From Nitrospira sp. KM1 (GTDB lineage Bacteria; Nitrospirota; Nitrospiria; Nitrospirales; Nitrospiraceae), in contig NZ_AP022671.1 of NCBI RefSeq assembly GCF_011405515.1, positions 1,054,001 through 1,118,000 on the forward strand: a stretch of DNA of 64,000 bases, in the 5' to 3' direction. The stretch's first letter is position 1. Every line of letters starts with the position of its first letter. This document shows positions 1 to 64,000 of the stretch, one piece after another. The notes below the pieces were generated by a model. That model was not told the origin of the DNA and made no database searches. It saw nothing but the letters and a program-made list of their open reading frames with translations. A program made the position numbers and the translations under genes.

Positions 1-476
1 TGGTCGGCCTCATTGTGCTGTTACTGCTCGGATCATGGCGAGCCACGCTCATTGTCTGGACATCGATTCCACTCTCCATTCTGACCGCAATCATCGGCCT
101 GCATCTGCTCGAAGAAACCATCAATGTCATGACCTTGGGAGGACTGGCGCTGGCCGTCGGCATTCTGGTGGACGATGCGACCGTCATGATCGAGAATATC
201 GATCGCCATATCGAAATGGGCAAGCCGCTCGAGACGGCCATCGTCGACGCGGCCAATCAGATCGTCGTCCCGACGCTCGTCGCAACGCTCTGCATTGCCA
301 TCGTCTGGCTCCCGCTCTTCGAACTTGGCGGGGTCGCCGGCTACCTGTTCAAACCCATGGCTGAAGCCGTCATCATCGCCATGATTGCATCCTTCATTCT
401 GTCGCGTACGCTGGTACCGACCATGGCTAAATATTTGATGAAGAGTGAACATGCCGAACATGCCGAACCCGCCTGA
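1..476 (+). CDS. RND efflux permease, N-terminal half (5' end outside window, frame ends early)
   Basis: This is an inner-membrane proton-driven RND (HAE1/AcrB-like) pump subunit. The reading frame is open from base 3, so the gene starts before the window. Visible are transmembrane helices and the family's acidic pair in TM4 (GILVDDATVMIENI), which takes part in proton translocation. The protein ends in the hydrophilic linker that normally joins the two halves of an RND permease. The second half continues at once in another frame. Deleting one C from the run at 468-470 would join the two frames into a normal-looking linker, so this is probably one gene with a 1-nt frameshift (true mutation or assembly error) and not a naturally two-subunit pump. 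It heads an operon with an adaptor and an outer-membrane factor. Confidence 0.85.
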   Translation, partial: VGLIVLLLLGSWRATLIVWTSIPLSILTAIIGLHLLEETINVMTLGGLALAVGILVDDATVMIENIDRHIEMGKPLETAIVDAANQIVVPTLVATLCIAIVWLPLFELGGVAGYLFKPMAEAVIIAMIASFILSRTLVPTMAKYLMKSEHAEHAEPA

Positions 477-2160
477 ATCTCACGGACAGACCGGCGCTGC
501 GCCGTCAGGGAACATTTTCGTCCGGTTCCAAAAGGGGTTCGAGCGCCGCTTCAATCGGTTCCGGGAACGCTACGGCGAGCTGCTCGAACTGTCGATCGCC
601 CATCGCAACACCTTCGTCACAATCTCTTTGGCCGTTGCCCTGGCCTCCTTGTCCCTCTTTTTCTTCCTCGGACGCGATTATTTTCCCGAGATCAGGTCTG
701 GAATTATTACCATGCATATGCGGGCACCCCTCGGAACACGTATCGAGGTGTCAGGACGCATTGCCACGTTGGTCTCGAATAGTATCGAAGAATTACTGCC
801 CGGTGAGGTCGAAAACGTCGTCAGTAATTGCGGCCTGCCGGTCGGTCCGCATAACCTCGCGTTCATTCCGACGCCGACGATCGGCTCTCAAGACTGTGAC
901 TTGACGATCCTTTTGAAGGATGAAAAGTCTCCGGTATGGGACTTCCGCCGTATCCTCCGCAAGGGATTGAGGGAACGCTATCCCGGCACTGAATTCACGT
1001 TCCAACCGTCCGATCTGACCGCAAAAATTCTCAACTTCGGGGCTCCGGCGCCGATCGATGTGCAGGTCAATGGGCCGGACGTGTACCCCAGCTACGAGTT
1101 CGCCCGCAAATTAGTGGGCAAGTTTCGCGAGATCCCCGGAGCCGCGGACGTGGTGATCCAGCAAACGATGCGCACCCCCACGCTCATGGTCGAAGGCAAT
1201 CGCACCTTTGGACTCGGCGTCAACAGAACTGAAAAGGATATTGCCGACAATCTGCTCATGACGACCGCCGGCAGCCAACAGGTGGACCAGGTCTACTGGC
1301 TCGACCCCAGTACCGGCATGTCCTATCTGATCAATGTCTATACGCCACAACCGCAGATCAACAGCGTCAACAGTCTCAATACCATTCCGGTCGACTCATC
1401 GGATAATTCCTCCAACGATCGTTCGGTGCAGCTTCTGGGCAATTTGGCGAATATTACAGCAGAGGGAACACCGGGCGTGGTCACGCACGGGAACATCATG
1501 CCATTGTTCAATATCTATGTCTCCGCCGAAGGACGTGACCTCGGTGGGGTCTTGGCGGATGTGCAGGAGGTGACGAAGAGCATGGAGCACGAACTCCCTC
1601 GCAGCGCAGCCATCGAAATTCACGGCCAGGCCTCGCTGATGCATGACGCCTATTTCGAACTGATCTTTGGACTGCTCACCGCAGTCGCGCTGGTCTATCT
1701 CCTGATCGTTGTCAACTTCCAATCATGGCTTGATCCGTTTATCATCATTACAGCCTTGCCAGGCGCGCTGGCGGGCATCGCCTGGTCGCTGTTCCTGACC
1801 CACACCCGGCTGTCAGAACCCGCGCTGACGGGCGCAATCATGACGATGGGTACGGCAACTGCGAATTCGATTCTCGTCGTTTCCTATGCGCGCGAGCGGC
1901 TCGAAGAGCACGGCAATGCCATCCAGGCCGCGATCGAGGCCGGAACGACCCGCTTCCGTCCGGTGCTCATGACAGCTTCGGCCATGATCATGGGGATGGT
2001 CCCTATGGCGACCGGGTATTCCGCGAATGCGCCGCTGGGTCGCGCCGTCATCGGCGGCCTGTTTGTCGCCACATTGTTCACTCTGTTCTTCGTGCCCTGT
2101 GTGTACGCCATCCTCTATAACCGGCGAGCGACTCGGCAGAAGGGACACGTTTCATCATGA
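451..2160 (+). CDS. RND efflux permease, C-terminal half
   Basis: This is the second half of an RND permease (569 aa from ATG 451; GTG 445 is also possible). It begins in the inter-half linker, followed by TM7, the second periplasmic porter/docking region and TM8-12 (for example GTATANSILVVSYARERLE near residue 470). The TM10 position that is Lys in AcrB appears to be Ala here; this is my alignment by eye. The start overlaps the preceding frame by 26 bases. Its stop overlaps the ATG of the adaptor gene (ATGA), a sign of translational coupling. It is probably a frameshifted continuation of the upstream frame, and may be expressed by re-initiation if the frameshift is real. Confidence 0.85.
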   Translation: MPNMPNPPESHGQTGAAPSGNIFVRFQKGFERRFNRFRERYGELLELSIAHRNTFVTISLAVALASLSLFFFLGRDYFPEIRSGIITMHMRAPLGTRIEVSGRIATLVSNSIEELLPGEVENVVSNCGLPVGPHNLAFIPTPTIGSQDCDLTILLKDEKSPVWDFRRILRKGLRERYPGTEFTFQPSDLTAKILNFGAPAPIDVQVNGPDVYPSYEFARKLVGKFREIPGAADVVIQQTMRTPTLMVEGNRTFGLGVNRTEKDIADNLLMTTAGSQQVDQVYWLDPSTGMSYLINVYTPQPQINSVNSLNTIPVDSSDNSSNDRSVQLLGNLANITAEGTPGVVTHGNIMPLFNIYVSAEGRDLGGVLADVQEVTKSMEHELPRSAAIEIHGQASLMHDAYFELIFGLLTAVALVYLLIVVNFQSWLDPFIIITALPGALAGIAWSLFLTHTRLSEPALTGAIMTMGTATANSILVVSYARERLEEHGNAIQAAIEAGTTRFRPVLMTASAMIMGMVPMATGYSANAPLGRAVIGGLFVATLFTLFFVPCVYAILYNRRATRQKGHVSS

Positions 2161-3455
2161 AAACACTCAATGGAAGACACATCGCCCTGTTCGCGGTTCT
2201 GCTGTGTGTGCTTTACATTGGCTATCGGATCTATGAAAGTAAAAGCGACGCCGCGCTGTTGCGCGAAAAGACGCTCGAAGATGCCATCCCCACCGTTGCC
2301 ATCATCAATCCAAAGCCGGCGGATCCGACTGAGACGATTACGCTTCCCGGCAATATTACGGCTTGGTTCGAAGCGCCGATCTATGCGCAGGTCTCCGGCT
2401 ACGTCAAGATGTGGTACAAGGATTATGGTGCGCTCGTAAAGGCAGGCGACATCCTCGCCGAAATCAATGCGCCGGCTCTCGACGCCCAATACGCGCAGGC
2501 CAAGGCGGATCTGGAGTCTGAGCGAGCGAAATACGCTCTCGCCGATGTGACCGCAAAGCGCTGGCTGGCGCTGCGCAAAAACCATGCGGTCTCGGAACAG
2601 TCGATCTCCGTCCAGGTTGCCCATGCGAAAGCCGAAGCCGCCAAGGTCAAGGCCGCGGAGCAAAACGTCAGGAATTTTGAGGCACTGATCCGATTCAAAA
2701 CCATCGTCGCGCCCTATGATGGCGTGGTCACCGTACGCAATATCAATGTCGGCGACTATGTCAATAAGGAAGGAACGATCAGCGCGCCCAGTGCCGTGAG
2801 CAACCTTTTCACCGTAGCCGACGTCAGCATGATGCGCCTCTTCGTTTCGGTGCCCGAATCCTTCGGCCCATTTCTCAATCCAGGCCTGACGGCGACGGTG
2901 ACCGTACCGCAGTTGCCTAACCGTCACTTTACAGGAAAATTCCTGACTGTCGCCCGTGGATTTGATGTGAGCACACGCACTGCCATCACCGTTTTCACGG
3001 TCGACAACGAGGACAGAGCTCTTTGGCCCGGCTCCTTCGCCAAGGTTGTGCTCACGGCGCCGGTGGATCGGAAAGTCTACATGATTCCGTCTACCGCACT
3101 GGTGTTCCAGGAACACGGCACCCAAGTGGCGCTGGTGACGGAGGAGGACCGAATACACTTACAACCCATCACCGTGAGCCGACTCCTCGACAACGCAGTC
3201 GAAGTCTCTGAAGGGATCTCCCAAACCGACCGCGTGGTCAACAATCCCAGCGCGGCGCTTCTCGAGGGTGACAAGGTACGCATCGTCACACCGGCGCCCG
3301 GATATGATCTCACTACCGGGGGAGGGAGTTCCGAACAGAAAGCAGCACCGAAGTCCCCGCCGAAGTCCCCGCCGACATCACAGCACGTGCCGGTCCCGCC
3401 GGAAACGCCTGGGGAGCAGGACACTCCGGCACCACCGACGCAGCCTGCAAAATAG
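2157..3455 (+). CDS. RND efflux periplasmic adaptor (membrane fusion protein)
   Basis: 432 aa. The protein links the inner-membrane RND permease to the outer-membrane channel. An N-terminal anchor helix (residues about 9-23) is followed by a split lipoyl/biotinyl-like domain (VSGYV and VKAGDILAEI near residues 80-105), an alpha-hairpin rich in Ala, Glu and Lys (about 105-180), a second lipoyl half (IVAPYDGVVT) and beta-barrel/membrane-proximal segments. The C-terminus is an unusual Pro-rich tail containing a KSPPKSPP repeat. The start ATG overlaps the permease stop codon. The substrate cannot be read from the sequence. Confidence 0.92.
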   Translation: MKTLNGRHIALFAVLLCVLYIGYRIYESKSDAALLREKTLEDAIPTVAIINPKPADPTETITLPGNITAWFEAPIYAQVSGYVKMWYKDYGALVKAGDILAEINAPALDAQYAQAKADLESERAKYALADVTAKRWLALRKNHAVSEQSISVQVAHAKAEAAKVKAAEQNVRNFEALIRFKTIVAPYDGVVTVRNINVGDYVNKEGTISAPSAVSNLFTVADVSMMRLFVSVPESFGPFLNPGLTATVTVPQLPNRHFTGKFLTVARGFDVSTRTAITVFTVDNEDRALWPGSFAKVVLTAPVDRKVYMIPSTALVFQEHGTQVALVTEEDRIHLQPITVSRLLDNAVEVSEGISQTDRVVNNPSAALLEGDKVRIVTPAPGYDLTTGGGSSEQKAAPKSPPKSPPTSQHVPVPPETPGEQDTPAPPTQPAK

Positions 3456-3468
3456 CGGCTACAAACAC

Positions 3469-5082
3469 ATGATCGAACGTGAACGAGCGAAATCACTAAG
3501 ACTATCGCGCATGCGCCTCAGCCGTCAGCTGTGCGGCGGCCTGTTGCTGGCAGCAGGGCTATCGGCATGTAATGGATTTCCCGCTGCCGATCTGTCTCCT
3601 ACCTACGAACCTCCTCAATTCGTTGTGCCGGATTCCTGGTCAGGAATCAGTCCCTTCGTGAAGGCCAATCCAGCCGATGATGAGTTACGCCAGGACTGGT
3701 GGAAACTCTACAACGATCCGGTTTTGGACAACCTTGAAGAGCAGGCGATGGCCGCGAACCCCGACCTGCAGGCCGCCGCCGAGCGCTTCGTCCAGGCTCG
3801 CGATATGATGATGAAGGCCAGGTCCCAATATCTTCCCAAGCTCGGCGTCGGGTTCGACGCCTCGAACAATCGACAGTCGGTCGATCGTCTCTTTCGTGCT
3901 CCGGACATTCCCAACCAAGAATCCAGCGTGATTGCGGGCGGGATCGCCTCATGGGAACCTGATTTCTGGTCCAAGCTTCGCAATGCCATGCGCGTGGAGT
4001 TGTATCGAGCTGAAGAACGCGCAGCCGATTATGGACTGGCGAGGCTGAGCCTGCAGGCCGAAGTCGCGACGAATTATTTTGTATTGCGTGGCTATGATGC
4101 ACAAGTAGCGATCTATACCCAATCCATCGACTACTATAGAAGCTCCTTGGACATCGTAAACGCCCAATTCGCCGGCGCCATCGCGTCCGCACTGGACGTC
4201 GCGCGCGTGGAATCCCTGCTGTTCAGCACGGAAACAAAGCTGGCGCAAATTCAGGGTTTGCGCCAAGTTACCGAGCAGTCCATTGCGATTCTTCTGAACC
4301 AAGCTCCAGCCGGTTTCAAGATCAAGCCGGTGGATATCCTGCGGGTGGCCAGCTTCAACCTCCCGCGTACGATTCCCTCCACGTTGCTCGAACGTCGACC
4401 TGATATCGCCGGGATGGAGCGTCGCATGGCGCAAGCCAACCGCGCCATCGGCATTGCGAAAGCCGCCTTTTTTCCGGACGTGAGCTTTCGGGCTGGCGGA
4501 GGGTATGAAGACGCCGGTTTCAACCTGGTCTCTCTCGCCAATAGCTTCTGGTCCTACGGCGCCGGCGTGTCGCTGCCGATTTTTCAAGGCGGGTATCGGC
4601 GAGCCCAGTTGCAACAATCCTGGTCGGCATACCGCGAGACGGAGGATCGGTACCGATCGACGGTGCTGAATGCCTTTCGTGAAGTCGAAAACAACCTCAG
4701 CTTGACCAATCGCCTGACGCTTGCAGCGAATCGGCAGGATGCCGCTGTCGGGGCGACGCTCAAGACGCAAAACCTGACGATGGAATTGTATACGGGGGGA
4801 CTGATTTCCAGTCTGGATTTGATTTATGCGCAGCTCAATACACTTGTCGCGCGCATTGACTCGGTGGAGATCAAGGCCGATCTGCTGAAGTCTTCAGTGG
4901 CGCTGATTCGTGCCTTGGGTGGCGGCTGGAACCGGAACCAATTACCGACCGACGATCAGATTCAACCCTTCGGCACGTTCCAATACGCTGACCTTGATAA
5001 ACCGCCGCCGGCCGGAGGAATCGACGTCAACGCGGTTAACAATCGAATCCACAACGATTTGACAAAGCCGGCCTCTCGATAG
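3469..5082 (+). CDS. NodT-type outer-membrane efflux lipoprotein (TolC family)
   Basis: 537 aa. This is the outer-membrane channel of the tripartite pump. A signal peptide ends in the lipobox LSAC (Cys34), so the mature protein is a lipoprotein. Two OEP repeats follow, with typical features such as 'QARDMMMKARSQYLPKLGVG' in the first and 'ERRPDIAGMERRMAQANRAI' starting the second. ATG 3469 lies 13 bases after the adaptor stop. ATG 3511 (14 codons later) would give a more compact signal peptide and is a possible alternative. An in-frame extension back to 3268 overlaps the adaptor and has no protein-like features, so it was not used. Confidence 0.9.
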   Translation: MIERERAKSLRLSRMRLSRQLCGGLLLAAGLSACNGFPAADLSPTYEPPQFVVPDSWSGISPFVKANPADDELRQDWWKLYNDPVLDNLEEQAMAANPDLQAAAERFVQARDMMMKARSQYLPKLGVGFDASNNRQSVDRLFRAPDIPNQESSVIAGGIASWEPDFWSKLRNAMRVELYRAEERAADYGLARLSLQAEVATNYFVLRGYDAQVAIYTQSIDYYRSSLDIVNAQFAGAIASALDVARVESLLFSTETKLAQIQGLRQVTEQSIAILLNQAPAGFKIKPVDILRVASFNLPRTIPSTLLERRPDIAGMERRMAQANRAIGIAKAAFFPDVSFRAGGGYEDAGFNLVSLANSFWSYGAGVSLPIFQGGYRRAQLQQSWSAYRETEDRYRSTVLNAFREVENNLSLTNRLTLAANRQDAAVGATLKTQNLTMELYTGGLISSLDLIYAQLNTLVARIDSVEIKADLLKSSVALIRALGGGWNRNQLPTDDQIQPFGTFQYADLDKPPPAGGIDVNAVNNRIHNDLTKPASR

Positions 5083-5136
5083 CCCGTCCGCCGGCCATTG
5101 AAAGAATCTCTGATCCTTTAATCGAATTCACTCCAT

Positions 5137-5167
5137 CGGCCCCCGATCAATAGATGATCGGGGGCCG
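5137..5167. terminator. Bidirectional stem-loop between convergent genes
   Basis: A perfect 13-bp inverted repeat with a 5-nt loop: left arm 5137-5149, right arm 5155-5167, G+C-rich core GGCCCCC/GGGGGCC. It lies between the end of the efflux operon (+) and the end of the small - strand gene; the stop codon of that gene sits inside the left arm. There is no long T-tract on either side, so intrinsic termination is likely but not certain. Confidence 0.6.
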
Positions 5168-5446
5168 GTTCTCATCGATCACCAGCATCAATCGACGATG
5201 CTTGAGTGGTCGATCAGGGTCTCTCGTGTAATGTGTCGGATCTTCCGAAACTTCGATTCGACTCAACGTTATGGAAATATTCTGCTTCAGATGCGGGACG
5301 CGGGTCTCAAGAGCCAAATCGACCGATTCATCGCTGCAACCCGTCACCTCCCCATTGAGATCCCGCTCGTCCCGAAAATGTACCGAGACCCTTTCCTCAG
5401 GATCAATCCAGGGACGGATCAGTTTGGACTTTTCTTGATTGGTCAT
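5147..5446 (-). CDS. Small conserved-looking hypothetical protein
   Basis: 99 aa, soluble and charged, with no family I can name. The start at 5446 is chosen because a strong Shine-Dalgarno (GGAGGGG) lies about 4 bases upstream; the longer frame back to 5464 includes that site. The sequence has an alternating beta-strand look (ERVSVHF, ESVDLALETRV, ISITLSRIEV). This could fit a small beta-barrel fold such as PilZ-like or Sm-like, but no diagnostic motif is present. It converges on the efflux operon and shares its terminator. Confidence 0.7.
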   Translation of the reverse strand: MTNQEKSKLIRPWIDPEERVSVHFRDERDLNGEVTGCSDESVDLALETRVPHLKQNISITLSRIEVSEDPTHYTRDPDRPLKHRRLMLVIDENRPPIIY

Positions 5447-5520
5447 TCGTCCCCTCCAGATCAATCAGACATGCAGACATGCCTGGAAAGATGCCGGTGC
5501 CTGCCGTTTGCTTGGAGCAT

Positions 5521-5964
5521 TTAAGAGGCGCCGGACTCGATCGACACTCCGAGACCGATCCAAGCCCTGAGCAAATCATGCCGTGTAACAGAATACGCAA
5601 CTTTACCGCCCTGTATGACAGGGAGGCTCAACAGACGCTTTTCCTCCATGGTTTTGACAGCCTGGTCGATCGTGGTATCGCTGGTGACTGAAATTCGATC
5701 CTTGGCCATCACATCTTCAGCGGTCAAGGAGTTCAAATCTCTCTTGGCTTCCAACGCGCGAAGAATATCGAACTCACTGACAAAGCCGATGAACTCGTCA
5801 TTCTCATTCACGACCGGTGCCCCCGGCATGTGTTCGGACAATAATTCGACCGCTACCCCCATCGCATTTTGACTGCGGCGAAAAATCAGATCGTTGGTTG
5901 CATGAATCTGTCCAACGGTCTTAAATCCTCCGACAGGAACCCCTGGTCTCGTGAGCGTCGTCAT
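5521..5964 (-). CDS. Two-CBS-domain protein
   Basis: 147 aa. It has a tandem pair of CBS domains (a Bateman module), which usually bind adenine nucleotides and act as energy or ligand sensors. CBS1 covers about residues 15-70 (GAPVVNENDEFIGFVSEFDI) and CBS2 about 80-140 (MAKDRISVTSDTTIDQAVKT and LLSLPVIQGGKV). No effector domain is attached, so it probably acts on a partner protein or as a stand-alone sensor. The start at 5964 follows a clear GAGGAGG site; a frame extending to 6228 is open but not protein-like. Confidence 0.88.
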   Translation of the reverse strand: MTTLTRPGVPVGGFKTVGQIHATNDLIFRRSQNAMGVAVELLSEHMPGAPVVNENDEFIGFVSEFDILRALEAKRDLNSLTAEDVMAKDRISVTSDTTIDQAVKTMEEKRLLSLPVIQGGKVAYSVTRHDLLRAWIGLGVSIESGAS

Positions 5965-6700
5965 GTCTACCTCCTCTTGTTGGTGCGCACGATGATCACA
6001 ATGAGCGCTATCGTCCCTTTGCGATAGATGTGCCTTGCTGCGATCGATCGTCCCGAGAAATATCGATGCGCAAGCGCCTGATTTCTTTATTAAGACTATT
6101 TGCAAATGGTTTCCATTCAGCAACATCAATCTCAGCTTGAAAGACAAGAAAGCCTTCACTCGTGCAAAATGTCCTCCGTACGCACCGTGAAAGGAGTTTG
6201 CCGCTTTACAGCCAGAATCGCGGATCAACCACTGGAAACAATCTGTCAGAAATGCAATAGCGGTCTCGTTAGTGTCCCTTGTGAGCCGGCCCTATGCAAG
6301 GATCTCCAACCTAGGTCTTCTACTAGCTTGCCGATGGTCACATTCCCTTGGTTTAATGAAAGTGGGCGGAGGTGTCTGCTTCGGTGTGCCCACCCCAGAG
6401 CAGCAAGAGGTCCCTGCTTCCTCCTGGGGGACCTGCCTCCGCCCGCCATAGCAATCCGGAGCCTTCCATACATCCTCGTTACGGGTCTACGTGCTTTCCG
6501 TTCTTAGATTACCTCTCTTTATCGTTTGAGTAATCTACATAAGAATTTGATATTTAAGGTTTAAAATTATCATGATTGCAAGGCCACCCATCTTTAGTCT
6601 TAACTCACCTACCTCCAAGGTATTTTCAAACTTCTGATTCTGCATGAAGATCGGCCATCCGACATTCGATCGCCAAGCGCGATTTTTCACGGAGGGTGTC
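5965..6700. other. Intergenic stretch with a strong imperfect hairpin
   Basis: No convincing gene in 736 bases. The short frames here (for example 6100-6507 +) lack ribosome sites and protein-like composition. The left end should hold the promoter of the CBS gene. The middle (6362-6444) holds a nested inverted repeat: outer arms 6364-6372 and 6436-6444 (GGGCGGAGG/CCTCCGCCC), inner arms 6408-6414 and 6428-6434 (AGGTCCC/GGGACCT). The outer left arm can also pair with GCCCAC at 6388-6393. It could be a REP-like element or a structured RNA. The right part (about 6500-6640) is A+T-rich and could hold the promoter of the zinc-ribbon gene. Confidence 0.5.
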
Positions 6701-6901
6701 ATGCAGAAACAACTGGGCAAGATCGGCGCAATTCGAAGAGAGCTTCGAGGAAAAGCCTGCCCCTGCTGCGGAAGCCGAACCTACCAACTGGTATTACGAA
6801 GCGATGTCCCTGCGCAGACTGGAAAGCTGTATGCCAGATGCACACAATGCCAGAGGCCTAGAGGAATCGATGAGGACCTAGGTCGCATTTTGTGGATGTA
6901 A
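6701..6901 (+). CDS. Small zinc-ribbon protein
   Basis: 66 aa. Two metal-binding knuckles are visible, CPCCG near residue 19 and CTQC near residue 48, separated by a stretch with predicted beta strands; this is the layout of a four-Cys zinc ribbon. The start at 6701 is supported by GGAGGG five bases upstream. No other domain is present, so it may be a nucleic-acid-binding or protein-interaction adaptor. I do not recognise a named family. Confidence 0.75.
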   Translation: MQKQLGKIGAIRRELRGKACPCCGSRTYQLVLRSDVPAQTGKLYARCTQCQRPRGIDEDLGRILWM

Positions 6902-6932
6902 TCGGCAGGCAGTTTATCAATGAGGTGAAATC

Positions 6933-7235
6933 ATGTCAGGATTGGCATCACCCATTCATGCTGTAAGACACCGCCTCGCCCGGCGCAGACAATTACGCAC
7001 CGCCTTACGGATGTTGTCGGCGAGCGGCGTGATCCGTGCCGGCCATGTCGAGCTTCGCTACGCCTCACCGATTACGAGAAAAGGGCTCGCCCCTCAATAT
7101 GCGGTTCGCACGGAAGCACGGCCTGCTACCCGAACAGCAACTTTTCCGTCCTTCAGAAGTATGAAATCCGGACTTTCCCGGGTCAGACAGTGGGCGATCG
7201 GAGTGTCTCCGAGCGTTCCATTGACAGGAGAGTAG
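6933..7235 (+). CDS. Hypothetical protein, low support
   Basis: 100 aa, Arg- and Ser-rich, with no recognisable domain. In its favour are an ATG with a fair ribosome site (GAGGTG) and a position 31 bases after the zinc-ribbon gene. The first half (RHRLARRRQLRTALRML) could be a basic helix. The second half looks like low-quality coding sequence and could be read through after a frameshift. It may be a decayed gene. Confidence 0.35.
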   Translation: MSGLASPIHAVRHRLARRRQLRTALRMLSASGVIRAGHVELRYASPITRKGLAPQYAVRTEARPATRTATFPSFRSMKSGLSRVRQWAIGVSPSVPLTGE

Positions 7236-7391
7236 CCTTCTCCAAAGGCACATTCGTCTGCTCGCCCAACAGCGACTCCTGTTGCACTTGTACCGCATAG
7301 GCCGCTCAGGTATTATCACCTCACTTGCCGGCAATCCCGCGATCGTCGCCTTCAACGATGGTCAGGTAACCCGCGCACATCTGGAATGTCT

Positions 7392-7485
7392 GGAGAGGTG
7401 GCCGAGCGGCCGAAGGCGGCGGTTTGCTAAACCGCTGTAGGGGCTAAAACCTCTACCGAGGGTTCAAATCCCTCCCTCTCCGCCA
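7392..7485 (+). tRNA. tRNA-Ser(GCT)
   Basis: 94 nt. The acceptor stem GGAGAGG (7392-7398) pairs with CCTCTCC (7475-7481), followed by discriminator G and an encoded CCA. The anticodon stem GCGGT/ACCGC encloses the loop TTGCTAA, giving anticodon GCT. A long class II variable arm and a normal T arm (GGTTCAAATCC) agree with serine. Confidence 0.97.
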
Positions 7486-8155
7486 TCCACCATCACAAAT
7501 CCATAACATAGGGGACAAGTATTACAACCAGCGGCCCGGAGGCCAAGCAGATGCTATCGCTCTTGAACTGGCCGACAGAGCTGGGAGCAGAGATATCTTG
7601 GAAGGAACATCCAAACAGCATGCAGTACTTTCAGATTGCTACAAATTCTTGTGCGAATTCTGCCATCCTAATTGTCATTCTTTCGCTGTTGCTTTTGGAA
7701 AATCGTCAGGAACGAATGAATTTGTGATGCAATACGGAGAGGAGCTGACGAAACGTGAACTAGGCATTATGGGCGGCCTTGTATTGTCTGCCGGTATTTT
7801 TTCCGCACTGTACAACCGCGTTGGGGAAATAGTTTCAACCGCATGGCCGCCTCAGCAAAGGCCAACTGTCCATCCTGTGACTGATGGCTGGCAAAACGCA
7901 GAACCGCAAGAAATCCTGCCCCTAAACTGTCTGCATGAAGCACAAGGACGGCATCCCCCACATTGGGTCGAGCGCAGCAACACTGCCAGCGCCCTGAAAG
8001 AAAAGCTGATCCGGACGAATCAACCAAACTTCACGGCTTCCCTGTATTAAAACGGCATCAGGGCCATTTAACTTTGCCATTATTCATGTAGGGACTATTC
8101 AAGAGGCCCAGATCTCGTTACCATGAATGAATTACCAGACCAATAGGAGACTGCC
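7486..8155 (+). other. Stretch without a convincing gene
   Basis: About 670 bases. One frame stays open from 7517 to 8050 and the part after 7517 reads somewhat protein-like (RPGGQADAIALELADRAG), but there is no good start codon or ribosome site, and the rest (to FTASLY) is low in protein character. It may be a degraded gene. The last bases hold the AGGAGA ribosome site of the broken receiver gene that follows. Confidence 0.4.
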
Positions 8156-8589
8156 ATGGGGTAAACATCCTGGTTATCGATGGGAACGATGCCGACCGCT
8201 CGTACTTCGTCGCTTGCCTCCAACAGACCTTCCCTGACTGTCGCATTCTAGAATCGATCACAGGAGAACAAGGATGCCTGGTGCTGCGACGGGAGCGCGT
8301 CGATTGTCTCGTGCTTGAGTTAGACCTGCCTGATATGTCCGGATTTGAAATCTTGATCAACGCAGTGCCGTTAGTGGGCAAGCCCTATATGCTTGTTCTT
8401 GTACTCACGCGCGTGCCCAATCCCGCCATCTGGGAATTGGCCGAGAAGAACGGCGCGTATGCCTGCCTACGGAAGTCCGATACGACAGGTGACAGTCTCT
8501 CTCTTGCCGTGGCGAGAGGCCTCGCGCACATCGCCCCGCGATGGAAGGATCAAATTACGCCACTATTCCCATTAGCGCAGACTCAGTAA
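8156..8589 (+). pseudogene. Stand-alone receiver domain with frameshift at its start; Glu at phospho-Asp site
   Basis: From 8161 one frame encodes a full receiver (CheY-like) domain of about 140 aa, beginning VNILVIDGNDADRSYF. The only well-placed start, ATG 8156 after AGGAGA, reads ATG GGG TAA. One extra G in the 4-G run 8158-8161 would restore M-G-V-N-I-L. The gene is therefore frameshifted at codon 3, or the base is an assembly error. The domain resembles the receiver at 9788-10255. Both read VLELDLPDMSG, which puts Glu where the phosphorylated Asp of receivers normally lies, and both have Asp-Gly in place of the usual N-terminal Asp-Asp pair. The switch Thr (VLTR) and a distal Lys are kept. 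No output domain is present. Confidence 0.6.
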
Positions 8590-8624
8590 TCGAATCTTCC
8601 TTTTCCGAGGAGAGAGGTGGCCTT

Positions 8625-8867
8625 ATGCCGAGACCTGGTGTTCCCTCGCTTCGTTCTGAGATACACAACTTCGTCCTGTCCAACGAACGGCTGCTCTCCA
8701 CCATGTCGTCACACACATCGACACCTCTCTCACAAGAAGAGGTGCAGATCGTGAAGTACTACGTGGTTGAACTGACAAAAAGTCTGATGCCCTTGTACGC
8801 GACGGTGGAAACGGCCGACAAAGCAAGACAAGGTGCCTTGCAGAATATCCTTGAGCGTCTGAGATAG
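8625..8867 (+). CDS. Small hypothetical protein downstream of a receiver
   Basis: 80 aa, predicted helical (SLRSEIHNFVLSNERLL; QEEVQIVKYYVVELTKSL). It has no named family. ATG 8625 follows GAGAGAGGTGG, a good ribosome site, and lies 36 bases after the receiver, so the two may be co-transcribed. It could be a partner of that receiver; this is only inferred from position. Confidence 0.6.
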   Translation: MPRPGVPSLRSEIHNFVLSNERLLSTMSSHTSTPLSQEEVQIVKYYVVELTKSLMPLYATVETADKARQGALQNILERLR

Positions 8868-9246
8868 GTATTTCATGGCAGTATCTCTCTAGCCTGGCCA
8901 ATCTATCGGTTCGATCCGAAGAAAATAAGCACGTAGCTTGGCTGATACATGTTTCAGACCTTGCAAAACCCGGGTTCAGCTCTTCCCTATCGAAAAATCG
9001 TTCGAAGTCTGTGAAAGAATCTCTGAATTCAGACAGCAAAATTGGCCATTGCACCCGTCCTTAATCCACCGCCCAGTTATACAGCGATTTGAGGAGCGTA
9101 TTCGCCGGCCGGAGGTGCCTTCCGAAGGCGTGTTGGTACTGGCACAACTCAAAGATACGTACCGTTGACTAGCACAGTGGGGAAGAGTAGGCTGACCGCA
9201 ATCTCCCAGCCTGGTCATCAACCATGGAGTGAATGGAGAGGGATCG
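8868..9246 (+). other. Stretch without a convincing gene
   Basis: 379 bases. One frame (8938-9168) is open from a TTG and contains a plausible helical end (RFEERIRRPEVPSEGVLVLA), but it has no ribosome site and a poor N-terminus. I see no RNA gene or strong repeat here. The promoter of the next gene is expected near the right end. Confidence 0.4.
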
Positions 9247-9687
9247 ATGCCTTCAATGCAAGCGTTCTTGCGGTGGCGTCCGATGATCCTGACTTGGCTG
9301 ATCGCCTGGGTTCTCGCGGTTCCACTCTTCCATACACATGTTCCTGATACAACTGATCTCTGGTCGACACTTCAGAGCGGAGGAGTTCATACTGTTTTTT
9401 CGCCGGACTTACCGGGCGAGTTCTCTCCTCCCAGAGCGTCCGGTGAGCAGAAACATTCCCGCCATCTGACTCAGCGTGCTGTTCACTCGCCCGAGCTTGA
9501 AGTTTCCATTTCAGATGACAAATCCGAAGATAGAAAAATAAAACGCTTACATTGGCTCAATATTCCGCATCACTTCCCCGATGCGCCGCTCCAGTCCTTT
9601 GCCCTTGATGTTTCAAGTGACCGCAACAACCGGCATCTTTCTGAATCTTTCTCCACATCGCGCGCTCCACCTCATTCCTTTATATAA
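9247..9687 (+). CDS. Membrane-anchored hypothetical protein
   Basis: 146 aa. One N-terminal hydrophobic segment (residues about 10-28, MILTWLIAWVLAVPLF) is followed by a His-rich start (HTHVPD) and a hydrophilic tail, so the body is probably periplasmic. ATG 9247 is preferred over 9229 because GGAGAGGG lies just upstream of it. The HTHVPD and 'SGGVHTVFSPDLPGEF' segments look conserved, but I cannot name the family. It lies between two related receiver genes. Confidence 0.65.
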   Translation: MPSMQAFLRWRPMILTWLIAWVLAVPLFHTHVPDTTDLWSTLQSGGVHTVFSPDLPGEFSPPRASGEQKHSRHLTQRAVHSPELEVSISDDKSEDRKIKRLHWLNIPHHFPDAPLQSFALDVSSDRNNRHLSESFSTSRAPPHSFI

Positions 9688-9787
9688 ACCTGCCTGGCGA
9701 CAGTCTGGCCGCTTTCGGCCCGTCATGCCGGGACGGGTGCCGGCCGGCGTCCCTCTACCTTGCTTCCTACGAGAAAAGAGGATCGTC

Positions 9788-10255
9788 ATGGTAACCGTTC
9801 ACGACATACCAACAGCAAACTCGAAGGCCGTACTCTTTATTGACGGCAACGATCAGGATCGTCATTTCTTTGCAGACCGGCTCAAGACCTGTCTTCCTGG
9901 CCACCGCATTATTGAGTCGGAGACAGGACAGGCCGGCCTGTCCCTCTACCAATCGCGTTCGATTGATTGCGTCGTTCTCGAACTGGATTTGCCGGACATG
10001 TCAGGGTTTGAAATTCTGTTCGAGCTGATCCCCGCCTTTGAGCTTCCGGACTTCGCCGTGATCGTGCTCACGAGGTTCACGAACCCGGATATTGCCGCAC
10101 TTGCGGTCAAAAACGGAGCCATGCAAAGTTTGGTCAAGGCTCGCACAACCGGTGAAGTCCTTTGCCAAGCAGTCGTCGGAGCCATCGCACATGCAGCCGC
10201 AAATAAGGCGGAGCGATATCGACGTGTCGATTCTCAGCCGTGTGAGACGCTCTAG
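9788..10255 (+). CDS. Stand-alone receiver domain with Glu at the phospho-Asp position
   Basis: 155 aa, one CheY-like receiver domain (about residues 12-135) with no output domain. ATG 9788 follows AGAGGA. The N-terminal acidic pocket reads FIDGND (Asp-Gly in place of Asp-Asp), and beta-3 reads VVLELDLPDMSG. By alignment with the common pattern (V)LLDxxLPDM, the phospho-acceptor is Glu. The conserved Thr (VLTR) and Lys (LVKA) remain. Glu at this site often mimics constant phosphorylation. The receiver at 8156-8589 is a paralogue with the same substitution. No histidine kinase is nearby. Confidence 0.82.
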   Translation: MVTVHDIPTANSKAVLFIDGNDQDRHFFADRLKTCLPGHRIIESETGQAGLSLYQSRSIDCVVLELDLPDMSGFEILFELIPAFELPDFAVIVLTRFTNPDIAALAVKNGAMQSLVKARTTGEVLCQAVVGAIAHAAANKAERYRRVDSQPCETL

Positions 10256-10286
10256 CTTTCTTGGAGCGGCGTGCGCTGAAAAAAGA

Positions 10287-10556
10287 CTACCGGCAATACA
10301 TCTGCGATTCGACAGGCGTGTTCAAACCCAGGCAGGTCATGCCGTTCGGCGTGGGACGATCGACCTCATGATCGAAGAATGATCCGGCTCTATTGGAGTA
10401 GGCGACGCAATCCATTTGCGAAGATGGCCTCTCGGCTGAACCCTGGCGTGCCTGATTGAGCCGTTCGCAAAAGTTGTGCGCCTGCTCATACCCATTAGGC
10501 CCGTCGGCGCAGCCTGATGCGATCAACATGACAACGGTGGCAAGCAGCTTTCTCAT
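10287..10556 (-). CDS. Small Cys-containing lipoprotein
   Basis: 89 aa. An N-terminal signal peptide ends in the lipobox ASGC (Cys16), so it should be a lipid-anchored envelope protein. The mature part has four further Cys residues that could form two disulfides in the periplasm. There is no good ribosome site; a TATAAT box (10563-10568 on the other strand) sits only 6 bases before the ATG, so the message could be leaderless. Function unknown. Confidence 0.7.
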   Translation of the reverse strand: MRKLLATVVMLIASGCADGPNGYEQAHNFCERLNQARQGSAERPSSQMDCVAYSNRAGSFFDHEVDRPTPNGMTCLGLNTPVESQMYCR

Positions 10557-10779
10557 GTCGCCATTATATGCTCCCCAAGATTCTCAAATCATCAACGAAT
10601 CTCTGCACCTCCCTGTGAAACTCACCATATCCCCTTCCTTCAGGAGACGCCTCTCACCGTGCAGAATACGGCTGGCGCCGCTCAAACTGCCCGTCACGAC
10701 ACGCTGAGCGCACCCATACGGAAGCACCACTCGTCGGGACGCTTATCAATCCGAGACTGTATATCAAAAGAGTAACTGA

Positions 10780-11556
10780 TCAGGCCGGCGACTCGATCGC
10801 AGACACGCGCGACATTGGCGAAACAGGCGTCCGACATTCCCACGCACTCCAGCTATAGTCTGTGGAAATGACTTGGAATTCCCTCAACTTCGTGAAACCT
10901 CCATGCCCTTCCAGATAGGATTCTTCGACCGGACAGGCATACGCCACCAACACTTGATGGCCGGTTGTGACATGAAATTGATGGAGCCGGTCAAGGACGC
11001 CTTGAAATACAGGCCCCAGGAAGGGTCGATACATGTACACGAACAGGTCCGTGCGCGGGAGATCGAATTCAAGCGCATTGCCGCAAATCACCCCAATGTC
11101 TTTACACTGCATCCTGTGCTTTTCGATACGGTAACGAGTCAGATTGTCGACGGCCGCTTGATAAAGCTGAGAGGACAATTCCACTCCGACGACTCGCTTG
11201 AAGGGAAACTGTCCCGCAATGATCAAGGTCCGCCCCTTGCCGCACCCCAGATCTACGAACGTGCTCTGACGGATCAGAGTCATGTCGCAGGCATTATTGA
11301 GGATATACTTCATGACGCATTCCCGAGTCGGGACATATTCCACCGCGTAACGATCGGCAGCCGGCGTCTCTTCTTCTCGGCCCGTGCCTTTCGGCTGATA
11401 TATCGTGCCGACATTGTAGCGTTGGTCGAAATCGTCTTCCGGTCTGTCACCCAGTAAATAGAGGATGATCTCTCTGACCGTTTCTCTAAGGCCGAGGAGT
11501 TTGTACGTGTTCATGACGATCCGAAGTTTTTCCCTTGTCCCGGGATCAGTATTCAT
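10780..11556 (-). CDS. Class I SAM-dependent methyltransferase, last gene of the NRPS operon
   Basis: 258 aa. The SAM-binding motif I is clear (FVDLGCGKGRTLIIA, about residues 100-115), followed by an acidic motif II end (VVGVELS) and a post-motif (ALEFDLPRTDLFVYMYRPF). The N-terminal 75 residues are helical and charged. The gene begins 14 bases after the stop of the last NRPS and reads the same way, so it is probably the terminal gene of the operon. It could methylate the peptide product or be unrelated cargo; the substrate cannot be read from the sequence. Met15 is an alternative start. Confidence 0.82.
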   Translation of the reverse strand: MNTDPGTREKLRIVMNTYKLLGLRETVREIILYLLGDRPEDDFDQRYNVGTIYQPKGTGREEETPAADRYAVEYVPTRECVMKYILNNACDMTLIRQSTFVDLGCGKGRTLIIAGQFPFKRVVGVELSSQLYQAAVDNLTRYRIEKHRMQCKDIGVICGNALEFDLPRTDLFVYMYRPFLGPVFQGVLDRLHQFHVTTGHQVLVAYACPVEESYLEGHGGFTKLREFQVISTDYSWSAWECRTPVSPMSRVSAIESPA

Positions 11557-11570
11557 GATGGCTCATCGCA

Positions 11571-14500
11571 TCATCGCGTTGAGGATCGCTCATTCACGCC
11601 ATTCAGGATTTCGCTGATTCGCTGATGCACCTCGATGCTTTGGACGGCTTCCATGTGATCGCCGTCGATCGTATGACATCTCACCGCTCCTACAGTGTAC
11701 TGCTGCCAATCGAGAGGAGCGTTGCCATGTCGCTTCAGGGTTCGACTCGTCCACCAGGCATGGATTGGTGCGCGCAAAGCACCTGTGGCGATCGAATTCA
11801 GTACGCAAGCCGCGCTTTTGTCCACTGCATATCCGATCTTCAGTGCCTCGACGGACGCATCGGACTCCTCTGACGAGAGAAGACGATGCTTCTGTGCCCA
11901 GCGAATCGCGAACTCCACACGTTCTTCGACCGGACGCTGGAGTAATTCTGCGCGCAGCCCTTCGCCTTCCGACTCCAACAGCGCAGAGGCCTCCTCTCGT
12001 CGCTCCCATTGCAGGTACGCCATGACTTCCTCGACGACGTCAGGGCTCTCGTACGAATAGATCTCCACCGGCAACTGCGTGTCGAGAATGCCAAGAAATT
12101 CTACTGTCTGTCCCTGACTTTCCAGAATTCCAGCGATCGCCAAGGCGGTCACACCTCCATTTGACCATCCCAGCAGCCGATAGGGGCCGGCTGGCTGGTG
12201 AGTCCGTATGAGACGAGCCGTGTCCGCGGCGATCTGAGCAATCGAAATATCCGCCCAGCGGAGGGAGAAGATCCGATCGAGCGAAATGCCGTACACCGGC
12301 TGATCGTTTCCCAACGCATAGGCCAGGGGTTGATACGCTAAAACGTGCGTGCCTGTCGGGTCGATGCAATACAACGGATTCCTGGTGCCTTCGGCTTGCA
12401 GGGTGACAAGCGGCGAAGACGGTTGACGGGATTTCGACACCAGAGACGACGCCAGCGTCGCCACCGTCGGATATTGAAAAATCGCCAGCAGCGGTACCGG
12501 GCTCCCCATCGATTGTTGCAGCCGATGCACCAGTTGAACCGCTAAAAGTGAATGCCCGCCGAGGTCGAAGAAATTGTCGTGGATTCCCACCCGTGCAACT
12601 CCCAAGACGTCAGCCCACATCTCGGCCAATGAGGTCTCCATTGGAGACCGCGGCGCCGCGTAGCCGTTTGCCAGTTCACGTTCGAGATCGGGAACGGGCA
12701 AGGCTCCGCGGTCAACTTTTCCGTTCCGGTTGCGCGGCAGTCGATCAAGTTCAATCAAGATAGACGGCACCATATAATCGGGCAAGTGTTCCTGCAGACA
12801 GCGCCGCACATCTTGTACGCCATAGCCTGCCGCGCCTCGCGAAAAATAGGCCACCAGGCGCCGGTCGCCCGGACGGTCTTCACGGACAACGGCCACCACT
12901 TCCTGCGCAGCGGCATGACGTACCAACACGGATTCGATTTCGCCCAACTCGATCCGAAATCCGCGGAGCTTGACCTGATGATCCACGCGTCCAAGAAATT
13001 CGATCGTGCCATCGCTCCGGTACCGTGCACGGTCCCCTGTCCTGTACAGGCGGGCTCCTGCCTCGGGCGAAAATGGATCCGGTACGAACATGCCGGCGGT
13101 CCGTTCGGGCTCGTTGAGGTATCCACGCCCCACCCCGATGCCTCCGACGCAGAGTTCTCCCGCAATGCCGGGAGGCACCGGGATCATGGCGGATGAAAGA
13201 ACGTAGAGCTGAATGTTTCTCACAGGGCGGCCTATGGGCACGACGGTGTCATCTTCATGGGGTGAGCTCATGATCGAATGCAGCGCCACGTCGTCAGCGC
13301 ATTCTGCCGGGCCATACGCATTCATGAGGGGGATGTGTGGGAATCGAGCCAACCACCGCCGGCACAACCCAGGGGAGAGGGCTTCCCCCGTGGGAAGCAC
13401 CCACCGCAGTCTCGGCATGGGGCCCCCGGCAGTGGTTTCGGCTGCATCGAGAACGCCCTGTATGAGTGCCGGAACCGTTTCCCATACAGTCACCCCGGCC
13501 TCGGCCACATACTTGAGCAGTTGAGAGGGATCATGGGCGATCTCATCGGGGACAATGCAGATCTCCGCCCCGCACAACAATCCGGCGAGGAACTGCCAGA
13601 CCGAGATGTCGAAACATTGCGACGCCGTCTGCGCCACCACATCTTCCGATGACAACTGCAGCGTGACGCACTTTTCGGCCAAATGATTCAGCAGACCGCC
13701 TTGTTCAACCATCGCGCCCTTTGGAGTTCCCGTCGATCCAGAGGTGAAAATCACATAGGCAAGCTGCCGGTATGAGAATGAGGGACTCTCCATACCGCTT
13801 GATGTGGAATCATCGACCAACCGTTCGATGACAGACATGGGTGGAATAGAACCGGTCCCATCGGACGCGAGATCACGCGCGAGTTTATCCGCAATGGACT
13901 CGCCAATGAGCATGTGGGCGGCTCCGCTCAGTTGCAATGCCCGACGCAGGCGATGTGGCGGATGACCAGGGTCCAATGGGAGGTACACCCCGCCGACTTT
14001 GAGCAGGGCGAGCATCGCCGCTAACAGTCCGATGCCTCGATCCGCTATCACCGCCACAATCGTTTCGGGACCGATGCCGTTTCGGCGTAACGCCCGCGCG
14101 ATTCGATCGGCCTCACCGGACAATTGACGATAGGTCCGCGTGCAGTCGCCGCACCGAACCGCAATGGCATCGGGAGTCTGTTTGACTCGAGCATTAAATA
14201 AATCGGCAAATCCGAGGCCGGTGAACGGCTTCGCAGGAACATTCCATTCGCCCAACTGGCGCTGCTCCTCCTCCGTCAGCATCTCCAGATCCGTGATGCA
14301 GTCATCAGGCCGGCGCACCATGCTCCTGAGCAATCGACGAAAGTGATCCGACATCCGTGAGATTGTCGACTCATCGAACAGGTCGGTGTTGTATTCGATC
14401 GATACATCGAACTCGGCGCCGGTGTCCAAGACGGTCATCGAGAGATCAAACTTAGCGCTTGGCGTCACAACGGGCAGAGCGCGGCATACAAGCCCGGGAA

Positions 14501-17500
14501 TCTCGGGTGCCGGCGGAGTGGCTTGCTGGAAATCGAACATCACCTGAAAGATCGGCGATTGGCCGACCAGCCGTGCCGGCTGCAACACCTCGACGAGCTT
14601 CTCAAAAGGCACATCCTGGTGACCGTACGCCTGAAGACAAACCTCCCGCACTCGTTTCAGCATCTCCTTCGTGGATGGTCTGTTCGCCAGATCGATTCGC
14701 AGAGCCAGCGTGTTGACGAAAAACCCGATCAAGGACTCGATTTCTGGTCTTGTGCGGTTGGCAACCGGCGTCCCGATAATGATGTCTTCGTCTTCCGTAT
14801 AGCGTGAGAGCAGAACAGAGAAGGCAGAAAGCATGAGCATGAAGGCCGTTACGCCGTTTCGGCGGGCGAAGTCCCTTTGTGCATCGCTCTCGTCAGTCGG
14901 CAACCTCATCGAACGGAGCGCGCCGTGCGAAGTTTGTGCGGACGGTCTCGCCCGATCGGTCGGCAGCTCGAGCTGCGGCAATTCCCCTCCGAGCACGTTC
15001 CGCCAATAGGCCAACTCGCGATCGAGGACCTCTCCATCGAGCCATGACCGCTGCCACACGGCAAAATCCGCATACTGCAATGTCAGCGTGGGCAACGGTG
15101 ACGGTCGCGCATAAATACATGTCTCATAGAGCGCGGTGATTTCACGAACGAGAATTTCGGCCGACCAGGCATCGGAGATGATGTGGTGCAGTGCGACCAG
15201 TAACACGTGCGACTCGGCCGCCAATCTCAGTGCGCTGATACGGATCAACGGCCCGTATTGGAGATCGAACGGACGCTGCGCATCGGCAACCGCAAGCCGG
15301 GACACCGCCGCCTGCCTTGATTCGTGATCCAGGTGACGCAGGTCGATAAGGGGCAGCGGGACCTCCAGCGATGGTGCGATGTCTTGAACAGGCAACCCTC
15401 CGGCGACTTTGAACGTGGTACGCAAGATCTCGTGACGCCTGACGACCTCCGCGAAACTTCGCCGGAGGGCTTCGAGATCGAGCGGACCGTCGATGCGCAG
15501 CGCGATGGGAATATTGTAGGCTGTGCCGTTCGGATCCAGCTGAGCTAACACCCACAAGCGTTGCTGGGCGAAGGAGAGCGGAAGCGGTCCGTTCCGTGTG
15601 GCCGGAAGGAGAACCTCGGCCGGCCGGGACGTGATTCTGGCCGAATCGACTGTTCTGGCCAACTCCTGCAAGTCGGTGGCTTCAAACAGCGTCCGCAGCG
15701 GCAGATCGACGGAGAACATCTGCCGGAGCCTCGACATGACCTGGGTGGCCAAGAGCGAATGCCCTCCCAGGTCGAAGAAGTTGTCACGGATGCCGACCCG
15801 GTCACGCTTGAGGATATCGCACCACAGACCGGCCAGAATTTCTTCCGTCACGGTATTGGGAGCGACAAACGTCCGGGCATTGACTGCCATCTCATCCGGG
15901 GCAGGAAGAGCACGGCGATCGATCTTGCCGTTGGAGGTCAGCGGCAACGCCGGCAACGAGGTCCAGCACGCCGGCACCATGTAATCGGGAAGACGCGAGC
16001 GAAGGAATTCCTGAACCGCCGGCAGATCGATGGCAGACCCGCGCGCGACGAGATATGCGGAAAGGAACGGCTCTCCCTGCGCATCCTCTCTGACAGTCAC
16101 AACCGCCTCTTGAACCGACGGGTGCTGTGCCAGCACCGCTTCGATCTCCCCTAGCTCGATCCGGAATCCTCGGATCTTGACCTGATAGTCCACCCGCCCG
16201 AGAAACTCAATCGCGCCATCGGGCCGAAATCTGCCCAGATCGCCCGTGCGATACAGCCTCGCCCCCGGAGATTCTGAGAAAGGGTGCGGAACAAAGCGTT
16301 CTGCCGTTCGATCGGGTTGACCAAGATACCCCCTTGCCAATCCATCTCCCCCGAGATACAGCTCACCCGGCGCACCAACCGGCGCAATCTCGAGACGGTC
16401 GTCAAGCACATAGGCTTCCAAGTTGGAAAGCGGACGTCCGAGCGCAACGGTGCCTGAAATTTCTCCCGCGGTGCCATCCACCAACGCGTGAGTCAACGCA
16501 CCCACCGTCGTTTCGGTCGGACCATAGTGGTTGACGATCTTGCAATCCGAACGAAGCTCGATATCCTGCACCAGAGCCCGGGTCAGCCGTTCACCGCCCA
16601 GGACGAGATACCGGCGAGGGCATACTTGGCTGTTCTCAGCAGTTGCCAGCAAGGCTTTGAAATGTGATGGCACAATCTTCAAGACATCAATGGCATGACG
16701 CGCCATATAGGAGGCAAACAATCGTCCGTCAGTGGCCGTCTCGTATCCAACGACGTGAACGCACCCCCCGGTCAGAAGCGCCGGGAAAATGGATGTGTTG
16801 CCCAAGTCCGCGCTAAGCGTGGACACCGTTGCGAAGTGCAATGGATCGGTAATGTTCAACCGGCTTGCCAACGCTTGCGAATAGTTCATCAGATTGCGAT
16901 GCGAGACGGCTACCCCTTTGGGCATTCCGGTGGAACCGGATGTGAAGATGACATACGCCAGTTCGTCGGCAGACATTGATAGGTCCAAGTCGGCCGGGTC
17001 TTCCCCGATGAATCCCCCAGCCACGGAGAACACCGTGCCTTCATACCCTGCAACGGATTCCAGGTGAGTCACCAGATGTACCGCCCCTATTTGAGACAAT
17101 TGCGGCACGAGGCGGACTCCCGCGTGCGCGGGATCGATCGGCACATAGGCCGCTCCCGCCTTGAGCACTCCCAATAGTCCAACGACCATGTCAGCCGATC
17201 GTTCCAAACACAGACCGACCAGCGTTCCCCTATACACCCCCTGGCGTCTGAGCCCATGCGCCACCTGATTGGCTCTCGCATTAAGTTCGGCATAGGACAA
17301 GATGCAGTCGTCCGCTGCGACAGCCGGTGCATCGGGTCGGCGCCTCGCGTGTTCCTCCACCATCCGGTGCACGAGCAGCGGCCCGTCCGGCTGCCACACG
17401 GTACGGTCACATCCCGCCTTGAGTCGGTTCCGCTCTTCATCACCCGCTATATCCAACGTTTCAATCGATTCAGTTGGTTCCTCCGCGGCACTCTTGAGCA

Positions 17501-18746
17501 GCCGGACAAGTTGATCGGCCACGATGGAAAGCGTGGAGGAGGAATAGCGGTTCGGATCGTAGTGCCACGTCATGCGGAGCATCGGCCCTGCATGCGTACA
17601 AGACAGACGGAGTTTGAACGGTTCAAGAGACAAAGCCATGCGCTCGATGATCATCCTGCCGGTTGCAATAGGAATGATTCCAAGACCGGGGTCATACTCA
17701 AATGCAATGCCCTCCGGCGATCTATCGGCTTCCGTATTGGGATACGGACCAGAGAAGTTTTCCTGCCGTTGTTCCGCCTCGGTCAATGTCTTAACGCTTC
17801 TGGATAGGACATCGTCAAACGACAGACTTCCGTCGACGGGCATGGCCACGGGAATCCATTTCTCGAACAAGCCGATGCCGGACGCCAATTCTTCGTAGCT
17901 ACGGCCGTCACATCGCCACCAACACAGTAGATTTTGCTCATGGGTCAGGCGTCTGAGCAGGATCAGCCACGAGGCGAACACAACTCTGCCGATTGACCGG
18001 TTGGCCGTACAACGTTGTTGAAGAGGCAGTAGCTCCTCCGGATTGACCTCGCGCTGTATCGTGTCTTGAGGTATCCGGCCTCCGACAGGTGCGGGTGGTT
18101 GTTCAAATGGCAGCGTCACCATAGGATAGTCTTGCAACGGCTGTTTCGCCCACCATTGCCGTCCTTCTTCCGCTTCGGCTTCTGTCAGGAGTTCATTCTG
18201 CCACTCCGAAAACTGCGTGTATTGAATGGGTTCCTCGTTCGTACTCTCCGCATATGCCGAATCGTATTCCAACGCGATCTCACGCAGAATATTGTGCAGC
18301 GAGGCGCGGTCGGCACACAGTCCTGAAATGTCCAGGCACAGCCATGTACGTGTCTGTTGCAGGCTATAGAGCGTGGCCCGCACGAGCGGTCCGCGTTCCA
18401 CATCGAAATCGACTCTTGTCTCAATGATGGAATCGGTCCATATGGCATCTTCGCCGAGCGCGCTCGCCGGCTTGATGAGCTCCACACACTTCCAAATCGG
18501 ATCACATTCTTCGGAGACGATTTGAAACGGCATCTTCACGCCCGGCTCACGATAAAAATTCGTCCGCAAGCTTTCGTGCCTGGCGATGATGTTTCGTATC
18601 GCCTGCCGAAGTCGATCGGCTGTAAATATTCCCTCCAATCGGACGACAACACGTCCGCCCTCCCCAAAGCCGCTTTCGCGAAGCGTCCATAACCGCTTCT
18701 GGTGCGGTGACAGTCGATGTCCCTGAACGTGGATGTCTTGTCGCAT
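11571..18746 (-). CDS. NRPS: degenerate C (interface-like)-A(Asp)-T-C-A(Dab)-T-TE
   Basis: 2391 aa, the final assembly-line protein. Order: a C-like domain (1 to about 440) whose HHxxxDG motif is lost (it reads DISGLCADRAS), then A1 (about 455-960), T1 (GGHSLL near 995), a normal C (HHIISDA near 1189), A2 (core near 1670), T2 (GGHSLL near 2062) and a type I thioesterase (GWSNGG near 2194, His in DGDHMEAV). The selectivity residues I read are D-L-T-K-V-G-H-V-G for A1 (aspartate pattern) and D-I-W-E-L-T-A-D-D for A2 (2,4-diaminobutyrate pattern). The degenerate C fits the 'interface' domains described ahead of Asp A domains that are served by a beta-hydroxylase; the upstream NRPS ends in such a hydroxylase. 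The TE should release the peptide by hydrolysis or cyclisation. It starts 10 bases after the upstream NRPS. Confidence 0.93.
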   Translation of the reverse strand: MRQDIHVQGHRLSPHQKRLWTLRESGFGEGGRVVVRLEGIFTADRLRQAIRNIIARHESLRTNFYREPGVKMPFQIVSEECDPIWKCVELIKPASALGEDAIWTDSIIETRVDFDVERGPLVRATLYSLQQTRTWLCLDISGLCADRASLHNILREIALEYDSAYAESTNEEPIQYTQFSEWQNELLTEAEAEEGRQWWAKQPLQDYPMVTLPFEQPPAPVGGRIPQDTIQREVNPEELLPLQQRCTANRSIGRVVFASWLILLRRLTHEQNLLCWWRCDGRSYEELASGIGLFEKWIPVAMPVDGSLSFDDVLSRSVKTLTEAEQRQENFSGPYPNTEADRSPEGIAFEYDPGLGIIPIATGRMIIERMALSLEPFKLRLSCTHAGPMLRMTWHYDPNRYSSSTLSIVADQLVRLLKSAAEEPTESIETLDIAGDEERNRLKAGCDRTVWQPDGPLLVHRMVEEHARRRPDAPAVAADDCILSYAELNARANQVAHGLRRQGVYRGTLVGLCLERSADMVVGLLGVLKAGAAYVPIDPAHAGVRLVPQLSQIGAVHLVTHLESVAGYEGTVFSVAGGFIGEDPADLDLSMSADELAYVIFTSGSTGMPKGVAVSHRNLMNYSQALASRLNITDPLHFATVSTLSADLGNTSIFPALLTGGCVHVVGYETATDGRLFASYMARHAIDVLKIVPSHFKALLATAENSQVCPRRYLVLGGERLTRALVQDIELRSDCKIVNHYGPTETTVGALTHALVDGTAGEISGTVALGRPLSNLEAYVLDDRLEIAPVGAPGELYLGGDGLARGYLGQPDRTAERFVPHPFSESPGARLYRTGDLGRFRPDGAIEFLGRVDYQVKIRGFRIELGEIEAVLAQHPSVQEAVVTVREDAQGEPFLSAYLVARGSAIDLPAVQEFLRSRLPDYMVPACWTSLPALPLTSNGKIDRRALPAPDEMAVNARTFVAPNTVTEEILAGLWCDILKRDRVGIRDNFFDLGGHSLLATQVMSRLRQMFSVDLPLRTLFEATDLQELARTVDSARITSRPAEVLLPATRNGPLPLSFAQQRLWVLAQLDPNGTAYNIPIALRIDGPLDLEALRRSFAEVVRRHEILRTTFKVAGGLPVQDIAPSLEVPLPLIDLRHLDHESRQAAVSRLAVADAQRPFDLQYGPLIRISALRLAAESHVLLVALHHIISDAWSAEILVREITALYETCIYARPSPLPTLTLQYADFAVWQRSWLDGEVLDRELAYWRNVLGGELPQLELPTDRARPSAQTSHGALRSMRLPTDESDAQRDFARRNGVTAFMLMLSAFSVLLSRYTEDEDIIIGTPVANRTRPEIESLIGFFVNTLALRIDLANRPSTKEMLKRVREVCLQAYGHQDVPFEKLVEVLQPARLVGQSPIFQVMFDFQQATPPAPEIPGLVCRALPVVTPSAKFDLSMTVLDTGAEFDVSIEYNTDLFDESTISRMSDHFRRLLRSMVRRPDDCITDLEMLTEEEQRQLGEWNVPAKPFTGLGFADLFNARVKQTPDAIAVRCGDCTRTYRQLSGEADRIARALRRNGIGPETIVAVIADRGIGLLAAMLALLKVGGVYLPLDPGHPPHRLRRALQLSGAAHMLIGESIADKLARDLASDGTGSIPPMSVIERLVDDSTSSGMESPSFSYRQLAYVIFTSGSTGTPKGAMVEQGGLLNHLAEKCVTLQLSSEDVVAQTASQCFDISVWQFLAGLLCGAEICIVPDEIAHDPSQLLKYVAEAGVTVWETVPALIQGVLDAAETTAGGPMPRLRWVLPTGEALSPGLCRRWLARFPHIPLMNAYGPAECADDVALHSIMSSPHEDDTVVPIGRPVRNIQLYVLSSAMIPVPPGIAGELCVGGIGVGRGYLNEPERTAGMFVPDPFSPEAGARLYRTGDRARYRSDGTIEFLGRVDHQVKLRGFRIELGEIESVLVRHAAAQEVVAVVREDRPGDRRLVAYFSRGAAGYGVQDVRRCLQEHLPDYMVPSILIELDRLPRNRNGKVDRGALPVPDLERELANGYAAPRSPMETSLAEMWADVLGVARVGIHDNFFDLGGHSLLAVQLVHRLQQSMGSPVPLLAIFQYPTVATLASSLVSKSRQPSSPLVTLQAEGTRNPLYCIDPTGTHVLAYQPLAYALGNDQPVYGISLDRIFSLRWADISIAQIAADTARLIRTHQPAGPYRLLGWSNGGVTALAIAGILESQGQTVEFLGILDTQLPVEIYSYESPDVVEEVMAYLQWERREEASALLESEGEGLRAELLQRPVEERVEFAIRWAQKHRLLSSEESDASVEALKIGYAVDKSAACVLNSIATGALRAPIHAWWTSRTLKRHGNAPLDWQQYTVGAVRCHTIDGDHMEAVQSIEVHQRISEILNGVNERSSTR

Positions 18747-18756
18747 GCCTGCTCCG

Positions 18757-21700
18757 CTAGATCATCATCGACTGCCCCATGGGCTGGCCGATCATGTCAC
18801 CCATGGCGACTACAATTTTTCTGGGCCCTACGAACGGATCGCGTGCATGGGCAACCAGCATGTTGTCCAACATCACGATGTCGCCCTCCTGCCAGGGGAA
18901 CCGCACCGCGGTTCGTTCGTACAGCGCGCCGATTTCATCGACGATGGCATCGTCGATAGGAGAACCGTCTCCGTAGTACACGTTGCGCGGGACGGAATCT
19001 TCGTCGAGCATCGACAACAACGATTCGCGCACGGCCGGTTCGAGGCATGACACATGGTGAAGTTGAATCTGGTTGAAGAACACGGATTCCCCGGTCACAG
19101 AGTGCTCGATCACGGCCTTGCAGACCTGCCTGGTGCGGAGCACATCACGCTCCAGCCACTGACAGTCCATACCGTTTTCTGCACACAACCCCTCGACGAC
19201 CGACTTGTCGGACGTCCGGAAGAAATCCTGCCACCGGACATCGACCCCCGGCACGAAATTGCGCACATACATGAGCTGCTTCTCGCGCAGCCGGTCACGT
19301 ATTTCCGGACGGAGCCCCCGCAGCATGGCCCTGCAATCAACGAGAGGCGTCGCACCGCCTTCCACCGATGCTTGCTGACAGAAAAAGAACTGTCTCTGCG
19401 GCCAACGATGCATGTGGGAGCTTTCGTTGTGAAACAGGATCGCCTTATCGGACGGGTATGGCGTCGAGCCATAGACGTGCCGGCCGCTCTTCTCCCGCGG
19501 CAAGTCTCCGTATTCCCCGAACAGTTCGTCGCACACCGCCTCGGCCACGCTTTCGAAATCTCCCGCCGTTCGTATGGCGAAGCCGCGAAATAAGAGCGCT
19601 CCGTACTTCAGGAGTTCTTCGCGCAAGCGAGACCTGTTTTCGCGAGCCCATCCGGCAAGATCCACGTCATCCACGGCCGGACTGAACATCAAAGGGAGAG
19701 GATGCGCATCTGAGAGCAGACGACTCGCGACCAGCGTCCGTTGCGACAGATTGACGGCTTTCGGTTTGATGCGTCTAAGCCGCTGGAGCTTGAGATCGCT
19801 CTGTTGTTTGCTCTCCATAGCGCGTGATTCCTTTTCTTTCTCGGTGAGTAGGTCGAATGAATCTATCCCGGACTCCGGGGCCCGTCCGATGTGCGAGAGC
19901 AGCGTGACGAATTGCGTCGACATGCGGATGATCGTGTCAGGTTCGAAGAGATCCCGGCTGAACTTCCACACACCCTCCAACCCTTCGCTGGTTTCCTCCA
20001 TGAAGAGGCCCAGGTCAAATCGCGAAACGTCATGCTGGAACTCAAGCGCCTCGACGGTCATGCCGGGCAGTTGGAAGACCGGCGGCGGCACGTTCTGCAG
20101 GACCAACAGTACTTGGACGAGCGGATTGCGGCTCGTGTCTCTGACCAGCTTCAGCGCTTCCACGATTTTTTCGAAAGGAACGTCCTGGTGGGCGTACGCG
20201 CCCAGCGCCGTGTCGCGCACCCGTTCCAGGAGCGAGACGAAGGAAGGATTACCGCTCAAGTCCGTGCGCAGCGGCAGCAGATTGACGAAGAATCCGATCA
20301 GACGTTCGGTTTCGGCACGGTTGCGATTGGCTACGTCGGTGCCGACCAGGATATCCGTTTGTCCACTCTGGCGGGACAAGAACACTTTGAACGCCGCCAG
20401 CATGGTCATGAATAGCGTCGCCCCGTGACGCCGGCTCAACCGTTTCAATTGCCCGGCAATCTCAGACGGCACCTGAAACGTCACTCGGCCACCGTGGTAC
20501 GTTCGCCGGTCAGGCCGAGGATGGTCTGTCCGCAACTCCAGCTGTGGAGGGTTGGACCCCAGACGCTGTCTCCAATAGTGCACCTCCCGTTCGAGCACGT
20601 CGCCCTGCAGCCAGCGCCGCTGCCAGGAGGCGAAATCCGCATACTGCACCGGCAGGACCGGCAGGTCGGCCAATGCATCATTCAATGCGAGGTCCGTCCC
20701 TTTACCTGCGTCGAGCCCCGCGTAAATCGTCGCCACCTCTTCCGTCAAGAGCGCCAGCGACCAGGCATCGGCCGCAATATGATGGATGGTCACGAGCAGG
20801 ACGTGTTCCTCCATACCGGTCCTGACCAAAGTGGCGCGGATCGGCAGCTCCCCTTCCAAACTGAATGGGCGGACGGCCTCCTCTTCGGCCAGATGCCTTA
20901 CGGCTTCGCCCCATTCCTGCTCGGGCAAGCCGGACAAGTCCTCGTCCGTCATGGCGAAGGTCTCCGGCGGAACGACGGCCTGAAACGGGGCTCCGTCCGA
21001 GGACGGGAACGTCGTCCGCAAGGTCTTGTGGCGACGTATCACTTCCAGAATACTTCGCTCCAAGGCGTCTCGATCGAGCGCACCTTCAAGGCGAAGCGCA
21101 AAGGGAAGATTGTAGTTGCCCTTTTCCGGATCCATTTCCGAGAGAAACCAGATCCGCTGCTGAGCAAAGGACAACGGGGCCTGCGCTGATTCCACCATCG
21201 GCACGAGCGGTGGCGCGGCTAACTGCTCGCCATCTGCCAAGGCCCGGCCGATCGCGGCGGCAAATTCACCGACGGTCGGATGATCGAAGAGGCTGCGGAG
21301 CGGAAGTTCGATCTTGAATGACGCGCGGACCCGTGACATGACCTGCGTGGCCATCAGTGAATGCCCGCCCAGTTCGAAAAATTGGTCTTCACGGCCGACG
21401 CGGTCCATTCCGAGAATCTCCCCCCAGATGCCGGCCACGAGATCTTCAGTCGGCGTGGCAGGCGCTTGAGTCTCCGACACCGTGCGATCGTTCTCCGGTT
21501 TCGGAAGCGCCTTCCGATCAATCTTTCCGTTGGGGGTGAGCGGCAAGACGTCCAGGAAGATCACGGCCTGTGGAATCATATAGTCCGGCAGGGTCCGCTT
21601 CAGGAACCGCCGCAGTTCGTCGGCCGTCAGCTCTCGTCCGGCGACGACATAGACAGCCAGCTGCCGGCGGCCCGGCTGAATTTCCACCACCATCGCGACG

Positions 21701-24700
21701 CATCGCTCGACATCCGGATGCTGCGCCAACCGCGACTCGATCTCGCCTAACTCAATGCGAAAGCCGCGAAGCTTAACCTGATGATCCCGCCGGCCGATGA
21801 ATTCCAGTGTTCCATCCGTTCGATATCGGACCAAATCGCCCGTCCGATAGAGCCGCGTCCCGGATTCCCGCCCGTATGGATCGGGCACGAATGCCGAGGC
21901 GCTTCTTGCGGGATCATGCAGATACCCGCGACCGACTGCGATGCCGCCCACACACAGCTCGCCGGCCACACCCGCCGGAACGAGATTGAGCTGCGGATCG
22001 ACCACGTAGAGTCGAACCCGGTCTATCGGCCGGCCGATCGACACGCGTGTCTCACTGTCGTCCGGACTCTCCCTCATGCAAGCCATCGCCACGTCGTCGG
22101 AACATTCCGCCGGACCATACGCGTTCATGAGCGGGATCTGCGCATAGCGGGCAAACCATTTGCGGCACAGCTCGGGTGAAAGCGCCTCGCCTGTCGGCAG
22201 CAGCCACCGCAGTCCGTTCAGTTTCTTCCCGTCGCTTTCCAGCATTCCGGCAAGCAACGACGGCACGACTTCCAAGATCGTGACGCTCCTGGCGACCACT
22301 TCAGCCTGGAGCTGCTGCGGATCGCGTACGACCTCGTCCGGGATGATCTGCACTCTGGCACCACACAACAACGGAGTCAGAAACTGCCAGATCGAAATGT
22401 CGAAACATTGCGACGCCGTCTGACCGATGACGTCGGACGGCGAAAGCGCCAGCATCGGAATCTTGCTGAGCAGATGGTTGAGCATGCCTCGGCTTTGGAC
22501 CATCGCGCCCTTGGGAACGCCGGTCGATCCGGAGGTATAAATCACATATGCAAGCTGATCCGAGTTCGCCGTCGGCAGCGATGGATTTTCGGCGAATGGC
22601 CGCTGCCGTTCGATGGTTTCGACCGTCAAGACGGTCGGTCTCGACTGCTCCGGCAACCGCGCGACGACCGAAGCGATCAGGTCGGCATGCACGTCCGTGG
22701 TCAACACGACCTGCGCACGGCTGTTCGCCAGCACTTCCACAAGCCGCTCCTGCGGATGATGGGGATCGAGCGGAAGATAGGCGCCACCGGCCTTCAATGC
22801 CCCGACGATCATCGACAACAGGGCGAGCCCTCGCTCATCAAACACCGCCACGATGCTGTCCGTCCGGATTCCGGCTCCAAGCAGCGAATGGGCGATCCGG
22901 TTCGCCGCACGGTTCAGACCGTTGTAGGTGAGCGTCTGATCTCCGCATTGAACCGCCAGGGCCATCGGCGTCTTCACCACCTGAGCTTCGAACAGCGCGG
23001 GAAACTGTGCCTCCGCCCAAGGCTCCGGTTCGTGGTTCCACTCTTCGAGCATCCGGTGAATTTCGCGGTCGCCGAGCATCGGCAATGAATGCAGCGGCGC
23101 CTCAGGGTTCGCTGCCATGGCTTCGAGCAACGTCTTCAAATGCCCCGCCATGCATTCCACTGCGGCGTGGTCGAACAAGCGGCGATCGTAGGACAACCGC
23201 ACGCCCATCGTGTCGCCGGGATACCCGACCACGGTCATGGGGTAATTGGTGTGAACACGATCTTGATCGTATGAAACGGTCCTGTCGGCCCGTTCCTCGC
23301 CAAGGCGGGCGTCCTTGGGAGCATTCTCAAAGACCATCAGGCTTCGGAAGAGCGACTGTCCGGGTGGAATCTCGCTCCATTGTTGAATGCTGACCAACGG
23401 AGCATATTCGTACTGCCGGATCCGGTAATTTTCGGCCAGCACGTGCTTGAGCCAGCCCATCAGCGACGCCTGCGGAGAAACGGTCAGACGAAGCGGCAGC
23501 GTGTTGATGAACAATCCGATAATGCCTTCGATGCCAGGCAATTCCGTCGGCCGTCCCGCCACGGTGACGCCGAAAAGAATCTGCTCATCGCCGCTGTAAC
23601 GGCTCAGCAACAGAGCCCATGCGCCCTGGAGAAAGGTGTTCGGCGTGATCTGATACCGCTGCGCCAGTTCTTTCAATCGGACAGACACGTCCGGCGACAG
23701 CTCCATGAAGACGTCGCCGACCGAGGCCCCCGCTCCAGATTGATCGGGATCGACGCGCTCGATACCGAGCGGGGTCGGAGCAGCGAAACCCGCCAGCTCG
23801 TTCCGCCAGAACCGCTCGGCGGCGTGCTGATCCTGTCGTTGCAGCCAGGCAATGTAGTCTCTGTATGGGGCGGGCGCAGCCTGTTTCAGCTCCCGGCCTT
23901 CGACGAAGGCTTCGTAATATGCCAAGAAGTCCATCATCAGCAGGGAGAAGCACCAGTCGTCGGTCAGAATATGGTGAAAACTCCGCACGATGGCATAGCG
24001 GTCCGGCCCGCGTCGAACCAGGCGCATGCGCATCAGCGGCGCTCGGGTGAAATCGAGCCCTGCGGCCAATTCCTGTCCCATCACTTCCGTCATCTTGACC
24101 CGTTGCTGCTCTTCATCCAGATGCGTCCAATCGAGATCCTCGATGACCTCGGCGGCGTTGACGTTGCGATGCACCGTCTGGAGCGGTCGCTTGAGATCCG
24201 TCCACATGAACGAAGTCCGCAGCATCGGATGACGGTCGATGACGCACTGCCAGGCGCGGCCGAATGCGTCCCGATCGAGGCGGCCGTCCCACATGTAGAA
24301 TTGCTGCATGAGATAGATGCCGGAGCCGGGATGCATCAACGTGTGGAACAGCATGCCTTCTTGCATCGGCGACAGCGGATAACAGTCTTCGATGCCGTCC
24401 CAATCCTTCCGTAGAGGCGCAAGCTCGGCCGGCTCCAATCCAGTCAGCGGATACAATGGAAGCGCGGGAGTTTCGCCCGACTTCTGAACGGGAGAAGACT
24501 CGCCGGATGGAGAACTGCCGTTTTCCTCCCCTTCGTGGGACGCTGATGCAGGCGCCGGTGGAAGGGATTTCTGTTCGGCAGTTTTCGTCATGCTCGCCGT
24601 GGCGGCGGCCGACGCCACGGTCTGATGTTCGAATAATTGCTTCGGCGTCAGCTTCACGCCTTTCTGGTTTGCTCGCGCAATCACTTGGAGCGTCCTGATG

Positions 24701-27700
24701 GAATCCCCGCCGAGAGAAAAGAAATTGTCGTGAACGCCGACCCGCTCCACCTGCAGCACATCTTTCCAAATTCCCGCGAGAATCTCCTCGGCGGGCGTGC
24801 TTGGCGCCACGTACGCAGGTTCAGGCAATGATGCCTGCATCGGCGGCTCCGACAGCGCTGCGCGATCCAGTTTGCCGTTGACTGTCAGGGGAAACGCATT
24901 CAGCCGTACGATCGTCTGCGGCACCATATAGTCCGGAAGCTGGCGGGCTAGATCGGAACGCAAGGCATGTGGATCGACCTCCGAATTCCCCGTCACATAC
25001 GAAACGAGCTGCCGGGTTCCATCCGCCGCCTCGCGAACGAGCGTCACCGCCTCATCGACCGCCGGATGTGCCCGGAGGCGGGCATCGATTTCTCCCAACT
25101 CGATGCGAAATCCTCGAATCTTGACCTGGTGGTCGACACGACCAAGAAATTCTATTGCTCCGTCGGCTCGATACCGTGCCCGATCACCCGTGCGGTACGC
25201 GCGCGCTCCCGGTTCCGTCGCGAAGGGATCCGGCACGAACCGCTCCGCCGTCTTGTCTGATTGTCCGAAATACCCGCGCGCAACGGTGTCTCCGCCGATA
25301 TACAGTTCACCAGGGACGCCGGCAGGCGCTAATTGCAGCGCCGCATCCAACACATAGGCCCGTGCAAACGGCAATGGCCTGCCGATCGGAATGTCGCGCT
25401 CTCCACCGTTCTCGCTGCTCAAGAGATGCGTCAGTACGCCGACCGTCGTTTCCGTAGGTCCATAGTGATTGACGACGGCACAGTCCGGGGCGAGTGCTTT
25501 GATACGCGCCAACAGATCACGGCGTACCGCCTCGCCGCCCAAAATCAAGCAGCGCTTCGGCAACACCTTTTCCGGATGTTCGGCATGCAACAAGCCGCTC
25601 AGATGGCTCGGAACGATCTTGAGAACCTCGACACCTTGTCCATCTATGTAGGCAGCCATGGCATCGGGGTCGAACGCGTGATCGGCTGATATGACATGAA
25701 GCGGACGACGGGAGCAGAGCGCACCGAATAGAGCGGTATTGCCCAGGTCCGCCGCGACGGTCGAAACCGCGGCCATCCCCACGCCCTCCGGAACATTCAA
25801 ACGCTGCAACACTCCGCGCACGTATGCCGCCACCTGACGATGCTCCACGGCGACACCCTTCGGCCGGCCGGTCGAGCCGGACGTATAAATAATGTAGGCA
25901 AGATTCTGCGGACCGGCGGTATCCGCAGGCGCGCGATCGGACAGCTCCGCAATCACTTCGGCCTCTCGGTCCACCAGAACCAGCTTTTCGGCCATCGCCG
26001 ATAATCCCTCGGCAGACTTGCCGTCACTCAGCACCAGACGCGATCCGCTATCCTCGATCATGTGCGCCAACCGATTGACCGGATAGGTGGGATCGAGCGG
26101 CACGTAGGCCCCCCCGGCCTTGAGCACCGCTATGATGGCGATCACCAAATCCAGCGAGCGTTCGAAACAGAGCGCCACTGGCTCGTCTGCTCCGACGCCG
26201 CGCGCGCGGAGATATTGCGCCAGGCGGTTCGCCCGCCGGTCCAATTCCCGGCGCGTCAGGCGCTCGCTGCCGGTGATGACCGCAATGGCCTCCGGAGTTT
26301 CCTCCGCAAGCGCGGCGACTACCCGGTGGATGCACGTCGTCTCGCCGAGTGACTCCCGATTGGCGGTCTCCCATGCCTGGAGCTGCTTACGTTCCGCATC
26401 GGTGGCAAGAGGCAGGTCGCACAGCCGCGTTTCCGGTGACGCGATGATGTTGTCCAACAGCGCTTCCAGACGGACGAGCAAGTCCGACATGGCGTCGTGT
26501 GCAAACCGTCCGCACTGATACGACACGATGAACTGCATATCGATTCCAGGCTCGATCATGAGAGAGAGCGGATAATTGTTGCGGCCCGACGTCAGCGCAT
26601 ACGCGTCGCGCGATGATCCGGATGACAGCGCTTCCACCGTCACGGGGAATGTCCCATCCTGATCCGCGGCCGGGTAACTTTCGAAGACGACCAGACTGTC
26701 GAACAGGGGTTGTCCGTTCGGAATCTCACTCCATCGCTGGATATCGGCAAGCGGCGTCCATTCATATTGGCTGAGCCGGCTGTTCCGGTCTTGCAGATCA
26801 CGCAGCCAATCGGTCAACGGCATCTCCTGGCGAATCGCTACACGGACGGGCAGAGTGTTGATGAACAGGCCGATCATTTCATCCGATCCGGACAATTCGG
26901 CAGGACGGCCGGACACCGTGGCGCCGAACAGGATGTCGGTGGAACCGCTATACCGATGAAGCAACAGGGACCAGGCTCCCTGAACGATCGTATTGACCGT
27001 GAGCCGCAGTCGCTTCGCCAGCGCATGAAGGGCGGCCGTGCGCGTTTCCGTGATCCTCCTGGATTGCTCGGCGAATGGCCGCGCTTCAGGCATGGTTCCC
27101 GAAGCCGGCCCATCGAAACTCAACGGGGTCCGGCTCTGAAATCCCGCCAGGCTCTCTCTCCAGAACGATTCGGCTTCGTTCATGTTCCGTTTGCTGAGCC
27201 AGGCAATGTAGTCACGGTAGGGGCGCGGAGAAGATAACTGCACCGCCGCTCCTCGTTGTTGCCCTTCATAGGCGGTCAGCAAATCTTTGAGCACCAGGGC
27301 CAGACTCCAGCCATCCACGATCAAATGGTGATGACTGTTCACCAGTATCCACTCTGCAGCCTGCACGCGTATGAGTTGCAGACGCATGAGCGGCGCCATG
27401 AGCAGATCGATACCGGCCGTGCGGTCCCGATCCAGGAGAGCGTCAAGCTTCTGCACATGCTCGGACGCAGGAATCGCCGTCCAGTCGTGCCGTTCGATTC
27501 GAACATCGGCATGGCGTCGAACAACTTGCACGGCCTTGTCCAGGTTTTCCCACGCGAACGCAGTTCGCAGGACTGCATGGCAGTCGACCACTTGCTGCCA
27601 GGCACGCTCGAATGCCTCGATGTCGAAAGGGCCCTTGAGTGTATAGCGATACTGATAGAAATATGGGTCGGCGCCGGCGTCCGTAATCCGGTGGAAGAGC

Positions 27701-27774
27701 AGTCCCTGCTGGAGCGGGGACAAATAATACATGGCCTCTATTCGAGGTTTGTCTCGCTGCTGTTTATCTTGCAT
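18757..27774 (-). CDS. NRPS: C-A(Asp)-T-C-A(Dab)-T-C with fused Fe(II)/2OG hydroxylase
   Basis: 3005 aa. Order: C1 (HHLIVDG near 165), A1 (TSGSTG near 630), T1 (GGDSI near 1020), C2 (HHILTDD near 1272), A2 (near 1748), T2 (GGHSLM near 2137), C3 (HHIAADA near 2332), linker, then a TauD/SyrP-like dioxygenase (about 2680-3005). The last has the iron ligands H-N-E (LFHNESS near 2780) and a distal His and Arg (AHARDPFVGPRK near 2975). A1 reads D-L-T-K-I-G-H-V-G (Asp); A2 reads D-I-W-E-L-T-A-D-D (Dab). C3 has no A-T after it in this protein; the next protein supplies interface-A-T. A C-terminal fused hydroxylase is the layout known for IbetaH-Asp enzymes of siderophore pathways, which give L-threo beta-hydroxy-Asp. 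ATG 27774 is used (11-base overlap with the upstream gene); 27813 is an upstream alternative. Confidence 0.93.
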   Translation of the reverse strand: MQDKQQRDKPRIEAMYYLSPLQQGLLFHRITDAGADPYFYQYRYTLKGPFDIEAFERAWQQVVDCHAVLRTAFAWENLDKAVQVVRRHADVRIERHDWTAIPASEHVQKLDALLDRDRTAGIDLLMAPLMRLQLIRVQAAEWILVNSHHHLIVDGWSLALVLKDLLTAYEGQQRGAAVQLSSPRPYRDYIAWLSKRNMNEAESFWRESLAGFQSRTPLSFDGPASGTMPEARPFAEQSRRITETRTAALHALAKRLRLTVNTIVQGAWSLLLHRYSGSTDILFGATVSGRPAELSGSDEMIGLFINTLPVRVAIRQEMPLTDWLRDLQDRNSRLSQYEWTPLADIQRWSEIPNGQPLFDSLVVFESYPAADQDGTFPVTVEALSSGSSRDAYALTSGRNNYPLSLMIEPGIDMQFIVSYQCGRFAHDAMSDLLVRLEALLDNIIASPETRLCDLPLATDAERKQLQAWETANRESLGETTCIHRVVAALAEETPEAIAVITGSERLTRRELDRRANRLAQYLRARGVGADEPVALCFERSLDLVIAIIAVLKAGGAYVPLDPTYPVNRLAHMIEDSGSRLVLSDGKSAEGLSAMAEKLVLVDREAEVIAELSDRAPADTAGPQNLAYIIYTSGSTGRPKGVAVEHRQVAAYVRGVLQRLNVPEGVGMAAVSTVAADLGNTALFGALCSRRPLHVISADHAFDPDAMAAYIDGQGVEVLKIVPSHLSGLLHAEHPEKVLPKRCLILGGEAVRRDLLARIKALAPDCAVVNHYGPTETTVGVLTHLLSSENGGERDIPIGRPLPFARAYVLDAALQLAPAGVPGELYIGGDTVARGYFGQSDKTAERFVPDPFATEPGARAYRTGDRARYRADGAIEFLGRVDHQVKIRGFRIELGEIDARLRAHPAVDEAVTLVREAADGTRQLVSYVTGNSEVDPHALRSDLARQLPDYMVPQTIVRLNAFPLTVNGKLDRAALSEPPMQASLPEPAYVAPSTPAEEILAGIWKDVLQVERVGVHDNFFSLGGDSIRTLQVIARANQKGVKLTPKQLFEHQTVASAAATASMTKTAEQKSLPPAPASASHEGEENGSSPSGESSPVQKSGETPALPLYPLTGLEPAELAPLRKDWDGIEDCYPLSPMQEGMLFHTLMHPGSGIYLMQQFYMWDGRLDRDAFGRAWQCVIDRHPMLRTSFMWTDLKRPLQTVHRNVNAAEVIEDLDWTHLDEEQQRVKMTEVMGQELAAGLDFTRAPLMRMRLVRRGPDRYAIVRSFHHILTDDWCFSLLMMDFLAYYEAFVEGRELKQAAPAPYRDYIAWLQRQDQHAAERFWRNELAGFAAPTPLGIERVDPDQSGAGASVGDVFMELSPDVSVRLKELAQRYQITPNTFLQGAWALLLSRYSGDEQILFGVTVAGRPTELPGIEGIIGLFINTLPLRLTVSPQASLMGWLKHVLAENYRIRQYEYAPLVSIQQWSEIPPGQSLFRSLMVFENAPKDARLGEERADRTVSYDQDRVHTNYPMTVVGYPGDTMGVRLSYDRRLFDHAAVECMAGHLKTLLEAMAANPEAPLHSLPMLGDREIHRMLEEWNHEPEPWAEAQFPALFEAQVVKTPMALAVQCGDQTLTYNGLNRAANRIAHSLLGAGIRTDSIVAVFDERGLALLSMIVGALKAGGAYLPLDPHHPQERLVEVLANSRAQVVLTTDVHADLIASVVARLPEQSRPTVLTVETIERQRPFAENPSLPTANSDQLAYVIYTSGSTGVPKGAMVQSRGMLNHLLSKIPMLALSPSDVIGQTASQCFDISIWQFLTPLLCGARVQIIPDEVVRDPQQLQAEVVARSVTILEVVPSLLAGMLESDGKKLNGLRWLLPTGEALSPELCRKWFARYAQIPLMNAYGPAECSDDVAMACMRESPDDSETRVSIGRPIDRVRLYVVDPQLNLVPAGVAGELCVGGIAVGRGYLHDPARSASAFVPDPYGRESGTRLYRTGDLVRYRTDGTLEFIGRRDHQVKLRGFRIELGEIESRLAQHPDVERCVAMVVEIQPGRRQLAVYVVAGRELTADELRRFLKRTLPDYMIPQAVIFLDVLPLTPNGKIDRKALPKPENDRTVSETQAPATPTEDLVAGIWGEILGMDRVGREDQFFELGGHSLMATQVMSRVRASFKIELPLRSLFDHPTVGEFAAAIGRALADGEQLAAPPLVPMVESAQAPLSFAQQRIWFLSEMDPEKGNYNLPFALRLEGALDRDALERSILEVIRRHKTLRTTFPSSDGAPFQAVVPPETFAMTDEDLSGLPEQEWGEAVRHLAEEEAVRPFSLEGELPIRATLVRTGMEEHVLLVTIHHIAADAWSLALLTEEVATIYAGLDAGKGTDLALNDALADLPVLPVQYADFASWQRRWLQGDVLEREVHYWRQRLGSNPPQLELRTDHPRPDRRTYHGGRVTFQVPSEIAGQLKRLSRRHGATLFMTMLAAFKVFLSRQSGQTDILVGTDVANRNRAETERLIGFFVNLLPLRTDLSGNPSFVSLLERVRDTALGAYAHQDVPFEKIVEALKLVRDTSRNPLVQVLLVLQNVPPPVFQLPGMTVEALEFQHDVSRFDLGLFMEETSEGLEGVWKFSRDLFEPDTIIRMSTQFVTLLSHIGRAPESGIDSFDLLTEKEKESRAMESKQQSDLKLQRLRRIKPKAVNLSQRTLVASRLLSDAHPLPLMFSPAVDDVDLAGWARENRSRLREELLKYGALLFRGFAIRTAGDFESVAEAVCDELFGEYGDLPREKSGRHVYGSTPYPSDKAILFHNESSHMHRWPQRQFFFCQQASVEGGATPLVDCRAMLRGLRPEIRDRLREKQLMYVRNFVPGVDVRWQDFFRTSDKSVVEGLCAENGMDCQWLERDVLRTRQVCKAVIEHSVTGESVFFNQIQLHHVSCLEPAVRESLLSMLDEDSVPRNVYYGDGSPIDDAIVDEIGALYERTAVRFPWQEGDIVMLDNMLVAHARDPFVGPRKIVVAMGDMIGQPMGQSMMI

Positions 27775-30700
27775 GGCTCTGTTCCATTTTTTCCAGAATG
27801 GCATCCAATGCACCTTGCTCGATTGCCACGTCCGGAAAATCCGAAGGTGTATACCCCCCGGCTTCCTCCGATGAGCAGTGCGCGATCAGTGCGCAGAGGT
27901 TGCGTTGATAAGAAGCGGCCAGGGATTCTATCGTCGTGCGGCGATACCGTTCGCCGCCGTACACCCAGGTCAGTCCCAACCGCCCGTCCACGATCTCGGC
28001 TTGGAGGGTCAGTTCATACCGCTGCGGATTCGACGGCGCGTGTTCTGTTCCGGGAGAATCCTGGCAAAGGGAGAAGAAAGATTGTGCGGGCGTGCCTTGA
28101 TCGATCTGCCCCAGATAATTGAAGCAGAGCTGTGAGGGCGGATGTGTGCGCAATTCCGCGGCCTCCGGCATCTTCGACAGGTAGTGAAGCACTCCGTAGC
28201 CCGTACCCCGTGAAGGAATATCTCTGAGCTGCTCCTTGACGTCTTTCAGAACGTCTCCCAAGGACCCCTGCGGCAGTCGGAGAACAACGGGGAAAATGCT
28301 GGTGAACCAGCCAACCGTTCTCGAGACATCCACATCGCCAAACAGTTCCTCGCGACCATGACCTTCCAGATCGAGGCGCAGATGGTCCCGACCCGTCCAT
28401 TCGGCAAATGTCTGAACCAGCGCTGCGAGCAGCACGTCTGAGATCTGCGTCTGATAGGCGGCGGGCACCTCCCGCAAAAGCGCCGTCGTATCTTTTTCCG
28501 ATAACGACGACGAAACCGCTTGGGCCTGTCGTTCATCCTTGATGCCGGCCGGATCATCGACCGGCAGAGGCAGAGACAGTCCCTGTTGCGGCCTCGTCCA
28601 ATAATGCAATTCTTCCTTGAGTCGGTCCGACTGCGCAAAAGCCTCCAGCCGTTCCGCCCAGTATTTGACGGACGTCGTTTTGGGCGGAAGCGAGATGATC
28701 TGATCACCGTGCTGCTGCAAATAGGCGTTTTGCAGGTCTTCCAGGAGAATCCTCCATGAGACGCCGTCTATGACCAGATGATGGGCAACCAGCAGCAGCC
28801 GCGGCGGTCGCGCCTTTCCTAAATCGAAGACGGCCGCCTTGAAGACCGGTCCTTCACTGAGATGCAGGCTGCACTGGAAATGTTCAGCGGTCTGCTCGAC
28901 CGCTTCGGCTTCGCCTCCCGCAGGGACGTCGGACAGATTCACATAGCTGAGGACCCGCGTGCTGTCTTCCGCCGGCAGAATGTTTGCGGCTTGGCTCGAT
29001 GCCGTCATGAACCTGGTCCGGAGACCGTCGTGTTGTGCGAGCACCTGTTCGATCGCCGGCTCTAAGACCGCGCGCTCCGGTACTTCCCGCATAGTGACGA
29101 GGATCGACTGGTTCCAATGATGAGGATGCGGCCAGGCTTGTTCGAAGAACCACCGTTGCGCCGGGGTCAGCGGTGTCGTTCCTGTCACCGCTCCCTGTTC
29201 GGCCTCAACCTGTGGAGTCTGATCCTGCTTGTCGTCCACCATGCGCGACAGTTCGGCCACGGTCTGATGCTGGAACACATGACGAGGAGTTAGAGATAGA
29301 CCGGCCTCGCGCGCACGTGAGATCACTTGGAGAACCAGAATCGAATCGCCGCCGAGTTCGAAGAAGTTGTCGTGGCGGCCGACCTGCACAAGCCCCAGCA
29401 CCTGCGCCCAGATGGCGGCCAGCCGCGCCTCCGTCTGCGTCGCCGGCGGCTCAGAGGCCGTCGCCCGCCCCGCCTCCGGCGCCGGGAGCGCCTTGCGATC
29501 CACCTTCCCGTTCGGACTCAACGGCAGCTGCTCCAGCGCGATGATGACCGCCGGCACCATGTACTCCGGTACGCGCTGCGCCAAGCCCTGCCGGAGGGTG
29601 GCTGTCTCTCCAGCCCCCGCTCCCGTCACATACCCCACCAGCCGCTTCGTCCCCGTCGCCTCCGTCCGCACGACCACCACCGCCTCGCGGATGCCCGGCT
29701 GCGCCAACAGCGCCGCTTCGATCTCGCCCAGCTCGATCCGGAACCCGCGGAGCTTCACCTGATGATCGAGCCGCCCCAGATACTCCAGCGTGCCGTCGAC
29801 CCGCCACCGCACTTGATCGCCCGTCCGGTACAGCCGCTGCCCCGGCTGCGCACCCAACGCATCCGGCACGAACCGCTCCGCCGTGAGCCCCGGCCTACCG
29901 TGATAGCCCCGCCCAACTTGCTCCCCCCCAATGTAGAGTTCACCCGCGACGCCGACCGGCACGGGATGGATGTGCCGGTCCAGCACATAGATCTGTGTGT
30001 TGGCGATCGGCCGCCCGATCGGAATCACCGCCGGCGCCGGCACCGGACACCTCCATGCCGTGACGTCGATCGCCGCTTCCGTCGGCCCGTACAAGTTATG
30101 CACGGTCGCCCCCGGCAGCACCGCCTGCGCCCGCGCCACCACGGCCGCCGGCAACGTTTCGCCGCTACAGACGATCTGCCGCACGCTCGTGCACCGCTCC
30201 ACCCCCGCCGTCTCCACCAACGCCTGCAGCATCGGCGGCACGAAGTGCAGCGTAGTGATCTGGTGCGTCACAATCCGGTCGATCAGCCGCGCCGGCTCCT
30301 TGTGCTCCCCCGGCGCCGCCAGCACTAATTCCGCACCCACCATCAAGGGCCAGAAGAATTCCCATACCGACACATCGAAGCTGATCGGCGTCTTCTGCAG
30401 TACCCGGTCGGCTGCCGTCAGCCCATAGGCCTCCTGCATCCACTGCAGCCGGTTGCGGAAGCCCCCGTGCGTGTTCCCCGCCCCCTTCGGCTGCCCGGTG
30501 GACCCCGACGTATAAATCAGGTAGGCCAGCTGCTGGTCCGCCCATACCCCCGGCGGCGCACTCGTCGGATAGCCGGCCCACTGCGCCCGGTCGCGATCCA
30601 GGCACAGCAGCAACCCCGTATACGGCAGCTGGGCTTGCCACGCGGCCTGCGTCAGCACCACCGGCACGGCACTATCTTCGAGCATGTAGGCCAGCCGCTC

Positions 30701-33700
30701 GGGCGGATAGCTCGGATCCAGCGGCACGTAGGCGGCCCCGGCCTGCAGCACCCCCAGCAGGCCCACCACCAAGTCCAGCGAGCGCTCCATCGCGATGCCC
30801 ACCAGCATCTCCGGGCCCACGCCCCGTTCCCGCAAGGCCCACGCCACTTGGTTCGCCTGCGCGAGCAGCTCCGCATAGGTCAATGTCGCGGCGTCCAGCC
30901 GCACGGCCACCGCCTCCGGCGTCCGCGCCGCCTGCGCCGCAATCTGCTCCGGCACCGCCCCCCGCTCCGCGTACCGCCGCCCCGTCGCATTCCACCCCGC
31001 CACCACCGCCGCCCGCTCCTCCCGCCCCAGCACCGCCACCGCCGCCAGCGATTGCTGCGGCTTGGCCACGACGGACTCCAGCACAGATTGGAAATGCTGC
31101 GCCATTCTCGCGATCGTAGCCGGCTCGAAGAGATCCGTGTTGTATTCGAAGAATCCGGTCAGTCCAACCGGTCCGCCGGCTGACCCGCCAGGTTCGAGCG
31201 TCATTTCGAGCGAGAGATCGAACTTCGCGCTGCCCGGATCGATCTCCAGCATTTCGATCTTCAGATCGGGAACCTCCAGCGTTTGGCGTCCCAACGTCTG
31301 CAAGGCGAACATGACTTGGAATAAAGGAGAGTGGCTCAAGTTGCGCGCCGGACGCAGCGCGTCGACGACATGTTCGAACGGCACGTCCTGGTGGTTTTGA
31401 GCTCCCAATACCACCTCGCGCACGCGTTCGAGCAAGTCGACAAAACGCGGGTCTCCACTCAAGTTTGTTCTGAGGACCAGCGTATTGACGAAAAATCCGA
31501 TGAGCTCTTCCACTTCGAGGCTCGTTCGATTCGCCACGGGAGTACCGATCGACAGATCGGTCTCACCGCTGTACCGGTGCAGAAGAAGTTGAAATGCCGC
31601 GAGCAACGTCATGAACAACGTGGCCCCATGACGCCGTCCGAGGACCTGAAGCTCCGCAGTCAGTGAAGGAGGCACGGTGAAGGCATGGCGGGCGCCACGG
31701 AACGTTTGCACCGCGGGACGCGGAAAATCCGTGGGCAGCGACAAGAGCGCCGGCGCACCGGCCAATGTCTGTTTCCAATAGTCCAGTTGCTGCTCGAGGA
31801 CATCTCCCTTGAGCCAATCGCGCTGCCAGCGGGCATAGTCGGCATATTGGAGGGCGGGTGCCGGCAGACCGGCGGCACGGCCGGCCGCCAGTTCGACATA
31901 CGCAGTGATCATTTCAGACAAGAACAAATTCAAGGACCATCCGTCCGCAATGGCATGGTGAAACGTCACGATCAAGACGTGCCGCAAGACACCCCGATGG
32001 CCTTCGAGTTCAAACAGACGGGCACGCCACAATACCCCGCGCTCCAAATCGAATGCCTGCTGCGCCTCGTCCGTAGCCAGCCTTTGTTCGCACGCTTCAA
32101 GCGATTCATCTTCTGATCGGCCGACGGCAACGGTTTCGAACGGAATCGGCGCCGTTTCCACAACCACCTGGACGAGTTGTCCCTCGATCGTCGTGAACCT
32201 CGCCCGCAATATGTCGTGACGGCCGACGACGGCTTCAAACGCCCGTCTGAGCGCTTGAACGTCGACATGACCTTCGATACGGACGCCGAACGACAAATTG
32301 TAGAACCAGCTTTCCGGATCGAGTTGAGCGAGAAACCACAGCCGCTGTTGCGCGAACGACAATGGCGCCGGTCCGCTTCGATTGGTCGCCGTCAGCGGAG
32401 GAGCGGCCCTTCCGGCTCCCTTCGCCCGTATCTCGTCGACCACGAGCGCCAATGCCGATACCGTTGGACATTCGAAGGCCGTCCGGAGCGGCATGTCGAT
32501 CTGAAACGTGCTTCTGATCCGAGAGACAACCTGCGTGGCCAGGAGGGAATGGCCGCCGAGCTCAAAGAAGTTGTCTTCCACGCCGACCCGCTCGGCTCCC
32601 AGAATGTCGGCCCAGATACCGGCCAGCAATTCTTCCGTAGCGCTGCGCGGTGGGACATATCGTGCGGCAGCCAGTTGTTCGGCATCCGGCGCCGGCAGCG
32701 CTGCCCGATCCACTTTCCCGTTCGGCGTGCGCGGCAGTGTCTCAAGCGTGACAAAAATCGCCGGCACCATATAGTCAGGCAACTGCGCTTGCAGCGCCGC
32801 CTTTACCTGTGCGATGTCCAGTAGCTGTTGATCGTACCCGGCGACGTACGCGACCAGCCGCTTGTCTCCCGGCCGGTCTTCGCGGACGATGACGGCGGCT
32901 TCGCGAACCGATGGATGCGCGTCCACATGAGTCTCGATCTCTCCCAGCTCGATGCGAAAGCCGCGGATCTTGACCTGGTGGTCCAGACGTCCCAGATACT
33001 CGATCGTGCCGTCGCTCAGGTAGCGGGCAAGGTCGCCTGTGCGGTAGAGGCGCGCTCCCGGTTGGCCGCCAAAGGGATTCGGCACGAACGATTCCGCCGT
33101 GCGCACACAATCCCGTAAGTACCCTCTGCCCACACCGACTCCACCGACGCACAACTCACCCGGCACTCCGGGCGGAACGAGCGCCAAAAACCGGTTGACG
33201 ATGTATAGGCTGATATTCTGAATCGGACGTCCGATGGGTATCTGGTTCACATCGCTTGCGGGCATCGCATCGATGGCGTGAACCGCGACGTCGTCGGCGC
33301 ATTCCGCCGGCCCATAGGCGTTCATCAACGGTATTTCCGGATAGCGCGCGAACCACTGGCGGCAGACGGAAGGCGGGAGCGCCTCTCCGGTCGGCAACAC
33401 CCACCGTAGATGGGACAATTCCGGAGCTGAAGGCGAGTCATCCGCCAGATCCAGCAGCGCCTGCAGCACCGCCGGTACGGCCTCGAACAGGCTGATGCGG
33501 GCGTTTTCCAAATGGGGAAGCAGCCGCGCGGGCTCGCGGACGATATCGTCGGGAATGACGTGCGTCCTGGCCCCGCACAGCAGCGCCGTCAGCAACTGCC
33601 AGACGGAAATGTCGAAACATTGCGATGCCGTCTGCGCCAGGACGTCGGACGATCCTATTCGAAGTGAGCTCAGCTTGCTTTCCATGTTGTTGAGCATGCC

Positions 33701-35653
33701 CCGCTGCGTCACCATCGCACCCTTTGGCACGCCGGTGGAGCCGGAGGTGTAAATGATGTAGGCGAGTTGGTCCGGCCGGGTTGGCCGTTCCGGATTCTCA
33801 TCGACGCCCTGTTGCGACATAGCCTCGGTAAGCGAGAGGACTGCCGGTCTTACTGATTCGGGCATAAGGGTCAGCACGCGCTCGAGCTGAGCCTTGAGGC
33901 GGCCGGAAGTCACGACGACCGGGACGCCGCTCAGTTCCAGCACTCGCGCCATGCGTGAATCGGGATACCGGGGATCGAGGGGCAGATATGCGCTTCCGGC
34001 CTTGAAGATGCCGAGGATCATCGTCACGAGATCCACTCCGCGTTCGTCGAGCACCGCCACGATGGTATCCTGTGCAACACCGGCCGCAATCAGGGAAGAA
34101 GCAATCCGGTTCGCACGCCGGTTCAACTCGGCATAGCGAAGCGGCTCTTCTCCCTCGCAGCTCACCGCAATTGAGTCCGGCGTGCGGCAGACCTGTGCTT
34201 CGAAGCGTGCCGCAAAATTTCTCTCGTCCGTCCCGGCGGCCGGCTCCGCATTCCATTCCGTGAGTAGTTTTGTGGTCTCGTCGGACGCCAGCATCGGCAA
34301 TTCCCCGATCCGGGCGTCCGGTTTGGCAATGATCCCTTCCAGCAGGCGCTTGAGATGCCCGATCATCCGCAGCACGGTGCCGGAATCGAAGAGGCGTCGG
34401 TCGTACGACAGCTTCAGTCCCAATTCCCTGCCGGGCCAGCCCATAACCGTCATGGGATAGTTCGTGTGAACCCGATACTGTTCTTCTTCGGCGCGGAACA
34501 TGATCCGGCCTTCGCAGAGGGCGGGATCCACCGGCGCGTTCTCGAAGACGAAGAGACTGTGAAAGAGCGCCTCGCCGCGCGGGATTTCGCTCGAACGCTG
34601 GATCCGCACGAGTGGCGTGTACTCGAATTGCCGCAGCCGGACGTTCTCGGCCAGCAGATCTTTCAGCCACCCGAGGACGGGACAGTCCTGAGCCACCGGC
34701 ACCCGCAGCGGCAATGTATTGATGAACAATCCCAAGACCGATTCGACGCCGATGAGTTCCGTGGGACGTCCCGCCACCGTCACGCCGAACAGCACATCGC
34801 GCTCGCCGCTGTACGCGCTCAGGAGAATCGCCCAAGCCCCTTGCACGAAGGTGTTGGGCGTCAGCCGATGCTGTTGTGCCAGCGCCGTCAATCTGGCCGT
34901 CATGGCCGCGCTGAGATGCAGACAATGGTCGGCCGCGTCTTCGTTCTGATCCGCTAATCCTTCCGGAGCCCGATCGTAGGCCAGAGGAGTAGGCGTGCGA
35001 AAATCTAGGAGATAGTCCCGCCAAAACGTATCCGCCGCATCCATGTCCCTCGTCTGCAGCCATGCGATGTAATCGCGATAGGGGCGCGGAGCCTCTGCTT
35101 CACAGGCACGGCCCGCCGCGCACGCCTCGTAATGCGCGAGAAAATCCATGAGCAAAGGGGAAATGCACCATTCGTCCAGAAGAATATGGTGAAAGCTGTG
35201 CACGAATTGCCAGGTTTGGTCCGTCAGCCTGATCAAGCGCAGCCGCATGAGCGGCGCCTTGGCAAAATCGAATCCGCTGTGCAGTTCGTCCTGCAGTATT
35301 GCATCGAGCCTGACGATTTGTTGTTCACGGCATTCGCCACGCCAATCCATCACGTCGAGCGGCACGTCGACGGCTTTATGAACCGCCTGGAGCGGACGCT
35401 TCTGGCTTTTCCAGACGAACGAGGTCCGGAGGATCGGATGTCTGGCGATGACCTGCGCCCAAGCCCGCCGGAACACATCGGGATCGACATGGCCTTCCAC
35501 GTAGTACCGGTTCTGCATGAGATAGATGCCGGTCCCCGGATTCATCAGGGTGTGGAACAGCATGCCTTCCTGCATCGGAGACAGCGGATAGATCGCCTCC
35601 AGGCTCTTCGCGGCATCGGTCTTTTTCGTCTGCGGCGGCTCGATCGTCTTCAC
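27764..35653 (-). CDS. NRPS: C-A(Dab)-T-C-A(Ser)-T-E
   Basis: 2629 aa. Order: C1 (HHILLDE near 158, with Glu in place of the motif Gly), A1 (near 637), T1 (GGHSLL near 1032), C2 (HHAIADG near 1234), A2 (near 1715), T2 (GGDSI near 2103) and a C-terminal epimerase (HHLVIDG near 2292, followed by SWRILLEDL). A1 selectivity D-I-W-E-L-T-A-D-D matches 2,4-diaminobutyrate; A2 D-V-W-H-V-S-L-I-D matches serine. The E domain should present D-Ser to the next protein. Residues about 1535-2105 (A2 and the core of T2) are encoded by DNA identical to part of the neighbouring upstream NRPS. The gene starts 8 bases after that gene, with an AGGAGA ribosome site. Confidence 0.94.
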   Translation of the reverse strand: MKTIEPPQTKKTDAAKSLEAIYPLSPMQEGMLFHTLMNPGTGIYLMQNRYYVEGHVDPDVFRRAWAQVIARHPILRTSFVWKSQKRPLQAVHKAVDVPLDVMDWRGECREQQIVRLDAILQDELHSGFDFAKAPLMRLRLIRLTDQTWQFVHSFHHILLDEWCISPLLMDFLAHYEACAAGRACEAEAPRPYRDYIAWLQTRDMDAADTFWRDYLLDFRTPTPLAYDRAPEGLADQNEDAADHCLHLSAAMTARLTALAQQHRLTPNTFVQGAWAILLSAYSGERDVLFGVTVAGRPTELIGVESVLGLFINTLPLRVPVAQDCPVLGWLKDLLAENVRLRQFEYTPLVRIQRSSEIPRGEALFHSLFVFENAPVDPALCEGRIMFRAEEEQYRVHTNYPMTVMGWPGRELGLKLSYDRRLFDSGTVLRMIGHLKRLLEGIIAKPDARIGELPMLASDETTKLLTEWNAEPAAGTDERNFAARFEAQVCRTPDSIAVSCEGEEPLRYAELNRRANRIASSLIAAGVAQDTIVAVLDERGVDLVTMILGIFKAGSAYLPLDPRYPDSRMARVLELSGVPVVVTSGRLKAQLERVLTLMPESVRPAVLSLTEAMSQQGVDENPERPTRPDQLAYIIYTSGSTGVPKGAMVTQRGMLNNMESKLSSLRIGSSDVLAQTASQCFDISVWQLLTALLCGARTHVIPDDIVREPARLLPHLENARISLFEAVPAVLQALLDLADDSPSAPELSHLRWVLPTGEALPPSVCRQWFARYPEIPLMNAYGPAECADDVAVHAIDAMPASDVNQIPIGRPIQNISLYIVNRFLALVPPGVPGELCVGGVGVGRGYLRDCVRTAESFVPNPFGGQPGARLYRTGDLARYLSDGTIEYLGRLDHQVKIRGFRIELGEIETHVDAHPSVREAAVIVREDRPGDKRLVAYVAGYDQQLLDIAQVKAALQAQLPDYMVPAIFVTLETLPRTPNGKVDRAALPAPDAEQLAAARYVPPRSATEELLAGIWADILGAERVGVEDNFFELGGHSLLATQVVSRIRSTFQIDMPLRTAFECPTVSALALVVDEIRAKGAGRAAPPLTATNRSGPAPLSFAQQRLWFLAQLDPESWFYNLSFGVRIEGHVDVQALRRAFEAVVGRHDILRARFTTIEGQLVQVVVETAPIPFETVAVGRSEDESLEACEQRLATDEAQQAFDLERGVLWRARLFELEGHRGVLRHVLIVTFHHAIADGWSLNLFLSEMITAYVELAAGRAAGLPAPALQYADYARWQRDWLKGDVLEQQLDYWKQTLAGAPALLSLPTDFPRPAVQTFRGARHAFTVPPSLTAELQVLGRRHGATLFMTLLAAFQLLLHRYSGETDLSIGTPVANRTSLEVEELIGFFVNTLVLRTNLSGDPRFVDLLERVREVVLGAQNHQDVPFEHVVDALRPARNLSHSPLFQVMFALQTLGRQTLEVPDLKIEMLEIDPGSAKFDLSLEMTLEPGGSAGGPVGLTGFFEYNTDLFEPATIARMAQHFQSVLESVVAKPQQSLAAVAVLGREERAAVVAGWNATGRRYAERGAVPEQIAAQAARTPEAVAVRLDAATLTYAELLAQANQVAWALRERGVGPEMLVGIAMERSLDLVVGLLGVLQAGAAYVPLDPSYPPERLAYMLEDSAVPVVLTQAAWQAQLPYTGLLLCLDRDRAQWAGYPTSAPPGVWADQQLAYLIYTSGSTGQPKGAGNTHGGFRNRLQWMQEAYGLTAADRVLQKTPISFDVSVWEFFWPLMVGAELVLAAPGEHKEPARLIDRIVTHQITTLHFVPPMLQALVETAGVERCTSVRQIVCSGETLPAAVVARAQAVLPGATVHNLYGPTEAAIDVTAWRCPVPAPAVIPIGRPIANTQIYVLDRHIHPVPVGVAGELYIGGEQVGRGYHGRPGLTAERFVPDALGAQPGQRLYRTGDQVRWRVDGTLEYLGRLDHQVKLRGFRIELGEIEAALLAQPGIREAVVVVRTEATGTKRLVGYVTGAGAGETATLRQGLAQRVPEYMVPAVIIALEQLPLSPNGKVDRKALPAPEAGRATASEPPATQTEARLAAIWAQVLGLVQVGRHDNFFELGGDSILVLQVISRAREAGLSLTPRHVFQHQTVAELSRMVDDKQDQTPQVEAEQGAVTGTTPLTPAQRWFFEQAWPHPHHWNQSILVTMREVPERAVLEPAIEQVLAQHDGLRTRFMTASSQAANILPAEDSTRVLSYVNLSDVPAGGEAEAVEQTAEHFQCSLHLSEGPVFKAAVFDLGKARPPRLLLVAHHLVIDGVSWRILLEDLQNAYLQQHGDQIISLPPKTTSVKYWAERLEAFAQSDRLKEELHYWTRPQQGLSLPLPVDDPAGIKDERQAQAVSSSLSEKDTTALLREVPAAYQTQISDVLLAALVQTFAEWTGRDHLRLDLEGHGREELFGDVDVSRTVGWFTSIFPVVLRLPQGSLGDVLKDVKEQLRDIPSRGTGYGVLHYLSKMPEAAELRTHPPSQLCFNYLGQIDQGTPAQSFFSLCQDSPGTEHAPSNPQRYELTLQAEIVDGRLGLTWVYGGERYRRTTIESLAASYQRNLCALIAHCSSEEAGGYTPSDFPDVAIEQGALDAILEKMEQSHAR
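29340..31050 (-). repeat. 1,711-bp identical repeat, copy 1 (Ser A domain and T core)
   Basis: The sequence is identical to 35876-37586 at a constant offset of 6536 bases, in the same orientation. I compared lines by eye, and translations in several frames on both strands are also identical. It runs, in coding sense, from the C-A linker (LAAVAVLGREERAAV) through the whole A domain to GGDSI of the T domain. It is much richer in G+C than its surroundings: 30901-30960 has 49 G/C of 60, against 37 of 60 at 27961-28020. Confidence 0.97.
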
Positions 35654-35661
35654 GCGTTCTC

Positions 35662-38600
35662 CTATCCGATCTCGTTCAATAGATTTTCCATCTCGTCGTC
35701 CGACAATTCGACGTCCGCGATACCGGATGGCGGTCTGTCGGAAACAGGCATGGCTGTGGGCGCAGCCAATACCGCCACCGCAGCCGCCGATGCGATGGTG
35801 GGCTGTTCGAAGAGCTGCTTCGGCGTGAGTTGGATGCCGTCGCGGTGAGCCCTGGCGAGAATCTGCAGGCTGTTGATCGAATCGCCGCCGAGTTCGAAGA
35901 AGTTGTCGTGGCGGCCGACCTGCACAAGCCCCAGCACCTGCGCCCAGATGGCGGCCAGCCGCGCCTCCGTCTGCGTCGCCGGCGGCTCAGAGGCCGTCGC
36001 CCGCCCCGCCTCCGGCGCCGGGAGCGCCTTGCGATCCACCTTCCCGTTCGGACTCAACGGCAGCTGCTCCAGCGCGATGATGACCGCCGGCACCATGTAC
36101 TCCGGTACGCGCTGCGCCAAGCCCTGCCGGAGGGTGGCTGTCTCTCCAGCCCCCGCTCCCGTCACATACCCCACCAGCCGCTTCGTCCCCGTCGCCTCCG
36201 TCCGCACGACCACCACCGCCTCGCGGATGCCCGGCTGCGCCAACAGCGCCGCTTCGATCTCGCCCAGCTCGATCCGGAACCCGCGGAGCTTCACCTGATG
36301 ATCGAGCCGCCCCAGATACTCCAGCGTGCCGTCGACCCGCCACCGCACTTGATCGCCCGTCCGGTACAGCCGCTGCCCCGGCTGCGCACCCAACGCATCC
36401 GGCACGAACCGCTCCGCCGTGAGCCCCGGCCTACCGTGATAGCCCCGCCCAACTTGCTCCCCCCCAATGTAGAGTTCACCCGCGACGCCGACCGGCACGG
36501 GATGGATGTGCCGGTCCAGCACATAGATCTGTGTGTTGGCGATCGGCCGCCCGATCGGAATCACCGCCGGCGCCGGCACCGGACACCTCCATGCCGTGAC
36601 GTCGATCGCCGCTTCCGTCGGCCCGTACAAGTTATGCACGGTCGCCCCCGGCAGCACCGCCTGCGCCCGCGCCACCACGGCCGCCGGCAACGTTTCGCCG
36701 CTACAGACGATCTGCCGCACGCTCGTGCACCGCTCCACCCCCGCCGTCTCCACCAACGCCTGCAGCATCGGCGGCACGAAGTGCAGCGTAGTGATCTGGT
36801 GCGTCACAATCCGGTCGATCAGCCGCGCCGGCTCCTTGTGCTCCCCCGGCGCCGCCAGCACTAATTCCGCACCCACCATCAAGGGCCAGAAGAATTCCCA
36901 TACCGACACATCGAAGCTGATCGGCGTCTTCTGCAGTACCCGGTCGGCTGCCGTCAGCCCATAGGCCTCCTGCATCCACTGCAGCCGGTTGCGGAAGCCC
37001 CCGTGCGTGTTCCCCGCCCCCTTCGGCTGCCCGGTGGACCCCGACGTATAAATCAGGTAGGCCAGCTGCTGGTCCGCCCATACCCCCGGCGGCGCACTCG
37101 TCGGATAGCCGGCCCACTGCGCCCGGTCGCGATCCAGGCACAGCAGCAACCCCGTATACGGCAGCTGGGCTTGCCACGCGGCCTGCGTCAGCACCACCGG
37201 CACGGCACTATCTTCGAGCATGTAGGCCAGCCGCTCGGGCGGATAGCTCGGATCCAGCGGCACGTAGGCGGCCCCGGCCTGCAGCACCCCCAGCAGGCCC
37301 ACCACCAAGTCCAGCGAGCGCTCCATCGCGATGCCCACCAGCATCTCCGGGCCCACGCCCCGTTCCCGCAAGGCCCACGCCACTTGGTTCGCCTGCGCGA
37401 GCAGCTCCGCATAGGTCAATGTCGCGGCGTCCAGCCGCACGGCCACCGCCTCCGGCGTCCGCGCCGCCTGCGCCGCAATCTGCTCCGGCACCGCCCCCCG
37501 CTCCGCGTACCGCCGCCCCGTCGCATTCCACCCCGCCACCACCGCCGCCCGCTCCTCCCGCCCCAGCACCGCCACCGCCGCCAGCGGCGCATCCTCCACC
37601 TCGGTCATGCCGCGGAGAAGCATATGGACATGCCTTGCCATCCGTACGGCGCCGTCGTGTTCGAAGCGGGATTTTTGATACCAGAACGACAACATCAGCT
37701 CGGCGCCCGGCATGACGTTCACCGTCAGCGGATAGTTGGTCTGCCCGTGCAACTTCACCCGTTCGACGTACAGATCCGAGATCCCTTGCTCCAAGGTTTC
37801 ATCCATCGGGTGATTGTCGAAGACGATCAGACTGTCAAACAGCGACTGGCCGCGCGGCACGTCGCTCCATGCCTGGATGTGCGCAAGCGGTGTGTGTTCG
37901 AACTCTCGCAATTCGCTGTTACGTGTGAGCAACTCGCGGAGCCATGCGGACAGCGTGAGAGCCGGAGGCACTCGAACACGAAGCGGCAACGTATTGATGA
38001 ACAGTCCGACGGCAGTTTCGATGTCCGGAATATCAGCCGATCGACCGGACACGGTCGTACCGAACAAGACGTCCTCATCGCCGCTATACCGGCTCAGCAG
38101 CAGAGCCCAGGCGCCTTGGATGATCGTATTGACCGTGACTCGATGCCTCTGTGCGCATGCGCGGATGCTGGCGGTCGTCTCCGCCGAGATCGTGACCGAG
38201 ACGGTGCCGCAGGCGCCCTCGCCGGAGGACTGTTCGGTGACCGTCTTGCCTCCCAACGCCGTCGGCGCGGTGAATCCCTTCAACGTGCGGCGCCAGAACG
38301 TTTCCGCAACCGAGCGGTTCTGACGCGCGAGCCAAGCGATGTACCGGCGATACGGGATCGCCGGAGCGAGCGATGGTTCTGCTCCGAGCTTTGCGGCCTC
38401 ATAGCACTGGAGCACTTCCCTGAGAATGATCGGCAAACACCATCCATCCATGAGAATGTGATGATGTGTCCACAGGACATCGTGCATATCCGGGGCGGTG
38501 CGGACCAGCGTGATCCTCATCAGAGGCGGGCAGGCGAAATCGAAATCAATGCGACGGTCCTCCTCCAACAGTTGCTGAAAACGCCGGCCCACTTCATCGG

Positions 38601-41600
38601 CAGGCTCATGCGCCCAGTCCAATTCGGTCCACGGCAGCTCCGCGGCCGGCGCGACAACCTGAACGGGTGTCGTCCCCTCGCGCCAAAGAAATCCGGTGCG
38701 CAACACCGCGTGCCGTGCGATGGTCCGCCGCCATGCGTTGCGAAACTCCGCCGCGTTCAACGTTCCGCATAGACGGCAGCTGAACTGTTCGATATAGACG
38801 CCGGACCCAGGAGCGTACAGGCTGTGAAACAGCAGCCCTTGCTGCAGATGACTCAAGGGGTAGGTTGTTTCGAACTCCGGATACGCCGCCCGCACCATAC
38901 CGAGCGCTTCCTCATCGACCGAAGGCTGATCCTCCGGCACCTCTCCGATAGTGAAAGCGCTCGCACCCCGTTGCGGCTGAATTTCAGCAAGCCGATGCGC
39001 CAACTCAGCCACAGTCTGCGCTTGAAACAGACAGCGCGGCGTCATGGAAAGGCCGGCCTGTTTGGCCAGGTTCACAACCTGCAAACTGAGGATGGAGTCG
39101 CCTCCGAGTTCGAAAAAGTTATCGTCGATGCCGACACGGTCGAGATCGAGCACTTCCGCCCAGATGCGGGCGAGCGCCTCCTCGCCGGCCGTTCGCGGGG
39201 CCATGTAGACACGCGGCTCTTCCTTGGCCGGCGCCGGCAGCGCCGCCCGATCCACTTTTCCATTCGGCGAACGCGGCAGCGCATCGAGCGGCACAAAGCA
39301 GGACGGAATCATCGCCTCCGGTAAATGGAGACGAAGCGCGGTGCGCCACGCATCATCGGCCTTCTTCTGTGCCGACGACGCGACCACATAGGCCGTCAGC
39401 CTCTTGCGGCCGGAGGGCTCGTCGCGGAGTACGGTCACGGCGTCGTCGACACCGGGAATCTCGCGCAGTCGCGCGTCGATTTCACCCAGTTCGATGCGGA
39501 CGCCCCGCAATTTGACTTGATGGTCCAAACGGCCGATGAATTCCAGATTGCCGTCGGCACGGAGCCGTACGAGGTCGCCGGTTCGATAGAGGCGCGCGCC
39601 CGGCTGACCACTGAAAGGGTCCGGCACGAACGATGCCGCTGTCCTGAAGGGATCGCGAAGATAGCCGCGTCCCACTGCGACGCCGGCAATGCACAGCTCG
39701 CCGGGCACACCAGCAGGAACCGGTGTGAGCCACTTATCGACAACGACGAGACGGACGTTCCTGACCGGCCGGCCGATGGGAACCGCCGCCCCGGCCGTCG
39801 GAACGGACGTGATCTCGGCCATGGCCACGTCGTCGGCGCATTCGGCCGGGCCGTAGGCATTCAGCAGCGGGACGTCGGGATACCGCTCGATCCATGCACG
39901 ACACACCGAGGCGGCAACGGCTTCACCGGTCGGCAGCATCCAGCGTAAGGCAAGAAGCCGGACCTCAGCGGACTGCTGGGCGGCTGCGAGCATCTCCTGC
40001 AGCAAAACGGGAACCGTTTCCGCAACCGTCACTCCCGACGTATCCAAACAAGCCAGCAGTGCCGAGGGATCACGCGCGACGTCGTCTTTCACGATCAGTG
40101 TCCTGCCTCCGCAGAGCAGCGCTGCAAGACACTGCCAAACGGAAATATCGAAGCAGGCCGACGCCGTTTGCGCGATGACGTCGCTGTCGGTCAGTTTCAG
40201 CATTTCGAGCTTGCTCAGGAGATGATTCATGAGCGCCAACTGTGTGACCATCGCTCCTTTGGGAATACCGGTCGAACCGGAGGTGTAGATGACGTACGCG
40301 AGTTGGTCAGGAGAGGAGCGGCGGCGTGGATTATCCCACTGGACAGGTTGCGTGCTTTGCACCGCAACCTGTTCGATGGTGAGCACCTGCACATCGACCC
40401 GCAACAGATCGGGCGTCGCGTCCATGAATCGCGCCCGGTATTTTTCGTCGGTCAACACGACCACTGCGCCGTTGGATTCCAGGTACTCGTTCCAGCGGGC
40501 AGGCGGGTGCGAAGGATCGAGGGGCAGATAGGCCGCGCCGGCCTTCAACACGCCAAGCATCATCGTGAGCAACGGCAGATCGCGATCGGTCAGCACGGCC
40601 ACGACCGAATCGCCGCCGACTTGGTGGTCCATCAACGCCCGCGCCACGCCGTTCGCCTCGCGATTGATCGCTCGATAGGAAATCGTTCGCCCGTCGCACT
40701 CCACCGCCACATTCTCCGGCGTATGCTCGACCTGCTGCTCGAAGAGATCAGCAAACGTGGCGTGTGCAGGCGGAACGACCGGTCCGATGAGAACGGTCTC
40801 CCTGCGTTCCGGTTCGGTCAGGAGAGAAAGCTCCGTCAACCGTGTGCCGGGTGAAACACCAATGCCCTCCAGCAGGCGCAGAAAATGATTGCCCATCCGG
40901 ATGATCGTCGATTCGTCGAACAGGTCGGTGTTGTATTCAAATGTCCCTTCCAATCCTTGCGCCGTTTCCGTCATATCGAGGGACAACTCGAACTTCGCTG
41001 CGGCCTGATCGACCTCCGTGATCTCGGCCTCGACACCGGGAATCCGGATGGCATCCGAGAGGGCGGTCTGGAGCACGAACATGACTTGAAACAGTGGAGA
41101 ATGGCTGAGTGCACGGGCCGGCTTCAGCACCTCGACCAATTCCTCGAATGGAAGATCCTGATGCGACTGTCCGCCTACGACAACGTCCCGTACGCGCCCA
41201 AGAAGGACAGAGAACGGTGGATTGCCGGCGAGGCTCGTCCGGAGCACCAGCGTGTTGGCAAAGAACCCGATGAGGTCTTCCGTTTCTCGCCTGGTCCGGC
41301 AGGCGACGGGAGTTCCGACACAGATATCCTCGATGCCCGTGTACCGGGACAGCAGCGTCTGAAACGCGGCCAGGAGCACCGTGAACAGCGTCGCGTTCTC
41401 CTGTCTGCCAAGCTCCCTCAACCTCATGGCGATCGGAGCGGGCACGATGAACGTATGCCGGCTGCCCGCCGACGTCTGAATTCCTCCGCGCGGCCGATCA
41501 GCCGGAAGTTCGATGACCGGCAGTTCACCTTCGAGCTGATTCTTCCAGTAGCTCAGCTGTCGTTCCCGCACATCCCCCTGCATCCAGCGCCGCTGCCAAG

Positions 41601-42183
41601 CAGCATAGTCGGCATACTGAATCGGCAGCGGTGGCAACGGCGAGGCAGAGCCAGCCCGCATGGCGGGATACAAGGCGGAGAGTTCGCGGGCAAGTATCTG
41701 AGCAGACCATCCGTCACAGACGATATGGTGCAGAGTCAGCACGAGCACGTGATCGTCGGACCGAATGGCAAACAGGCAGGCCCGCATGAGCGGACCTTGC
41801 TGCAGATCGAACGGGCGGCGCGCCTCTTCGGATGCCGCATCTTCAACCGCTTCCTTGGTTCCGGCAATGGGAACCACCCGGAGATTGATTCGGATGTCCG
41901 GTGCGATGATCTGGACCGGCTCTCCCGCTTCGTATGCGAAGGTGGTACGCAACACCTCATGCCGCTCGGCGATGGCGTTGAAGCACTTTTCCAGCGCCGC
42001 CCTGTCAAGGATACCCCGGAGCCGGACCGCAATCGCGGTGTTATAGGATGCACTCTCCGGTTCGAGCTGCGACAGGAACCACAACCTTCGTTGCGTAAAG
42101 CTCATCGGGAACACGTCGTGATCCACGGTCACTGCATCGTGTTCACCCGCACCGCTGCTTCCTGTGTGAGGTGTCACCGACAT
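35662..42183 (-). CDS. NRPS: C-A(Dab)-T-C-A(Ser)-T
   Basis: 2173 aa, the first large NRPS after the PKS. Order: C1 (HHIVCDG near 152), A1 (near 636), T1 (GGDSI near 1028), C2 (HHILMDG near 1243), A2 (near 1714), T2 (GGDSI near 2100) and a short acidic tail (LSDDEMENLLNEIG) that may dock to the next protein. A1 reads D-I-W-E-L-T-A-D-D (Dab) and A2 D-V-W-H-V-S-L-I-D (Ser). C1 should accept the acyl-aminoacyl-ketide chain from the PKS ACP. Residues about 1533-2103 are identical in DNA to the Ser module of the next gene. The start ATG overlaps the stop of the hydroxylase gene by 10 bases. Confidence 0.94.
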   Translation of the reverse strand: MSVTPHTGSSGAGEHDAVTVDHDVFPMSFTQRRLWFLSQLEPESASYNTAIAVRLRGILDRAALEKCFNAIAERHEVLRTTFAYEAGEPVQIIAPDIRINLRVVPIAGTKEAVEDAASEEARRPFDLQQGPLMRACLFAIRSDDHVLVLTLHHIVCDGWSAQILARELSALYPAMRAGSASPLPPLPIQYADYAAWQRRWMQGDVRERQLSYWKNQLEGELPVIELPADRPRGGIQTSAGSRHTFIVPAPIAMRLRELGRQENATLFTVLLAAFQTLLSRYTGIEDICVGTPVACRTRRETEDLIGFFANTLVLRTSLAGNPPFSVLLGRVRDVVVGGQSHQDLPFEELVEVLKPARALSHSPLFQVMFVLQTALSDAIRIPGVEAEITEVDQAAAKFELSLDMTETAQGLEGTFEYNTDLFDESTIIRMGNHFLRLLEGIGVSPGTRLTELSLLTEPERRETVLIGPVVPPAHATFADLFEQQVEHTPENVAVECDGRTISYRAINREANGVARALMDHQVGGDSVVAVLTDRDLPLLTMMLGVLKAGAAYLPLDPSHPPARWNEYLESNGAVVVLTDEKYRARFMDATPDLLRVDVQVLTIEQVAVQSTQPVQWDNPRRRSSPDQLAYVIYTSGSTGIPKGAMVTQLALMNHLLSKLEMLKLTDSDVIAQTASACFDISVWQCLAALLCGGRTLIVKDDVARDPSALLACLDTSGVTVAETVPVLLQEMLAAAQQSAEVRLLALRWMLPTGEAVAASVCRAWIERYPDVPLLNAYGPAECADDVAMAEITSVPTAGAAVPIGRPVRNVRLVVVDKWLTPVPAGVPGELCIAGVAVGRGYLRDPFRTAASFVPDPFSGQPGARLYRTGDLVRLRADGNLEFIGRLDHQVKLRGVRIELGEIDARLREIPGVDDAVTVLRDEPSGRKRLTAYVVASSAQKKADDAWRTALRLHLPEAMIPSCFVPLDALPRSPNGKVDRAALPAPAKEEPRVYMAPRTAGEEALARIWAEVLDLDRVGIDDNFFELGGDSILSLQVVNLAKQAGLSMTPRCLFQAQTVAELAHRLAEIQPQRGASAFTIGEVPEDQPSVDEEALGMVRAAYPEFETTYPLSHLQQGLLFHSLYAPGSGVYIEQFSCRLCGTLNAAEFRNAWRRTIARHAVLRTGFLWREGTTPVQVVAPAAELPWTELDWAHEPADEVGRRFQQLLEEDRRIDFDFACPPLMRITLVRTAPDMHDVLWTHHHILMDGWCLPIILREVLQCYEAAKLGAEPSLAPAIPYRRYIAWLARQNRSVAETFWRRTLKGFTAPTALGGKTVTEQSSGEGACGTVSVTISAETTASIRACAQRHRVTVNTIIQGAWALLLSRYSGDEDVLFGTTVSGRSADIPDIETAVGLFINTLPLRVRVPPALTLSAWLRELLTRNSELREFEHTPLAHIQAWSDVPRGQSLFDSLIVFDNHPMDETLEQGISDLYVERVKLHGQTNYPLTVNVMPGAELMLSFWYQKSRFEHDGAVRMARHVHMLLRGMTEVEDAPLAAVAVLGREERAAVVAGWNATGRRYAERGAVPEQIAAQAARTPEAVAVRLDAATLTYAELLAQANQVAWALRERGVGPEMLVGIAMERSLDLVVGLLGVLQAGAAYVPLDPSYPPERLAYMLEDSAVPVVLTQAAWQAQLPYTGLLLCLDRDRAQWAGYPTSAPPGVWADQQLAYLIYTSGSTGQPKGAGNTHGGFRNRLQWMQEAYGLTAADRVLQKTPISFDVSVWEFFWPLMVGAELVLAAPGEHKEPARLIDRIVTHQITTLHFVPPMLQALVETAGVERCTSVRQIVCSGETLPAAVVARAQAVLPGATVHNLYGPTEAAIDVTAWRCPVPAPAVIPIGRPIANTQIYVLDRHIHPVPVGVAGELYIGGEQVGRGYHGRPGLTAERFVPDALGAQPGQRLYRTGDQVRWRVDGTLEYLGRLDHQVKLRGFRIELGEIEAALLAQPGIREAVVVVRTEATGTKRLVGYVTGAGAGETATLRQGLAQRVPEYMVPAVIIALEQLPLSPNGKVDRKALPAPEAGRATASEPPATQTEARLAAIWAQVLGLVQVGRHDNFFELGGDSINSLQILARAHRDGIQLTPKQLFEQPTIASAAAVAVLAAPTAMPVSDRPPSGIADVELSDDEMENLLNEIG
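35876..37586 (-). repeat. 1,711-bp identical repeat, copy 2 (Ser A domain and T core)
   Basis: This is the partner of 29340-31050. Both copies break at the same two places: just after the C domain and at the Ser-Ile of the T domain GGDSI motif. Sequence outside the break points differs fully between the two genes (C domain upstream; T-domain tail and E or docking tail downstream), so only the A-T unit was copied. Confidence 0.97.
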
Positions 42184-43211
42184 GGATGCTGCGCTCCATA
42201 GGGTTCGGCCATGGCCACGAGAATTCGTCTCGGCCCCTTGAACGGCATCCGTCCGTGGGCCGTCAGCATGTTGTCGAGCATCAGCACGTCTCCTTTACAC
42301 CACGGAAATCGCACCGCCGTCCGGCGATAGACGTCACGGACTTCGTCGAGCGTCTCGGTTTCGATCGGACTGCCGTCGCCGAAGTACGCGTTGCGAGGCA
42401 GGTCCTCTTCGCTCACTGCGCACAGCAACGCTTCTCGAACCAACATTTCCAAATTTGAGATGTGGAACAGGTGCGCCTGGTTGAACCAGACCGATTCTCC
42501 TGTCTGCGGATGGACCGCGACCGCCTGCGCGATCTGTTTAGTCCGGAGTTCCCCGTCCTCTTTCCATTCATAGAGGATGCCGTTCTGACGGCAAAACGCT
42601 TCGACGGTCTTCCGATCCGTCGTATTGAAGACCTTCTCCCACGGGACATCGAGCCCGTTACCGTAGTTGCGCACATACATCACACCCTTGCTGATGAACC
42701 GGTCGCGGATCGGGGGCGGGATCAACTCGAAGACGCGGCGGCTGTCGGCAATCGGCGTGTCTCCGCCTTCGGGAGACGCCTCGGCACAATAGAACCAAAT
42801 CTTCATCGGCCACTCGGTCGTGTAGGCCATCTCGTTGTGCAACGGGATGGATTGATGCGGCGGATACTCCGTGGAGGTGTAGATCTGGTTTTGGACTTGG
42901 GAGCGCGGGGTCGAACCGAAATCATAGGTTGACAGATCCCGGCGGACCGTCCTGACGACGAACTCGAAGTCTTCGACCGAAGCTACGGGAAAATTGCGGA
43001 ACAGCACCGCGCCCGAACCGGACAGCAGCGTCTCCGCTGAACGTGCAATGACGCCGGCATAGTCCCGGAGCGGCCGCACGGACTTTGGTGTCACGGCCGT
43101 CGGAAGCCCCTCTCCAGGAAGGAGCGGACCGGTTTCATACCACTGTGTGCCGGTCGATTCAGTTGTCGTGTCTGTGTCCTCAATCGGTGCGGTCTCAGGC
43201 TGAGTGTTCAT
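42174..43211 (-). CDS. Stand-alone TauD/SyrP-type Fe(II)/2-oxoglutarate hydroxylase (aspartyl beta-hydroxylase candidate)
   Basis: 345 aa. Non-heme iron dioxygenase fold with the H-N-E ligand motif (LHNEMAYT), a distal His (DNMLTAHGRMPF) and the 2-oxoglutarate-binding Arg just after (GPRRILVAM). It resembles the dioxygenase domain fused to the NRPS at 18757-27774 (shared 'GDGSPI' and 'RTAVRFPW' segments). Free enzymes of this kind in siderophore clusters (TbetaH-Asp type) hydroxylate Asp bound to an NRPS carrier domain, giving L-erythro beta-hydroxy-Asp. The expected target here is the Asp module at the start of that same NRPS. The start at 43211 follows GAAGAGGTG. A 133-base gap separates it from the thioesterase gene. 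Confidence 0.88.
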   Translation of the reverse strand: MNTQPETAPIEDTDTTTESTGTQWYETGPLLPGEGLPTAVTPKSVRPLRDYAGVIARSAETLLSGSGAVLFRNFPVASVEDFEFVVRTVRRDLSTYDFGSTPRSQVQNQIYTSTEYPPHQSIPLHNEMAYTTEWPMKIWFYCAEASPEGGDTPIADSRRVFELIPPPIRDRFISKGVMYVRNYGNGLDVPWEKVFNTTDRKTVEAFCRQNGILYEWKEDGELRTKQIAQAVAVHPQTGESVWFNQAHLFHISNLEMLVREALLCAVSEEDLPRNAYFGDGSPIETETLDEVRDVYRRTAVRFPWCKGDVLMLDNMLTAHGRMPFKGPRRILVAMAEPYGAQHPCR

Positions 43212-43344
43212 AGTGACACCTCTTCGTTGTTCTCAGGAGACGCCGCCGGATGCCCGTGCACACAAGCGTCCCATTCTCCCCGATCATATGGGGCAATCGG
43301 ATTGCGGCAAGAAACGCGGCAACGACTCTCAGCTCACCGGCTCA

Positions 43345-44103
43345 TCACACCTGTGCCGTTGCTCTGGTGCAAACCAGCGAGAGAGCATCCAGCACCGCCG
43401 TCTGCGAACTCCGTACAAAAAAATGGTCGCCCTGGAACATGGTCCATTCGAATGATCCGTTGGTATGCCTGCGCCAGCCTTCGAGCTTGGCAAAATCGAC
43501 TTCCCTGTCATCCATCCCACCGAAACAGGAAATCGGACAGTCGAGCGGCGGTTCCTCCCTGTACTCGTACGTATCCCGAAGCGCGAAGTCGGCGCGGAGC
43601 ACCGGCAGCAGCAACTGCATCAGTTCCGGATGTTCCAACACCTCCTTCGGGGTGCCGTTGAACCGCCGCATGTGCTCCAGAAACTCAGCGTCCGGAAGAT
43701 CGTAGAGCAGTTCGCCTATCGACGATTGGGGCGCCGGACAACCGGACACGAACAGATGGACCGGCTCGAAGCCATAGCGCCTTCGCAATTCCCGCGTGAG
43801 TTCGAACGCGATCAGCCCGCCGATGCTGTGGCCGAATAGGACGATCGGCCGGTCGAGGACACCCGTGATCGCTTCGGCAAGCTCATCGACCACGTCCCTC
43901 AAATCACGGATCGGTTCCTCCTTCATGCGGCCTTCACGGCCCGGCAACTGTACCGCGCATAATTCGATGTTCGATGGAAGTTCCTGCGCCCAGGACCGGA
44001 ACATCGCCGGTCCGCCTCCCGCATAGGGAATTCCGACGACGCGCACGCCTTCTGCGCGGCGGCAGGTGACGATCCATGACTGCCGACCGGCCGTGGTCAG
44101 CAT
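43345..44103 (-). CDS. Type II thioesterase
   Basis: 252 aa, alpha/beta hydrolase. Catalytic Ser lies in GHSIGG (about residue 92), with Asp in FGGMDDREV and His in GDHFF near the C-terminus; the N-terminal IPYAGGG motif is typical. Type II thioesterases of NRPS clusters remove wrong or stalled acyl groups from T domains. ATG 44103 is chosen; it overlaps the MbtH stop by 7 bases (ATGCTGA). The longer frame to 44262 lies inside the MbtH gene. Confidence 0.92.
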
Positions 44104-44333
44104 GATGCCGCCGTCTTCGCGGCCTGTTCGGCCATCCATTTGCGCAAGCTCAACGGCCGCATGTCCGTCCATACGTCCTTGATATAGGCGAGGCATTCGT
44201 CCTTGGGTCCCGTCTTGCCTGCGTCCCTCCAGCCCAGCGGGTTCTCTCGGTAGGACGGCCAAATGGAATATTGTTCTTCATGGTTCACCACGACTTTGTA
44301 GATCGTATTGTCTTCGCGTTCGTCCTGGCTCAT
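44097..44333 (-). CDS. MbtH-like protein
   Basis: 78 aa. It has the MbtH family signature: [33 protein letters not shown] (19 residues, with the conserved Trp positions). MbtH proteins bind and solubilise or activate A domains, so this one probably serves the NRPSs of the cluster. AGGAGG lies 4 bases before the ATG. It is coupled to the thioesterase gene by overlap. Confidence 0.96.
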
Positions 44334-44366
44334 GACTCCTCCTGATGGTTAAAGAACTGGTTCCTG

Positions 44367-46754
44367 TTACGCCCGTCCGTCTGCGGTGGACGGACTCAGT
44401 ATCAATCTGTGCATCGGTGCCCCTGACAGCAATGGCAATGCAATCCCCCGGCTCCAATACCGCTGCTGATCGCGATAGTGCGGCGAGAGCGGATGGCCGG
44501 ACTGGCCCCCCGGCATATGAAATATTCCGTCCTGCTGCTGTGCCGGCGAGACGACCATCCGTTCACTCGCCGCGAGACCGTCGCTGATGACACGGATACA
44601 TTGCGCGCAACCGGCGGCATCCTCCTCGGGCATGTTCAGCCACATCCCGATCAAGGGAATCGCCTCCGCCAGCGGATGCGCCATTCGAATGCGATTCATC
44701 TGTCCCCACGTCATGGCCTCCACATCGGCCACGCGATCAGCAGTTTTCAATTCCGACACCGTCCGCTCCAGCACGCTCAACAAGAAATCAGACCAGCTCT
44801 CGTGATGTTCAGGATCAGGCAACAGTTCGGGCGGTTGCTCGTTCAACAGCGTTCGGAGAGGTGTGTCGAGATCTCCGTCATAGACAAATCGGGCGTCACG
44901 CTCGCGGCACGTCTCCAGAAACGGCGCAAACACCGAGGAAGCCAGGTTCCGGCGGAACACGACCAGCACGCCGAATCCCTTGCTGTCGACATCAGCCCTT
45001 CCATCCCACGCGTCGACGGCATGCCGCACGTGGACGAGATTCGGCTTCTGCGACAGGATGGTATCCGTCAGGACACGATCGACGACGTCGCGGTAAAACT
45101 CGTAGAGCGCGCTCCTGGTGTCCAACTGCAGCGTGAACAGATCCGACTCACGTACCCGGTCCATGGTCTGTAATCGCTCCGTGATGCGATAGGCCCGGTA
45201 GCCGTTCACGAATGAATGACCGACGACATGACCAAAGTCGTCGCCCGTCATGCGATGATTCGCGCTCACGAGGAAACCGGCGGGAGGATCCACGATCCTC
45301 GGCAGTTCGTCGGGCGGGAGAAATCCCTCCCAACCGGTTCGCCCATCCGTCCATGCCATGCTCACCGACCCGTCGAAGCCCCGGCGGAGAGGAATTCGCC
45401 CCATATAGGTCCACCCGATGTGCCCGTTCGAATCGGCCAGAATCACGTTGTTCGGGGGTCCTCCGGCGCGGTTCGCGACGCGCATCGCTTCCGGAAGTGA
45501 GCGGGCCTCGTCCATATGCATCAGGCCCAGGTCCACGGCCTCGGGATCGAGGGCTGTCCAGCGCACGGCCACCGGCTGTCCCATGAGGTCATCGGCCGCC
45601 AGCGGACCCCAGATCGTTTCCTTCACGTCGATCTCATGTGGCCGGCCGTTCCGCACAATGATCGTTTCACGTCTCACTGTGAACGGCCGGCTTCCGTCCG
45701 CTGTCACATAGTGGTTGGGATGGCGTTCGTCCAATTCGACGCGCACCAGATCCAAAAAATCTCCCTCCACGTTCGTCATACCCCACGAAATGGCGCCGTT
45801 GGATCCGGAGATCATGACGGGAATGCCCGGCACCACGATGCCGGCCATGTCGACGCGCCCATAACGCAGCTGCACGCGATACCACATGTTGGGAACCGTC
45901 ATGTCGAGATGCATGTCATTTGCGAGGATGGCCCGGCCGTCAGTAGTTTTCGATCCGGCGACGGCCCAGGCGTTCGAACCGAGCGGGCGCTTGCGATGCG
46001 CGACCATCGATGCTTGCATCGGTGTCCCCTTCACAACCGGCCGGCGCAGCGCGGCAAGACTTCGAACGGGAACGGATGCAGGCGGCCGTTGGGCGATGGA
46101 GTCGCGGAGCAGTACGGCGGTATAGGGATCGATCGATGGAATCAAGAACTCCGTCACGTCGGCGGGAAGCGAAGCCTTCATCACCGTCCGCATGCGTTCA
46201 TCGTCTTCATAGCCGTTCAGCATTTGGAACATGGCCAGAACGACGAGCAGGCTGTCGGCGGGCCTCCACGGCTCCGGCCGGTAGCCCAGAAGTAGAAACT
46301 CGAACGGCGCGACGGTCATTTGCGTAAGATACGCATTCACGCCTTCGGCGTAGGCGTCGAGCGCGTCGAGCTGTTCTTTAGGTAAGCGCGGCAACAGCCG
46401 GTCGGCAGCCTGCGATAATCCCAGACGCCGCTGTTTCACATCCTGTGCAACGACTGTCTCGCCGAACACCTCCGCCAACCGACCGGCGCTGCCGCGTCGG
46501 GCCAGATCCATCTGAAACAGGCGGTCCTGCGCACTGACATAGCCCAGAGCCCGCAAGGCGTCGGCTTTGGAGTCTGCCGTGACCGTCGGCACACCCAGCT
46601 GGTCGAACTGCACGGCGGCCGGTGCAACGAGCCCCTGAACGGTTCTGACGCCGTCCAGGGTCGGCAACGAGGCGCGCAGCACGGCGATCACCGAACCGAC
46701 GGCCAGGCCGGCGACCACGCCGGCAACCAACGTTATGCGGGCACTCGTCCTCAT
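44367..46754 (-). CDS. PvdQ-like N-terminal nucleophile acylase (penicillin amidase family)
   Basis: 795 aa. An N-terminal hydrophobic segment (residues about 8-25) should direct it to the periplasm. Self-cleavage before the Ser of PLGSNAWAVAGSKT (near residue 265) would give the alpha and beta chains, with this Ser as nucleophile. Other family features are 'AQDRLFQMDLARR' in the alpha chain and 'NDMHLDMTVPNMWY' and SANHRM in the beta chain. In the pyoverdine pathway PvdQ removes the fatty acid from the exported precursor. Here it sits after the exporter and the aminotransferase, and its ATG overlaps the stop of the latter (ATGA). It may deacylate the peptide after export; it could instead cleave homoserine lactones or other amides. 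Confidence 0.88.
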   Translation of the reverse strand: MRTSARITLVAGVVAGLAVGSVIAVLRASLPTLDGVRTVQGLVAPAAVQFDQLGVPTVTADSKADALRALGYVSAQDRLFQMDLARRGSAGRLAEVFGETVVAQDVKQRRLGLSQAADRLLPRLPKEQLDALDAYAEGVNAYLTQMTVAPFEFLLLGYRPEPWRPADSLLVVLAMFQMLNGYEDDERMRTVMKASLPADVTEFLIPSIDPYTAVLLRDSIAQRPPASVPVRSLAALRRPVVKGTPMQASMVAHRKRPLGSNAWAVAGSKTTDGRAILANDMHLDMTVPNMWYRVQLRYGRVDMAGIVVPGIPVMISGSNGAISWGMTNVEGDFLDLVRVELDERHPNHYVTADGSRPFTVRRETIIVRNGRPHEIDVKETIWGPLAADDLMGQPVAVRWTALDPEAVDLGLMHMDEARSLPEAMRVANRAGGPPNNVILADSNGHIGWTYMGRIPLRRGFDGSVSMAWTDGRTGWEGFLPPDELPRIVDPPAGFLVSANHRMTGDDFGHVVGHSFVNGYRAYRITERLQTMDRVRESDLFTLQLDTRSALYEFYRDVVDRVLTDTILSQKPNLVHVRHAVDAWDGRADVDSKGFGVLVVFRRNLASSVFAPFLETCRERDARFVYDGDLDTPLRTLLNEQPPELLPDPEHHESWSDFLLSVLERTVSELKTADRVADVEAMTWGQMNRIRMAHPLAEAIPLIGMWLNMPEEDAAGCAQCIRVISDGLAASERMVVSPAQQQDGIFHMPGGQSGHPLSPHYRDQQRYWSRGIALPLLSGAPMHRLILSPSTADGRA

Positions 46755-48157
46755 CGATCTCTGCCGGCCTCCGCCGCCTTGACGGCTTCGAAAAAAATCG
46801 TAGCGATGGTGTCGATCTGCTCCGCCGTCACGATGAGCGGCGACAGGAATCGGACCACGCAATTGTTGCGGCCGCCGAGTTCGAGGATCAGACCGCGGCG
46901 TAGCGCTTCATGCTGGATCCTGGATGCCACGGCGGGAGCCGACGGAAAGCAGCCGGGAGCTTCCGGAGCCTCGTCCCGATCCACGATTTCAACTCCGATC
47001 ATGAGCCCGCAGCCGCGCACGTCTCCGATACTGTTCGACTCCGTCTGGATGCTCCGGAGCCGCCCGGTCAACCGCTCGCCCATGAGCGCCGCATGCCGGT
47101 CGATCCGTTCGTTTTGAATGAACTCCATGGTGGCGAGGCCGGTGGCCATGGCCAGTTGATTTCCCCTGAACGTCCCCGCGTGAGCCCCCGCCGTCCAACG
47201 GTCCAATTCAGGCCGGTACACGACGACGCTCAGCGGCAATCCACCGCCGATCGCTTTGGACATCACGACCACGTCCGGAATGATGTCCGCCTGCTCGAAG
47301 GCAAACAGCGTCCCCGTCCGGCCGAGTCCGGTCTGCACCTCGTCCACGATCAGCGGGATGCCGCGCTCGCGCGTGATGCGGCGAATTTCCCGCAACCACG
47401 GGATGGGTGCCGGAATGACTCCGCCTTCACCCTGCACGACCTCGAGAATCATGCCGGCCGGTCCGACGACTCCGCTGTTCGGATCGTCGAGCAGCCGCTC
47501 GATGTACGAACTTGACAGCCGGTGTCCGCCTTCCCCGCCGACGCCGAAAGGACAGCGGTAGTCGTAGGGATACGGGAGGAAATGAACGTCGGCCATGAGC
47601 CCGGTCAGGGCATGTTTGGGTCCAAGGTGTCCCGTCAATCCCAGCGCGCCGTGCGTCATACCGTGATAGGCCCCGTGGAACGCAAAGACCGTCCGCCGTT
47701 CGCGGGCAATCTTCACAAGCTTGATCGCCGCCTCGACGGCGTCCGCTCCCGACGGTCCGCAGAACTGGATCTTGGCGCCGTCGGCGAATTTGGTGGGCAG
47801 GCATTCGAACAGCCTGTCCACAAAGAGGTCCTTGATCGGCGTCGTGAGGTCCAACGTCTGGAACGGCAAGCCGTCGCTCATCATCCTTCCGATGGCATCG
47901 ACGACCACCGGATGGTTATGTCCCAATGCCAGCGCTCCTGCGCAGGCCAGGCAATCGATGAACGTCCGTCCCTCCGTGTCCTGGACGTAAATGCCCTTCC
48001 CCTTCTTGAGGGCGAGGGGCAACCGCCGCGGATAACTGCGGGCGTTGGATTCACGGGCGGCCTGCCGTTCCAGATAAGGATTCCCGGCCGAGATATCGTC
48101 AGGCTGCACAAATCCGGTGGGTTTGGCTTGCCACATCTCATCGACATGCACGGTCAT
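46751..48157 (-). CDS. L-2,4-diaminobutyrate:2-oxoglutarate aminotransferase
   Basis: 468 aa, class III PLP enzyme. The cofactor Lys is in VMSKAIGGG, and other marks are CGPSGADAVEAAIKL, 'FHGAYHGMTHGA' and VDEVQTGLGRTG. The length and motifs fit DAT/PvdH/EctB-type enzymes that make L-2,4-diaminobutyrate from aspartate semialdehyde and glutamate. This agrees with four A domains of the cluster whose selectivity residues fit Dab. Start 48157 is chosen for the GAGGAGGTG site just upstream; the frame extends to 48175 only through that site. No ectoine genes are present nearby. Confidence 0.93.
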   Translation of the reverse strand: MTVHVDEMWQAKPTGFVQPDDISAGNPYLERQAARESNARSYPRRLPLALKKGKGIYVQDTEGRTFIDCLACAGALALGHNHPVVVDAIGRMMSDGLPFQTLDLTTPIKDLFVDRLFECLPTKFADGAKIQFCGPSGADAVEAAIKLVKIARERRTVFAFHGAYHGMTHGALGLTGHLGPKHALTGLMADVHFLPYPYDYRCPFGVGGEGGHRLSSSYIERLLDDPNSGVVGPAGMILEVVQGEGGVIPAPIPWLREIRRITRERGIPLIVDEVQTGLGRTGTLFAFEQADIIPDVVVMSKAIGGGLPLSVVVYRPELDRWTAGAHAGTFRGNQLAMATGLATMEFIQNERIDRHAALMGERLTGRLRSIQTESNSIGDVRGCGLMIGVEIVDRDEAPEAPGCFPSAPAVASRIQHEALRRGLILELGGRNNCVVRFLSPLIVTAEQIDTIATIFFEAVKAAEAGRDR

Positions 48158-48187
48158 CGCGTCACCTCCTCGCAACGAATGCAGACT

Positions 48188-49894
48188 TCACTTGAACAAC
48201 TCCAGATCGGCGGGACTGGATTCCATGTGGGTGAATGCGGAATCCGCAGTCCCCATCGATCCATCAGACATACCGACAATCTTTCCGAAATCCATCCGGA
48301 TGCACCGGTCCGCCAGCGCGAAATATTGATCGTCGTGGGTAATGACCAGCACCGCTTTCCCACGCGCGCGCAGATCCGGAAGAATCTCGGTATAGAACAC
48401 TTTTCGGAACACCGGATCCTGATCGGACGCCCATTCATCGAAGAGATAGAAGGGACGATCCTCGACATAGGCCGTCAATAAAGCCAACCGCTTCCGCTGC
48501 CCCTGGGAGAGCGCCTGCGTCGAGAACGTCCCGCCCTCGATCCTGACCTTGGACCGCAGCTGCAGCCTCTCGAGATAGGTCGTCGCTTCCCCATCCAAAG
48601 TCTCCCGTTCCAATCCGATGAGCGACTCGAACAGGAAGTAATCGGACAAGACCGTCGAAAAGATCTGCCGGTAGTCTTCCCGATTCGATTCGTCGATCGT
48701 CATGCCGTCAAAACGGATGACGCCGGACTCCGGCGGATAGAGCCCCAACAACACCATCGCAAGCGTCGTCTTGCCGCTCCCGTTGCCCCCGATGAGAAAC
48801 GTCACCTCACCCGGTCGGAACGACAGATCGATGGGACCGATCTGGAAGTGCGCGTCACCCGGCTCGTGGTAGTAGCGGTGTGTGATGCCGATCAACTCGA
48901 GGTGACGCCAAAGCGGCCTGATGGGTTGAACGGCCTGCGGCTTCTTCTGCGCCGCGGCATCCGTTGCGTCCGATGCCGTCAGCGACAAGCCGAGCGCGTC
49001 GACTTTTCTCATGGCCACGTTGGCGCGTCCGACGCCGGGAAGCAGTTCCACGATCTGGGAGAACGGCCCCATCATGTACAGCAAGACGAGCGCCGCGCCG
49101 GTGATGGTCTCGGCCGGCGTCTGCCGCCAAACGGGCCACAGGAACAGGACGATGCCGATGACGGCATAGAAGAGAAAGACACCCCAACTGGACGCGAAGG
49201 AATACACCGTCATGCCGCCGACAAAGTCGCGTTCATAGGCCCGGACGGTTTCACTGAGTTGCGTGGTCAGAAAGACCTCCCGGCGCGTTCGATGGAGCTT
49301 GAGCTCTTTGATGCCGGAGACGATCGAGCGAAAATGCCGGAACAGCGCGTCATTGGTTTCACGAGATCGTTCGAAGAGCCGCACGGCACGCTGCTCCTGC
49401 CATTGAAAGGACAGCGCGCCGAACGTCATGAACCCAACCACCAGTAGGAGGACCGGCCAGGAGAGCCATCCGAGATAGGCCAGGCAGCCGAGCGTCGTCG
49501 CCGCGTTGATGCAAATCAGCGGAAGTTGCACGTAGGCTTGGGCAATGACATCGGTATCGTCGCTTAACGCGGCCAGCAACCGATGCGACCCCAATTCTTC
49601 GACCTGGCGGAGCGGCGCGTTCAGGATATTTCGACTCAACTGTAATCGGAGTTCAGAAATCGTCGATTGACCCAGCCTGGTCAGGAGAATTTCCGACAGA
49701 GCCTTGGTTCCGGCGACGAGCACGGCCAGACCGAGAAAACCCCATGCCAGTGTCATCGTGGACGCGGATTCGCTCATGCCTTTGTGGATCACGGCGATGA
49801 GTGCGGCTCCCGCGAGCCCGCTGACGAGCCCCGCGATGAGAGATCCGACCACGAGCTTCCAAGATTTGCGCAACAGAAAACGGATGAGCGTCAT
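48188..49894 (-). CDS. PvdE/SyrD-type peptide exporter (ABC permease-ATPase fusion)
   Basis: 568 aa. Six predicted membrane helices in the first 310 residues are followed by an ATPase domain with Walker A (GGNGSGKTT), signature (LSQGQRKRLALL), Walker B (FYLFDEWASDQ) and switch His (VITHDD). The signature and Walker B variants are those of the cyclic-peptide exporter family that includes PvdE and SyrD. It probably moves the finished acyl-peptide into the periplasm, where the acylase encoded two genes downstream can act on it. It starts 40 bases after the PKS stop. Confidence 0.93.
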   Translation of the reverse strand: MTLIRFLLRKSWKLVVGSLIAGLVSGLAGAALIAVIHKGMSESASTMTLAWGFLGLAVLVAGTKALSEILLTRLGQSTISELRLQLSRNILNAPLRQVEELGSHRLLAALSDDTDVIAQAYVQLPLICINAATTLGCLAYLGWLSWPVLLLVVGFMTFGALSFQWQEQRAVRLFERSRETNDALFRHFRSIVSGIKELKLHRTRREVFLTTQLSETVRAYERDFVGGMTVYSFASSWGVFLFYAVIGIVLFLWPVWRQTPAETITGAALVLLYMMGPFSQIVELLPGVGRANVAMRKVDALGLSLTASDATDAAAQKKPQAVQPIRPLWRHLELIGITHRYYHEPGDAHFQIGPIDLSFRPGEVTFLIGGNGSGKTTLAMVLLGLYPPESGVIRFDGMTIDESNREDYRQIFSTVLSDYFLFESLIGLERETLDGEATTYLERLQLRSKVRIEGGTFSTQALSQGQRKRLALLTAYVEDRPFYLFDEWASDQDPVFRKVFYTEILPDLRARGKAVLVITHDDQYFALADRCIRMDFGKIVGMSDGSMGTADSAFTHMESSPADLELFK

Positions 49895-49934
49895 TGGATC
49901 GTGACCTGCCCTTGCCGAACGATGGTCGACCGCT

Positions 49935-52900
49935 TCATACGGACACCCCGCGAGACGAACGGGCCTTGCGCGGAACCGGAGTGATTTTCGGCTCCGACGG
50001 TGTGCCGGCCGCCTGTGATGACCGGATTTGCCTGACGATGCCGGCGACCGTAGGCGTGCCGAAAAACTCTTTAAGGGACAGTTCCGCTTGATAGGACTCC
50101 TGCACGCGGTTCAAAATCTGGAGGGCGCTCAGCGACTCGCCGCCCAGCTGAAAGAAATCGTCATCCAAGCCGATCCGCGGGCTGCCGAGGATCTGCCGCC
50201 AAATCTCGGTCACCTGTTCTTCGAGTGATCCTGTCGCACGGCCTACGGTCTCTGGCGCAGCCGAAGATCCCGTGCCTTCCGCCGCTCCCCTGCCGGCCGG
50301 CCGTTTGAACTGATCCAGCGACATTCGTGCAGCTGATGCAGCCACGGCAGGGAGAGCGCGAATTGATTGCACCACTTGTGGAAGATCCGGGCCGTGAAGG
50401 ATGCGGTGCACCGCATCGACGGCCTCCGGCGCGGTCATGCCATCCAGATCGCTGTCGGACAGTCCCAATGCCTTGAACCGCGCTTCCGCCTGTGCAGCCA
50501 TGCCGACTCCACGCCACCGGTCGAAGTTGATCGAGAGGTATCGTTTCCCCTGCTTGCGTGCGGCATGGGCAAGGGCATCGAGATAGGAATTCGCGGCACA
50601 GTAGACACTCTGACCCGCCGCCCCGACCAGGGCCGTCAACGAAGAACACAACAGGAGAAAGTCCAATGGCAGTTCGCGGGTCACGTCGGCGATCACCCGC
50701 GCACCTGCCGCTTTTGCCTGAAATTCATCGTGAACGGCCTGTGGCGTGATCAATTCGATCAACCGCCCTCCGGCCAGTCCCGCGGCATGGATGACGCCAT
50801 GCACCGTCTGGAACCGGCTAAGCGTTTGATCGATGACCGCCTGCATCTGGAGACGATCGGACACGTCCGCCTGGAGCGGCAGAACGCTGCCGCCGGCCCG
50901 TTCGAGATCTTCAAATCGTTTACGCTGCTCGGGGGTAGGGACCGTGCGGCCGGTCAAGACCACGCGGGCGCGAACAGTCCGGATCAAATACTCGGCAAGG
51001 AGCAGGCCCACGCCGCCCATACCGCCGGAGATCACATACACACCGCTCTCGCGCAATAGCGGAGGAACGCCGTCAACGCTTGGAAGCCGTAGCGGCTCAA
51101 ACGTCTGAACCCAGCGATGCGGGCCGCGATAGGCGATGACCGTCTCGGTGTCCGGCGCGGCACATTCGGCGGCCAAACGGTCGCACCAGAACGCAGAGAA
51201 CATGCTACAGGCCGCTTCACGATCGACGTCGATGACGCGGCAATGCAACGAAGGATACTCCTGTGGCAGGACACGGCACGCCCCAAGCACCGTCGCTTGC
51301 TCGGGACCGATGGTTTCTCCCCCGGTCACGTCATACAGTTCCCGGGTGACAATGAGAAGTGGCAAGCGACCGCTGCTCTGTTTTCCAAAGATCCTCGCGA
51401 GAAGGAGAAGATGGAGAAATCCCCGTTCTTGAATCTGCGCGAAATGACTCGTCGCATCCCGGCCCTCGCCGTCGGATATTGCCCAGGCATGGATGATCCG
51501 AGCCGGATATCGATTGTGTGCCGTCAATTCTTTGAGCAACAGAGCATGGTCGTCGCCGGACTCGGGTCGAACTCGATACGTCCCGTCCGCGCATTTCATG
51601 AACCGGTCGCCGGGGGCCACCGCTGTGATGGAAGAGCCGTCGGCTCCAAATGGTGCGGCAGGCATCCCGCTGACCTGCCGCTCGTCGACGAACAAGAGCC
51701 ACTGCGCTGGGTGTGCGGCGACATCTTTCCGGTCGAGAACCGACCGCTTCCAGGAAGGATGGTAGAACCATTTCGACGGATCTGACTCCCGGCCCGAAGC
51801 CAGCGCCGGTGCAGGACCGACGGGAGCCGACTCAATCCAATAACGCTGACGTTCGAACGGATAGGTCGGCAAAGGAATGCGATGGGCTCCATCGGCGCGA
51901 AGGGGCTTCCATTTAACCGGAAGGCCGGCTCCCCAGAGCCCACCGAGCGCCGTGAGGCAATCTGTCACTTCGTCATGAGCACTTTCGGTCGAATAGATTC
52001 CGCGGAACGAAATGAACGAGGGCACGTCCGCCGCTCCGGGCTGTCGTTGGGCCAAGCTGTGCAGCGTTCGTCCCGGTCCGACCTCCAGCAATACGGTTTC
52101 TGCAGGCTGCTCCAATATGGTGCGCAGGCCGTCGGAAAATCGTACCGTCGAACGGAGATGACGGGTCCAGTACGAAGGATCCGTGGCTTCCTCCGGACGG
52201 ATCCAGTTTCCGGTCAGGTTCGATACCCAAGGAATCTTTGGGACGTGAAAGGCCATCGTTCTCAGAAAAGATTCGAAGCGGGGCAACACCGGATTCATCA
52301 ACGCCGAATGAAACGCGTGTGAGGTCTTCAGACGCCGCCCCTGCAGCCCCATGGCGGTGAGACGCTGCTCGACTCCGACAATCGCTTTCTCTGGACCAGC
52401 GATTACACATTGACCGGGCGCGTTCACCGCAGCGAGGTCGAGTCCGTCGCCCAGCAACGGCGCAACTTCGGCTTCGGTCATCGGCAGGGCGAGCATCACC
52501 CCGTGAGGAGCCTCCTGCATCAACTTGCCGCGCATCGCGACGATGGCCAGTGCGTCTTCGAGAGAGACCACGCCTGACAAGCAGGCGGCGACGTATTCTC
52601 CGATGCTGTGGCCGATCATCGCTTGTGGAATAATTCCTAACTCCTCCCACATGCCAGCCAACGCATATTCCACGACAAACAATGCCGGCTGCGTCAGCGC
52701 TGTCTGATGAATGAGGTCCGCATCGGCCGGCGCTTCAGGAAACAGAACGGTTCTGATGTCGCGGTTCAAGGACGGCCCGAGCAGCGAAGCGCATCGGTCT
52801 ATGTGCTGACGGAACGTCTTGTTCCATTCATAGAGCGCACGGCCCATGTGGGAATATTGAGAGCCCTGCCCTGTGAACGTGAACACCGTGCGGGTCTCGG

Positions 52901-54503
52901 TGCGTACCGACGCTTTTATGCGAGACTTCGATGCGTCCTGTTGCGCGAGAGCCTGTTTGACGTCATCGGCCGTCCCGGCGACGACCCATCGACGGAAGGG
53001 AAAGGCCTTGCGTCCGGCCTGCAACGTGTAGGCGACATCATCGAGATTGATAGCCGGCCGTGAGTCAAGATGCTCAGCCAGGCGCGTACTCATCTGGTCG
53101 AGCGCGGTTTCGGAACGCGCGGACAGCACGAGGAGCCACGGACCGCCGCGATCGGATTGTGCCCGCTGAGCGGTCGGCGCCTCTTCGAGCACCACATGCG
53201 CATTGGTACCGCCAAGACCGAACGAACTGACGCCGGCGCGCCTCGGCATCGGACCGCTCTGCCAATTTGTCAACGCGCGGTTCACATGAAACGGGGTTGC
53301 GGCGAAGTCGATGGCGGGATTCGGATTCTTGTAATGCAAGCTGGCCGGAATCTTCTTGCGCGACAGCGAGAGAATGACTTTGATCAGACCGGCTATCCCG
53401 GCGGCCGCGTCCAGGTGGCCGATATTGGTCTTCACCGAGCCTATCGCGCAAAATCCGGTTCGACCCGTGCTCGCGCGGAATGCTTGGGTCAGCGCGGAGA
53501 TTTCGATGGGATCACCCATCGGCGTTCCCGTGCCGTGAGCTTCGATATACGAGATGGAGCCGGCGTCCACACCAGCCGCAACATGCGCCGCCTTGATGAC
53601 CTGCGCCTGCCCGTCGATGCTGGGGGCGGTGTATCCCACCTTGGAAGAGCCGTCGTTGTTCACAGCGGATCCCTTGACGACCGCCAGGATATGGTCGCGA
53701 TCACTGAGGGCGTCCTCCAGCCGTTTCAGCAGGACCAAGCCCGCTCCGCTGCCTCCGACGGTGCCTTCCGCCTCGGCATCGAACGCGCGGCAGTGGCCGT
53801 CCGGCGAGACGATGCCGCCTTCCTGATAGAGGTATCCGACCTTTTGAGGAACGGTCACCGACACTCCGCCGGCCAACGCCATCTCGCACTCGCCGCTGAG
53901 GAGCGCCTGGCAGGCCAAGTGCACGGCGACGAGGGAGGTCGAGCAGGCCGTCTGCACGGCCAGACTGGGGCCTTGAAGGTTGAGCTTGTACGACAGGCGC
54001 GTGGCGAGAGAGTCCTTTTCCACCCCGAGCATCGCCGACATTTCAGCCGGAGACTGCAGCAGGAATCTCTGAGGAAACAGATTGAACAAATATCCGCTCG
54101 TGCTCGATCCAGCATAGACACCGATCGCTCCGTTGTAGCGCTGCGGATCGTAGCCGGCGCTTTCAAGGGTTTCCCATGCGCATTCGAGCAACAGTCGCTG
54201 CTGAGGATCGGTGCTTTCGGCCTCCTTCGGCGTCATGTTGAAAAAGGCCGCATCGAATAAATCGGCGCCTTCTAACACTGCACGGGCCGGCACGTAGTTG
54301 GGCCTTGCCGCAATCCTGGGATCGACCCCGGAGGCCGATAATTCCTCGGCGCTAAGGAGAGAGACGGACTCGATCCCTCCGCAAAGACTCGTCCAGAAAG
54401 ATTCGACGTTTGGCGCGCCGGGAAACCGGCCGGCCATGCCGATGACGGCAATGTCCATTCCCTCTCTGGACTCCGGCTCAATGGTCCTCTGCTGGACGCT
54501 CAT
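49935..54503 (-). CDS. Type I PKS: KS-AT-KR-ACP
   Basis: 1522 aa, one elongation module. KS (about 15-440) has Cys in TACSTS (near 187) and His in EAHGTGT and NIGHLDAAAG. AT (about 545-840) has GHSIGEY (near 632) and HAFHS, the malonyl-CoA pattern. KR (about 1150-1340) has SGGMGGVG and an active Tyr in SVYCAANSYLDAL. ACP has LGGESLSA (near 1455). No dehydratase is seen, so the added C2 unit should keep a beta-hydroxyl. Following an FAAL-ACP-C-A-T system, it would extend an N-acyl amino acid to a 4-amino-3-hydroxy acid (statine-like) unit. Its ATG overlaps the upstream stop by 4 bases (ATGA). Confidence 0.94.
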   Translation of the reverse strand: MSVQQRTIEPESREGMDIAVIGMAGRFPGAPNVESFWTSLCGGIESVSLLSAEELSASGVDPRIAARPNYVPARAVLEGADLFDAAFFNMTPKEAESTDPQQRLLLECAWETLESAGYDPQRYNGAIGVYAGSSTSGYLFNLFPQRFLLQSPAEMSAMLGVEKDSLATRLSYKLNLQGPSLAVQTACSTSLVAVHLACQALLSGECEMALAGGVSVTVPQKVGYLYQEGGIVSPDGHCRAFDAEAEGTVGGSGAGLVLLKRLEDALSDRDHILAVVKGSAVNNDGSSKVGYTAPSIDGQAQVIKAAHVAAGVDAGSISYIEAHGTGTPMGDPIEISALTQAFRASTGRTGFCAIGSVKTNIGHLDAAAGIAGLIKVILSLSRKKIPASLHYKNPNPAIDFAATPFHVNRALTNWQSGPMPRRAGVSSFGLGGTNAHVVLEEAPTAQRAQSDRGGPWLLVLSARSETALDQMSTRLAEHLDSRPAINLDDVAYTLQAGRKAFPFRRWVVAGTADDVKQALAQQDASKSRIKASVRTETRTVFTFTGQGSQYSHMGRALYEWNKTFRQHIDRCASLLGPSLNRDIRTVLFPEAPADADLIHQTALTQPALFVVEYALAGMWEELGIIPQAMIGHSIGEYVAACLSGVVSLEDALAIVAMRGKLMQEAPHGVMLALPMTEAEVAPLLGDGLDLAAVNAPGQCVIAGPEKAIVGVEQRLTAMGLQGRRLKTSHAFHSALMNPVLPRFESFLRTMAFHVPKIPWVSNLTGNWIRPEEATDPSYWTRHLRSTVRFSDGLRTILEQPAETVLLEVGPGRTLHSLAQRQPGAADVPSFISFRGIYSTESAHDEVTDCLTALGGLWGAGLPVKWKPLRADGAHRIPLPTYPFERQRYWIESAPVGPAPALASGRESDPSKWFYHPSWKRSVLDRKDVAAHPAQWLLFVDERQVSGMPAAPFGADGSSITAVAPGDRFMKCADGTYRVRPESGDDHALLLKELTAHNRYPARIIHAWAISDGEGRDATSHFAQIQERGFLHLLLLARIFGKQSSGRLPLLIVTRELYDVTGGETIGPEQATVLGACRVLPQEYPSLHCRVIDVDREAACSMFSAFWCDRLAAECAAPDTETVIAYRGPHRWVQTFEPLRLPSVDGVPPLLRESGVYVISGGMGGVGLLLAEYLIRTVRARVVLTGRTVPTPEQRKRFEDLERAGGSVLPLQADVSDRLQMQAVIDQTLSRFQTVHGVIHAAGLAGGRLIELITPQAVHDEFQAKAAGARVIADVTRELPLDFLLLCSSLTALVGAAGQSVYCAANSYLDALAHAARKQGKRYLSINFDRWRGVGMAAQAEARFKALGLSDSDLDGMTAPEAVDAVHRILHGPDLPQVVQSIRALPAVAASAARMSLDQFKRPAGRGAAEGTGSSAAPETVGRATGSLEEQVTEIWRQILGSPRIGLDDDFFQLGGESLSALQILNRVQESYQAELSLKEFFGTPTVAGIVRQIRSSQAAGTPSEPKITPVPRKARSSRGVSV

Positions 54504-55150
54504 TCAGTCCTCGATGCCTGTCGCTGTGAACGGCGCTGTTTCAACCGGCGCACTCCCGCTTCCCGCGTCTCTTTCAACCGCCGGACATCGTCACCGCCAT
54601 CCGCACCCTGCCCGCCGTCAGCAAGGTAGGCGGCCAGCGTCTGAACGGTGGGATACCGGAACAGATCCATCATGGACACCTCCTTGCCGCTGATGGCCCG
54701 CACGTTCGTCAAGACGTTCGGCAGGAGCAAGGAATGCCCGCCAAGATCGAAAAAATTATCGTCGCGGCCCACTGCGCGAAGGCCCAGCGCGTCTTCCCAA
54801 ATCGCTGCCACCGCCTGTTCATGCTGATTGGAGGGAAGATTTCTGACTGATTTCTGTTCCGGCATGGACCGCGCACGGCCCAACAACGCTCCCCGATCGA
54901 CTTTTCCGCGCGAGGTCATCGGGAACGTGTCCAGAAAGACCCAGGTGCTCGGCACCATGTATTCAGGGAGCCGTTCGAGCAGAAACCCTCGCAATTCCGC
55001 CGCAGTCAGCGATGCCTGCCGTCGCGGAACGATATAGCCGACGAGACGCGGCTCGCCGGACCGCTCGACGCCGCTGCGGCCCAGGCGCAAACGAAGCAAC
55101 CGCCGCTGGGGTTCGCTGAGACGGCCGATGCGTGTCGACAGATCGACCAT
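54500..55150 (-). CDS. Small NRPS piece: C-terminal A subdomain and T domain
   Basis: 216 aa. It contains the end of an adenylation domain (RLVGYIVP, LPEYMVPSTWVF, and the A10 motif SRGKVDRGAL with the invariant Lys) and a T domain (DNFFDLGGHSLL), then a basic tail (RRLKQRRSQRQ) that may dock to the PKS. The N-terminus (LSTRIGRLSEPQRRLL) belongs to an insertion not found in usual A domains. The upstream NRPS lacks exactly these parts, so the two proteins together make one A-T unit. Stop and start overlap by one base (TAATG), so translation is probably coupled. A 1-nt frameshift in a single original gene is the alternative. Confidence 0.85.
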   Translation of the reverse strand: MVDLSTRIGRLSEPQRRLLRLRLGRSGVERSGEPRLVGYIVPRRQASLTAAELRGFLLERLPEYMVPSTWVFLDTFPMTSRGKVDRGALLGRARSMPEQKSVRNLPSNQHEQAVAAIWEDALGLRAVGRDDNFFDLGGHSLLLPNVLTNVRAISGKEVSMMDLFRYPTVQTLAAYLADGGQGADGGDDVRRLKETREAGVRRLKQRRSQRQASRTE

Positions 55151-58100
55151 TACTTCACCGCCTTGGCCGCCATGGAATCCGCTTCATGGATCTTGAGATA
55201 CACATCGACTTCCGGTTGCCGTTGAATCATGGTTTTTCTCCGTTCTTCGGGGCCCGATTCCAGGTCATACAACCACTGCGCCTCGGCCGCTCCGATCGAC
55301 TCGATCTCGCTCAGAACGCTTTCCTGTTGAGCCTCGCTCAGACCGGCGAGAAGAGCGGACCAGTCGGCAGGCGCCCCGGCCTCCATGAACACCTTGCATT
55401 CAATCACCAGCGGATGCGTGCGCAGATGGAACTCTATGTCGGCCAATTCCACACGGAACCCTCGAATCTTGATCTGATCATCGCTGCGGCCGAGAAATTC
55501 CAGGTTGCCGTCCGATAAACGCCGCGCGCGATCACCGGTCCGGTACAACCGCTCTCCGGGATGACGGCCGAACGGATGAGGGATAAACGATGACGCAGTT
55601 AGAGCGGGCAACCGATGGTAGCCGCGTGAAAGGCCGGCTCCGCCGATGTACAGATCGCCGGGGATACCGTTCGGAACCGGCTGCAGATGCCGATCAAGCA
55701 CATACATGGTGACATTCGCGATGGGGCGGCCGATGGGAACAGCGCGTAGCGGTTTGTCCGGCAACTCGCAGGCATTGTATATACTGGACGTAATCGTGGT
55801 CTCGGTCGGCCCGTACGCGTTACACCAGGCAATCCGGTTGTTCGCGATCCGCCGCCAGAGCAGAAGGCTTTCGGGCAGGGCCTGCTCGCTGCCGACGATC
55901 ACGAGCCTGACCGACGGCGGCACGTTCGCGCCGGTCTGCTCCATGTCCTCGGTCCATCCTGCCCAGTACGGAGTGGGAAGATTCAGCACGGTGAGCTGAT
56001 GCACCCGGACAAACCCGTCCAGATCGGAAAATGCCGGCACCGGCTCATTCGGCCGCAGACATACGGTGCCGCCTGCGATCCATGTCGGGAAGCATTCTTC
56101 GGCCGCCACGTCGAAACTGACGGACGCGAATTGCAACACCCGATCGGACGGGCCGAGACCATAGGCCTTCACCATGGCAACGGTGTGGTTGACCAGCGAA
56201 CGATGCGTAATGCCCGATCCTTTGGGCTGGCCAGTCGTGCCGGACGTATAAAGGATGTATGCCAGATTATCCGGCGAGGTGAGCAACGACAGATCCTCCG
56301 CCGGCATCGGTTCGACGAGCGGCCAATCCCTATCCAGCGCCACGATCGGCACGTTGAACCCGGACAGCGCGGCGGCGTAGCACTGCATGGTCACGATAAG
56401 CTGAGGCCGGACGTCTGCCAGCACGGCGGCAAGACGTTCCGATGGATACGAAGGATCGACCGGTACGTAGGGCGCGCCGGCTTTGAGGCAACCCAACAGG
56501 GCGAAGGCCATTTCGAAAGACCGGTGCAGACACAGAACCACAGGTGTTTCACAGGCGGCGCCACGCGTGTGCAGGTACGACGCAAGACGGTTGGCTTGCC
56601 GGTTGAGCGATGCATAGTCATAGACGACTCCATCGGACACCAGCGCCGGGGCCTCGGGAGTACGCGCAGCCTGCGCTTCGAACAATTCCTGCAAACAGGC
56701 CTGTTCTGGAAATGGAGCCGCCGTTCGATTCCAATCCTCCAGGACGGACTGACGTTCGGGCTCGGCCAACATCGACAATATACTTGCGCGGGTGTCCGAT
56801 GAAGCCGCAATCTGTCGGAGCAGTTCCTGAAAATGCCCGGCCAGCCGACCGATCGTGCCTTCGGCGAACAAGTCCGTCCTGTATTCGAACACCCCCGCAA
56901 TACTCCCGTCGGTCCGCTGCGCCATTTCGAGCGTGAGATCGAACATGGACGTCTGCGTGTCGACCTTCATGCGCGCACTGTCGAGGCTTCCGAGTTTCTG
57001 TACATCCGTCGACTCGTCCTCGAGCACGAACATGGTTTGAAACCACGGCGTGCGCCCGAGATCCCGGGAAGCCCCCAACTCATCGACGAGACGCTCGAAC
57101 GGAACGGCGTCGTGGGCCTTGGCCCCGAGCACCGTTGCGCGTGTGCGTTCGAGCAATTGCGCGTACGTCGGATCACCGGACAGGTCCAGGCGCAGCACAA
57201 CGGTATTGACGAAGCAGCCGATGAGCCGTTCGGATTCCCTCGTTCTCCGGTTGGCCACCGGAGTGCCGATGCAGAAGTCGCTCTGGCCGCTGTAGCGAGA
57301 CAGGACGAGGCCGAATGCAGTAAGCAGATTCATGAAAAGCGTGGCACGACGGCCGGCGCCCGCCGCCTTCAGGCGCTGCACGACGGACGATTCGATCTGC
57401 CATTCGTGACGCGCTCCCCGCTGCCCCTGCACCGCGGGGCGTGGGTAATCGTACGGAAGGTTCAGCACGTGAGGCACATGCTTCAGGCGGTCCTGCCAGT
57501 AGGCCTGAAGCTCGCGGAGCCTGTCGTCGGAAAGCCGGTACGGCGGTCCGGCCATCAGATCGCCATACTGCACAGGCAGCGAGGGAAGAGACGGCGTCCG
57601 TCCGCTCTTGAATGCCTCGTACAGAACGGCCAGCTCCTGCCTCAGCAGATTCATGGACCAGCCGTCCGCGGCGATATGGTGGACGGTCAAAGACAGCGCA
57701 TGGTCATCGGAACCCATCCGGAACAGTCTCCACCGCACGAGCGGGCCGGCGGACAGGTCGAACGGTCTGCGGGCCTCTTCGCCGGTGAGCTGTGCCAGCC
57801 GCTCCTCCTGGGACGGGGCGGTCAGTGCGCTCAGATCTTCGGATGGAATATCGGCGTACACATGTGGCGCAATGCTCTGTACCGGACGGCCCTGCTCCAA
57901 TCTGTATGTCGACCGCAGGGTATCGTGCCGCCTGATGACTTCATTCAGCGCGCGAGCCAGTGCATCTGTATCCAGATCTCCATGAAGTCTCAGAGCAACG
58001 GGAATATTGTTGATCGCACTGCCTGGGGTAAGCTGATCCAAGAACCAGAACCGCTCCTGAGCGGTTGAAAGCGGCATGGTGGTCTGACCGAATGTGGGCC

Positions 58101-60147
58101 GTGACTGTGGGGCATCTGAAGCAGCGATCGATCGGGGCATCGTCGCCACGAAAGCGACGAACTCGCGCAACCGCGGATGCTCGAACAATGCCTCCAGCGG
58201 AGCATCGATCTCGAACGCATCACGCAAGCGCGACAACACCTGAATCCCGCGCAACGAATCGCCACCCAACGCGAAAAAGTCGTCGTCCGGTTCGACGGCC
58301 GGCCGCTCCAACACCTTCGCCCATATGTCCGCCACACCAGTCGTCAAACTCGCATGTCTATCTTCTTCAACAGCCACTGGGTTCGACTGTTCGGTCAAAG
58401 AATCCGCCACTCCAGACATCGATGCATGGATCACCGTCAACTCGCCGGCAATAAATCGTGTCCGGCACAATCGTCGCTGTACCTTCCCGCTGGAAGTCTT
58501 CGGCAGCGTCCCCGCTTTGATGAGCACCACCGTCGCCACCGCAACCTCGTGCTGCTGGGCGACGGCCTTGCAGATCGCTGTCACGGCGGCTTCCCAGTCG
58601 AGCGCTTTCGCGCGCGGCTCCACTTCCTGAACGACTACCAACGTCTCTTCATCCACCACGACCACCGAAAATGCCGCACCACCTCCAGCCCGAAGTCCCG
58701 GATAACACTCTTCGACCGTCCGTTCGATATCGTGCGGGTAATGATTGCGGCCACGGATGATGATCAGATCCTTCAAGCGGCCGCTCACGAACAGTTGGTT
58801 CTTCTCGATGAAGCCGAGATCGCCCGTTCGCAGGAATATTTCGTCTCCCCCGTCGGCCACACGCGCGGAGAAAGTCGAATGCGTCTCCTCATCCTTTTCC
58901 CAATAGCCGCAGGCGACGCTCGGCCCGCTGACCCAGATTTCGCCGGTGCGGCCGTCGGGACATGCCAATCTGGTTTCAGGATCGACGATGCGAACATGCG
59001 CTCCTGGCCTAACTGTGCCGCATCCGATCAGCGAGTCGGCGGCGGGACGGTCCTGGCCACATTGCGACGGATCCGGAACATGCATATTGAGGGGTTCGCC
59101 ACGGCTCCCGCCCGTCACAAAGAGCGTCGACTCGGCAAGGCCGTAACAGGGATAGAACGCTCTCCGGCTGAATCCGCACGACGCAAAACGCTCCTGAAAA
59201 CGAACGAGCGTCGCAGCGCGTACCGGCTCCGCGCCGTTGAACGCCAGGGTCCAGGAACTCAAATCGAACGTCGCCCGCTGCTCATCGGTGATCTGCCGTA
59301 CGCACAGGTCGTACGCGAAGTTCGGTCCGCCGCTCGTCGTCGCGCGATATCGCGTGACGGCCGACAGCCAGCGAGCCGGTTTTTGGAGAAAGTGCACGGG
59401 CGACATCAGAACGCACGGTACACCCAGGTAGAGCGGTTGCAGCACGTTTCCGATCAATCCCATGTCGTGGTACAGGGGAAGCCATCCCGCGATGAGATCC
59501 TGTGAGGTATGTCCAAACGCTTCGCGAATCAGCTGCTGATTGTGCAGCAGGTTCGCGTGACTGACCTTAACGCCCTTGGGCAGATCGGTGGATCCCGAAG
59601 TGTATTGCAGAAATGCCAGTGTCCCGCCCGAAATGTCAGGCTCCCGCCAATCCCGAGCGAGATCGCCTGGCAACTTATCTGTTTCAATCCATCTGGATTC
59701 CGTGAATTCCTCATACCCGCGCTGCTCCGCGGACGTCCGCAAGATCTCTGCGCGAACCGAAGACGTGGTCAGCACAAATGTCGCCTGTGAGTCGGAGTGC
59801 ATGACCTGCACTCTCGGCAGACCCCGTTTTCGATTCGGAGGATATGCGGGAACGGCAATCACCCCAGCATAGAGACATCCGAAAAATGAGGCGATAAAGT
59901 CGAGCCCGGGTGAATAGAGAAGGAGCGCACGCTCTCCAGCGGCGCGCGATTCTTGCAGAACAGCCGCGATGGTTCGCGCGGCCCGATCCAATTCTCCATA
60001 AGAGAGCGCGCTTTCATCGGTTTCTCCGTCGCGAAGATACGTGTACGCGGTTGCACCAGGGCAATCCGCTGCGCGCATGCGGAGAAGTTCCATCAGAGTA
60101 GAAACAGAATCTGGATCGCGTTTCATATTTATGAGATGAGAACTCAT
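55150..60147 (-). CDS. Initiating NRPS: FAAL-ACP-C-A (A domain incomplete)
   Basis: 1665 aa, first gene of the operon. Order: a fatty acyl-AMP ligase (1 to about 585; QYTSGSTDLPKG near 187, GWLPLYHDMGLIG), ACP (GGDSLRG near 630), C (HHIAADG near 820) and the large part of an A domain (TSGTTG near 1303) up to A8 (GRSDDQIKIRGFRVELADIE). After 'HPLVIECKVFM' it leaves the A-domain pattern and ends in about 80 foreign residues; the rest of the A domain and the T domain are in the next gene. The FAAL should load a free fatty acid as starter. The A selectivity residues read D-V-E-N-I-G-A-I-T in my alignment, which I cannot match with confidence. ATG 60147 is used; a second in-frame ATG is at 60126. 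Confidence 0.92.
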   Translation of the reverse strand: MSSHLINMKRDPDSVSTLMELLRMRAADCPGATAYTYLRDGETDESALSYGELDRAARTIAAVLQESRAAGERALLLYSPGLDFIASFFGCLYAGVIAVPAYPPNRKRGLPRVQVMHSDSQATFVLTTSSVRAEILRTSAEQRGYEEFTESRWIETDKLPGDLARDWREPDISGGTLAFLQYTSGSTDLPKGVKVSHANLLHNQQLIREAFGHTSQDLIAGWLPLYHDMGLIGNVLQPLYLGVPCVLMSPVHFLQKPARWLSAVTRYRATTSGGPNFAYDLCVRQITDEQRATFDLSSWTLAFNGAEPVRAATLVRFQERFASCGFSRRAFYPCYGLAESTLFVTGGSRGEPLNMHVPDPSQCGQDRPAADSLIGCGTVRPGAHVRIVDPETRLACPDGRTGEIWVSGPSVACGYWEKDEETHSTFSARVADGGDEIFLRTGDLGFIEKNQLFVSGRLKDLIIIRGRNHYPHDIERTVEECYPGLRAGGGAAFSVVVVDEETLVVVQEVEPRAKALDWEAAVTAICKAVAQQHEVAVATVVLIKAGTLPKTSSGKVQRRLCRTRFIAGELTVIHASMSGVADSLTEQSNPVAVEEDRHASLTTGVADIWAKVLERPAVEPDDDFFALGGDSLRGIQVLSRLRDAFEIDAPLEALFEHPRLREFVAFVATMPRSIAASDAPQSRPTFGQTTMPLSTAQERFWFLDQLTPGSAINNIPVALRLHGDLDTDALARALNEVIRRHDTLRSTYRLEQGRPVQSIAPHVYADIPSEDLSALTAPSQEERLAQLTGEEARRPFDLSAGPLVRWRLFRMGSDDHALSLTVHHIAADGWSMNLLRQELAVLYEAFKSGRTPSLPSLPVQYGDLMAGPPYRLSDDRLRELQAYWQDRLKHVPHVLNLPYDYPRPAVQGQRGARHEWQIESSVVQRLKAAGAGRRATLFMNLLTAFGLVLSRYSGQSDFCIGTPVANRRTRESERLIGCFVNTVVLRLDLSGDPTYAQLLERTRATVLGAKAHDAVPFERLVDELGASRDLGRTPWFQTMFVLEDESTDVQKLGSLDSARMKVDTQTSMFDLTLEMAQRTDGSIAGVFEYRTDLFAEGTIGRLAGHFQELLRQIAASSDTRASILSMLAEPERQSVLEDWNRTAAPFPEQACLQELFEAQAARTPEAPALVSDGVVYDYASLNRQANRLASYLHTRGAACETPVVLCLHRSFEMAFALLGCLKAGAPYVPVDPSYPSERLAAVLADVRPQLIVTMQCYAAALSGFNVPIVALDRDWPLVEPMPAEDLSLLTSPDNLAYILYTSGTTGQPKGSGITHRSLVNHTVAMVKAYGLGPSDRVLQFASVSFDVAAEECFPTWIAGGTVCLRPNEPVPAFSDLDGFVRVHQLTVLNLPTPYWAGWTEDMEQTGANVPPSVRLVIVGSEQALPESLLLWRRIANNRIAWCNAYGPTETTITSSIYNACELPDKPLRAVPIGRPIANVTMYVLDRHLQPVPNGIPGDLYIGGAGLSRGYHRLPALTASSFIPHPFGRHPGERLYRTGDRARRLSDGNLEFLGRSDDQIKIRGFRVELADIEFHLRTHPLVIECKVFMEAGAPADWSALLAGLSEAQQESVLSEIESIGAAEAQWLYDLESGPEERRKTMIQRQPEVDVYLKIHEADSMAAKAVK

Positions 60148-60724
60148 ATCGTGGCCTAATCGACAATACGTAGTAGACGGTCATGGCCTCACCTACCTCA
60201 CAGAGAAAACGCATGTTTATTTTCCTGTTGCGCATGTTTATTTTCTGGATTCCTCCGTCCGTTTTTTAGAGTAAGCTGTCCCTATTCACTTCATGGCCGA
60301 AAACAATCTGCAGGTGTCGAATCACTCAGTTTCCGGTGAATGAGGACGGACTGCACGCGCGTGGCGATCCCTCGCCACCTCCATTCGCCCCTGGCGCAGA
60401 TGGCATTTCATCTCTAGCGAACGATTGCGGTAAGAAAACATGAGTGCCGATTCAGCGAGCCAAATTTTTATTGGAAGAAGCAGGGACGAAATTCAGGAGC
60501 AATGATCAAGCCCGATGGGAATGGATGTCATACCGCGCCACCGGTGCAGGTGCAGATAGTCCCGTGAATTCTCAGCAGGACGCCTCCAGTTTTTCAAGAG
60601 AAGAGCCCGCTGGCTTATGAAAGTCATGAGCTTGACCGGAGCGAAGCTCGTAAGGTAAGGTGCATCGCTTCAAGTGCTATGGCGATCGCCAGATCGCTAT
60701 ATATAGAGCTAAAAATACACAGTT
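60148..60724. other. Upstream region of the NRPS operon
   Basis: No gene seen in 577 bases. It must hold the promoter of the 49-kb operon. I looked for a Fur-box-like palindrome (GATAATGATAATC type) and did not find a good one. The main feature is the phased direct repeat at 60210-60245. A 12-bp palindrome TGGCGATCGCCA lies at 60680-60691, close to tRNA-Phe. Confidence 0.6.
60210..60245 (-). promoter_or_regulatory. Two 15-bp direct repeats, 21 bp apart, upstream of the NRPS operon
   Basis: CGCATGTTTATTTTC occurs at 60210-60224 and again at 60231-60245. In operon sense this is GAAAATAAACATGCG, twice, 63 to 98 bases before the first start codon. The spacing of 21 bases is two helical turns, so both copies face the same side of the DNA, as expected for an operator or activator site. 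Each copy contains the short inverted repeat AAAC/GTTT or a near form of it. The cognate regulator is unknown. Confidence 0.5.
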
Positions 60725-60800
60725 GCCGAGGTAGCTCAGTTGGTAGAGCACAGCCCTGAAAAGGCTGGTGTCGACAGTTCGATTCTGTCCCTCGGCACCA
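60725..60800 (+). tRNA. tRNA-Phe(GAA)
   Basis: 76 nt. Acceptor stem GCCGAGG/CCTCGGC, discriminator A and encoded CCA (60798-60800). The anticodon stem CAGCC/GGCTG encloses CTGAAAA, so the anticodon is GAA. D and T arms are normal. A broken integrase lies directly downstream, a usual arrangement for elements integrated at tRNA genes. Confidence 0.97.
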
Positions 60801-60832
60801 CTTTTCTCTCTCGTTTGTACTTTACTAAGGGT

Positions 60833-61287
60833 TTAGACGGTCGGAGCAGAGGCAGGTGTCATTAGCGTGTTAACGGCAGCATCAAGGCGAGCCATCGCGG
60901 CATCTAGGCGCTCCGGCTTTACACTCCGATAACGAGGATACATCTCCACCGATCGGTGACCCGTTATCGCCATAATCGTCTCCGCGTCCCCCCCGCATCT
61001 GCCAGGTTCGTGGCTGCACAATGCCGGAGATCATGAAACACAAAGTTCTCTATCTGTTGTTCCTCGCACAGCTCCTGCACTAATCGGTACGTGTGGTTGA
61101 TCTTCTTCCCATCCTTCTGAACGATCAATCCTTGAATGCATACGACGCCGCCGTGAGCACGAAGCCGCTGCAGTTCACGCCGTAACGTCGGTGTGAGTGG
61201 GGACAAATCGTTCTCTGTTTGTCTTAGGTGTTTGGGAAGAAACAGTGGACTTCTCCTTGACCAGCTCACACTGCCGCTGGTTTCCAC
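60833..61287 (-). pseudogene. Tyrosine recombinase (phage-type integrase) remnant, frameshifted
   Basis: The C-terminal catalytic part of a tyrosine recombinase, about 140 codons. The first frame holds LSPLTPTLRRELQRL and the box HDLRHCAATNLADAGG. The second frame continues with DAETIMAITGHRSVEMYPRY, which contains the catalytic His/Arg-side box GHRS and the nucleophile Tyr region. The two frames join at a run of 7 G (coding strand, near 60988-60994); one more G would restore reading. The N-terminal arm- and core-binding parts are missing, so the gene is a remnant even without the frameshift. It lies 33 bases from tRNA-Phe and points towards it. Confidence 0.85.
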
Positions 61288-61356
61288 AACTTACTTGATA
61301 TATGTTCTGCGCCTGTGGTTTCTGAACAAGACTTCATAGTGGGGAGGAGGTGTACG

Positions 61357-61863
61357 GTGAACATCAGATTGCTGATCCTGTGGCTGGCGCTAGGCCTGCT
61401 CGCTGCTGGAGGCTGTTCGAAGGTGAAGGCGATGTACGAGGATAAGAGGTACGAGATCAAGGTACATACGGATTTCGACCCGTCCGTCGACTTCTCTTCG
61501 TTTCATACCTTTGCCCATTCGGGGATGACGGACAGAGGGCGACAGATCGCAGCCACTGACAACAAGTCGCCCTTGAGGATGAGGGTGAAGGAAATCGTCA
61601 ACAAGCAACTCGTGGCCAAGGAACTTCGGCAAGTCGGCTTGGAAGACCACCCAGACCTGCTGGTACACTTGTTATTCGGCGTGAATGATGCCGATAAATT
61701 TCAGGAAGCCACCTTGGTCGTGAATCTGGCTGAATCGTCGAAAAAGAGGCGGGTGTGGCAGGCCGTGATCACCGAAACGATAGGAGAGAGCTTGGAGAAG
61801 AACTTTGAAATGGTCGACAAGGGAGTCGCCAAGGCCTTCAAAGACTATCCTCAGGCCAAATGA
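61357..61863 (+). CDS. DUF4136-like lipoprotein
   Basis: 168 aa. The signal peptide ends in lipobox AGGC (about Cys18), giving an envelope lipoprotein. The mature part begins with the pattern of DUF4136 proteins (TDFDPSVDFSSFHTFAH) and ends with a segment KKRRVWQAVITETIGES, also typical. GTG 61357 is the start because GGGGAGGAGG lies just before it; the longer frame from 61315 overlaps this site. The function of the family is not established. Confidence 0.82.
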   Translation: MNIRLLILWLALGLLAAGGCSKVKAMYEDKRYEIKVHTDFDPSVDFSSFHTFAHSGMTDRGRQIAATDNKSPLRMRVKEIVNKQLVAKELRQVGLEDHPDLLVHLLFGVNDADKFQEATLVVNLAESSKKRRVWQAVITETIGESLEKNFEMVDKGVAKAFKDYPQAK

Positions 61864-62006
61864 AGGGATCGGATGATATCCCTACATCAGTCGCGGCAAG
61901 ACGCGACCCTAGCCGCTCAGGTTATGATTACCGAAGAAGGCTAACGACCAAAACGACATAGATGACAAAAAGGGAAATAGTACCCGTTGACTCTCCCTCG
62001 AAGAGT

Positions 62007-64000
62007 TTAGAACCGCAGGCCCACCGTGGCTAGCACGGTACGCGGGTCGCCGTAGAAATACCCCGTCAGGCTGTTATCTGCATAACCGACGTACCGCTGA
62101 TCGAGCAAATTACGGAAATTCACAGCGACGTTTATTTGCTTTGCTTTCAGCCAGTTGTTAGGCTCTAAATCGCGGTTGTAATAAAGAGCTGCATTCACAA
62201 TCACGTACCCCGGCACATTGACTTGCGGATCAAAGATCCAAACATTGCGTCCTGTATAGCCGATCACTCCCCCGCCTAAGCCAAATCCCTTTAACGATCC
62301 CTCTTGGAAATGATAGGTCGACCAAAGCGTCGCCTTATTATACGGAATCATCCCTAAACGCCTATTCACGAGCGTGGGATCGTTGTCTTTTGTCACTTCT
62401 GCATCGGTATACGCATAGCTGGCAATCACGTTCCACCCATCGGCCAAACTAGCTGTGACATCCAATTCAATACCTTGGCTCCGTTGCTCCCCCGTTTGCA
62501 CAGCAAAACCTTGAGCAGCACGAGCAGGGTCTGGATCGGGCGTCACCAGATTTTCGCGCGTCAAATGATACCAGGCGAGACCAAGTGACAATCGATTCTG
62601 AAAGAAGAAGGTCCTTATACCAACTTCGTACTGGGTAGATCGCTCCGGTTTAAACAGTTCGCCGGTTGGATTGAACGACCCAGGGGAGTTTGGCAAGAAC
62701 CCTCGAGTCCAAGAGGTATACAAGGAGACCGGCTCGATTGGTTGGTAGACCAACCCCAGTCTAGGACTTACACCGGTGTCGTCCGAGGTCTGCTCAGGTG
62801 GGTTGGCCGCAACAGTGCCCGCACGTTGAAACTGATGCACGTAGTCAAACCGTACCCCACCAACCAATTTCAAGTTTGGCAGTAAGGCAATTTGATCTTG
62901 GAGATAGACCCCTACGAGCTTTTGTTCCGTTTCAAAAAGTCTCACTGCACTAATCGGCGCGCTGAACGGATTGATACCGTAATCTGGATTATACAGGTCC
63001 AAATTCAAAGAGGGTCCCGTGCGCGTTGTAATCTGTATTGGGTTTTGCCGTACCTCTCGTAGTTCGACCCCAGTCAGCAACGTGTGGTCCATTTGCAGCA
63101 ATCTGAAGCGGCCTACTATATTGGTTACCATGCTGTGGAGATGTTGGCGAGAGATGCTGGTTTCACCAGGGCCACTGCCCCAAAATCTCGACACCGTTCG
63201 CTGATCTGGCTCTAAGGCTAGAATACCCCCATTTATTTGATCACTTTGCAGAATGGAATAGCGGTACATGTTTCGAATTGACCAATTATTATTGAATTGA
63301 TGAGAAAGATCATAACCAACACGATAGACTGTGCGGTCGTTTCTCCCAAAATTTCCCATGCCTGTAAAGCGATTACGAGGGATATCACCATTGATGTTGG
63401 GCAACACCGTCCCCTCGGAGGGAAGGCCCGGAATGCGCTGAGTCCATCGTTTGAAATATTCGCCATCCACAGTCAGCGTCGTACGAGACCCCATGATCCA
63501 CGTAATGGAAGGGGTAACTCCCACCGCATCGCGATTGGCGAAATCGACGAAACTCAAGGCTTTTTGGCCGACAACTGTTAAACGATAGAGCAGCGTCTTA
63601 CTGGCATTCAGTGGACCAGTCGCATCGAGTTCTGATCGGTAGAGATTATAGTTGCCGAGAGTGACGTTAGCAGAATAAGCCGCATCTGGTAATGGCTTAC
63701 GAGTCACGATATTTATGATGCCGCCTGGATCGCCCAGTCCGTACAGGACCGACGCCGGCCCCTTTAACACCTCTAGACGTTGTACATTGTAGGTATCGGA
63801 CGCAAGCTGTGCGGAGAAAAGATCGAATAACCCATTGCGAAACATATTGTTATTGCCTATAGCAAAGCCTCGAATGAACCACGCGTCATTGACGTCAGCA
63901 CTTTGTGAAAACGTAGAGATCCCGCTGATATTTTGTAGAGCATCATCCAGCCGAATGGCCTTCTGCTCCTCAATCACTTTTCTTGTGACCACCTGAATTG
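62007..64000 (-). CDS. TonB-dependent siderophore receptor (5' end outside window)
   Basis: More than 660 residues visible. The plug domain shows TRKVIEEQKAIRLDDALQN, GISTFSQSADVNDAWFIRGF (20 residues) and LEVLKGPASVLYGLGDPGG. A 22-strand-type barrel follows, ending in the C-terminal Phe typical of outer-membrane proteins (VGLRF). The frame is open through the window end, so the signal peptide, TonB box and any N-terminal signalling domain are not visible. The pattern is that of ferric-siderophore receptors (FhuE/FpvA-like). Its place 2 kb from the NRPS operon makes it a candidate receptor for the product, though the integrase remnant lies between them and this is only positional. Confidence 0.9.
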   Translation of the reverse strand, partial: IQVVTRKVIEEQKAIRLDDALQNISGISTFSQSADVNDAWFIRGFAIGNNNMFRNGLFDLFSAQLASDTYNVQRLEVLKGPASVLYGLGDPGGIINIVTRKPLPDAAYSANVTLGNYNLYRSELDATGPLNASKTLLYRLTVVGQKALSFVDFANRDAVGVTPSITWIMGSRTTLTVDGEYFKRWTQRIPGLPSEGTVLPNINGDIPRNRFTGMGNFGRNDRTVYRVGYDLSHQFNNNWSIRNMYRYSILQSDQINGGILALEPDQRTVSRFWGSGPGETSISRQHLHSMVTNIVGRFRLLQMDHTLLTGVELREVRQNPIQITTRTGPSLNLDLYNPDYGINPFSAPISAVRLFETEQKLVGVYLQDQIALLPNLKLVGGVRFDYVHQFQRAGTVAANPPEQTSDDTGVSPRLGLVYQPIEPVSLYTSWTRGFLPNSPGSFNPTGELFKPERSTQYEVGIRTFFFQNRLSLGLAWYHLTRENLVTPDPDPARAAQGFAVQTGEQRSQGIELDVTASLADGWNVIASYAYTDAEVTKDNDPTLVNRRLGMIPYNKATLWSTYHFQEGSLKGFGLGGGVIGYTGRNVWIFDPQVNVPGYVIVNAALYYNRDLEPNNWLKAKQINVAVNFRNLLDQRYVGYADNSLTGYFYGDPRTVLATVGLRF

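Follow-up and report, generated by a model that had tools for sequence, protein, structure and literature searches.

Two class-distinct aspartyl β-hydroxylases, each with a predicted Asp module of its own, in a putative lipopeptide siderophore assembly line of Nitrospira sp. KM1

The 64,000-nucleotide stretch of the Nitrospira sp. KM1 genome analyzed here (the window) encodes a nonribosomal peptide synthetase (NRPS) line with two TauD-type hydroxylases, which raises the question of whether each serves its own Asp residue and whether the two products differ in configuration at C3. One enzyme, P0001, is a separate protein and the other is the C-terminal part of the NRPS P0002, as the initial annotation had seen; the fused part ends at 19746 rather than at about 19700 (Table 1). 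Both match Pfam TauD, with 162 bits for P0001 and 160 bits for the fused domain, and both keep an intact HxE...H motif (H125/E127/H319 and H2795/E2797/H2989, respectively) in columns that are invariant across 12 aligned enzymes. Genome-wide, the relatives of P0001 are these two hydroxylases only. An NCBIfam search returned no model at or above its cut-off for either enzyme, and a PDB search gave distant relatives only, such as 1y0z and 9yut. All hydroxylase and NRPS genes lie on the minus strand, and the P0001 gene overlaps the next NRPS gene, which starts at 42183, by 10 bases.

We assigned the enzymes to classes with a careful, unrooted tree of 60 rows picked by hand from 128, alongside a quick tree of the 128 rows left after removal of four duplicates. 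The IbetaH and TbetaH enzymes were split with support of 100/100 in the 60-row tree, and the quick tree was concordant. In the 60-row tree P0001 falls inside an 11-row TbetaH clade (100/100), together with MobD of tistrellabactin, its closest relative with a measured product, and with the enzyme of a cupriachelin-type cluster (L089), a reference that, like the AltH-like locus L081, was assigned by kinship, the measured strain being a different one. The fused domain lies on the IbetaH side (33 rows, 100/100) with CcsFGH of cyanochelin B. Neither enzyme belongs to the His-type clade (100/99), whose members adjoin His-coded modules. Placement on a tree of the published type, by which the initial annotation had proposed to check its assignments, thus agrees with them, and the grouping with histidine hydroxylases that it had named as contrary evidence was not seen. 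P0001 is therefore expected, from its class, to hydroxylate to 3R and the fused domain to 3S (L-threo). Fusion alone was rejected as a class predictor: class-I genes are also free in Acidobacteria, Chloroflexi and other groups (14 of 86 class-I rows lie outside a long upstream frame, some possibly at contig ends), and a Trichormus enzyme (L110) sits in a long frame yet on the other side of the tree from class I. Hence it is the classes and the partner domains that carry the 3R/3S prediction.

Upon reading the nine A domains, we found exactly two that specify Asp, the number first annotated: Asp1 in P0002 and Asp2 in P0005 (codes in Table 1). Four others are Dab-like (DIWELTADDK), two are Ser-like (DVWHVSLIDK), and one (DVENIGAITK) has no assignment. 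In the window only Asp2 is preceded by an interface domain, a type reportedly defined by Reitz in 2019. The HHxxxD motif is missing from the condensation-like domain in all 65 modules that follow fused class-I enzymes, the window's included, and is present in 165 of 195 control modules. For 72 fused class-I rows an A domain could be read within 4 kb downstream in 60, and it was Asp in every one; these class-I counts describe a non-random sample, the 80 loci having been taken from the top of a list of 574 ordered by similarity to the fused enzyme. The Asp1 module has a canonical C domain (HHLIVDG) before its A domain and, after it, a T domain of the GGDSI type, which is linked to TbetaH enzymes in PMC10391617. 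With this carrier and no interface domain, Asp1 is the proposed partner of P0001, assigned by exclusion. C and T domains were typed by motif rules (FH, QxRxW, GGDSI, GGHSL, HHxxxD), some of them our own. Since the free cyanobacterial enzyme CcsK serves a module that likewise has no HHxxxD, it is not a general rule that a free enzyme goes without an interface domain.

Table 1. Features of the window, in window coordinates
Feature	Position	Strand	Remarks
NRPS P0005: interface domain-A(Asp2)-T(GGHSL)-C-A(Dab)-T-TE	11571..18746	-	
Asp2 A domain, code DLTKVGHVGK; proposed substrate module of fused enzyme	15924..17340	-	approximate, upper bound estimated; AMP-binding_C residues 867-941
Interface domain (condensation-like, without HHxxxD); proposed docking place of fused enzyme	17421..18719	-	N-terminus of P0005
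NRPS P0002: C-A(Asp1)-T(GGDSI)-C-A(Dab)-T(GGHSL)-C-IbetaH	18757..27813	-	3018 aa
Fused aspartyl β-hydroxylase domain, IbetaH-Asp class, expected 3S	18757..19746	-	P0002 residues 2690-3018 of 3018 (C-terminus)
Asp1 A domain (AMP-binding core), code DLTKIGHVGK; proposed substrate module of free enzyme	25267..26307	-	Pfam residues 503-849
NRPS P0003: C-A(Dab)-T-C-A(Ser)-T-E	27764..35653	-	
NRPS P0004: C-A(Dab)-T-C-A(Ser)-T	35662..42183	-	
Free aspartyl β-hydroxylase P0001, TbetaH-Asp class, expected 3R	42174..43211	-	345 aa, separate ORF
Type II thioesterase	43345..44262	-	Pfam PF00975; true start probably further in
MbtH-like protein	44178..44333	-	genome 1098178-1098333; PF03621, 83.7 bits
Penicillin-amidase type acylase	44367..46862	-	PvdQ match weak, far below its cut-off
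Diaminobutyrate--2-oxoglutarate transaminase (Dab supply)	46751..48175	-	NF005393, 753 bits, above cut-off
Cyclic peptide export ABC transporter	48188..49894	-	TIGR01194, 497 bits, above cut-off
PKS module KS-AT-KR-ACP	49935..54503	-	
Split first module, second half: A C-terminal subdomain + T	54500..55150	-	
FAAL-ACP-C-A	55150..60147	-	A is first half of split A domain, code DVENIGAITK
TonB-dependent receptor	62007..63992	-	runs beyond window end

We consider it highly probable that the window encodes a lipopeptide siderophore line in which two class-distinct hydroxylases are each paired with their own Asp module and give opposite C3 products. P0001 would act in trans on Asp loaded on the GGDSI carrier in the first module of P0002, giving 3R-hydroxy-Asp. 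The C-terminal IbetaH domain of P0002 would reach over the protein junction, dock on the N-terminal interface domain of P0005 and hydroxylate Asp on the carrier of the first P0005 module to the 3S (L-threo) product, while the Dab-Asp bond would be made by the C domain directly ahead of the fused enzyme, which has kept its His motif. The predicted chain is acyl-X-(polyketide C2)-Dab-Ser-Dab-Ser-OHAsp(3R)-Dab-OHAsp(3S)-Dab, and Fe(III) would be bound by both hydroxy-Asp (OH-Asp) residues at least. The presence of two OH-Asp of opposite C3 configuration (3R and 3S) in one peptide, the central prediction of the initial annotation, is well supported by the tree placement and the partner domains. 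Its rule that fused enzymes give L-threo and free enzymes L-erythro agrees with the class placement and partner domains, but its second half is no law, as a free enzyme together with an epimerase gives D-threo in cyanochelin B (PMC12628792). Because P0002 module 1 has no epimerase, the first OH-Asp, like that of cupriachelin and of tistrellabactin, is most likely L-erythro, its C2 being less certain than its C3.

The configuration at C2 is where the strongest alternative lies. With the same enzymes and pairing, a dual C domain could epimerize residue 1 at C2, so that the peptide would hold D-threo (2R,3R) and L-threo (2S,3S) residues and no erythro form; we regard this as possible, if doubtful. 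The C domain after Asp1 is of the FH type. Where an FH[ST]-type C domain had a predecessor within its own ORF, this was, across the loci examined, an E domain 10 times, a GGDSI carrier 19 times and a GGHSL carrier in 0 of 29 cases. The same domain groups (SH-aLRT 97) with the C domain behind a GGDSI Ser module without E, and if both are dual epimerizing domains residue 1 would be D-threo. A precedent is cyanochelin B, which contains both threo enantiomers according to PMC12628792, but its assembly line differs in having an E domain, which is absent from the Asp1 module. Where the same layout without E can be compared with a measured residue, that residue is L-erythro, both in tistrellabactin and, through a related cluster, in cupriachelin. 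D-threo had been the leading reading for residue 1, given the GGDSI carrier and FH-type C domain, which together are otherwise associated with D residues; it was dropped because this layout goes with L-erythro in tistrellabactin and the cupriachelin-type cluster, and is kept as an alternative to L-erythro. D-threo and L-threo are opposite at C3 yet a single diastereomer, and the initial annotation was thus too strict in holding that only one diastereomer in the product would count against it. As a separate observation, FH-type C domains in tistrellabactin come after an L residue and also after a D residue without E.

The combination of both classes in one pathway is already published for at least three siderophores, namely cupriachelin, potashchelin and cyanochelin B. 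Cupriachelin contains L-threo and L-erythro OH-Asp, as the initial annotation had stated (PMC10484230). The cupriachelin-type cluster of Cupriavidus (L089) has the same core as the window: a free TbetaH enzyme with C-A(Asp)-T(GGDSI)-C-A(Dab)-T-C-IbetaH, after which comes interface-A(Asp)-T(GGHSL). Beyond this core its line has an Orn-like module with E, and D-Orn is part of cupriachelin, whereas the window line terminates in Dab-TE, lacks any convincing ornithine N-oxygenase and carries an extra acyl-X-polyketide-Dab-Ser-Dab-Ser segment in front. Potashchelin (Halomonas sp. MG34; PtcA, PtcB), like the window, has a free TauD enzyme and another that is fused at a C-terminus; the protein carrying the fused enzyme lacks an Asp module, and the Asp that follows was measured as L-threo (PMC7100376). 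It differs from the window in its nine modules, its cyclic N-OH-Orn and the location of the fused enzyme, which is part of the loading protein. Cyanochelin B (Leptolyngbya; CcsK, CcsFGH) shares one free and one fused enzyme, a FAAL/PKS start and an interface-Asp module after the fused protein, and the CcsFGH product is assigned L-threo; in contrast to the window, the CcsK module has an interface-like domain and E, leading to D-threo, and there is a thiazoline unit and no Dab. In tistrellabactin, MobD (TbetaH-Asp) acts at a DLTKVGHVGK module, where the OH-Asp is L-erythro (PMC10391617), but this system has no fused Asp enzyme and uses diazeniumdiolate and hydroxamate ligands.

A second alternative concerns the role of the product, which might be a cationic, Dab-rich lipopeptide with a non-siderophore function and structural hydroxy-Asp. 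Four Dab modules fit this idea, as does the ligand count: a whole-genome search for ornithine N-oxygenase (PF13434) gave none that is convincing, only one 20-bit match far from the cluster, which leaves two obvious bidentate ligands and no explanation for a third. We nevertheless think this role unlikely. Directly upstream of the cluster lie the TonB-dependent receptor and, upstream of it, FecR and an ECF sigma factor; the exporter belongs to a family (TIGR01194) used for siderophore-like peptides; and the nearest cluster layouts are those of siderophores. The Dab transaminase and the MbtH-like protein also fit a siderophore setting. The FAAL start, the two OH-Asp modules, the TonB/FecR/sigma set and the exporter are all traits of the cupriachelin kind. 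Lastly, it is very improbable that one enzyme hydroxylates both residues, or that the fused domain acts in cis on Asp1, with the other enzyme idle or acting on Dab or Ser: free enzymes do work in trans and either carrier is within possible reach, but both active sites are intact, the interface domain stands before Asp2 only, the readable downstream A domains are uniformly Asp, and the second hydroxylase is kept fused in 19 of the 21 Nitrospiraceae genomes that have one.

Among the literature records listed, our search found no published Nitrospira siderophore, and the main text of the KM1 genome paper does not use the word "siderophore". What is new here is the pathway in Nitrospira sp. KM1, the occurrence of the free enzyme in 25 of 175 Nitrospiraceae genomes, a line for which no hydroxamate oxygenase was found in the genome, and an Asp-to-His unit swap in two relatives. 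Nitrospira are the dominant nitrite oxidizers of water treatment and of many natural settings. Hydroxy-Asp siderophores can, when illuminated, reduce the iron they bind, so such a pathway, if conserved, would matter for iron uptake and release by nitrifiers. With this cluster, opposite C3 control within one assembly line could also be tested cleanly by genetics. In the two relatives (G106 and G107), whose clusters otherwise match, the fused enzyme, the interface domain and the Asp A domain have given way at the same place to a His-type hydroxylase encoded as a free gene, an interface domain that has diverged, and an A domain with a His code. On balance we favor a natural Nitrospiraceae exchange unit that begins with the C domain ahead of the fused enzyme and takes in the hydroxylase, interface domain and A core, with the second ligand of G106 and G107 changed from L-threo-OH-Asp to β-hydroxy-His and the window product a hydroxamate-free relative of cupriachelin. 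These His-for-Asp units would represent a natural swap of hydroxylase, docking domain and A domain together, useful for NRPS engineering.

The free and the fused TauD-type enzyme that the initial annotation described are both borne out (see table). They share 45% identity, and the HxE...H iron ligands are intact in both. Two sets of diagnostic motifs divided an alignment of 12 enzymes, drawn from the window and from named clusters: the free enzyme of the window carries YTSTEYP, LHNEMAY, and WFNQAHLFH, and the fused enzyme YGSTPYP, FHNESSH, and FFNQIQLHH. The result was the same in a quick 128-row tree and in a careful, unrooted tree of 60 rows hand-chosen from those 128. The careful tree separated the two hydroxylase sides at 100/100, with the free enzyme in an 11-row clade (100/100) that includes MobD and the stand-alone enzyme from a Cupriavidus cluster of the cupriachelin type, and the fused enzyme on the same side as CcsFGH of cyanochelin B. 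Enzymes near His-coded modules formed a separate 9-row clade (100/99), in which the neighboring module was read for some members only; neither window hydroxylase fell within it in the 60-row tree, and the annotated class assignments stand. Class-I hydroxylases, the class of the fused enzyme, are also encoded by stand-alone genes in Acidobacteria, Chloroflexi, and an actinomycete (loci L026, L030, L040, L047, L050, L051, L057, L062, L067, and L082); those of L040, L051, and L067 stand before an A domain coded DMPHIGFVWK.

Hydroxylases and interface domain of the cluster
Feature	Position	Strand	Remark
Free TauD-family enzyme, 345 aa	42174-43211	-	Separate ORF
Fused TauD domain	Residues 2690-3018 of the 3018-aa NRPS at 18757-27813	-	C-terminal part of P0002
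Interface domain	About 17421-18719	-	Start of P0005; without HHxxxD

Nine A domains were read, their codes coming from an alignment that used motif positions as anchors: two Asp, as the annotation had counted, four Dab-like, two Ser-like, and one without assignment. The Dab-like and Ser-like codes are taken to denote these substrates. A Dab transaminase in the cluster scores over its NCBIfam cut-off. DLTKVGHVGK is published as an Asp code (PMC12283262; PMC10391617) and DSALIAEVWK as a His code (PMC12283262).

Among 80 loci, the best of 574 ranked by likeness to the fused enzyme, an A domain was read at most 4 kb downstream in 60 of 72 fused class-I rows and was Asp in all 60; the remaining 12 gave no A domain inside that range. 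The condensation-like domain ahead of the A domain lacked HHxxxD in 65/65 modules following fused class-I enzymes (the window and four added loci counted), against 30/195 control modules. Since those 30 include 19 Asp, 5 His-coded, and 2 DATK-type modules, the absence of HHxxxD is a mark of hydroxylated modules, not the outcome of random decay. Reitz et al. 2019 reportedly introduced and defined the term interface domain. The interface domain of P0005, the NRPS with the second Asp module, scores 130 on the C-domain profile; normal C domains of the window score about 580-640. The Asp module of P0002 has a C domain with HHLIVDG and a GGDSI carrier, a type tied to stand-alone hydroxylases in PMC10391617.

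MobD is tabulated with L-erythro-OH-Asp as its product (PMC10391617), and section 5 of PMC12628792 assigns CcsFGH as L-threo. The predicted C3 configurations, 3R for the residue of the free enzyme and 3S for that of the fused enzyme, are well supported. At C2, residue 2 should be L because its module has a GGHSL carrier followed by a C domain of the QxRxW type; GGHSL precedes 105 of the 111 QxRxW-type C domains that have a predecessor within the same ORF. Residue 1 is less certain. Its module in P0002 has no E domain, and the C domain that follows might be a dual epimerizing domain, as it groups with a C domain following a GGDSI Ser module without E (support 97). However, tistrellabactin and cupriachelin, known products of assembly lines alike in layout, have an L-erythro residue; the comparison was direct for tistrellabactin (per PMC10391617), and for cupriachelin it was made by way of a related cluster with modules that fit the residues of cupriachelin. 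In cyanochelin B, an E domain follows and the residue is D-threo. By analogy, we somewhat favor L-erythro for residue 1.

Both classes in one pathway are already published for cupriachelin, as the annotation had stated (PMC10484230), potashchelin (PMC7100376), and cyanochelin B (PMC12628792), and we also found them together in records from Janthinobacterium, Eleftheria, Azospirillum, and Gloeothece. The points of added interest are the producer organism, the missing hydroxamate, and the swap in relatives.

The assembly line runs FAAL-ACP-C-A, a separate A C-terminal part plus T, KS-AT-KR-ACP, Dab-Ser, Dab-Ser-E, Asp-Dab, and Asp-Dab-TE. All cluster genes are on the minus strand. Set among the assembly-line genes are those for the free enzyme, an MbtH, a peptide exporter, the Dab transaminase, an acylase, and a thioesterase; next to the cluster lie a TonB receptor and then FecR and an ECF sigma factor. 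A whole-genome search for an ornithine N-oxygenase (PF13434) gave one 20-bit match, away from the cluster and over the cut-off only with neighbors counted, and therefore no hydroxamate is expected. In the first NRPS module (54500-60147), the A domain is divided between two genes at a TAATG junction. This split is common to G020 and not found in G046, G107, and G061, all Nitrospiraceae genomes; its presence in G020 makes sequencing error unlikely. A perfect direct repeat of 1,711 bases (29340-31050 and 35876-37586) spans the Ser modules of the NRPSs P0003 and P0004, a sign of gene conversion or of a recent duplication. About 5.7 kb beyond the window end, upstream of the siderophore receptor, a 1527-aa ORF for a molybdopterin oxidoreductase with Fe-S domains (L104:9726-14309) is perhaps the long NxrA described in the KM1 genome paper (PMC7522533). 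Also outside the window, at genome positions 337410-341924, is a second NRPS, about 3100 aa long.

Relatives of the free enzyme (E <= 1e-30) occur in 25/175 Nitrospiraceae genomes, 21 of which have a second hydroxylase (19 fused, 2 free). The pairs share a contig in 18 cases, 15 at 23.3-23.6 kb, 2 at 16.8-16.9 kb, and 1 at 755 kb, and are on different contigs in 3/21. The 755-kb pair, free and fused on one contig of G032, differs from the 23 kb of most relatives. Four genomes, including one-contig G038, have the free enzyme without a second hydroxylase.

In two relatives, G106 and G107, the NRPS ahead of the junction has no hydroxylase at its end. A free His-type enzyme comes next (L099:4826-5818; L106), and the following NRPS begins with an HHxxxD-less domain and then an A domain coded DSALIAEVWK, which the list in PMC12283262 places under His as able to accept beta-hydroxylation. 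Between G107 and G061 of the same genus, the later part of this NRPS is 69-87% identical, the first ~800 residues 21-35%, and identity of the C domain ahead of the junction falls to 35-55%. The His-type enzyme is found at 95-100% identity in 2/79 genomes of this genus, where the other matches are the two Asp-type enzymes at 42-53%. These comparisons fit an exchange in which the hydroxylase moved together with its docking domain and A domain, and from the sequence we infer the chemistry at the swapped, His-coded module. The swapped stretch, which takes the place of the fused Asp hydroxylase and its Asp module, lies at L099:4826-13047 and in L106, and its interface domain has diverged.
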